Below are positions 1 through 64,000 of a DNA stretch of 64,000 nt, piece by piece (the stretch's first letter is position 1; every line of letters begins with the position of its first letter). The position numbers were made by a program, and so were the translations under genes. The notes under the pieces were generated by a model. The model saw only the letters and a program-made list of their open reading frames with translations, had not been told where the DNA came from and searched no databases. This DNA is from Tubulanus polymorphus (taxonomy: Eukaryota; Nemertea; Palaeonemertea; Tubulaniformes; Tubulanidae): NCBI RefSeq assembly GCF_964204645.1, contig NC_134025.1:21854001-21918000 (forward strand), read 5' to 3'.

Positions 1-2140
1 AAAGGACAGATCTTTAATACGAAGTGCCCGGGTACCTGAATGAATCATTTGAGAATGGACAATTTTCAATTTCCATTAAAAAAACATGAAAATTGAATCT
101 CACTTTCGATAAAATCATGACCCAAATTAGTTGAAGCTGACTTTTTTAGGGGCACTTTGAAAATTTTAGGGGGTCCATTCTCTTTCCCCGAACCCCCCCC
201 CCTCGGCGCAGGCCTTAGAGCAACGTGTACTGTGGTTCAGAGTCATTCTATCTGAGATGTAAAAAGATTTCAGGTCCCAAATCAGCAGTGAAAAGTTTAC
301 TGTATTTTTGCCATGTCATCAACAATGCATTTGGAGGCATTCGGGGATATTCAAATCGCACACAGGGCTCTTGACCCCAGACCCGACGAGACCAATACCG
401 CGATCCATGATAATAGAATGGATATAGCATAATAATCCATCGAGAATTCCACCAGGAAAAGGACTAATTACGAGGTACACACCTGCCTATCTGAATAACA
501 GTAGATCCACGGCGACTCAAAGTCTAGACTCATATCTCATCGAGAGGCTCATTTCTCATAAAAATGCAAATATAATCCCAGCGATAATCAACTAAATCGA
601 TGATGCAGGACTGGAATCTAACTGGGATCTTTCATCGAGAAATAAATAATCGCAAAATTTCATATTTGAAATTTTATATCAGAAATAATATTTGATCGGT
701 TACACTACGCGGCCGCTGCTATACTGCTGGCCTATATCAAAAGCCGAATGAACTTTCAACAAACCTACCCCTAATGAATTTACGAGTAATTAGATTTTTC
801 AACGCTCGAATCGTGAATAGCACGCCGAATTCAATTTCGCTGAAGGGTCATAGCGTTTAGATTGAATCGCTGATATTTTTCAGAGCGCGTCTATCTCGCA
901 GTTAGACGTATATGATGGATTCCTCGTAGAGAGCGAACGAGAATTGGCAGATAAGCCATTTCGATAAGGTCGCCGCGCGTTTTCGAGAAATCGCGCAATT
1001 TATAAAGCGATCTTTTATGAATCAGCGACGGCACGGACTATTGTCTTTTTGACAGGCGACTTATATTTACGAGCCTCCCGTTCAGTATTAGGTCATGCAA
1101 TAAAACAGAGAGATTCACATGAACTGTCTTCACCGGGTTGACATTGATAGATAAGTCAGATATTAGAAAGACTAACTGGATTTATGCTGTGAACACTAGA
1201 GCCGCGGACACACGGAGATGAATTGGCATGGGCAAAAATTAGCCCAGATCAGGCCCCGAGTCAAATTTGGCGCATGCCTAATTAGACAGCGCGTTCACAC
1301 ATAAAACACTCGATACTGAACAATGCTTAAAAACGAAACAAGAACATTGTCATTCACACGCAATAATTTGTTGAATAATTTGACGCCCGCTAAAATTTGG
1401 CATTTTGGTCGGCTGCATTCTTGGGCTAATCAGGCAGGGTTTCGGGCTGTGGTAATCTCGATGCAATCAGATTCAAATCCCTCCTGATTGAGGATGCAGT
1501 GTTTGTAGCTAATTCATGTCTGGATATCATTAGATGGTTTCATAGTGCATAGTGTATAGCCTTAAGCCTTAATACTTTTTGGTTGGAGAATGTGGAAAGG
1601 TGTAATAATTCATAATGATGAACACAAGGAATAGAGGGTCCGCCACTGCTGAATAGGGCTTTCTTTGAAGCAGCCAGGAAGCCCTAATTTACCTAAATAG
1701 TCAGAAGGACACAAAATAAAAATATATCACAAAACTCGGTTCCACAGTCAAGAGTTGAATTTGATTCTAAATGGTTTTAAGGCAATTGAAACTGAGGATA
1801 AAATGTATGTAGAATTTGTCATCAGTTGACATGATGAAGGCAAACATATTCATGATATCATATGCCGCATTCACTTCGGAGTTTGCTTCGTGTTACTTTA
1901 GGGAGACAGCTCTGTGCAAGTCTCCCCTCTTTGCAAAAAGGTCAATAGTTCGCTCCCCTTCTGCAGTATCTATCTTAACCACCTGAGCCCTGACTGGTTA
2001 GCCCCGAGGCAAAAAAGAACATCGAACTGATGATCACAAGAGTGGTTGATACAACGCGCCGAAGTGGTGGCTTTGAAGTTGAACGAAAATACAACGTGCT
2101 GGTAGGATATCTCCTCGTCATCACTGTTATTAAGTCTTAC
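1..2140. other. TRIM9-like gene, intron 2 (left edge)
   Basis: This stretch lies downstream of the second TRIM9-like coding exon on the minus strand. I looked for the next exon, which in the family continues the coiled coil, and found none, so it should lie beyond the left edge. No convincing reading frame is present. Around 1225-1290 there is a dispersed repeat that recurs near 26985-27060, and near 1295 a GCGCGTTCACAC motif like the ends of the element at 59398. The block around 840-1080 is richer in CpG than its surroundings. I see nothing else. Confidence 0.6.
1225..1290 (+). repeat. Dispersed repeat, copy 1 (second copy near 26985-27060)
   Basis: The phrase CCCAGATCAGGCC is followed by AAATTTGG and CATGCCT with similar spacing here and in intron 6 of RTRAF. 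The two copies are in the same orientation and clearly diverged. The class is unknown; a SINE or MITE fragment is the likely reading. Confidence 0.4.
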
Positions 2141-5100
2141 CTGCACGCGTTCCGTCATGCCCTTTAATCTCTGAATGAATTCGGTTCCAGATCTGGCTTT
2201 TTCCGATAAAGTTTGAAGTATCTGCGACAACTCGGCCTGTAAAGATTAAAGAACATTCGTACATTACACTAAATCCGATTATCATTATCTATATACGGAG
2301 GTTGGATCGAAAACCGCTACATATGTTATACCGGGTATATCGCGAAGGACCGAAGTCCCGAAGGACCCAGAAAATTTCGAAAAAAAAACATTTATCATTA
2401 CTTAGATCACTCTAGAATATTGACTAATTCAACAGAGGTGGCTGGCCCCTGAACTCACATCATGTGGTTTTGGCATTCAATGCATTTTCTAATCCAATTC
2501 AAAGACGGACATTTTTGATGTCTGTCTGGCTTTCAGCTAATAAGCTTCATTAATAGTTGGTCGATCTTGATAAAACGTGGGTACAATGTTAGTACGGGGG
2601 TCTAGTCGAGTAGTGCAAAATGGACTGAGCACGCCACCTAGTGGCAGAAACATAAAGGGGTCGAAATTTAAAAAGTTGTCTCTACAAAATTTAGCTATTG
2701 ACCCGATACAACATCCAAAATGCAATGGGAACAAACGCATGTGAATTTCAGAGTTCGAGCCCGAGAACCGTTGTCGCCTAAGGCTCGTTCTATCACCCTT
2801 TAAACAAAGATATAGATTCGTTTCTCGTATCATTTTTCATAATCCCGGTGGGAGCGTAACAGCTGAGTTCGCTAACTCGACAAATCGCTCGAACTCCCTG
2901 ATAATCTGTGTCAACTATCATTGAACTAATTATACAGCAGCCTATCTTGTTTGCATCGTTTTTATCACTTAATACTAGATGCTCACTTCGGATTCAACAA
3001 CATATTCTTATTATCGCATGTTACTGATTCTCCAGAGCTTATCTGGTCCGTTTTATGTTGGAATATACATAGGCCTAATTATTTTGTTGTAATTCGCATG
3101 CATGTTGATAAGGGCCCCCCCCCCTCCGTAAATCGATCATTCCATAACAAATTGACTACTTCTGAACACAAAACTGATAGCATTTTTGGCCCTGGCCAAA
3201 TTGGACCCGGAACAACTGTTCACACAGGTGCCAAATGGGCCTGTGCCTGTTTGGCCCGGGTTAAAATCGTCTATCATCTGTTATCGCTGCATCTGAAATG
3301 TCGTTCCATTTTGGTCTGGTTATTCAATTCATCTATCCAAGAATTTGGAATTTTTTTGTGCCGTGGCAGTCTCAGGATGCCATCGCATTTGAATCCCAAC
3401 TGACGGAGGAAGCAGCATCATAGCATAAACCCCAAACCTGACTGGGTGCACAGTTCAACATCATCATTTCCCAATCAAAAGTTTATGTTACATTTTATCA
3501 ATTACATCCATGGTAAAGCAATTAATAAGCCACATGAAACCATGGACTCACTACAGAGGTGAACATTTCTATACAAAATGCATGAATAGTTGAGGCCTGG
3601 TCTAGTGTGCAAAGAGTTTATCACAGCAGCTTCTATTCCAATGCAATTGCAAAGGCTGTATTAGCAGCACGGAGCAAAAATTACTGAGCGTTAGTTGTAA
3701 TGGTATCAAGAAGTCCTAATGAGTTTTAGTGTTCAGAAAGTCATTAGTTCAGTATTCTCGGTATAATCATCAATCCGGCTATTACTAGTGAGAAGTTTCG
3801 AGATATCAAACAGATGTCTTCTGAATGGGCTTTTACAAGTATATAGCCTACTACAATACAGACTTATATATACATTACAATAATGAAATACGAGATGATT
3901 GAGTTGATTTTCAAAATGACCACGGACCTAGTGTGGTTTCAACATGAAATAGAAGAGTATAAGGGCTTTGATAAAAAAATGGCCAACTTCACTAAGCCCA
4001 CTGGAATAATAATAATATTAATTTCGCCATGTACATACGCAGTATAAATGATATAGAGATTATAAACAATTTACACACATACGAGGCTGGATGCTTGGAA
4101 AGCCAGTGGAGGCTGTGTAATTAACTTCACCTCGGTGACTGTTGGTGATTGCAACTTAATCTTAAGCTGACTGGGCTGATTGCTCAACAGTTAACCAGTA
4201 TTTACCCTTGTAAAAATGCGGTTTTAATTGCCACTTTGTCATTGATCCTTATAAGTTAACTTTTTTTTAAAAGTTAACTTTTGAGTTAAGGCTGTGTTTG
4301 GCTCATACAGAAAGCTACTTTCCTTTCTCTCTTCTTATAATTGTGCTTGTTTAAAAAATTGCTAATTATATTTTTTTCATTTTTCCCTTTCCTTTAATCT
4401 CTGTGTATAGCCTTTCATGCTTTCTGTGACATAAATTTGAACTTGAACTTGAGCAACCGCGCCTACCGTCTTAAGTTGTTGAGTTGGCTATAGAGAAACT
4501 AAATGAGCTACAATCCGAGCCGATGATATCCATATCATGCAACTGGCCACATGGATGGGTTCAAAAATAAGTATACCAGTAGAACAATTGATGCGATAAG
4601 ATAGGCGTTAGCACCTTCTCATTGAAGTCATTCTGCTATGAGTCAGCCCTCTGGTCCATTTGAACCGCATAATAGCTGAAAGAAGGGTCGATTCACTGGA
4701 GAAATGATGATGCTCGGCGCACTTCATACCTCACCTTATCGTCTGTGTCTCTATCGGCGTCAATGTTTTACACCTTTATCTCGTTCGACGGCGCCAAAGT
4801 GATTCATTTTACGCGGATATTTATACTAATATTTAATAGATAAGTCGTAGTCGGCGGTGGTTATTTCTCCATCAATGAACTCACTCATCATCTGAACCAT
4901 TTAAACCAGGCCCGGGTTTTATAGATATGGAAGAAAAATTGTCCCTGGGAACATTTTAAAATTTGCTAGTTATGGTGGTTGTCACCCAGATTGAGGATTC
5001 ATTCCTAGAGATAACTTTGATACTCAGTCTATGAAACCGTAAAACCGGACCCTGGCGTTTCACTTCTAGGTTACCTATACAATCGGTCAGCATCAGAAGC

Positions 5101-8100
5101 AAACTGATTGACAATTGATTTGACGACAATGTCTAGTGGCGTTTAGCGACTGCAGTGGTGGCAATAATTTAATGAATGACGCTTTTTTCTTTGAATCAAC
5201 CATGCTTTCGAAGAAATTGAAGTAAATTTGCAGCAGTTAAATATACATGAACCTCTCAAAATCGGCAATTAGCCGTGGCAATCAAAAATTGCTTCCAACA
5301 TGCCGGTCATGCATGTCAATTGCTTTTAGGAGGTACAATTTCAATCTGTTCTTCTTCATTTACTGAAGAATTTGTGTATCTTGTTCTTACACTCTAGATC
5401 CTTAATCCAATTGAAACTAAGATTGTCCTAACCCTTATTCACCGCGACTCATAAACCCCATTACATACCCTCACCCTTCATGTGCCCAGTAAGGTTCATC
5501 TTCCTGATATGCCTTATGGGAACAATTCGTTTCACCACTGGCCTGTTGTCGTACTGCAACTGAGTTTACTGTGCAGGTTAAATCAACTATGAGTGCACCC
5601 AAACCCCACCAAAACCCTTATCCGTGTATGGGTAATATGTGAAGGATACCAGTCAGTTACGGAAGCTAAGCCTTGGTATCATGATCGTGTATCAAGTTTG
5701 AAGTCACCTGTCTGTCAATTGAAGAAATTCTAGTAACGATGTTTTTTTCTGGGAATGAATCATTCTACGCTCCATTGTCGCGTACCTGTATCTGAATAGC
5801 GCGCTTCGATAATTTCAGAAGATTCTTACTCGAATTGAGCGTTGTCTTTGGTTCTTCGGCGCAAAATAGATATTCTTCATTGCGACAGATTTTACCCTCA
5901 TTACAAAATGAATAACGGGCTGATTTCTCTGTCATATGCCGCGTGTCGTTTATACAATAATATAAGGACCCTGTTGCACCAGGTTTCTAACTTGATGTGG
6001 CTGACAATAGGATAACTCATCAAAATTTAGTTCATTTGCAATTAACATTCATCCATATTTTTAGCCACCCACATATAACATAAGGAAAATCGTATCTCTT
6101 GATAAACTCAGATTGATCTTTAAGGTTCATAAATAGCACGGTTTTTATTTCAACATTTGCACAATTTGAGAAATTATGGATAGAATTCCGAATTTTACAG
6201 GAGGTCTGTCATTGTTGTCTCTGAATATTAGCGAACCAGGTAGATCCTTCCTTGCTCGGAGGTCAAAGTTGACGGCAGAGTCAAGGATGCATCCAAGGGG
6301 AGGATGCAGGGGGTGCGTACCCCTTCCCCCAAAATGTGTAAAGTTGCCCCGAAATTTTACAGCAAAACGAATACATTAAACTGATACCTAAGTAGTACTC
6401 AATATTTCCTGAATTGTCTACATTTTTTCCGATTAGCTTTCCTTTGGGTTCCCTTTTAAAAATATGATATGCTCTGTGCACCCCTTCCTGAATCAGACCC
6501 TAGACCCGGAAATCATCATTTCACTGAGGCAGAAGAGTCAGTTTCAGATAACACTGACGAGCAGAGCACATAAGTGTGCGTATGACAATAGAACTAGCCG
6601 ATGATGAAATATAACCGAGAACGCCGAGAAGCCAATTATTACGTAGCCCGAAGCTCCCGATATCGGTGGATCTTGCAGAGACTTTCTTCCGCCACCACCT
6701 CCGTTCTCTCTCTCTCTCTCTCTCTTTCCCTCAGTTCTCTCTCAATCAGTCAGCCATACACACAACACACGCGGCGAGTAAAACAAATCTAATCATACCC
6801 GATGTCAACGAACGCGACGACGACTGAGTCACTTGGTTACGATTCAATTTCAGTTGATCCGGCGAAAATTAAGGGTGTCACACCTTTCCGTCGTCGACGT
6901 TAGAGGGAAGCGGCGTAGAAGATCGATCCGCGAAAGGTGAAAGCCTTACTTTGTATTTCATCACGCCCCAATCAGAAATACGTCATGCTACCCCTGCATT
7001 ATTATCATATACGAATTGGAAAGAAATTGTAGCAATATGCAGATCGGCAAGGAAAAAAATTGAAAGTCAATGAATGAGTAAGAGACCAGCGTGAGTTGCT
7101 TGCTGGATTCAGGCTTGATCAAAGATTGTTTACCTGAACCTGAAACGAAAATTTCTAATTATGTACTTCGATCTCAGGAATGGAGCTCAAATCTACACTA
7201 AATCATCTGGACTTTACTTTTTATGATTCGGTTACCACGGCATTGTGTATACACGGGGTCTGTACTTCAGGTAGATTGATTTCAAATCAGACATCTACAC
7301 TTAAGATCAAGACCATGATCTATTATACCCAGAATTGATGAATCTGCAGGGTGGATCTAGGGTCTGCTTCAGGGAGGGGTGCCCGCCCCAAAATAGGGCA
7401 CATCATATAATTAATCCCTGAAAGAAAGCTCATCAGAAAAAATTAGCTCATATTTGGAAATACAGAGAAGAGCTTATGAATTTCTTTTTTAGGTATCAGT
7501 TTGATATATTTCATTTTCCTATCAAATTTCAGGGCAACCTGATATTTCAGAGGGGGTGCGTACCCCCTGCTACCCCCTTCGATCATCCATTCAATCCGCC
7601 ACTGATCTGGTACTATGTGTTCGAATTCAACAAAGACTAAAAATATAACGTAATTATCGTGAGCTCTCTCATTAATAGCAAACAAAGCCGTTCACAGCGG
7701 TAGGTTATCGAAACGTTTACAGCGCGCTCTACTCTAAGCAGCCAGCGTTGAAGACTTTCTTATTTTGAACAACACACAGGAAAGGTGTTAAATTCAATAG
7801 CGTTCGTAAGCCATAAGCAAATATGTTCGCGCAGCAATCTAACACAAAGGACGAAAAACGACACCGTTCGTTTGTAAATTACTTATGGAATCGGAGAACC
7901 GTTGATTGTGTGTCGACCGTCGCCAGTGAGTCTCCGTTACGTTCGGATCGAGCGTATTTCGGTTTAGTGACCGACGCGGAGGGGCGGAATCGGCGACAAT
8001 AGACCCGCGATCGAACAATAAAAATACGATATATCCGATGCCTTCAACTGTACATTTTCGAGTGGCTCATTATTCGCTGTTTAATAGGCTATTGTCGTCG

Positions 8101-11100
8101 GGTGATGATGTTTATTTTTCTCGCTTGCGCTTTTTTTTCCAAATACGCGAGAACGAAAAATAGAACGGCAAACCCGACAGGCAAATGCAAAGCGAAAATC
8201 AATGGAAAAAAAGCACGGTACGTTCATGCGCGCCCGTAAAACGAACACGTTCCGTAAGTCTAATTTCTCTCCGATTGCGGGCGCAATCGTTTAACCCCCT
8301 CTGTTAACCCGCAATTACGTATTTAGAATATTGTATAGCTAGCGTTAATTTCCTCTACGACCCACCGCAACAGTAGCAAACGCGCAAGTTCGACAAATCA
8401 TGCGCGAAATCGTCACAATTTCACGAGACCGCGTTCTGAAGGTCGGCGGGATGCTGGCGATAACGGACAGTAATTAGAACCGCTCGCAGAGCGCTGCTAC
8501 CAGCGCGCGCCTGTACCGCGGCATTTTCAGCTGCCAATTTTTTTCTGGTACAATTACTTTCCGATTATACGAGAAACAACATCGCAAAAAATAAAGGGAT
8601 CATGCGAAGTCACGTGTAATTCGTACGAGACATCGATGTATTGTTTCGGCGAGGTATCGTGTTGTTTTTCACCGAGTCTCTCATCGAGTCGTCGTTGTTA
8701 TAATATGTGGTTATTATTTCCTCGGCGCTCGTGATCAATAGCCGCGGCGTTTGAAGTGCTCGTCGCACTGTCGCCAGGTTTATCGATTCGCCGCCGAGTC
8801 TCTCATCTCTACGTTGACTGCTATAGCAGTTGTATCACCGCGGTTATTATTAGTTACTACTGCCGCTATTCAGTGCGGTCAACAATCTTAAATGGCTGTT
8901 GTAATAAGGGCAATTGTGCGAATATATTGTAATGATACGGAAGGGCAATAACAAACAAATGTATCGAGTGACGCTAAAATAAGAATCCCGCACCAATGAT
9001 ATAAATAAAAGTCGGAAATGTTGAATTATGATTATCTGATTATCACATCATGTTATTTCATCTTAATCTCATTCACTAGCTCATTACTGTTAGTATTTGT
9101 GATCATCATCATTGTTTTTGTACATAGATTTTCAAGGACAACGATCCTCCACTCGAGTACAGCCTCCTGGCTTACCTCCTTTCCCCTTGTTATATATAAT
9201 CTACTCTATCCTACAAGGGAGCCATGAGGAATATACGACGGATTTTTATTTTGATTCGCTCAACCCACTGAGCGCCACACAGGGCATTATAAACAGGTTC
9301 GATGTTTCTTTTTCCCAATGGGGGAGACACCAGAGAAGAACCTTCAACCAAGAAATTCTGTCGCTACCAGGATTCTAACCAATGAACCCTGGATTGACGA
9401 GACCAGTGAGACTACACCAATGCGCCTACGATGCAACTGTGTCACACAATGTCTTCAACTTTTCCAAATTCGTTCCAGCACATCTTAAACTACTTGAAAA
9501 GAGTTGGCGTTTTTCATGCAATTCTCAACACGAGCATCAATAGGGACATCATTACTTAACTATGATATGGGGGTAGTCTTATTAGCTTATGAGGATGAAT
9601 GTAGGTAAAAATCCCCGGAATAACATTTCCCTAGCTAGTTAATTCATATATATCTACGATCTAATGCAATAGAAATATTGATAGGGTATTGTCGATTGGC
9701 TTAACATTTCAAGTATAATGTCACGAAATGTTATACAACTTTTCATAAGACATAGTTGATAGTTGGTGCCTCATATATATATTTTCATTCCTTGTATAAA
9801 CTCAGGTTCAGGGTCCTATAGAGTTATTCAAAATTCTAACACTTGTTTGACACCCCTTATGTAATATCCAAATACATCAAACTGACTATCAGTATATACA
9901 AACAAGTTTTAATCCACTATCAAAACGAGTTTTGACTGGTATGCCACATATGTATAGGCTTATGTCTTCTAAAATAATCGCACCATTTTTGATTCGATTT
10001 CTAAGCCTAAGCCGACACGAGCAGGCCAGGCCTACTTGAATATTCATCGAAATAGTGGTAATAATTCTTCGAAAGAATATCGTTACATTGTTGATCACTT
10101 CAAAAAAGTTTATAATCCCATAACCCCTCGCACAAGTGTGCACGTATGGTTTCATTATTTAGCCTTGAAAACGCTCTCAAAGCCAGAGCAAAAATGCACA
10201 ATCATCAAAATGAGCAATATCGCAAGATAGACTACGATAATATTCTTATGCGTACAACTTAGTCATAACAGTTATCAAATCATTCCCCCCCCCCCCCCGA
10301 GGAAGTGAAGCCTAGCCATCTGATCCACGAAGCTATAATCTGTAAAATAATTGTAAAACATGAGATCCTCCGTAGCCGAGAGAATCGCAGTGATTATTTG
10401 ACTGATATGAATGGTGGTGACCAATTCTCTCTGACGACGACATTTGTATGGCTTGTTGTGCTTATTGAGAAAAAGACGCTGGTTTAGCTGGTTGAGCGTT
10501 CATCGTTTACTGGGATCGCCTCGTAACAAGCAGACTAACTTATATAAGCTTATCTTGGATCTCTTCAGATTCAGATGGGTGCAAACGCATATCCGTTATA
10601 TCCCGAGTTCTGTTAGAATCTACCTGATTACGTTAGTGTTGCAGTGACTTTGTTATATGAAATAATCACTAATATTGGCCGGAAATGCGTCTAAAAAGGT
10701 TCAATTTTTCGAAAAAAATTTCTTGCAGGAGGTATCCCCTATGGTGCTCGCGGCTAAATAAGAGTTAAATTTGTTCAAATAAGTCTAAATTTGCACCCAC
10801 CAAAAAAGAGGCCGTGTACAGGCGGAAAAAAGTTTTTGGCCAAATGTGTTGAGTTTAACTGAACATTTTAAGTCCTTCCCTGCATCATTTGAATTGTAGA
10901 AATAAATTCGATATTGCTAAACCTTACAATATTTTCTGATCAATTCTCCTTCCTAAGATCGGTGATCATGACTTCGATAGTTGCATCAAATTATCGCCTT
11001 CGCAGTCAAAAAACAACTGAACACACCTCCTCCGCTGCCTGATTAGCAAGGAGATGAATGACTTCGAAGATTCTAAGTGAAAACTGACAGCTGGCTCGTG

Positions 11101-14100
11101 TTTGCGAACACCTTACACATGATAGAATAGACCGATAGAATAATGATGACGAACACCTTACACATGATAGAATAGACCGATAGAATAATGATGATGATGA
11201 TGCCTCGGCGCCAGCGAGCTTAGTTTCACTTCGAAGATGATCTCAGCTAATCAGTCTCATAAAACCTCATTCGACTCGAGCTTATATAGTCAATTCATGG
11301 ATATCCCTATTGTACTTTTTATTAGTATTAGATGAATATATTTAGAGCAGGTACCAGACCTTATCAGTATTGACAAAACACTACAATAAAGGAACTAAAG
11401 GTGAAATGCAAACATCGGAAATCCGAGTGATTGACCGTTTTCGACAAAGATAGAAAAATCTTCAACAACAACAACGTATTTAAATGAAGACAGATGTGGC
11501 GGAAGTCGGGAACAACGCCCCGGCATTGACACACGAGGCGCTGATCGAGCCCCGATGATTGAATCAATCACGTAGAACTTGTTAAAATCATTTATCTGTG
11601 AAAATTACGCAGACAGACTGTCGCCAATCTCAGTTTGCTTAGCGCTAGCTAGCTAAAAGCGATATGGCGATGATATCGAGCCCCGTGTACGCACGGAGTG
11701 CTGGCGATTTACAGTGGCGCTTGCGCGTGCACATATTCCCAGCTACGATTGAATATGCAATCTGATTAAATTTCTACATCGTAGAGATCAACTGAGAATT
11801 GATCTCGAAAAATTGACTTCGCGGAACTAAGATTAAAAAGATGTTCATACCTATCTATTTTTTTCGTTTCACGCATGACTTGCTGAGAGCGAATCATGAC
11901 ATTATTAGCAGGTACAAGGCATCTTTTTACCAATTGATGGACCACCACCAAGGGGCAGATCCGAATCGCTTTAGAAGGGCGATGCAGAAAAAAGGGCAAC
12001 TGTACTTCATAGAAAGTATTGCGCGGACCAACGAAGGGCCTCCCCCGGAAAATCTAAAAGATCTAGACTTATTCTAGCAACTTATTAGATCATCTGATTT
12101 CTATAGACCATCAATTGACTGGATGGAACATTGTGATATATGAGAAAAAAGTTTCTGAAGAATGATTTAGACACCGCAAAGGCAGTCCTCTCATAGCTCA
12201 GGACTTGAAAAGTGCTTATACCTCCATTAGACCATTTTTTAACAAAAAAAAAATATACACTAGTCGGTAAAGTCGTATTTAGACCATGAAAGTGATATCA
12301 TTTATAGTATCGTTACTTTGTCAGAACTCTACACATTCCTTCCATCAATATAGACGAAAAATATGTTCGCCAGAAGATTTCTCCCACTCAAAAATAAAAA
12401 TATGAAGTTCGTTTCCCATGACTGTTAACAGATCAGCTTTCTTATATAACGTTTCAACACCTTACGTAAGATTCACATGAGACACTTCAATCAAAGCGTA
12501 AAATTACTAGATAACAAAACATATTCCATGCAAATCTAAACAGGTTTGCATGTTGTTAGAAAATACATAGTTGAGTGATATTGAGCGAAAAGAAAAAGAA
12601 AAGCGAAAAGAAAATTTACCATTTTACCATTTTACCCGGAGAACAACAACACGAACATAGGACCGACCAATTAACTCTCGCGGCCGCCAACCTATGATAA
12701 GTGCTATCAGTAACAAATTGAATTTTTTTCTGTAATATGAAAGTAAATTAATGAATTAAAAGAAAGTCAAATTAATCAGTTATCAACAGTAAGACCCTCA
12801 CTGACACATTTCATATTTCTATACGCAGCAAACAAATCAAATCAGTATTTCTCATTGTCAAATAGTAACAATACTGAAAATCAGGAACAGTTGGCAACTC
12901 TCTCTCTTAATCGGTCATCGTCAGACCTCTATTTGCTTCCAGCCTTTTTATAAATAATCTATCATCATTTCTTTTTCTCTTGAAAATGTTTTATTGTCAT
13001 CAATGCTGTGTTACATTCTCTATTGTGATATTCCAATCTCGCAATGTAATTACTAAATAGTCAATAAAGATTAATTGAATCGATCAATTGAATCGAATCT
13101 CCGCCTAGAAATGGAGTAAGAGGAATTCCTGCCTCATACGGCGACTTCTTCCCGGGTTATTGTTCGAAGGTATTGAATCGGAAAGGGCTTATTCTTAAGC
13201 CATAAACCCATTAATTAGGCACTCTAATCTACCGACAATTGAAATTCCTCAGAGAAAGGTGCCGGACTTACAGTCCGCTACAAAGACTGCTCGTCGGTAA
13301 ATTTAATCTCGAGCACATTCGAAGACGTTCGCTGGAGACAGTCAGTCTGGAAAGCGATGGCGTAGACAAAAGTCATCGCGCCGCGGACAAATCTTCGAAA
13401 ACGTGCTCGACGAAATGAGCGCCTCGTCGTCGACACCTGTCCACCACAAAACAGAATAATGAAGAAAAATCTACTTTGTCGCCGAACGAACGCCGTACGT
13501 GTCGCTGATGATGTTTCATTGTGTGGACTAATGCCGGCTTTATGATGGAGAGAAAAAAAATCAGCCTCTCGCCAGTTCAAGGCACCGAGGTTAGATTTTC
13601 TGACCGGCGACAAAAATGTGTTTTGGTTTTTCAAGAACGGGTTAGATCCCTTTCAGAAAGGGTTCTTTGGCCACAGGACAGCATGGTTCTCCGTATAACT
13701 CTGAAGAGCGGTTACTTTTGCCGATGCTAAATCCCAAGCTTTCGATTTCGGTTTGGAGTGTTCGCCAAAAACCCTTGGAATTCATTCAACACTGAATTTT
13801 GGTGTAATCTTCCAATAATATCTCCCCCATTATTGCTTTGCACAATAGTTTGATAGTTAATCATTAACTATCAAACTATTGTGCAAAGCAATAGTCGCTG
13901 TAACCAATGATAGAATATTGGTATCAAATCATGTATAGGGGTAGCAGACTATTGACCAGGGGTGGACTCATTTCGGAGTGGATGTTAAAATGATCGGGGT
14001 GGTTTAAAACACCTAGTTGAGAACGCTGAACAAATAAAATGAGGATCAGGTGTTCTATTGGAAAAGTTTTTTTGACAAACACATTCACGTAACGAAACAT

Positions 14101-17100
14101 TCTCCCCAATCTCCACAATACACATAATTACGCATCCATGTAACGTGTTTACTACGCCATATACGCGAAAATGGGGTTGAATAAAAACTACATTTTCATG
14201 ACACCGTCGAGGAGGTTGTAGTAGGCCTATTGGCAAAATAAAACGTCGAAATGACGATTCAATTGCTGCAAGGCGTAGGAGTCTCACGCGTATAAGAGAT
14301 CGTAGAAAAATCTATGAACTAAAATAATGTATCACTATCTCGCATTTCCATTGTAACGAAAACCTTTTCATCAAAATCGATACCTAGTAAGTATTTACGC
14401 AAACAAAACGCGCCCGAGGATTTTTTGCACAACACTTACACACGACGAAAGGAGCGATAAAAGATTACATTACTCCAACAATACGTTTCGAATAGACTAA
14501 TACTTCTCTCGAGGCCAGCCCGTGGGGGTCATTGATTCTCCAGAAAATGTTTCATACCGGTTGTTTAGCTCCGGTTATGTTTTGTGATTTATTCGTAGGT
14601 GTCAACGCTCCGATTTTACGTGTAGGTAAACTTTTCAGTATAGTTCATCGGGTATAAACCAGTCCAAAAACAGCGGATGCCAGATTCGAAAGGAAAACAA
14701 GGGAAAAAGCCCTTACAAAAACATAGGCTATATCGTTTTCACTGTATGTGGGTGACGCAGGGGCAGATCCAGACCATACATACCGCGCACCATCTACAAT
14801 AAATACCCATTCGTAGAAACAATAGAAAGTTGTAACTGTAATTTGGCCTTAAGACTGCACTGAATAGGCCTAGAGCCCCAAATTTTTAATTACACTCTCG
14901 GGACAGCGATGCCCCAGTGCCCCTATTCTCTCCTCAGATGTCTGGACTTCGAAATCCCTGTATTAACCCAATTAGCACTCAGGAATTTCACTATAGTATG
15001 TAGTGCCTATTACTCCTCGGAAATCCATATTTATCACAATATAGAATAAACTAATTTCCAGTTCATTTTCATGTATTTGCGCCTATAAGTTTATGGTATT
15101 TTGTAGTAAACAGTCAAGGCTTTCATATGATTTGAGATTTGATGAGGTGGACCACCAAAATCATTACCTTCACCTCACACCCCCCCTGAAATCCATCCAG
15201 ACATACTTGCATATAAGTGAGTGCTCGGATCTGTCATGTTCATAGTCCAAATACTCAAGGATTTCAAAAAGGAAGATGTTGTTTTCTGCACGAAGTTTTG
15301 ACATCTTGGATGTCTAGGTTATCCTAAGCTAATGGGTTCGAATCCAACTGTAACCATTTCTGTGCAGCACACAAAAAGTGTCAGGGTGGCTCGAGGGCTA
15401 ATAGGTTGACGTAGTAAACTCAGACATCACCGATAAGTAGACTTGGAGTATGTGCTGATTGTGCATTTCAGTGAACTCAATCAATGTTCAAACAAAGAAA
15501 ACATGGGCCGCACAGATGAAACGTCACCTACAGATACAAAGGCAGTTTCCACGAGTAATTTCAAAATGTAACCTTACAAAATAGAAAAGGCCATCGTTTT
15601 GTCGAAGAGGGGGGGATAGTGCTGAAGAGCCAGGTGGCCTCCTCAAAAACAGTCAACAAAAACTTAGCCAGACCACTTAAAAATCCAAACCATATTTCCA
15701 ACATACGTATATGTAGAAAAGTAATTATTGTGAAGATAATTGCTTGTAGACATAACAAGCAACTTCGATGACAAGTCGACATTCAGCACTGGTGATGTTG
15801 AATTGTTTAACGTGAGAATTGAGTGTTTAATCGCCAGACCAAACTAATCTGATATCTCTAATAATCATATCGCAGTTTTCACCACAAATTAGAGTAAAAT
15901 ATCAAATGATCATCATTATTACTATCACTATCATTATTTTTTTTCAATTTGTATCTACTGTTTTATCACATATGTCGTTATTCTAAACGTTGTTTCGATT
16001 AACTGATTTGCAGCGGATTTTGTTATTGTTCTTTTCCAGGTCCATTCCCCTGTTTCGACTCAGCCTTTAGGCTCGGGGATGTCCTTTCAAATATGTAGGA
16101 GCAGTGTGTAGTCAAAGCAACGCTCATAAAAAAATGTTCTACCTATATCGATGAATTCATTATATTGTTATCAAAATGGTAAATTTTATTGAAAATCGTC
16201 CGAGAATTTATTCAGATTTTTTAGAGTAATTTGATGATAATTTCGGGAGTAGTCAAGTCCGTATTACTCTGATTAGGTACATTATTATGTAGGGCATCCG
16301 TACTCTATGATGAGAGATACAGTACAGGTATCGATCGGAACTACTATTCAATAAGATACGTTCACACATCCACATCGACTACAAATTCCGCTAGGTTCAC
16401 TCTCCACCGCGGTGGCTTGCGCGAGGAGACTAATGAAATATTTACAAATACCTCGGTCGTTATCGGCTCCGACAGTTAAATGTATCGAAATGATTAATCG
16501 TAATAAATTGCTCGAAAAGAGAATCGTAAATAACTCGAGGGCAGAAGATACACCACCACACTTTCAAGAATGGATGATGATCGCAGGTGGTCCAATCATC
16601 AGATCACCGTGAGTAACAATCAAATGTATTTATCATATTCGATTGTAGTGTCATGTGATTGTAAATACCAAGCTTTCAATCGTGCAAAGAAATGCTTCAC
16701 CTCCCCTGCTATGACATAACTGTAACCTATTCGCACAGTGTAACCACCCGGGCTCTGTTTTGATCTCTGGGTTGATGGAAACCGTGATTATTTCGCATCT
16801 TTGCAATTCAATTTCAACCTTTGCAATTCAATTTCAACGATGATGAATTTGAAAAGAACTAGATATAAAGAAGCTAATATAGACGACTCGCCGGTGCTAA
16901 TTCGATCATTAATTCGAAACCCCAGGGACTATCTATAACTTACTTAGATCGTAGCGATGAACTCATGGATCTTACGCAGGTCCACAAGTTGACGGTCAGA
17001 TTTAAGCGTCATTTTAATGTAAATTATTGTGAGACAATCGAAAGAATTAGTGAATTAGTAATCAATTCAATCGTTTGATAGAAATTAAACTTCAACAAAA

Positions 17101-18871
17101 CAACCGTCGAGCTCTAATAGGTCTTGAATCCATGATCGAACGACCATCAGTCGTTGTCTATTTTAATGTTTTTTCGCTCAGGTCATTCACAGCGGACCAG
17201 AAGATATTCCACCAGATGGGTTACATAGCCTCAGTATTTATAAGGATGGATGTATCATACGAAATTTTGACTTACTGGAAACAATACCTGCCCAGTGGGC
17301 CTTACTATAACTGCAAATATGTTTCATAAGGAACATGACAACAGTATCATGATAATGATGCATATCATTTGTCATTTTATCAGCTATCAGTTTAAGCTTC
17401 GAGTAATCATTTGTCAAATGATTACTCCAAGGCTAAAGTACCATGTAAATATGACCGCCGATCCCAACTAGTTATAACTATACTTCGATTTCCTATTATC
17501 AAACTCCTGGCAAGTGTGGTTGGTTGGTTTGTAAGGAACAGCGAATCAAAACAAATCTACCAGTTACAAATTGTTGTTTAGGCCTAAATAATTATTAGAT
17601 AAATCAAAATAACAGGGTCAATCCCGTTTTCAAGATCAAGTACTGGTATACCATGATTATGACTTTTGATCACGACTGATCTTTCACCTTGTAGGTCCTA
17701 TGTTGTTTTTTGACTTATGCTAATTGGTTAAATTTCTAAAAGCTTAACATTAAGGGGTGATTTTCCCTCTTATCTATTCGATTGATTGATCTAGTTGTAC
17801 TTGACTTTAAAGGTCTATTCGGGGCATTCACCCCAAAACCCAACACACACCTGCCACTGCATCGTAAGTCCTTCCTGGACCTAGTCAATCCATCCTGCTG
17901 AACTTACTCAATCCCTAGCAACCCTTGAGGGCTATATACCTTTCCCTAACCCTAATCAATACATTCATGGATATATGTGTTGATAAACCCAAGCTGTTGC
18001 AGTACAATAGGCCTATATCCAGGTGGTTCATTGTAACACTTGTGTATATTTCCATAACCTAAACAACAAATCTGATTCTTACCTTCTGCGCTTTACACAT
18101 AGCCCCCAGGGCTTGAACTTCGTGGTCCAAATGTTGGCCGTCTTGCACGCAAATGTAGCACATTGCGCACCGACAAGACAAACAGTACATGCTCAATAGT
18201 TCGTCCTGGTGTTCGAAACATCGTGTCATTTGATTTTTACTCTTCGTTCGAATGAGCTGTTTGCCCGTTGACGCCGGCACGAGGTTGTGCCTCGCTAACG
18301 GTCCTCGCGCCGGGTGACAGCTATCCCGACAGCGGTCGCAATAAAAAACCTCGCATTGTTCGCACATCGTCGTCGCCTCCGACGCGTCTTTCTCGCACAG
18401 CTGACATTTCAGCAGCAAGTTCTTATTTTCCACGTACTTGTCGACGATCGCTTCGAGCACACGGTTTTTCGGCAGCGTCGCCGCGCCATTTTCGTCGAAG
18501 TAGACATTTTTCCGACACACCGGGCACGCGAATCCGTGAGAACTATCACCGGCGCTCAGCGACTGGAAATAAATATTACCGATACTGGGCGTGCCGACGT
18601 AAGACCCGGGTCGACTGTTGACGACAACTCCGCTGTCGGTTTCCGAAACGACCGAAAGTTTGTCATCGATATCGGGATAATCGTATTCACCGCCACCACC
18701 GCCGCTCGAATTTTCGTCCGAAGACGATGAACTGTTATTGTTGTTGTTTAGCTGCTGAGCGGGTACCTGACGCTGCACCGCGCATTGTAAACACAAAGAA
18801 TGAGAGCACGGCAACAGTATAGGAGTAGTGTAAAGCCGGCTACACACCGGGCAGCGAAGTTCGTCCTCCAT
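2141..18871 (-). CDS. TRIM9: TRIM9/TRIM67-like E3 ubiquitin ligase, 5' part (2 exons seen)
   Basis: Coding exon 1 is 18083-18871 (263 codons, from the ATG at 18871); exon 2 is 2141-2236 (32 codons). Both joins are phase 0 with good GT-AG sites. Exon 1 encodes an N-terminal RING with metal ligands C7, C10, C22, H24, C27, C30, C116 and C119, then B-box 1 (about residues 156-197) and B-box 2 (about 218-252). The RING is interrupted by a low-complexity insert of poly-Asn, poly-Ser and poly-Gly (about 37-105), a hallmark of the TRIM9 subfamily. Exon 2 encodes the start of the coiled coil (LSQILQTLSEKA...), which aligns with vertebrate TRIM9. The COS, FN3 and SPRY parts must lie left of the window. 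TRIM9 proteins are neuronal class I TRIM ligases acting in netrin-guided axon branching and exocytosis. TRIM9 and TRIM67 arose by vertebrate duplication, so this gene should be the common co-orthologue. Confidence 0.93.
2630..2644 (+). promoter_or_regulatory. CTCF-like motif
   Basis: The sequence CACGCCACCTAGTGG agrees at 13 of 15 positions with the reverse form of the animal CTCF core (RGCGCCMYCTRSTGG). It lies about 400 bp from TRIM9 exon 2. CTCF binds such sites as an insulator and loop anchor in most bilaterians. The match is by eye against a remembered consensus. Confidence 0.35.
4906..5055. repeat. Degenerate inverted-repeat element (GGCCCGG family, copy 1)
   Basis: The left end reads CCAGGCCCGGGTTTTATAGA; the right end holds the complementary TCTATGAAACC and AAAACCGG..CCCTGG. 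The same ends flank the better preserved copies at 22092-22203 and 56796-56908. The internal sequence differs from those copies, so this is an old or unrelated-core member. Confidence 0.5.
6280..6510 (+). repeat. 230-bp dispersed repeat, copy 1
   Basis: This copy shares several blocks with 57548-57785 (same orientation) and 7345-7612 (opposite orientation): the GGGGTGCGTACCCC or equivalent start, a block ending in TTAAACTGATACCT, a CGATTAGCTTTC-like block, and the end AATCAGACCCTAGA(T/C)CC. Any frame across it is a by-product of the repeat. The class is not recognised; it is probably a non-autonomous DNA element. Confidence 0.6.
6703..6725 (+). repeat. CT dinucleotide microsatellite
   Basis: A run of about eleven CT units is followed by further CT-rich sequence to about 6745. 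Confidence 0.9.
7345..7612 (-). repeat. 230-bp dispersed repeat, copy 2
   Basis: This is the inverted copy of the family at 6280-6510. It begins with GGATCTAGGGTCTG, the complement of the family's right end, and ends in the GGGGGTGCGTACCCCC block. Confidence 0.6.
7690..8900. other. CpG-rich intronic block without an open frame
   Basis: Base composition changes here: CG dinucleotides are frequent (clusters such as GCCGCGGCG near 8741) while neighbouring intron sequence is AT-rich. No long reading frame or splice-bounded exon was found on either strand. It could be an unmethylated regulatory island, an internal promoter or an enhancer of the TRIM9-like gene. That is inference from composition only. 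Confidence 0.4.
9261..9443 (-). mobile_element. tRNA-derived SINE, diverged copy
   Basis: This aligns along its length with 49503-49674: shared CAACCCACT start on the plus strand, a TTCTTTTT(C/A)CCAA block, GAGACCAG-like block, CCAGGATTC(T/G)AACC and GAACCCTGGATTGA. Read on the minus strand, the tRNA-like head is at the high-coordinate end; its B box is mutated (GGTTAGAATCC) and its A box is hardly recognisable, so this copy is old. Confidence 0.6.
11105..11194. repeat. Two exact 45-bp tandem copies
   Basis: The unit begins CGAACACCTTACACATGATA and is repeated at once at 11150, with no difference that I can see. It is followed by a short GAT run. The identity points to a recent duplication. 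Confidence 0.9.
11841..12077 (+). CDS. Protein-like fragment, unrecognised
   Basis: The frame from about 11874 to the stop at 12077 reads like real protein: mixed charged and hydrophobic residues, few rare runs, and an ending EGPPPENLKDLDLF. The first dozen codons (from the ATG at 11841) are pyrimidine-tract-like and probably not coding. It may be the last exon of a gene nested in the TRIM9-like intron, or an old retrocopy. The acceptor could be the AG near 11887-11890. I could find no matching upstream exon and do not recognise the family. Confidence 0.3.
   Translation: MFIPIYFFRFTHDLLRANHDIISRYKASFYQLMDHHQGADPNRFRRAMQKKGQLYFIESIARTNEGPPPENLKDLDLF
13831..13893. repeat. Perfect palindrome, 30-bp arms
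   Basis: The left arm begins TATTGCTTTGCACAATAG and runs 13831-13860. After a 3-base spacer (TCA), the exact complement occupies 13864-13893. There is no mismatch. Confidence 0.95.
16799..16838. repeat. 20-bp direct tandem repeat, two copies
   Basis: CTTTGCAATTCAATTTCAAC occurs twice in immediate succession. Confidence 0.9.
17401..17427. repeat. Perfect palindrome, 13-bp arms
   Basis: GAGTAATCATTTG and its complement are separated by one base. Confidence 0.9.
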
Positions 18872-19558
18872 CGCGGAAGTTTCGATTGCGACTGAACCGG
18901 TTTTCCCCGTTCAGTTCACACGGCCTTGTATAGAGCGCCAGCTGGCGGTCGACGATAAAACTAGTAGAATACCACCAAATCGGCATGAAGCGCCAGCTAG
19001 CGGTCCGTCACAAGACTAATTAATATTGAGAAGTCCACGATAAAACATTAATAATATTTAGAAAAAGATTTAGAAGTCCACAAAAAAACAACATTAATGA
19101 TATTTATAAAAATTGTTAAGAAACGAAAGAAATCATGAAGCCTGAGTAAGGACCATCAAAATCTATTCCAGAAAAAAGTCTCTTCTCTTTTCTAAAAGCA
19201 AATGACGGAAATATTTTTGATGCAAGAAAAGATTCTGAAAATAAATATTTCTCCAATTATAAATGCATGCAGCATTTTGCGCCATAGCAGAATTATTTTT
19301 TCTTAGATGAGGAATATATCTTAATGGTCCTTGTATCAGCCGCCTACGAAAGCGATGAAAACCTCACAAAATGCACCGAATCAATTTGCTGTTTTGAGTA
19401 TATCAATATTTCACTATATTTCATAATTCGAACGATCTAAAATAATAATCCATGATCCACTGATTGAAACATTTTACCGTCCATCTTCCAACCATGATCG
19501 GTTCAGTCCTTGATTGCCTGAAACGAATGTTTGTTATAAAAACGCAACTCGCGATTTC
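18872..19558. other. Spacer between TRIM9-like and MRPL4 genes
   Basis: This 687-bp spacer holds the TRIM9-like promoter and 5' UTR and the MRPL4 3' UTR; both genes are on the minus strand. Two near-identical 17-bp CTCF-like motifs lie 63-135 bp upstream of the TRIM9-like ATG. I found no canonical AATAAA for MRPL4 on the minus strand here. Confidence 0.6.
18934..19005 (+). promoter_or_regulatory. Paired CTCF-like motifs upstream of the TRIM9-like start
   Basis: AGCGCCAGCTGGCGGTC (18934-18950) and AGCGCCAGCTAGCGGTC (18989-19005) differ at one base and are 55 bp apart in the same direction. Each matches about 13 of 15 positions of the reverse CTCF core RGCGCCMYCTRSTGG. Position and pairing suggest a bound element at this promoter. 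Confidence 0.45.
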
Positions 19559-22500
19559 TCATCTCGGAGTGAAGGGTATAGTTAAATCTCCTATTTCCTT
19601 GATGACCGTAAATTGATGTTTGTTCATCGGTTCATCGGGCGCGTTCATGTGGTGAAGCAGTCTTTTTTCCAGTTTTTCCAATCCTCGTAAAGTTATGACG
19701 AGTCCCTCATGTTTCAGCATACTTACAATGTTTAGTCCTGAAATGAACGAAAAAGACTCGTCATTTGAGTTCGTTTTAACGCTTGGGTCTTATCATAAAC
19801 CAGGAATCATGAAACTGACTCCATCCTACTAACTAAGGCCATGTTGAATGTACAGAGTGGCCACTTTCCACCCACTTTACAAATCCTTGAGTTTTCCCTG
19901 ATTTGTCCCAGTGACTACACAAAATTCCCTGAATGAATGATCAGAGAAATTTCTAAGAAAAACTGATAAAGAACAAAAGCATTATCCAAATTCACCAAAA
20001 AGTTTTTTTCCAGGTTTTTAATAAAATTTGTCAAATTCCCTGATTTATTTCTCGATTTTTCTGAGTTTGCCAGGTCAGTGGCCACCCTGCAGTAGTAAGT
20101 AACCAGACTATGGTTTTAGGTTCATGATTTCACAAACCATATAATGGATTTTCGAATCATTGACAGTCTTAATATCCCATTATCTTCTTAAGGGGCGCTT
20201 TCAAAAGGGATACTTAAAACTAATATCCTAAACCAATGATTAGGTTACTAATTGGGTTTACTACTTGATTTCTTATATATATATCCTATAAGAAATCTAG
20301 TTATCCCAGTTCAAATGATGAAAGAGACTTACCATACACAGGCATTAGATTGAATTGAGGAAGTTTTGATGAAGCTGCGATTATATTTCGAGGCATTATG
20401 TCCGTACTGGAAAATAAACAAAATAGGCTGTGTTATACAGATAATTTCACAAGTTCACCATCTATAAGGCAAAAATTGCATTTTAAGGTTAACAGGGGTT
20501 CCATTGAAATCCAAGATTGTGATCAACATTATTATTTGTCGATCAAGGGATATTCACACCAATGATAGTCGGCCAGCAAGATGATAATCAAACTTACTCG
20601 TCGATAAATAGCACAGATAAACCCCAGTTTTTGGCATCCATTAATTCTTCAAGATACTGAAATAAACCAAATTGATTACAAATTGATTAAGCCATTTCAG
20701 ACAATGAACAAAATAGGGATGTCACATTTTTGTGTTAAATATTACCTCAGGATTTTCAGATGGTAAGTCGAGTGAATCTACTATATGAAGGTCATCCTAC
20801 AAAATCAAACCACGATTTATATTCTATACCGGTGGGATTAAAATATGAAAAATTTGATGAACTTTTTTAATCTAGGTCAGAAAATCAAAAGCCCAAACAA
20901 ATACCTACCTGGGCATATTTGAATGTCAAGGCGCTACATAGTCCCTTGATTCTGGTATTGACGTTCAACATGTAGTACCTACTGAATGGTCCACGTGGGC
21001 CTTTCGCGATACCGCCTACAAAGCGAATGAAAAATATAATTCATCCAAATTATCTTTAGAAACTTTTAAAGAACTATATTGGGCCCAGGCCAGGGCCATT
21101 GGAATATGGCTAAATGCAAGACAAATCAGGTCAATATTGTTATGTCATTGGTGTAGATTGAGAATTAGGCTGAATTTTATCTGCACTAGAGACTCAATCA
21201 AAACAACTACAGTACGTACGTACCTTTGAACCACAGCGGGGATCGTCTACTTCCATGTCTGGCTCGCCCTGTCCCTTTTTGAGGCCACGGTTTTCTATTA
21301 CTTCCCCTCATTTCTGCTCTATTTTTGGGACAGTTGTAAACCTGAAATAACCGAAGTATAATACTAATAAGATTCTGCAGTAAACAAAATTCCTCGACTG
21401 GGTTTCACGAAAAAATTCGCATAGAAAATATGTGAATGTCAATGTGGGACCAATTCATAATTTTTGATAGAATTGATAGGCCCAACCAATGTTTGGTTCT
21501 AATCTTATGATATACACCTAATTTTTTACTTACAATATTGCGATATAAATTCTGCCAACGAACATTTTCCCAAATCATGTCGATTCTGTAAACCAAAAAC
21601 ATTTATTAGCTACATACTTCGGCAGTTAACGGTTATGAGAAATTCTTCTTATCCAGCGGCACATACAAGGGTTGTATGATGAAGGGGTTTCTGTGAGGCC
21701 CTGATATTTTGAGGTCCCTTAAGAATTTGATCTCCAAAAATTCCGCACTAAATAATTTTGGTAGAAAATAGTATGCAAGCAACAAAATCGTGGTGAAGCT
21801 TGGAAAAAGGCCCTAAATTTCACATTCAATTTGACCCCCTTTCCGTTGACCCCGGATCTGCCCCTTCTATGCCTCAATTCGTTGAGTACTACTCAGGACC
21901 TTAAGTGTTGATTTTGACATTTTTCACTATCCCTATCATGGGGAATAAGCTGAAGAATTGTTGACTCCAAATACTGGCAGCCAACAGGATTTGAATCTGG
22001 AATAACCACCAGATCGGTACACGAAAAACAGGAACCGTAGATTTTGGTAAAGTTTAACTTAACTTTATAGAGATAAACTAAGTTCATAACCAGGGCCCGG
22101 TTTTATAGACTGGTATTACCTTTAACCCGGGGGCTAACTCAACTCATTTTTAATTGAATAAGCCCCCGGATTAAAGGTAATACCAGTCTATAAAACCGGG
22201 CCCAGGGTTTTAACCCCAGTTAGTAGTATCAAATATCAGCTTGGAATTATCATTATCCGGTACGTCACAGTGGAACTAATTGGGATTTGCTGGTTTAAAC
22301 CATTCCATCACCGCGCCTTTAAACAATAGCTATAGATCGGGATGCCGAACTAATTTGTAAAAGTACTGTGAATACTGCAGCTGAAGTCAAACATGGGACG
22401 ATGATAAATCAAATTTTAAAATCAATACCTGGGTGGAGCAGCAAAAATATCTGGATGCAAATCGACGATGCCTAACATTTCATTTTCGGGTGTTGCGAGC

Positions 22501-24398
22501 GTTTCGAGCCACGCTTGCCTCGACTCGCGATACTTGTTCGGAAATTCTAACTTTCTCGAAGTGATGACTGGCAGCTGTAACTTCGAAAGCGGCGACCCAT
22601 CCAACGCTGAAACACAGGTAGATCAAACACACAGGTTAAACAGCACCCATAGTTTCATAGATAATGTAGCAAAATCAAAATTCTTAGCTATCGTTGGTAG
22701 TCATTAACAAGGTTGCAATAATAAAAATAAATCATGATTGAATCCCAATCATAATTAAAAAGTAGTTCTTTACTTTTACTTACATGTTGGCGATCGAATT
22801 AATTCTTCTGTCGACTGCCTAATTCCGGATGTGTGTAACTGAAAAATAGCAAAATTGATTATATCAAACCCTAGGCTCAGTATGGAAATATAGTGGAACC
22901 TAGTATAAATACCAGTTGTTGCTACGGGTTGTTTTGGGAACAACGGCTAGGTACTCGACTAAGTGGAACCTTGTTATAACAAACTCGGATACAACAATTC
23001 ATCGGGTATAACAAATATATTTCAATTCCTAATTTCACCAAACCAGGAAAGTGCTCTGGAAAGCATCTCAATGCATCTATATTTTACCCTTTTTAGGCTT
23101 CACACCTGCAGCACTCATGCCAAGTGTGCGCTCCCTGATAACTTCCCAAAACAAGGCCGATGGAAGCGGTGCGGCCATGGCCATACCACTTTTTTACATC
23201 TCTATTTTTTTTTTTGGACTGACCTTGTACAACTTTGATGGTTGAGTGTTTTGGCCGTATATAATCCTACAAGTCGGAGTCCCTGAGTGATTGACTTTTT
23301 GTGCTTTTGACAACAAACATCTGCCAATCGCCCCAGGCACGGACCCATAGAACTGAGGGTTGTTTACACAAAAATTAAAAGCTCCATACTTCCAAATAAA
23401 TTCTGGCATGAGTTAGAACAGAGAAATGGGTTAGAAGCACACTTGTGTGTGTCGACTAATGCATTATAAACAAAACTGACATTTTGGCCTAGGGGTATTT
23501 AAAGTTGCAGTTAGTGAATGGTCATTTAGTGCTTTGCGAAGAGTCAAGACGTGCCTTAGGTCAACTACGACGCAATCAAGACTTAACCATGTGATGATGA
23601 TACATGTCCACAAAGACTATACTGACAAACATGATCGATATTGCTAGTGAGTTCGTGCCAGAAATGAGCACCGTTATGGATTATTTGGTGAATTCTCGAA
23701 ATATTAATAAGTTAAAATAATATTGAAGTCATTCTTCAAACAAAGTATTGTTTAAAATCAGATCATGGATTAAACGGATTTTCATATAATACATTTACCA
23801 CCGTAGGATGCTCGCAGCTTGGTAAGTAATATTTTGAAGTAGAAAAATACGTTTAAAAAGTTATATTTAACATATTGTAGATGAGCTGAATTGCTGAGAA
23901 ATGCATATTAGAACCACAAAAAACCAAAATTTTTTGGAACCCCCTGTTCTTGACCTTAGATACAGGAATGGTCGTACCACTGCTTCCTTGCAAAATAACT
24001 GAATAACCGAATTATTGCATCTACTACCATGACTACCAACAGATGGAAAGTGCAGATTTCAAAATAGCCAGCTGGAGGGCATGGCTGGGCACTGGGGGAG
24101 AGGGGGCTGGGATCCCTCCAGCTGGAGCCAGGCGAAGAGCGGAGTAGTCTGAATACCAGTCGTTGTTACGGTTCCGTACAACGTACGTTGTTTCAGGAAC
24201 AACGGCTAGGTACTATAGACTAAGAGCGGAGGAGTGTTGTTGAGTATGTTGGGCCGCAATCCTGGCGAAAAGTAAAAAAAGTGACGCAATTCTCAGTACC
24301 TTCTTCGTTATCCTGGTGAAACATTGCGTCACCGGTGTGGCTACTCGAAATAAAGAAATTAAATGCGAGACTCGGGCCCCGAACAGGTTTATTGCCAT
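19559..24398 (-). CDS. MRPL4: Mitochondrial ribosomal protein uL4m (MRPL4)
   Basis: Ten coding exons on the minus strand: 24300-24398, 22784-22838, 22429-22606, 21534-21585, 21224-21341, 20909-21015, 20746-20796, 20598-20656, 20333-20406 and 19559-19737. Together they give 972 bp, 323 residues plus stop, close to the human 311. Residues 1-33 are basic and hydroxylated with no acidic residues, as expected of a mitochondrial targeting peptide, and are encoded by exon 1 alone. Family landmarks include ADLHPD-like [13 protein letters not shown], the conserved [16 protein letters not shown] loop, SPLWFKGG, KGPRGP, and the C-terminal [16 protein letters not shown]. The protein is a structural component of the large mitoribosomal subunit. 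It shares a short divergent promoter region with RTRAF. In humans MRPL4 lies on another chromosome (19p13), so this neighbour is not part of the conserved block. Confidence 0.96.
19851..20088. mobile_element. MITE with CAGRGTGGCCAC ends in MRPL4 intron 9
   Basis: The left end CAGAGTGGCCACTTTCC pairs with the right end GTGGCCACCCTG. The body is AT-rich, contains repeated TCCCTGA and has no coding frame. The size (about 240 bp) and ends fit a non-autonomous DNA transposon. Confidence 0.65.
22092..22203. mobile_element. Fold-back element in MRPL4 intron 3 (GGCCCGG family, copy 2)
   Basis: The element is nearly all inverted repeat. The left arm GGGCCCGGTTTTATAGACTG continues through GGTATTACCTTTAACCCGGG, and the right arm is its complement, with a loop of about 20 bases. 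Related copies are at 56796-56908 and, degenerate, 4906-5055. Confidence 0.8.
22905..22961. repeat. Direct repeat in MRPL4 intron 1 (partner 24144-24223)
   Basis: ATACCAGTTGTTGCTACGG followed by GGAACAACGGCTAGGTACT recurs, slightly longer, at about 24144-24223 in the same intron and orientation. The left flank contains GTGGAACCT motifs like the ends of the mariner-type MITEs in RTRAF. Confidence 0.55.
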
Positions 24399-24884
24399 GA
24401 TTTCGACACGATACTAAGTTTTGAAAACCCAAAACTCAGAATTCTACCGATTCTTCGACGAAAGCGCCGCCTGGCGGATCGAAAAATGGTTGATATTCCC
24501 ACTAAATGAAATATATGTCGAATCCCAATAAAATATACATTTCAAAACCATGTTTGTATGTGATTAATGGTTAATATTGAAAGAGTTATGGTGATTCAAC
24601 ATAGAGAAATCAAGTTTAGCCTAAAATATCAACTAATACATAAAAATAGAGGCTAAAATAGAAAATGCAAATCAGTTTCGTGCCTTCACCAAGAATCTTA
24701 GTGTCTGATGTACCACAGTTACACTAGGATCGTAGAGCGACGGAGATCACTGGTGGAGACAACCGCTGCCAGTGCTGGGTGAATTTCGTGCCATAAATAG
24801 TGAGACCAATTGAATTGACTTTATTTCGCCGGTGTCGCGTTTCTTCGTTCTGCTGAAGAAAGCCTGGCTATTTGCTGCAGTAGA
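24399..24884. promoter_or_regulatory. Divergent promoter region MRPL4 / RTRAF
   Basis: Only 486 bp separate the two start codons, which point away from each other, so both 5' UTRs and promoters must lie here. No TATA box stands out. A GCGCC-rich motif at 24463-24478 (AGCGCCGCCTGGCGGA) resembles the CTCF-like pair at the TRIM9-like promoter. Divergent pairing is common for housekeeping genes such as these. Confidence 0.65.
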
Positions 24885-27800
24885 ATGTTTAAAAGAAAAT
24901 TAGAGGCGCTCAATTATCACACACCCGATAACGTCAACGTTAAAGGTAAGCCAAGCAAAGTCACCTGCACTGCCTCCGGGTCCGACGACGTCACTGTCTG
25001 AGACGGGAGTCGGTAGACCGGCACCGTCCTTCGCCTCCGGCCTTCTGGCTTCTGTTAATTAAACCACCACGGCACCAGCCAGTACCAATATCACCTGACT
25101 GGTCTAAGTTATTGGCGCTCAAACTGTTACCACTCTTCGATGTCAATAATAAGAAATGGCAAATATAACCTTAATTCAAAAATCGAACAGAAGAAATTAT
25201 TTCATTGGTAGGGTAAAATTTAGCTTGTCATAAGTATGGGTACGAGTTGGCGCCACAGGGGCTTGTATTTGAAATTTGGGGGTGAACTGTAGCTTAGATC
25301 ATCCAGTATCCCTGGTACTATATTCTTTTTATATATATAGTACCAGGGATACTGGACGATCTATGCCACAGTTCACCCCCCAAACTTCAAATACGAGCCC
25401 CTGTGGTTGGCACCAAATGCAGTATGATTTTACCAGGTAAGAACTACTGTCAGCTCGGCTGAACCTTACTCCGGTATGTATCTCATCTACTCTTCACCGG
25501 AAGATATGTAAGTTGGCATTTATCATTTCAGATGAAAAACAGTTCAAGAGTCTGATTGTATGGTTAGAAGATCAAAAAGTCCGTTTTTACAAAATCGAAG
25601 ATCGGGAGTTTTTGAGGAACACCGAAAGTGATGACTGGAATAAAGCATTTCTAACGGTAAACTTGAGTCATCTAATTCTCTTAAACGTGACCACGAACAC
25701 CAGATAGTTTTGGTAATCCTTTTCATTCCGTGATACTCGTTTGTTGATGACAGTGACCTAGTCCTTGTTGTCATACGCTTTTATAGTCGGACAAGGGCTT
25801 AAAGCCAACCATGGTTTCAGAACCATCATCAGCTACTTTATTTTCACCTTATTTGACATGTTCCATGTAATTACCCGTGATGACGGTGATTATTCAAATA
25901 CCATTGCTTTAGCACTTCTTCGCCCATGACTGCATCTCGGTGACTGCTGATTGACGTAAAGGATTTTATCTCGGGTAATAGCGGAATGCGGCCTAGCTTT
26001 ATCCATCTTGAATCGTTGTTATTATTTGCGTTGCAGTACATTCAAGACTTGTCGTGTCCGTACAACCCGGCTGATCGTTCAGCTGTATTAGACTGGCTGT
26101 TAGGTTACGCGGTTAAATTAGAATATGGAGATTCTGGTGAGTTTACAGGTGCAGTGACCTGTGCAGCCCCTAAGGCTCTCACTGTTACCTTCATTTAACT
26201 ATACTTCCTTTTTCTTTGCTGTCAACATTCACGTAAATGTAAGTTAAATGAAAAATAAATTATTATCATTATCAAAACAAGAAACGGGCATCGCTGCTAT
26301 TTGGAACTAATGCGTCAAACTTCAATTGTCGACAATAATTTCAATTCATAAGAATTGCTGAATAATTTTTTATTTTTCAGTGGACAAATACAAAAGTATG
26401 TCAGCGGATAAGTTCACCGAGGAACAAAAGAAAGAAGCCATTTCGAAATCAACAAATCCTCTTGATGCTTTAGATTGTAAGTATCCAAGGCCTACTCTTA
26501 CTGGGCATGCTGGCAGTATATTCAATTCTACATAGAAATATGGCCTTCCTCCATCGCAGTGCAGGAGAATCAACCCGTTTAACAGTTTTTGAACATGCCT
26601 CACAGAGTTGACCTCACTTTTTTAGTTGAAGGTCCTGATTTTAAAGCTGGTGTGGCATCCTTGGCTCAGCTTTTAAAAGTACCCCCGCACACCGATCATA
26701 AAGAAGTACTTAAGGTAATTGAGTATATATGTTATTCAGAACCGAGTTTGACAGTTGTGAATTAAGTTTGACTGTGACTGGTTCCTTGTTGATTAGATGC
26801 AGTTCTTTGGGCGAGTATTGTTCAGTTGCCTCATGCTTTTGTTTTAGGCGATATGTTTATTGATAAAAGAAAAATTCAATAAAGATGAAATGGATAAAGC
26901 TGGAAAATCATATGATGGCAAGGTAAGGGTGGTGGAATATGCATTTCATTACATTTCAATGAGACAACTAGGCTGTAGTTGCGATTGTGCCCAAGTCAAA
27001 CTGGCCCAGATCAGACCTGAGAAAAATTTGGCCCATGCCTCCCGTAATTTAGAGAATGCACAAATCACTCACTTGTTACTAACATGCCACAACACATAAG
27101 AATACAATTGAACCTCGTTAATTTGATTCTGTTTCAGAAGAAATCCGCTTATTACGATGTTTTCCAGCCTGTCCCAGCTAAGATATTTATATCAACCAAG
27201 ATTTGGACAATATGAAACCTGTTTACTATGACAATTTCACTTTAGCCCACGAGATTCGTATTTACGAGGTTCCACTGTAACATCATTTTACGGTCACTGT
27301 GTTGCCCTCTAAAGGATATAGGTGTAAACTGTTCACAAGTTTATTACAGTGGAACCTCGTTATAATGAACAAACGGATACAACAAATATAGAATTTCGTC
27401 CCAAGCACCGTATTATGATTTCATACTGGATATAACAAACATAATATCTGGTCCAGTGAAGTCGCTGTAACGAGGTTCCTCTGTAGTAACTGCTATGTGG
27501 AAAATGCTTCGTGTCTTGTGGTATATAAAAGCTATACCGGTAACTGTAGAGCAACTTTTTGTCTTTTTTCAGATCGAATGTATACCATTGGATAAAACCG
27601 ATTTAGGATTCGATGCAGGAGGTAGGTTGAGCTGTTAATCAACATACAATGATGAACTAATGTTTGCCTTCTAGTTATTCTACGTGATATACACACTGAA
27701 ATTTGGCCCATATTGTTGATCATCAAGTAAAAAACTATGATTTTTAGCCCACCTGGGACTAGTTCACCAATTATTATTCCGCTAGGACACTATAGACCGA

Positions 27801-28661
27801 TTGCGCATGACAGTATAGTATAGTTTGTTTGCCTGTCAGTGGTTGGAGACTGCCATACATAACAACAATAATAGATGATTTAGGTTATAATGTACAAATT
27901 TGGGGGATCTGTCTTGTAAATCTTACCATTGCAGGGCTCATAACAAGCAGTCCTTGAAAGTTTTGAAATGGGAATGGGTCAATTCAAGGCCTTTAGTATC
28001 ATGGCATGGGCTCTAAAATCCTAAAATCATTGTCATGTTCCTTGAATGGAATCTGCCTTACCAGGCGAGAAGCTTTTGGACACGTATCATCTGTGGTGTC
28101 AGTATATCGGATGATGATATTGTTAGGTCCTATGGTTACTATGAACCCAGCCATTGTATCGACCATCAATATGGCATCAGTCACATGGTAAAAGCACATT
28201 GGGTGCAGGGGTGGATCTATGAAAATTAGAAGGTCGGGGTCTAGAAGAAGATTTCTCATTTCTCATATAGAGCAGCTGTGTCAAAGGCAACTTTTGGGGC
28301 TTCACCCTCCTAAAAGATGCAAATTCCCAGAGTATGAGTATCAAATTCATAGGTTTTATTTATCTCTGTCTTTGAGGAAAGGGCGACCTCAGTGGGAAGG
28401 CAGGGGTCCAGACCCCCGAGACCATCCCCTAAATCTGCCTCTCGGCTACAATGGGTCTATTGGCGCTGAAAGGATTTAACGTTCATCTGTTTCGTTTGAT
28501 TTTCAGATAATGTGAACAACGAAGCCGCCAAAATTCTACGTCTGTTACATATCAAAGAACTGAGAGACTTGCAAAATCGAATAAACCAGGCGATCGTCGA
28601 AGTGCAGGCGATGACTGCGAATCCGAAAACCGATCAACGATTAGGAAAGGTGGGCCGATGA
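24885..28661 (+). CDS. RTRAF: RTRAF (hCLE / C14orf166 orthologue)
   Basis: Eight coding exons on the plus strand: 24885-24945, 25532-25656, 26037-26136, 26381-26476, 26626-26714, 26848-26922, 27573-27621 and 28507-28661. They sum to 750 bp, 249 residues plus stop (human 244). Landmarks are the N-terminus MFKRKLEALNYH, the block IVWLEDQKVRFYKIEDR, DWLLGYAVKLEYGD, GFDAGD followed by NEAAKILRLLHIKELR, and the ending DQRLGKVGR, all close to the human protein. RTRAF is a small alpha-helical RNA-associated protein. It is a subunit of the tRNA-splicing ligase complex (with RTCB, DDX1 and FAM98) and associates with RNA polymerase II and cytosolic RNA granules. It is divergent from MRPL4 and convergent with nidogen. 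Candidate poly(A) signals (AATAAA) lie far downstream at 29315 and 29972. Confidence 0.96.
25246..25413. mobile_element. Long fold-back element in RTRAF intron 1
   Basis: The arms are about 75 bp each. The left (from TTGGCGCCACAGGGGCTTG) is complementary to the right (ending GAGCCCCTGTGGTTGGCACC), with a few mismatches and an AT-rich centre. Transcribed, it would form one long hairpin. It has no coding capacity. Confidence 0.85.
26985..27060 (+). repeat. Dispersed repeat, copy 2 (partner 1225-1290)
   Basis: It shares CCCAGATCAG, AAATTTGG and CCCATGCCT in the same order as the copy near 1225. It lies in RTRAF intron 6. Confidence 0.4.
27103..27279. mobile_element. Mariner/pogo-type MITE in RTRAF intron 6 (a)
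   Basis: The left end TACAATTGAACCTCGT and right end ACGAGGTTCCACTGTA form terminal inverted repeats. The outer TA fits a TA target-site duplication. It is non-coding. Confidence 0.65.
27345..27485. mobile_element. Mariner/pogo-type MITE in RTRAF intron 6 (b)
   Basis: The ends TACAGTGGAACCTCGTTATA and GTAACGAGGTTCCTCTGTA are inverted repeats of the type seen in Tc1/mariner-pogo derived MITEs. It lies 65 bp from element (a), and both share the GGAACCTCGTTA end motif. Confidence 0.7.
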
Positions 28662-29343
28662 ATTCCGCCGGAACATATTCGACTAGGGACGATTTTGTGA
28701 AATGTCGATTTTCTGTGAATCTTGTTACGCCTTATCTTGGTTGGTAGCGGTCGCGGGAGGTTTTTAAGATTTTTTGCTCAAATAGTGTTCGAATTCGATG
28801 ATAGTTATGAAAACTACTTAAAAATGAAAATGGTGACGTCGATGTGCGGTCAATCCCTGATATAACCCCCTCCCCTAGTTTTTTTTCCTGAGAACAGAAC
28901 ATCTGTATTCTGTCTAGGAACTAGTCAAAATTATTACCTCTGAGCGATATACCGCCATACTCTCTATACCACACGAAATCCTAAATCACCAACGTTGGCG
29001 ATATATTGCGGGTTGACTGTATGTACTTATTAAATTGTAGGGTTAGCATCTCTCCACTTGCCGTATTCACTGTCAAATACTCATCTGATGCGGTCTTCAT
29101 TCCATTAATTTTCTTAATTAATAGCATGTTCAAGCTCTTGCTTTGATGTCACTTGAAAGGACTGCCTTTTCAAATGGCGATTATCAGCTACATCGTGCTA
29201 GTGGTCGGAGGGCGAAATCTGTAATCTCAACTGATAAAATAATAATCTATGTCCTCATCCATTTATTATGGCTTTCCACAATATAATGTGCTTACCAGTA
29301 TTCATCAAGTATTTAATAAATTCAATCGCAAAGTATTTTTTAA

Positions 29344-29730
29344 TGCAGCAAACTCCGCCTTAGTCTTGATCTTGATGGTTACGTCGAGTAATCTTTAAGA
29401 GGCATATGATGATGGGAAGTCGGTAATGTTGGGACTGTATATTTCAGTTACTGGAAAAAATTTAGAATCTAGGGAATAGAAGGTTTTACAGTCAAAGACC
29501 ACTTAATTCGGGTCTGTTTAAATCCAGATTTTGATCTAACCACGATAATATTTAATGTTTCATCTATATACATAAGAAGAATATTGATGTTTAACCCGGA
29601 TTTCTGATAAATCTGATGAAAGTCCCATTATCCAAAATTAAGTGGGTTCTACTACTGTATAAATGAATATTAGTAAATTCCTCAAAGTCGGACTACGGTA
29701 AGTGACTGGACTAAGGCGGTGTCTACTGTA
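29344..29730. mobile_element. MITE, outer member of a nested pair
   Basis: The left end (from TGCAGCAAACTCCGCCTTAG) is complementary to the right end (CTAAGGCGGTGTCTACTGTA) with a few mismatches. A second element sits inside it. Confidence 0.65.
29487..29659. mobile_element. MITE, inner member of a nested pair
   Basis: The ends TACAGTCAAAGACCACTTAA and TTAAGTGGGTTCTACTACTGTA-type complement are inverted repeats. Like the outer element it starts and ends with TACAGT/ACTGTA, so both probably used a related mariner-type transposase. Confidence 0.65.
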
Positions 29731-30326
29731 TATTGAAGCAGCTCAGGTCCGCATAAATAGCAATACGATAGTCGACAAAAGATCTTTTATGTATTCACAC
29801 CTGGTCCTCGGGGCCAAATAAGCTTTTGACCCCGACTGAAATGTTCATACATGTATCCAGTATTTCTGTACACCCTTCACTGATCATTGTGCCGCGTTTC
29901 AAAAATGCCTTGAACAATTTATCATCTTATAAATGATACTAGAAATGATACCAAAAAAAACATTAAAGATCAATAAAAAGAAGATATAATTACAATCAAT
30001 CGTGTATTTTATTGTTTGTGTATTCCATGGTTTTCTCGTAAATAAGCGAATATAAGGTATTTACAGATTATGAACTGATTCTCGAGTAAATTGATACTTT
30101 TTATTTACAGTGAGTAGTCATTTGACAGTATCTATCTGCTGCCTGGACCTACCCGCCCTTATCACAATTTTTCAATGTTTAACTGCCCTCCAGCTAGGCT
30201 TTGCATGTGTTCAGGACTGTACCATCGTACCCAATTAATTGCATTTAGATTCTGCTTCCGAAAACTTTATTTTCGGAAATATGCAACGCTTATTTCGCTG
30301 TGGACTCGTAGCCCGCATACACCATC

Positions 30327-30460
30327 ATAAGGTGCTGCCCCTACGGCCATCGTTAACGGATTTTTTATACACTATAAGATCGACTCTGGCAATCGACGTA
30401 CTGCGTTTAGCGGTTGATTGCCAGAGTCCGCTAACCACGAGCATTGCGGCAGCACCTTAT
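30327..30460. repeat. Imperfect long inverted repeat
   Basis: ATAAGGTGCTGCC (30327) pairs with GGCAGCACCTTAT (30448). An inner pair, GACTCTGGCAATC (30382) with GATTGCCAGAGTC (30415), lies within. The open frames across it result from the symmetry. Confidence 0.7.
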
Positions 30461-30865
30461 GGAGGCAGTTCGCTGGTTGCCAACCGACTGTGATGCGACG
30501 TACTGTGATGCGACGTGCAGTGACTGATCGCGTCTAAGAAAATAGAACATGTCCCCCACTCGTTGCAGTTTTAAAAGGAACAGCAACTGCGTCGCTAGCA
30601 GTCCCTCTGCATCGTAAGCTCGGCCTTATCACCACTCTCTCAAAAAGATCTCCCTGGCATCACATTTAGAATTGCGATTGTCTTGGGATGGCTCCAGGCT
30701 ACAAAAATCGATGCCTGCCTATAATAGCTTTTAATGATATGATTAAGTCTTACGTGTACGTACACTCAATTGTGTACATTTCATTCTGATATGTAAATTT
30801 CGATAATCGGTGGAAATTTGTTGTGCTCTCATTTCGTTATACGTATGTAATTCGATTATTGATTT

Positions 30866-51742
<20,877 letters not shown>

Positions 51743-52553
51743 TTTCTGATCGTAGGATACACCGAAAAGTGATATCCGTTCGTTTCGTCCCAACGCTAAA
51801 CGAGTAACTCGGTCAAACTCCGCGCTCTCTACTCGCAAACTACGCGGGAAAATATTCCTTTTGTCGAAATAGAAAAGATTCTTAGCTTACAATATATACC
51901 TAGCGGTATAAACATGAACCACTTATATGTATCACGGATTTACTACAAGATTCTGGAAACTATAGAATCTTTTCTATTTTTGAAAGAGCATGCCGTTACC
52001 GTCGTGTACGTATGCCTACCAATGGTAAGTAAGCAACAGTCCAACAGAAATAAGACTTATTTACTGATCAACTTTAATATGTGTCAAACAAAATGTGATT
52101 GGCCTATCGCAGCACGTAGGGCTTACTTAAACTGATAAGTCTATACATATATACAGATTTGATCGCTTTTAATAATACGATATGAGCGCTATTAACTTTG
52201 CGGATAACAGAAACAAAGAACGCTCTAGAAATAATAAATACCAGATCAGCGAGAATGATAATCGGGGACTGTTCTCGTCAATGGAATGATTATTCTGTGA
52301 TTGGTTTGTTTGTTTTCTAAAAAGAATTGGTACTCAAAGTCTCGAATTGATACTCAAATTCCACTGAACCCTTGACTCTCAGGAATCTCGACAATAGCCG
52401 CAAATATGCATTCTATAAGTGAATGTTTAAATGCTACGGACACTGTTTATTCTATTAGTATGTACTGTATTATTCATCTATGAATTGGTCGGTTTTCAAG
52501 GTTACAGAATCCAGGGTAACCGGCAGAACAACCGTTTCTACGGTCGAGAAAAA
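51743..52553. promoter_or_regulatory. Head-to-head spacer, nidogen and zinc-finger gene
   Basis: About 0.8 kb separates the nidogen ATG (minus strand) from the most likely ATG of the zinc-finger gene (plus strand), so both promoters or 5' UTRs lie here. An in-frame ATG at 51838 would extend nidogen by 32 residues but would bury the signal peptide, so 51742 was chosen. No strong core promoter motif is evident. Confidence 0.5.
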
Positions 52554-54284
52554 ATGTCACAACGCCAGGAGCAAAGTTTCTTGCAGAGAAATGCCGACCG
52601 CACTACTTGTAGGGTATGTGGTCGTATGAATAGTATCATATTCATTTCGACATGCTGTCAGAAGCGTGTTTGTCCAACGTGTACGGTTGGGACGGCAGAT
52701 GGGGGTTATTTGTGCCATAGATGCCGCGAATCTGTTTCTCTGACCACTGAAGACATCGTTAACAGAAGAATCGGCGTGAATTGGAGAGACATTTGGCGGT
52801 ACAATCTACCCGATCACAGAGGATTTCTAGAAGCCGGTAAATCTTCAATCCGTCTTAAAAATCTAACTTCTTTAAATCTAACCTTTCATGTTGACTGATA
52901 GTTTATTCAAAATCTCTTTTTCAGATCGGCCACAATCGGGAAGCGAAGACGCATTTCACGAACTAGTAGGCAATATAATATCTAGACCCCAGACGAGAGC
53001 GCAGTCTAGGGGCCTGTCAATGCAAATACTTAGACCCTGCCGTTCAGCCCAAGGCGAACTTCATCCAAAAGCACATCCTTCGGTTATTCGTACAGTTTCG
53101 GAACATCGCCCGAGGCCGCCTTCTCCGCACCCGAATTCTCTAGAAACAGATAACTATCGGTCGGCAACGCCGGCTAATATCGCATCAGGAGCCGGCCAAC
53201 GCACCAGACACCAACGCCGGTCGAAATCGATTCGTAGCCCATTACATCGAGCAAATACCGTCATGTCTGGCGCTAAAGACAAGCACCAGCGCCATCAACG
53301 TCCCGTCGATAATAACAGCTCCAGAACGGAAGTATTATCCACGAATGTCCTGTCAACTTCGGGCTATGGGGCGAGTGCTAGTCATGCGTCGGTGTCCGAA
53401 ACAAGAGCATCCCAGTTAGTAAAATGTAATCGATTAGACAATATGGGCCTAGTTGTCTATTCGTCAGCACAAGGCGACGAAGACGAGAACAGTCGCCCGT
53501 CAACTGAATATCTAATCGAAGAGGATATGGTCGACAACAGGCCATTGTCATCATCGGTATCTGACAGAGAATCGAAATCGTCTGGTAGCGATATAGAACG
53601 CAATACGTCTCCAAATAAAAGTATATCTTTTCTCTCTCCTCGCAAGACACTTACCCGGTATCAGAGGCGTCATTCTAAAAGGGGACCAGAATTATTACAA
53701 GCGGGACTATATGCCATACTTCGCGCCGTATCTGCCGATGCCGGAGGCAAACCAGCTTTTCTGAATTCCCGAAATTGCTTGAACGTCCTAAATAGTCTTT
53801 AATTTTCTAAAAATCCAAGCTTGAGGGGGGGCATTTTTGGAACTTTAAAGGCAAAATATTTATGAAATTTCCGGAATGTGAAAAAACAGAATTTGGTACT
53901 TAAAAAGTGCGGAACTTGGATTTAAAAAGGGGTCGTCTGCACCCCTCGAACCTCCTCTGGCGACGCCCATGGTTGGTTATCATATCAAAAGACACCGATA
54001 ATGCGATATGTTTCAATAGTGTGCACACATGTTGCGAGCAGAGTGAATCTTTCAGTTTCCATTTCATTCCGACAGTGACTCGACCATCAAACCGCCAAGG
54101 CTGGGTATCGCAAATCCACCATAGTATAACATCTCAAGCAGAGTCGGACACAGATCTGGACGAATTTGGCGATGATGATGACGATGAACCGATAGAGGGG
54201 CCCGGATTCGGCAGTGATAATGACGACCTGGAGGTCATCGATGAAGTTATGACCAATGACGAGGACTTTTGGGACACGAAGTAA
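52554..54284 (+). CDS. Zinc-finger protein of unknown family (3 exons)
   Basis: Exons 52554-52836, 52925-53657 and 54056-54284 join in frame (phases 1 and 2) to give 414 residues plus stop. An eight-cysteine finger near the N-terminus (C19, C22, C34, C35, C40, C43, C54, C57; CRVC..CC..CPTC..CHRC) resembles the treble-clef fingers of FYVE and Rab-effector proteins such as rabphilin and RIM, but the family is not recognised. The middle (about 95-340) is Ser/Arg/His-rich and probably disordered. The C-terminus is very acidic (DEFGDDDDDEPIEG) and ends EDFWDTK. The upstream in-frame ATG at 52431 would add 41 residues with a hydrophobic start; its AT-rich codons make that less likely, though an unseen upstream exon is possible. 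The exon 2 donor was chosen for phase agreement with the acceptor at 54055. Confidence 0.7.
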
Positions 54285-54290
54285 AATATC

Positions 54291-54296
54291 AATAAA
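54291..54296 (+). terminator. Poly(A) signal of the zinc-finger gene
   Basis: AATAAA lies 7 bp after the stop codon, with a second at about 54361. The short spacing to the first makes the second equally plausible. Confidence 0.55.
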
Positions 54297-54299
54297 AAA

Positions 54300-55661
54300 C
54301 TATCCTAACAATGAAGGCCTACGTAATTTAGTTGTCATCCTGTTCAGTGTAAAAGTAGAAAATAAAACCTTATCCGTTCAGCAGGGCACGAAGTTTTACT
54401 TTATGATTGATTAAAGTGTTATTCTAGAACTGCTGAGTAGTAATGCGTCACTTCCGTCCACCCAACGGAATCGTGGGAGTCAACCGACGGTCAGTTTGAT
54501 ACCACTTAATAATGGATCAGTATAACATCGATGGCAATCTATACATGATGTTATGTTAAAGTCCATGATGGTTAAACGAGTCCAAGTTTTATCGCAGACG
54601 TATCGAGTTGATGTCGTATCAATTGACATGCCCGGAGGATAAAAATACTTCAGTGCAGTATAGATATAGATGCGTCCATACTGGAGTGTAATGATAAATG
54701 CCACGGCATATCTTCAAAGCTAAGCCCACACTCCAATAACCGATAAAGTAGATTCACATGGAAAAAGATCAGTGCTGCAATTGATTTTACATTGATTTCT
54801 CTTTATACATAGCTGCATCGCTCTTTATTTTCATTTAGGTATATATATATAATAAATACGTTATGTACGCGTGTGGGTTTATAAAACACAAAGCTGCTTT
54901 TTAGATAATATCGCTCGTTCGCGAATAGGTCTGGCACATTTCACAAAATGGCTCCGTTCCCTTAGGGGATTTGTGCGGATTTTGGCGGGACGCTGCCTCG
55001 AACCGATTAGTGGTTATATTCATCCGATTGTTCGATGCGGTGGGAGAGGGCTGCTACGCAGATCAAAGTTACACCGAAGTGGAATTCGTATTTCCTTTTT
55101 GTGTGCATGGCTTTCCGTCGCCCTTCCAGATCGAAAATAATTTAGGATTTGCAAGCATTTGCAATTGCATAAACCATCAATCGCGCGGAGTCTGTTTTAA
55201 TTGTTTTATAGATTTTGCGCTGACATTTGTGTAATTGAATGATATTTACTCTGGACTCTCGGTGAGTGGCACTGCCAGTAACGTCCGTAAACTGCGACTG
55301 TGGAAGCATCATCTGTTACCAAGGTGACAGCACAATACTGGCTCAGGTGTGGTAATTTTAAAACAGAGCGCATGCGCAAAGGATACTCATTAATTTTTCA
55401 GACTGACTATGCGGGGTAATTCACACATACAATAACGAGTTGAGCGTTCGAAGGCACATGTGTCGTGGTTATTTTCGCGTATATCTAATTTGCTGTTTGA
55501 CGACGGATTTTAAAGAGCCGATTAAATATGAATTAATCGCGCGAAATTCATCATCAGTCAAGTCCCGCTCTGCGCGTAACGTATATACTTATCTGCGAGG
55601 AATATACTTATTGAAAAGCGGATAAACACACCCTGTGGGATTTGACCAGTCCGATGAAAAT
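54300..55661. promoter_or_regulatory. Upstream region of the EAG-like gene
   Basis: This 1.36-kb spacer leads to the EAG-like first coding exon. A perfect NRF1-type palindrome GCGCATGCGC is at 55368-55377, and a GTTACCAAGGTGAC sequence resembling an RFX site is at about 55315-55328. The open frames at 54871-55234 have no recognisable product. The RFX reading is weak. Confidence 0.45.
55368..55377. promoter_or_regulatory. NRF1-type site
   Basis: GCGCATGCGC is the palindromic binding sequence of nuclear respiratory factor 1, common at animal CpG-rich promoters. It lies 285 bp before the EAG-like start codon. Confidence 0.55.
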
Positions 55662-55740
55662 ATGGTTGGTTCGAGAAGGGGTTTAGTCGCACCGCAAAAT
55701 ACATTTTTGGAAAATATCATCCGACGATCGAACGGTCAAC
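55662..55740 (+). CDS. KCNH1/KCNH5: EAG-type voltage-gated K+ channel, first coding exon
   Basis: Twenty-six codons plus one base: MVGS, then [20 protein letters not shown] and GQ, ending before GTAAGTTTTT (phase 1). [15 protein letters not shown] is the near-invariant PAS-cap start of EAG channels (human KCNH1 and KCNH5, fly eag). ERG channels begin with a different variant, so the EAG subgroup is favoured. The exon ends where human and fly genes split this region. The channel is a six-segment plasma-membrane K+ channel with an N-terminal PAS and a C-terminal cyclic-nucleotide-binding homology domain, mainly neuronal. The PAS exon was not found in the remaining 8.2 kb, so it lies beyond the right edge. 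One gene here would be co-orthologous to KCNH1 and KCNH5. Confidence 0.88.
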
Positions 55741-56747
55741 GTAAGTTTTTAGTAGTAATGTTTTCGGATAATGTGTGCTTCCATTTTCATTGGGAAAAAT
55801 TTGTACTATATTTTCGTAAAAAGCACTTGATAGTCAAACCGATGACGAGTTCTGAACTCTCTTTCGCAATCAAAGGCAACGCTCTCAAACATAATGTATA
55901 ATGTTTTTGTATAATGCCCTGATCGATGTATTTCAACAAGATTTTACCTCTTTCACTTTCACGCGGTTTTGGCTTACAATTACAGTGTTAATGAATATAT
56001 TTTGAGTAAGCGTGATTTTCGGTTTACATATCAACCCACAACGCACCAACAAATTCAGTTAAACGACTGAAAAAATGTCGTATCTTCTTTGTCGTAACTT
56101 GGAAATCGATGTGCGCAACACGCATGAAAACCTAAAAAATACGACGTTAAACGATTCTCGTTTGCGCCGTGGTAAATTTATCCATCGATGATCATTGTTT
56201 TCTTTACCTCTAAACGAAGCCTTTAAAAAGAAGATGCGCTTATTATTCAAAAGATGTATATGAAATTTGAAGGGTTCGTGTGCGGCGTTCTTTCGTATAC
56301 GTCTATTGATCTTTCAGTTGTTTTTCTTTTTTTTGGAAACAAAACGTTTTGCGCGACTTCGTTTCCGAGACACTCCGTCGGCAGGTGCTTAAATATTCCG
56401 ATGAATTGTACCGCTGTTATATTGACACATAAATAATATTATCCGGCATCGTGTTCTGTTACAGATGTATATAAACCGTACATGGAATTATTCAACTCGT
56501 TCTCATTAAAGTATCGGCTTTAAATATAAATCGATTGCAATCATCTGCATATGCCTATATTTATGTGATACGTACGATATTTTTAACAGCGCATATACGC
56601 GTTCGTAAAAATTGCGTTAAAATCCCTCTAGTTAATTTGGCTTCATTCAAAAAAATATTAAATTACAATTCAATTCAATCCACAAACGAGAGAAATCCGA
56701 CAATAAATCAGACTAAGATGTTAAGTTATCGAATAGAAGTGTATATA

Positions 56748-56788
56748 GATATTTTGAGCAACGTTTCGGCTAAAAACTAGCCATCATC
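56748..56788 (-). ncRNA. Hammerhead-like core motif, best copy
   Basis: On the minus strand TTGATGA is followed by a good hairpin (GGCTA, loop, TAGCC) and then GAAACGTTGCTC. This has the CUGAUGA-stem-GAAA order of a hammerhead core, with C replaced by T at the first position. Stem III is poor as read. Such motifs occur in Penelope-like retroelements. It directly abuts the fold-back element at 56796. Confidence 0.3.
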
Positions 56789-56795
56789 AAAACGT

Positions 56796-56908
56796 CAGGG
56801 CCCGGCTTTATAGACTGATATTTACCTTTAACCGGGGCCTAACTAAAATGATACTGAATTGGGTTAACCCCCAGGTTAAAGGTATAATACCAGTCTATAA
56901 AACTGGCC
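56796..56908. mobile_element. Fold-back element (GGCCCGG family, copy 3)
   Basis: The left arm GGGCCCGGCTTTATAGACTG continues into TTACCTTTAACC; the right arm is its near complement and ends CCAGTCTATAAAACTGG. It is more diverged between arms than the copy at 22092-22203. Confidence 0.75.
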
Positions 56909-57547
56909 ACGATGATGCCGAAGTCTTTCGCCGAAAGGTTGCTCGAAATATATGATTTACACTTCTATTCAAGAATTTTAGATCTTTGGCTGAATTACTG
57001 TCGGATTCCTCTCGTACATTCATCTTACACGTATATATATTGTGTATCTTCTCTCGACTCATCTTCAATTCAACCTCCACTCGTTCCTTTTTATCAAACA
57101 TTATTTTAAGTGCAAAGCTATTAATTGAGCTATTATTCACGTTTTAAAAAAGTTCACCCTATGTATGCGTTATCATTAAATTCATAGCATATATGAATAT
57201 TTCTATCGTTTATACATGTAAATATTGTGTGAATTCATATGTAAAGGTTTCGGTGCGCCTATAATTTTAATGGGCTGATCAAAACGTAAACAATACGATC
57301 GGTGGCGACCACGTGGTCACTAAGATCAATTGTTTTTCAATTCATCGCGTTCATTTCACCGTTTAAATGCACTCGCTCGCATATGTTCATCCACGGACAG
57401 CAGATGTTAGCTTTGAATAAAATATGAACAGATTCGCTGATATGTATAGATGATTAATCTAACTTTTTACGTTCTCTCTCTATATACGTAGCCTATGTAA
57501 TCCAATAAGAGTAAAACTTATCATGCGCAATTCACTACCCCGCTCAC

Positions 57548-57785
57548 AATGATGAAATATCAGAGGCGGATACACCCCTTAAAAAGTCAAGTTGCCCTGA
57601 AACTTTACGGGAAAACGAAAAATATTAAACTGATACCTTGAAAAAAGTTTATAAATTCATGAGCTTGTTCTCAGTATTTTCAAAATGTTTCCCGATGAGC
57701 TTTCTCCCCGCTGCCTTGTATATATGTGATATGCCCTAATTTGGGGGTGCACACCTCCCCGAATCAGACCCTAGATCCAGCCCTG
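57548..57785 (+). repeat. 230-bp dispersed repeat, copy 3
   Basis: Same orientation and block order as 6280-6510, ending AATCAGACCCTAGATCC. Confidence 0.6.
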
Positions 57786-59397
57786 AATATACACATGTAT
57801 ACACGATGATCCCTTTCCAACGATACGTAACCTATCTTCGTTGGTTGGTTTAAAAAAAGATATAATGTTAATTATTTTGTCGTACGTGTATGTAGACAAA
57901 TATTACTTAGAAATGGTGAAATTACACACGCCAACATGCAGCAAATAGCGAATTCACTGCGCACAGATGTAAACCAACTTTGTACGCAATTTGATTTGAT
58001 TTCAGCAAAGAGCTTAAGCTGCTTCCAATATCGGGCGATGCATTACTTATATGTAAGCGATATATTGATGTAAAGTGCGTCCATAATTGCATTGTGATGC
58101 TGCATGATGTCCCTTCATATATATCTCTCAAAGTGATGACAACATTGTAGGTTTCATCTACAGTAATATATACGCCTCATTCGTCGAGTCCTTGTCATTC
58201 CATTGTGCCGATAAATGTGTATCATCGATGTTGTGTCGACATTTCTCTCAACTCAATCAATTTATTTATTGTGACAGTCATGGATATCACATACGAACGG
58301 GGATATGATATTTTGATTTGATACCTATCGCCGACATCGTTGTAGCGCATTGCCAAACATCGCAGTAATACACGCTGGCTACGGTATTTGCGTGTATAAA
58401 TTTATGTCCGTATAAAAAATAGACGGTCGACCTTCGCGATAACTATCATAAGAATAATGGAAAATCGTTGTCCGCGGAAATTTTGTATGACTTGACACTA
58501 AATTCGTTCTCTAAGCTATATCGCTGCGTGAACAAAATCGGAACAAAACGCAACGCTTCGTTTTCTGTGCGTGCGGATACGACAGGCACGGAATTACGCT
58601 TGTTTTTTTACCGTAAGCCTTAATCTTGATGTTCGATGGCGCAAATTTGTAATTGATTATCGCAGTCCAAAGTCATTATTATGGCTATATTTACTGATTA
58701 ATGTGAATTGTTACGCTGCGCTGACAATGCAAGGGCGTTGTCAGGTGACAGATATTTTCGTAGCACTTAATGTAAGGGTACAACGGAAGATCCACTAGGT
58801 TTGCTTTAGATACACGGCTTCAATATTTCCTACATTTCGTAGGAAAGAAAATGTATCAAATTTGTTACTTAGATAAATGGATAACCGATGAAATCGAATC
58901 GGGTCTAATCGCTCCGTTGTAATTTCTATCTTCCACATTACTTTAGAAAATGAACACATATATATGTCCTTTCTTTCATGAATGTGGCTGGCTTTTTGTA
59001 ACCGAAGGCCGATATAGTATGGTTTACAAGTCAGGGGTGGCGTCACCTATAAATCCGAAGTCACAAGAATGCGACTGATTGCTCACCACATGTTAATAGA
59101 AAGGGGTAGGCATTCTGGCCTCCCAAGGGAAAATAGGTGATGCACCTCATGTAATAATTATAATTGAAGACGAATTCCATTTTATCATGCAGTGTACCAA
59201 ATTTGATTGCTACAGAGGTGAACTAACTAAATATTTTGATATCCAATTTTCCGAGCAGAAATTTACAACCCCTGAAAACAAATTCATCACTATTATGTCT
59301 TCACCCCTGATGGCTCATAACCTTGGCAAATATATTTGGCTTAGCAAAACAATCCCCAGCCTGTAAAACTCTAGTTAGGCTAGAATATGACACCTTA

Positions 59398-60030
59398 GGC
59401 GCGTTCACACGACGAATTTAGACCGGTCTAAATTTGGTCCGGTCCAATTTAGACCGGACCAAGCGTTCACACGGGCAAAAATACCGTTCCAAATTAGACC
59501 GGTCTAGTTTAGACCGGTCTAATTTGGCACGGTCTAAAAGAGCGTACCAGGTCCGGTCCAAAATTTCGCAGGTCTAAATCTATGTGTGTGGACAGAAACT
59601 GGTACCAGGTCCGGTCTAAATCGTAATTCTGAATCTCTGTGGTAGATGTCACGACCTCTGAGGTAGAGTGTGAGTCCAGTTTATTAAGTTTTTTAATGCT
59701 TTAATTACCGTATATGTGATTATTTTTAAGTACTGTTTTCCCTCCCTATACTTTAGAAATGTTTGGAGCATATTCGTATGTCACGATCGTCATCCGTTTT
59801 ACTTCAGTGTTTTGAACCGTGTAGCGTTTCAGCGTGATAGAATAAAATCGCAAAAATGTCTTAACCCGACAGAGGATCGAATTGGTCAACTGGAGAATGT
59901 CTTGCTCTACTTGGAATCTGGAAACAAGACTTCATCCAGGCCCAGTTAATTATTTAGCAGATGGCGACATCTTGTGGGCCCAATGACAAGCGATTTTATC
60001 AACGCGTGTCAAAACGCCGTGTGAACGCTC
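59398..60030. mobile_element. Non-autonomous DNA transposon with GCGTTCACACG ends
   Basis: The left end GGCGCGTTCACACGACG pairs with the right end CCGTGTGAACGC. The left third is packed with GACCGGTC and GGTCCGG palindromic units, typical of subterminal transposase-binding repeats. A second internal GCGTTCACACG lies at 59462. The frame at 59716-59949 has no recognisable product. The superfamily is not assigned. Confidence 0.65.
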
Positions 60031-60811
60031 ACCAAAATTTGTAATATGTAATCGTTTCATTTCTATAGCTGCACTAAATTATAAAAAGTTTGGGGGGCAT
60101 AATTTCAATAAATTTTCATCGAATAGAAAGTTAGCGCTCATACTTATTTCAAACGAACCTCCGATATGTGCGACTAAAATGTTCAATTTCAAAGATTCGT
60201 AATTGATTGTATTGGCCGTTCATTCGTATATCAGCAGAGGAAGTACATCGGTTCCATCGAATGCGGGAGTTTCCTGAAAATATTGATAACTCTTTTATTA
60301 AATGGGCAAGCAATCAAACTCAGTCAATGATAGCTATGTCGTTGGCTGTGTCAATGCTTCTAAATCGACGAAAGTGGTCGACCGAGATTTTATTACTGTT
60401 GCTCCGTCGTGAAATGTCATTATATGGTAAACCAATATGCAAAACAGACGCTGCACCATTCAAGAGTTTTTCATTGAGAGCGCATGTACAAATCGTAAGT
60501 TTCTCGCTGAAGTGGAACTATACGATGCGATATATATAGTTATGGATCGACCCGCAGTGTTGTGTATTCGAAGCGCCAAGAGCGGTCTCCTGTGTCAAAC
60601 AACGCTCTTCGCGTCCCCTTTCGAAACCACGATTGGAAAAAAGAGATGCGCGCCTGGGAATGAACCGGCAGTCTAACGAACGTATTCGATATGCACAAGT
60701 ATCAATTACTCGCCAGCTCGTTGAGAGAGTAATCACATATAGTTATAGTTAAACGAGTTTTTTTCGGTTATGCCAATCCACTGGTGCATAACAATTCAAA
60801 CTTCCTCGACT

Positions 60812-60963
60812 AAGCCCGTTGGTGACATGCGAGATATTTCGTTCATGATTGTCGACATTCGAATTACTAAGTCATCATTAGTTATGATAAGTCAAATTTC
60901 GTCATCATGATAAGTCGAAATCACGATCACGAATTAAGAAATTACGTTGTCACCAACGGGCTT
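60812..60963. mobile_element. MITE with 16-bp perfect terminal inverted repeats
   Basis: AAGCCCGTTGGTGACA (60812-60827) and its exact complement (60948-60963) bound 152 bp. The interior is itself partly symmetric, with repeated AGTCATCAT and ATGATAAGTC. No target duplication is evident. Confidence 0.8.
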
Positions 60964-62411
60964 CCCTATGAGATGGAAGCCACTGACACAGGTTCGCTAG
61001 TGGTTACTCGGTCTTCCAGATTCAATTTCTGCTACGTTGCAGTTACAACTGAATGTACTTTTTCTTAAAATAAATGAATTATTAATGAAAACTATACGGA
61101 TATGTGAGAAGAGAAATCAATTTAGTGTATATTTGGTGGTCATGTTATAATATTCCGAAGCCTAGAAAATTTATTTTTGAAGTACAATGAAAATGGATGA
61201 GTTCTCGACACGCCATCTGGTCGGATAGCTAGTGCGGCTCCTCATTGGACAATACATTGAATTTGCTCCGGGTCCTAGCGTTGATAAAGACTAGAATTAA
61301 CTTCGACGGTCAAAGTCGATAGTACAGTCTTTCATACCGGGCAAATTTGTTGGTTTTTGCTTTTGTTAACATGTTAACGAATCGAATTCTATGAAGTTTC
61401 TTTATGAATAGTCTTCATAGTTTTTCACCGCTAATTGACCTCCCATCAGAAGAGCGAAAAAATCACCGAGCCTGTCAATAAGGCATGAGTGCCGCTAAGT
61501 GGGCTGAGGAGTAAAAAGTCGATCGTACGCCGTTTCAAATTCGGAAATACAGTACAGAGAATGCCTCCTTTTATGTTTTCGTGAATTGGTGTCGATACAT
61601 ACCGTCAGTCTTTCTCGCATCATATAACGTCTATCCTGAAAGCACTATCCAATATATCAGAACCTAGTTCTCAATTAGAATTGTATACGCACACCGATGC
61701 CACACCCAAAACCGGAGAACAATCGGCTTGAATCGTTATTGCGTAATTATGGAATGGCCTTCGTCGCAATTTTTTTGGTCATTTTATTAGAAGCCCGTCG
61801 GACCTAAATTAATTACATCGGGCCATATGAACATAGATATATGAATAATTTAATGTTATTACTGTAACAAAAACAACGATGGTATTACTCATCTTAGGCG
61901 GTGATGTTGATGGGTAAAGACAGCGGAATAACATCATTATTACATCATCATAATCCATATCTATCTTGACAGGAAAAAACAAAGTAATCTGATTAGGACT
62001 TTTTATTGTTCGCACAATATCTTCCGTAATAGAAAAACCAACACAAAACTCCCAACTAGCTGTAAGAGCAACCTCAATACATGAGTGAATGAAGCTCACT
62101 GTAGCGACGTACGTAACTGGAGCTAACCGAAGCCTTGGAGTAATCATTTGAAATTCAAATTCCAAGCCGAAGCTAAATGAAGCTAACGTAATAATAGATG
62201 ATGCAAATTCGGGTTTACTGAGGCACCTTCTTGAACCAAGGTGTGCATTGGATTGATTGAATAACTCATTATTTCTGTATCGTCGTAAGGATATCAAAAT
62301 GAACAAGCAAAACGCCCTGTGTTCTCATCGCTGTGGCATACGTAAATATAGAAACGGATACGAAGTAATTGAATGAGATTGAATGTGACGTTTCTAGGAT
62401 ATTCAGTCGAC

Positions 62412-62438
62412 CTGATGAAAGGGTAGAAAACGTTTCGG
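62412..62438 (+). ncRNA. Hammerhead-like core motif
   Basis: CTGATGAAAGGGTAGAAAAC keeps the CTGATGA and GAAA blocks, but the intervening stem is not convincing. It is probably a retroelement tail related to the motif at 56748-56788. Confidence 0.2.
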
Positions 62439-62622
62439 ATCTATTCCAGAATAGATAAAGTAGTTCCATCGTGGAGGTTTACGTTCAAGGCCAACTTGAA
62501 AATTAGTATGTCCAAAATCTATAGGGCTCTTTCCTACATGATCCAAAAACATTTCACTAAATTTCAGATTTCATCCGCCTGTCTCCCGAATTTTGCCTAT
62601 TTAGCTAATTTAAGGAATAGAT

Positions 62623-63055
62623 ATGGCTGCAAGTCAGCCATCTTGAAAGGTGGAGCCAACATCAACATTTTCCTTCATGTTCCCACCACATGTCAAAGTA
62701 TTCAATGATTCCATGCACTGGTTCAGCCTATATCTTGTACACACGAATGGTTGCCGAAATAGCTCCTTAAACACAAAGATGGCCGCTAGTCAGCCATTAT
62801 GAAAGGTATGGAACCAAACAATCTACATTTTCCTTCATGAAATAAGAATTGCCAAAGATTCCATCCACTGATTCACCACACAAGGATGGTTGCCAAAATA
62901 ATTACTAACAGAACAAAGGTGGCCGCTAGTCGGCCATCATGAAAGGTTCATGATTCGACAACAACAACAAAATTCAAAAGATTCCATACACATGGATGTT
63001 TGAAATAACTACCAATAGAACAAAGATGGCCGCTAGTCAGCCATCTTGATGAAAG
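62623..63055 (+). repeat. Minisatellite, four copies with a palindromic core
   Basis: The core GATGGCCGCTAGTCAGCCAT followed by a (T/A)TGAAAGG block starts near 62623, 62779, 62919 and 63025 (spacing 156, 140 and 106 bp). Between cores, GATTCCAT(G/C)CACTG and CAAGGATGGTTGCC-like blocks also recur in order. Copies are diverged, so the array is not recent. Confidence 0.75.
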
Positions 63056-64000
63056 GTAGAACCTCCAAATCGCCCAAAAAGATACTATTGAATGGTTGAG
63101 CCCTGTATCCCGTACACAATTAAGTGTAACGGACGGGCGGTGAATTATTTCGCCCCACGGAGAACGATCATGGCGTCCAATTGGATATGGATATCTTTAT
63201 ATATTGAATGATTATTAACATCATCAGCACGTCATGTGCGTCGGATTCATCAAGTTATTGGATATGTTATTGGATACGTGAAGTAGCATTTGTGCGGCGA
63301 ATTATGAGCTGAAATTACAGGCGCTAATTGCGAGATTGAACTAAATGGAGTGGTTATTTCAAACGAATCTCTATAATCTCACCCCGTATCGAGAGCGCAA
63401 GGGGAATAAACGTTGTTGATTAACAGCTGAGCTATATTTCGGAATGGACGTTCTGACGTCATGCGCGACTTATCACCTCTCGTTATCCTCGTGAAATACA
63501 TCAAAAACTTCCGACTCGATAGCTGAGTTCAGCAGTAAAGGAATTAGCTGTTCTTTCGAGGCAACTTCCAATTTTTCCAAAAAAGAAAAATTCAAACGTC
63601 GATGAAAATCCCATCGCCTGTCGTAACGAACGTAAATGGTCTGAGTAGCGGACTGATACGTTCGGTACGAGTTTTCCAATCGACCCAGTTATACAAGATC
63701 TGTTTCTTTCCATTCGGTTGTAAGTATTTGTCAGTTCTTCGAGGATGCATTCAGAACCGCTGCAGCATGAACGCGGTTTTATGAGAAGCATCGAAAGGAA
63801 ACAGGCTGAGGACTGAACCATATATAGCGCTTTGCACATGACAAAAGTTTAGGTTAGGCAAATACGGGAATCGCTATGAGGACAGTTAAAATCTGTCAAA
63901 AAAGTTAATTCAGAGAAGCACCTCAGATGATCAAACATATCGATTGAAAAAAATGTGAACAGAATACAGCGGCATTTACTTTTGAAAATAGTTTTATCTC

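What the first reader, a model, noticed from the sequence alone, without database searches (positions are those of the whole stretch)
2141..55740. TRIM9 - RTRAF - nidogen - EAG block matches human 14q22-q23 and, by paralogy, 1q
Seen: TRIM9-like (minus), RTRAF (plus), nidogen (minus) and an EAG-type channel exon (plus) within 54 kb. Known: human TRIM9 (minus), RTRAF (plus) and NID2 (minus) lie in this order and these orientations on 14q22, with KCNH5 further along on 14q23; TRIM67, NID1 and KCNH1 are all on 1q. Inference: this invertebrate keeps the unduplicated ancestor of a vertebrate 2R paralogon, with order and strand preserved since the bilaterian ancestor. MRPL4 and the zinc-finger gene are either local insertions or were lost from the vertebrate copies.
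Basis: partly seen in the sequence, partly recalled or inferred. Interest (0 to 1): 0.88.

Follow-up and report, generated by a model that had tools for sequence, protein, structure and literature searches.

The report
Ancient animal gene neighbourhood, partly preserved
In this invertebrate genome a cluster of genes still sits together much as its relatives do on vertebrate chromosomes, apparently a surviving piece of the ancestral animal gene map from before vertebrates duplicated their genomes.

Summary
The window holds TRIM9/67 (minus), MRPL4 (minus), RTRAF (plus), nidogen (minus) and the start of an EAG channel gene (plus). Genome searches found no second RTRAF, TRIM9 or nidogen, and the other three KCNH loci look ERG- or ELK-like. 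TRIM9-RTRAF-nidogen follow the order of a cattle chromosome 10 gene list; mammalian strands are recalled. EAG matches as linkage only.

Fetched flanks (264 kb in all) hold MCFD2, an STPG4-like gene, TTC7, a ubiquitin-RPS27A-like gene, RIOX, WDCP and VPS54, mostly human 2p genes (recalled). Eleven of twelve named genes fall on human 14q, 2p or 1q; MRPL4 does not. All five answered marker families (PROX, PCNX, VASH, IRF2BP, PPM1A/B) lie on the same contig, 12% of the assembly; four were chosen beforehand, one after seeing the 2p genes.

Best reading: one unduplicated bilaterian linkage group, ancestral to parts of 14q, 2p and 1q, with a locally kept trio. It is a good example of a known kind. 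Other invertebrates could not be compared, no gene trees were built, and the species is unknown.

The parts
2141..18871 (-). TRIM9/TRIM67 gene, 5' part (presumed start codon at 18871, coiled-coil exon at 2141-2242; FN3 and SPRY exons lie 21.5-24.5 kb left of the window)
   Evidence: Pfam RING/B-box; PDB TRIM9 140 bits, TRIM67 133 bits for the SPRY exon; positions; one SPRY-exon match in the genome
19643..22610 (-). MRPL4 (mitochondrial ribosomal protein L4), intervening gene, the one named gene that is not from the 14q/2p/1q group
   Evidence: PF00573 E=1.6e-20; exon positions
24885..28661 (+). RTRAF (C14orf166), eight exon segments read; no other locus found
   Evidence: PF10036 E=3e-81; PDB RTRAF E=7e-72; exon positions; genome search finds only this locus
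30908..51742 (-). Nidogen, tail-to-tail with RTRAF; last exon identified at 30908, about 2.2 kb from the RTRAF stop (true 3' end not established)
   Evidence: G2F and LY repeats, NIDOGEN-1, positions; the only other G2F locus, on C7, sits behind thrombospondin-type repeats and so looks like hemicentin
36683..40392 (-). Array of 12 EGF modules inside nidogen, nine of them of one similar type (recent exon duplication)
52431..54281 (+). Unidentified open frames with a cysteine-rich, zinc-finger-like stretch; no accepted family match
55662..55733 (+). First coding exon of an EAG (KCNH1/KCNH5-type) potassium channel; gene continues to at least window position 89087, outside the window
   Evidence: KCNH1 E=6.8e-9; channel exons 656/644 bits to KCNH5/KCNH1 against 402 to KCNH2; positions

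Best explanation
The locus is an inherited, unduplicated piece of one bilaterian ancestral linkage group whose vertebrate descendants, after two rounds of genome duplication, are parts of human 14q, 2p and 1q. In this animal the genes stay on one contig, each found once. Within the 264 kb read, the mammalian 14q22 neighbours TRIM9-RTRAF-nidogen keep their order (shown here; mammalian side from a cattle gene list, mammalian strand from recall), and the 2p21 neighbours TTC7 and an STPG4-like gene stay tail-to-tail (shown here; human orientation recalled). Vertebrate copies then lost different members: the 14q copy kept TRIM9, RTRAF, NID2, KCNH5; the 2p copy kept MCFD2, TTC7A, STPG4, RPS27A, VPS54, WDCP; the 1q copy kept TRIM67, NID1, KCNH1 (inferred, positions partly recalled). 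The most likely cause of the local conservation is slow rearrangement inside a stable chromosome, not a demonstrated regulatory constraint (inferred).
For: Gene identities: window genes; flanks. Copy number: RTRAF only here; TRIM9 SPRY exon only here; G2F here and on C7, the latter hemicentin-like; three other KCNH loci, of which C12 is ERG type, C10 is 71% identical to C12 and 53% to EAG, and the pieces at C1 30.15 Mb score higher with C10 and C12 than with EAG. Linkage: four marker families chosen beforehand from recalled ohnologue pairs, PROX, PCNX, VASH, IRF2BP, and one chosen after the 2p genes were seen, PPM1A/B: 5 of 5 answered searches on C1, which is 12.0% of the assembly; four of four by chance 2e-4. 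Control: Wnt genes lie on C1, C3, C4, C5, C7 and C9. Mammals: cattle chromosome 10 list TRIM9, unnamed, TMX1, FRMD6, GNG2, RTRAF, NID2 (PMC10048491); cattle chromosome 11 rows with MCFD2, TTC7A, STPG4, VPS54, RPS27A, PPM1B and WDCP (PMC12075139). Chance of the trio.
Against: MRPL4 does not fit (human 19p, recalled). Mammals have other genes between TRIM9 and RTRAF. MCFD2 lies on the far side of the STPG4-like gene here but beside TTC7A in human (recalled). KCNH5 is far from NID2 in human (recalled). The mammalian lists do not say that they are in map order, and the long cattle chromosome 11 row gives a span (0.48 Mb) too short for its genes, so it shows the chromosome at most. Pecanex has a second match on C1. 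Two of nine Wnt loci (my count) are also on C1. No other invertebrate was compared.
Confidence: 0.87

Rival explanations
1. Regulatory constraint: the block, or the convergent pairs RTRAF/nidogen and TTC7/STPG4-like, is held together by shared enhancers, chromatin domains or transcription-termination effects.
For: Order of the trio exceeds chance in the model; published work links bilaterian microsyntenies to co-expression or chromatin topology (PMC8851819, passages).
Against: No regulatory data here; MRPL4 interrupts the trio; the mammalian block has other interveners; in Drosophila, as I recall, these genes are unlinked.
Confidence: 0.2
2. Linkage is ancestral but the close order of the trio is a coincidence of reshuffling inside the same linkage group.
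For: Gene order inside linkage groups is largely scrambled between amphioxus and vertebrates (PMC7269912, passages).
Against: Expected number of such trios by shuffling is 0.001-0.018 per genome, and a second pair (TTC7/STPG4-like) is kept next door.
Confidence: 0.07
3. Misidentified families: the genes are only domain relatives and the match to 14q is an artefact.
For: Some exons alone are short or give generic domain hits; the LY part of nidogen matches LRP proteins better than nidogen.
Against: For TRIM9 and EAG the named family leads the next by more than 100 bits, and RTRAF has a family of its own.
Confidence: 0.02

Closest known systems
Bilaterian/chordate ancestral linkage groups and vertebrate 2R paralogons (Simakov et al. 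2020, PMC7269912, passages)
   Same: Genes that share one invertebrate chromosome are spread over several vertebrate segments; here 14q, 2p and 1q.
   Different: That work finds order inside the groups largely scrambled; this locus keeps a trio and a pair in order.
Deeply conserved microsyntenic blocks of bilaterians (PMC8851819, PMC10719294, passages)
   Same: Small sets of neighbours, with a few interveners, kept between distant animals; 45 such blocks are reported between amphioxus and chicken.
   Different: Six paper searches by gene name found no description of this block in their listings, but supplementary block lists could not be read, so it may be listed there.

Membership tests
Unduplicated segment of the 14q/2p/1q paralogon | Genes are single-copy relatives of genes with vertebrate ohnologues | tested here: met
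   RTRAF and the TRIM9 SPRY exon found once; nidogen once, the C7 G2F locus being hemicentin-like; one EAG-type among four KCNH loci. TTC7 copy number was asked but not answered
Unduplicated segment of the 14q/2p/1q paralogon | Other members of the paralogon are on the same chromosome | tested here: met
   5 of 5 answered marker families on C1, the fifth chosen after the flanks were read; the SIPA1L marker PF11881 did not complete
Unduplicated segment of the 14q/2p/1q paralogon | Gene trees place each gene before the vertebrate duplications | tested here: inconclusive
   Near-equal scores to both paralogues (TRIM9 140, TRIM67 133; KCNH5 656, KCNH1 644) fit, but no tree was built
Deeply conserved microsyntenic block | At least three orthologues within a short span in both genomes, few interveners | tested here: met
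   TRIM9, RTRAF, nidogen with MRPL4 as the one named intervener here; a cattle list with an unnamed gene, TMX1, FRMD6 and GNG2 between
Deeply conserved microsyntenic block | Same order and orientation | tested here: inconclusive
   Order met for the trio against the cattle list, which does not state that it is in map order; mammalian strands are recalled, not read; EAG does not keep place at this scale
Deeply conserved microsyntenic block | Present in several phyla | not testable with these tools
   Whole-genome searches cover this genome and prokaryotes only

The most novel reading that the evidence does not exclude
The 264 kb region preserves, in near-ancestral order, the pre-duplication neighbourhood MCFD2 - STPG4/TTC7 - RPS27A - TRIM9 - RTRAF/nidogen - EAG - RIOX - WDCP - VPS54, and its two tail-to-tail pairs are held by a selective constraint older than the protostome-deuterostome split.
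Probability: 0.12. Interest if true: 0.65.

Novelty: new member of a known kind. Interest (0 to 1): 0.42.

Why it matters
It joins, in one short stretch, genes that vertebrates now split between 14q, 2p and 1q, so it gives a direct guess at local gene order before the vertebrate duplications and names a trio and a pair that can be checked in every chromosome-scale invertebrate assembly. It does not change the accepted picture.

Tried and rejected
A COX1 search to identify the organism found no match. The five contig ends read (both ends of C1, starts of C2-C4) showed no telomere array. A paper search on the assembly size listed two unrelated papers; the chaetognath Paraspadella gotoi (257 Mb, 9 scaffolds, passages) and the bryozoan Flustra (956 and 880 Mb, abstract) do not match 267.8 Mb. 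Organism and phylum remain unknown. tRNA and Rfam scans of the window were empty.

An early idea that only 14q and 1q are involved was dropped once the flanks proved rich in 2p genes. The idea that the GPCR-like frame left of TRIM9 is the PTGDR of mammalian 14q22 was dropped: only a weak 7tm_1 match, below its cut-off. In one search I read locus L049 (KCNH piece at C1 30.15 Mb) on the wrong strand and so could not assign it; one search corrected that.

Rows set aside before counts: unnamed frames in the 264 kb (cysteine-rich gene, GPCR-like frame, HECT-like frame and other short frames) are not in the 'eleven of twelve'. Wnt control: 39 matches, which I group by eye into nine loci, two of them on C1.
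Full report
WHAT IS THERE. The window is contig C1, 21,854,001-21,918,000, of a 267.8 Mb, 77-contig genome; C1 is 32.06 Mb. Reading both strands and testing the pieces gives, left to right: TRIM9/67 minus, MRPL4 minus, RTRAF plus, nidogen minus, an unidentified cysteine-rich frame plus, and the first exon of an EAG channel plus. TRIM9 and EAG run off the window, so I fetched 100 kb on each side: the TRIM9 FN3-like and SPRY exons lie 21.5-24.5 kb to the left, and EAG runs to at least window position 89,087.

FAMILY TESTS. TRIM9: the SPRY exon scores 140 bits to TRIM9, 133 to TRIM67 and at most 26 to the other listed chains. RTRAF: PF10036 E=3e-81 and a PDB match over its whole length, E=7e-72. 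Nidogen: G2F E=2.8e-49 and LY repeats E=1.9e-33; the G2 part matches NIDOGEN-1 at 94 bits, while the LY part scores higher with LRP proteins, which carry many such repeats. EAG: 656 and 644 bits to KCNH5 and KCNH1, 402 to KCNH2. Another KCNH locus (L048, C12) prefers KCNH2, 339 against 210 bits, so the separation works both ways. The near-equal scores to both vertebrate paralogues fit genes that predate their splits; no tree was built.

COPY NUMBER. All three RTRAF matches are in the window. The TRIM9 SPRY exon has one match. G2F matches are in nidogen and at one place on C7; there two thrombospondin-type stretches precede it, the arrangement I recall for hemicentin. EAG has three KCNH relatives: C12 is ERG type; C10 is 71% identical to C12 and 53% to EAG; the pieces at C1 30.15 Mb score 65 and 63 bits with C10 against 59 and 47 with EAG and look ELK-like to me. 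These are six-frame searches that score only the best candidates.

NEIGHBOURS. A codon-usage scan and reading of open frames in the flanks gave, left of TRIM9: MCFD2 plus (PDB MCFD2 E=2.5e-15), a SHIPPO-repeat gene plus (PF07004 E=3.7e-10; the STPG4 label rests on recalled resemblance), TTC7 minus (PF19440 E=1.8e-41; TTC7B 368 bits), and a ubiquitin frame plus (E=1e-15) followed by a basic stretch that I read as RPS27A; no ribosomal-protein family matched it and its first exon was not found, so it could be incomplete. Right of EAG: a JmjC_2 gene minus (E=5e-28), probably RIOX1 though RIOX2 is not excluded, WDCP minus (PF15390 E=5e-15) and VPS54 plus (PF07928 E=3e-12). TTC7 and the SHIPPO gene are tail-to-tail, 1.5 kb apart; RTRAF and the last identified nidogen exon face each other 2.2 kb apart.

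WHERE THESE GENES ARE IN VERTEBRATES. A cattle chromosome 10 list reads TRIM9, an unnamed gene, TMX1, FRMD6, GNG2, RTRAF, NID2, an unnamed gene, PTGDR (PMC10048491, table passage), and a human 14q22.1 amplicon of 613 kb holds NID2, C14orf166, GNG2 and PTGDR (PMC2997777, table passage). Neither source says that its list is in map order. Rows of cattle chromosome 11 hold MCFD2, TTC7A, STPG4, CALM2, VPS54, RPS27A and PPM1B, and, in another row, WDCP (PMC12075139, passages); the long row states a 0.48 Mb span that cannot hold its genes, so it shows the chromosome at most. Recalled, from no call: all human strands; KCNH5 on 14q23; TTC7B on 14q32; RIOX1 on 14q24; TRIM67, NID1 and KCNH1 on 1q; MRPL4 on 19p; cattle 11 as human 2p; the order MCFD2-TTC7A-STPG4-CALM2 on 2p21. 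On that basis 11 of 12 named genes in the 264 kb (MCFD2, STPG4-like, TTC7, RPS27A-like, TRIM9, MRPL4, RTRAF, NID, EAG, RIOX, WDCP, VPS54) fall on human 14q, 2p or 1q; three of these labels (STPG4, RPS27A, RIOX1) are less certain.

LINKAGE ON THE CONTIG. Families recalled as 14q/1q duplicates were searched in the whole genome: PROX at C1 1.96 Mb, Pecanex at 22.43 Mb with a second match at 12.05 Mb, Vasohibin at 23.77 Mb, IRF2BP at 0.31 Mb (its control search also rang in E. coli, which I cannot explain). After the 2p genes were seen, PP2C_C of PPM1A/B was added: 26.02 Mb, one piece above and one below its cut-off. That is 5 of 5 answered on C1. At 12.0% of the assembly, four of four by chance is 2e-4. 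The Wnt control spreads over six contigs; by my count two of nine loci are on C1.

IS THE LOCAL ORDER MORE THAN CHANCE. I simulated genome pairs in which linkage groups are kept but order and strand inside them are random (15,000 and 20,000 genes, 7,000 shared, 8 or 20 groups; all assumed). A trio within four genes here and seven there, same order and strands, appears 0.001 (8 groups) to 0.018 (20 groups) times per genome; ignoring order and strand it appears 0.07 to 0.41 times. A first run of 120 pairs gave no strand-and-order trio. The strand part of the comparison uses recalled mammalian strands. Published work says order inside linkage groups is largely scrambled between amphioxus and vertebrates (PMC7269912, passages), yet reports 45 blocks with up to five interveners between amphioxus and chicken (PMC10719294, passages) and 256 new blocks at the bilaterian ancestor against 45, 48 or 56 in shuffled genomes (PMC8851819, passages). 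So the trio is probably a real example of a known phenomenon.

VERDICT. A better statement is: one unduplicated bilaterian linkage group that became parts of 14q, 2p and 1q, with a retained trio (14q22) and a retained tail-to-tail pair (2p21) close together. The EAG part is linkage only. On checking, the copy-number statements for nidogen and the KCNH loci were tested further and the confidence was lowered from 0.88 to 0.87 because the cattle lists prove less than first written.

Noticed in passing
window 36683-40392 (-): Nidogen carries an array of 12 EGF modules, nine of one similar type; 20 of 66 module pairs exceed 85% DNA identity, the highest 95%. With 11 unsplit modules found by another pattern (one shared) nidogen here has at least 22 EGF modules, far more than I recall for vertebrate nidogens.
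   Followed up: partly
window 30328-30400: A roughly 72-base stretch between RTRAF and nidogen has 83 scored relatives at 78-86% identity in the genome, many in spaced arrays on C1, C2, C3, C4, C8 and C11, one on C31; no tRNA or Rfam match in the window.
   Followed up: no
window 40560-40753: Long TA dinucleotide run in a nidogen intron.
   Followed up: no
window coordinates -68049 to -59241 and 64688 to 66355 (loci L012, L013, L019): Repetitive open frames on both strands in both flanks (RFGAPAKTNF-like and RNELRFCGAQKR-like peptides), probably minisatellite DNA rather than genes.
   Followed up: no
window coordinates -63516 to -61621 (-), locus L012: A 632-residue open frame with a HECT domain match (PF00632 E=8e-9), possibly from a mobile element.
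   Followed up: partly
window coordinates -39269 to -38094 (+), locus L015: A single GPCR-like open frame inside the TTC7 gene on the other strand; weak 7tm_1 match E=6e-4, below its cut-off.
   Followed up: partly
G000:C1:13270326-13296041: A compact cluster of about three Wnt genes, perhaps the ancient Wnt9-1-6-10 cluster (identity of members not tested).
   Followed up: no
G000:C7:14548763-14549311 (L044): A G2F domain behind thrombospondin-type repeats, probably hemicentin.
   Followed up: partly
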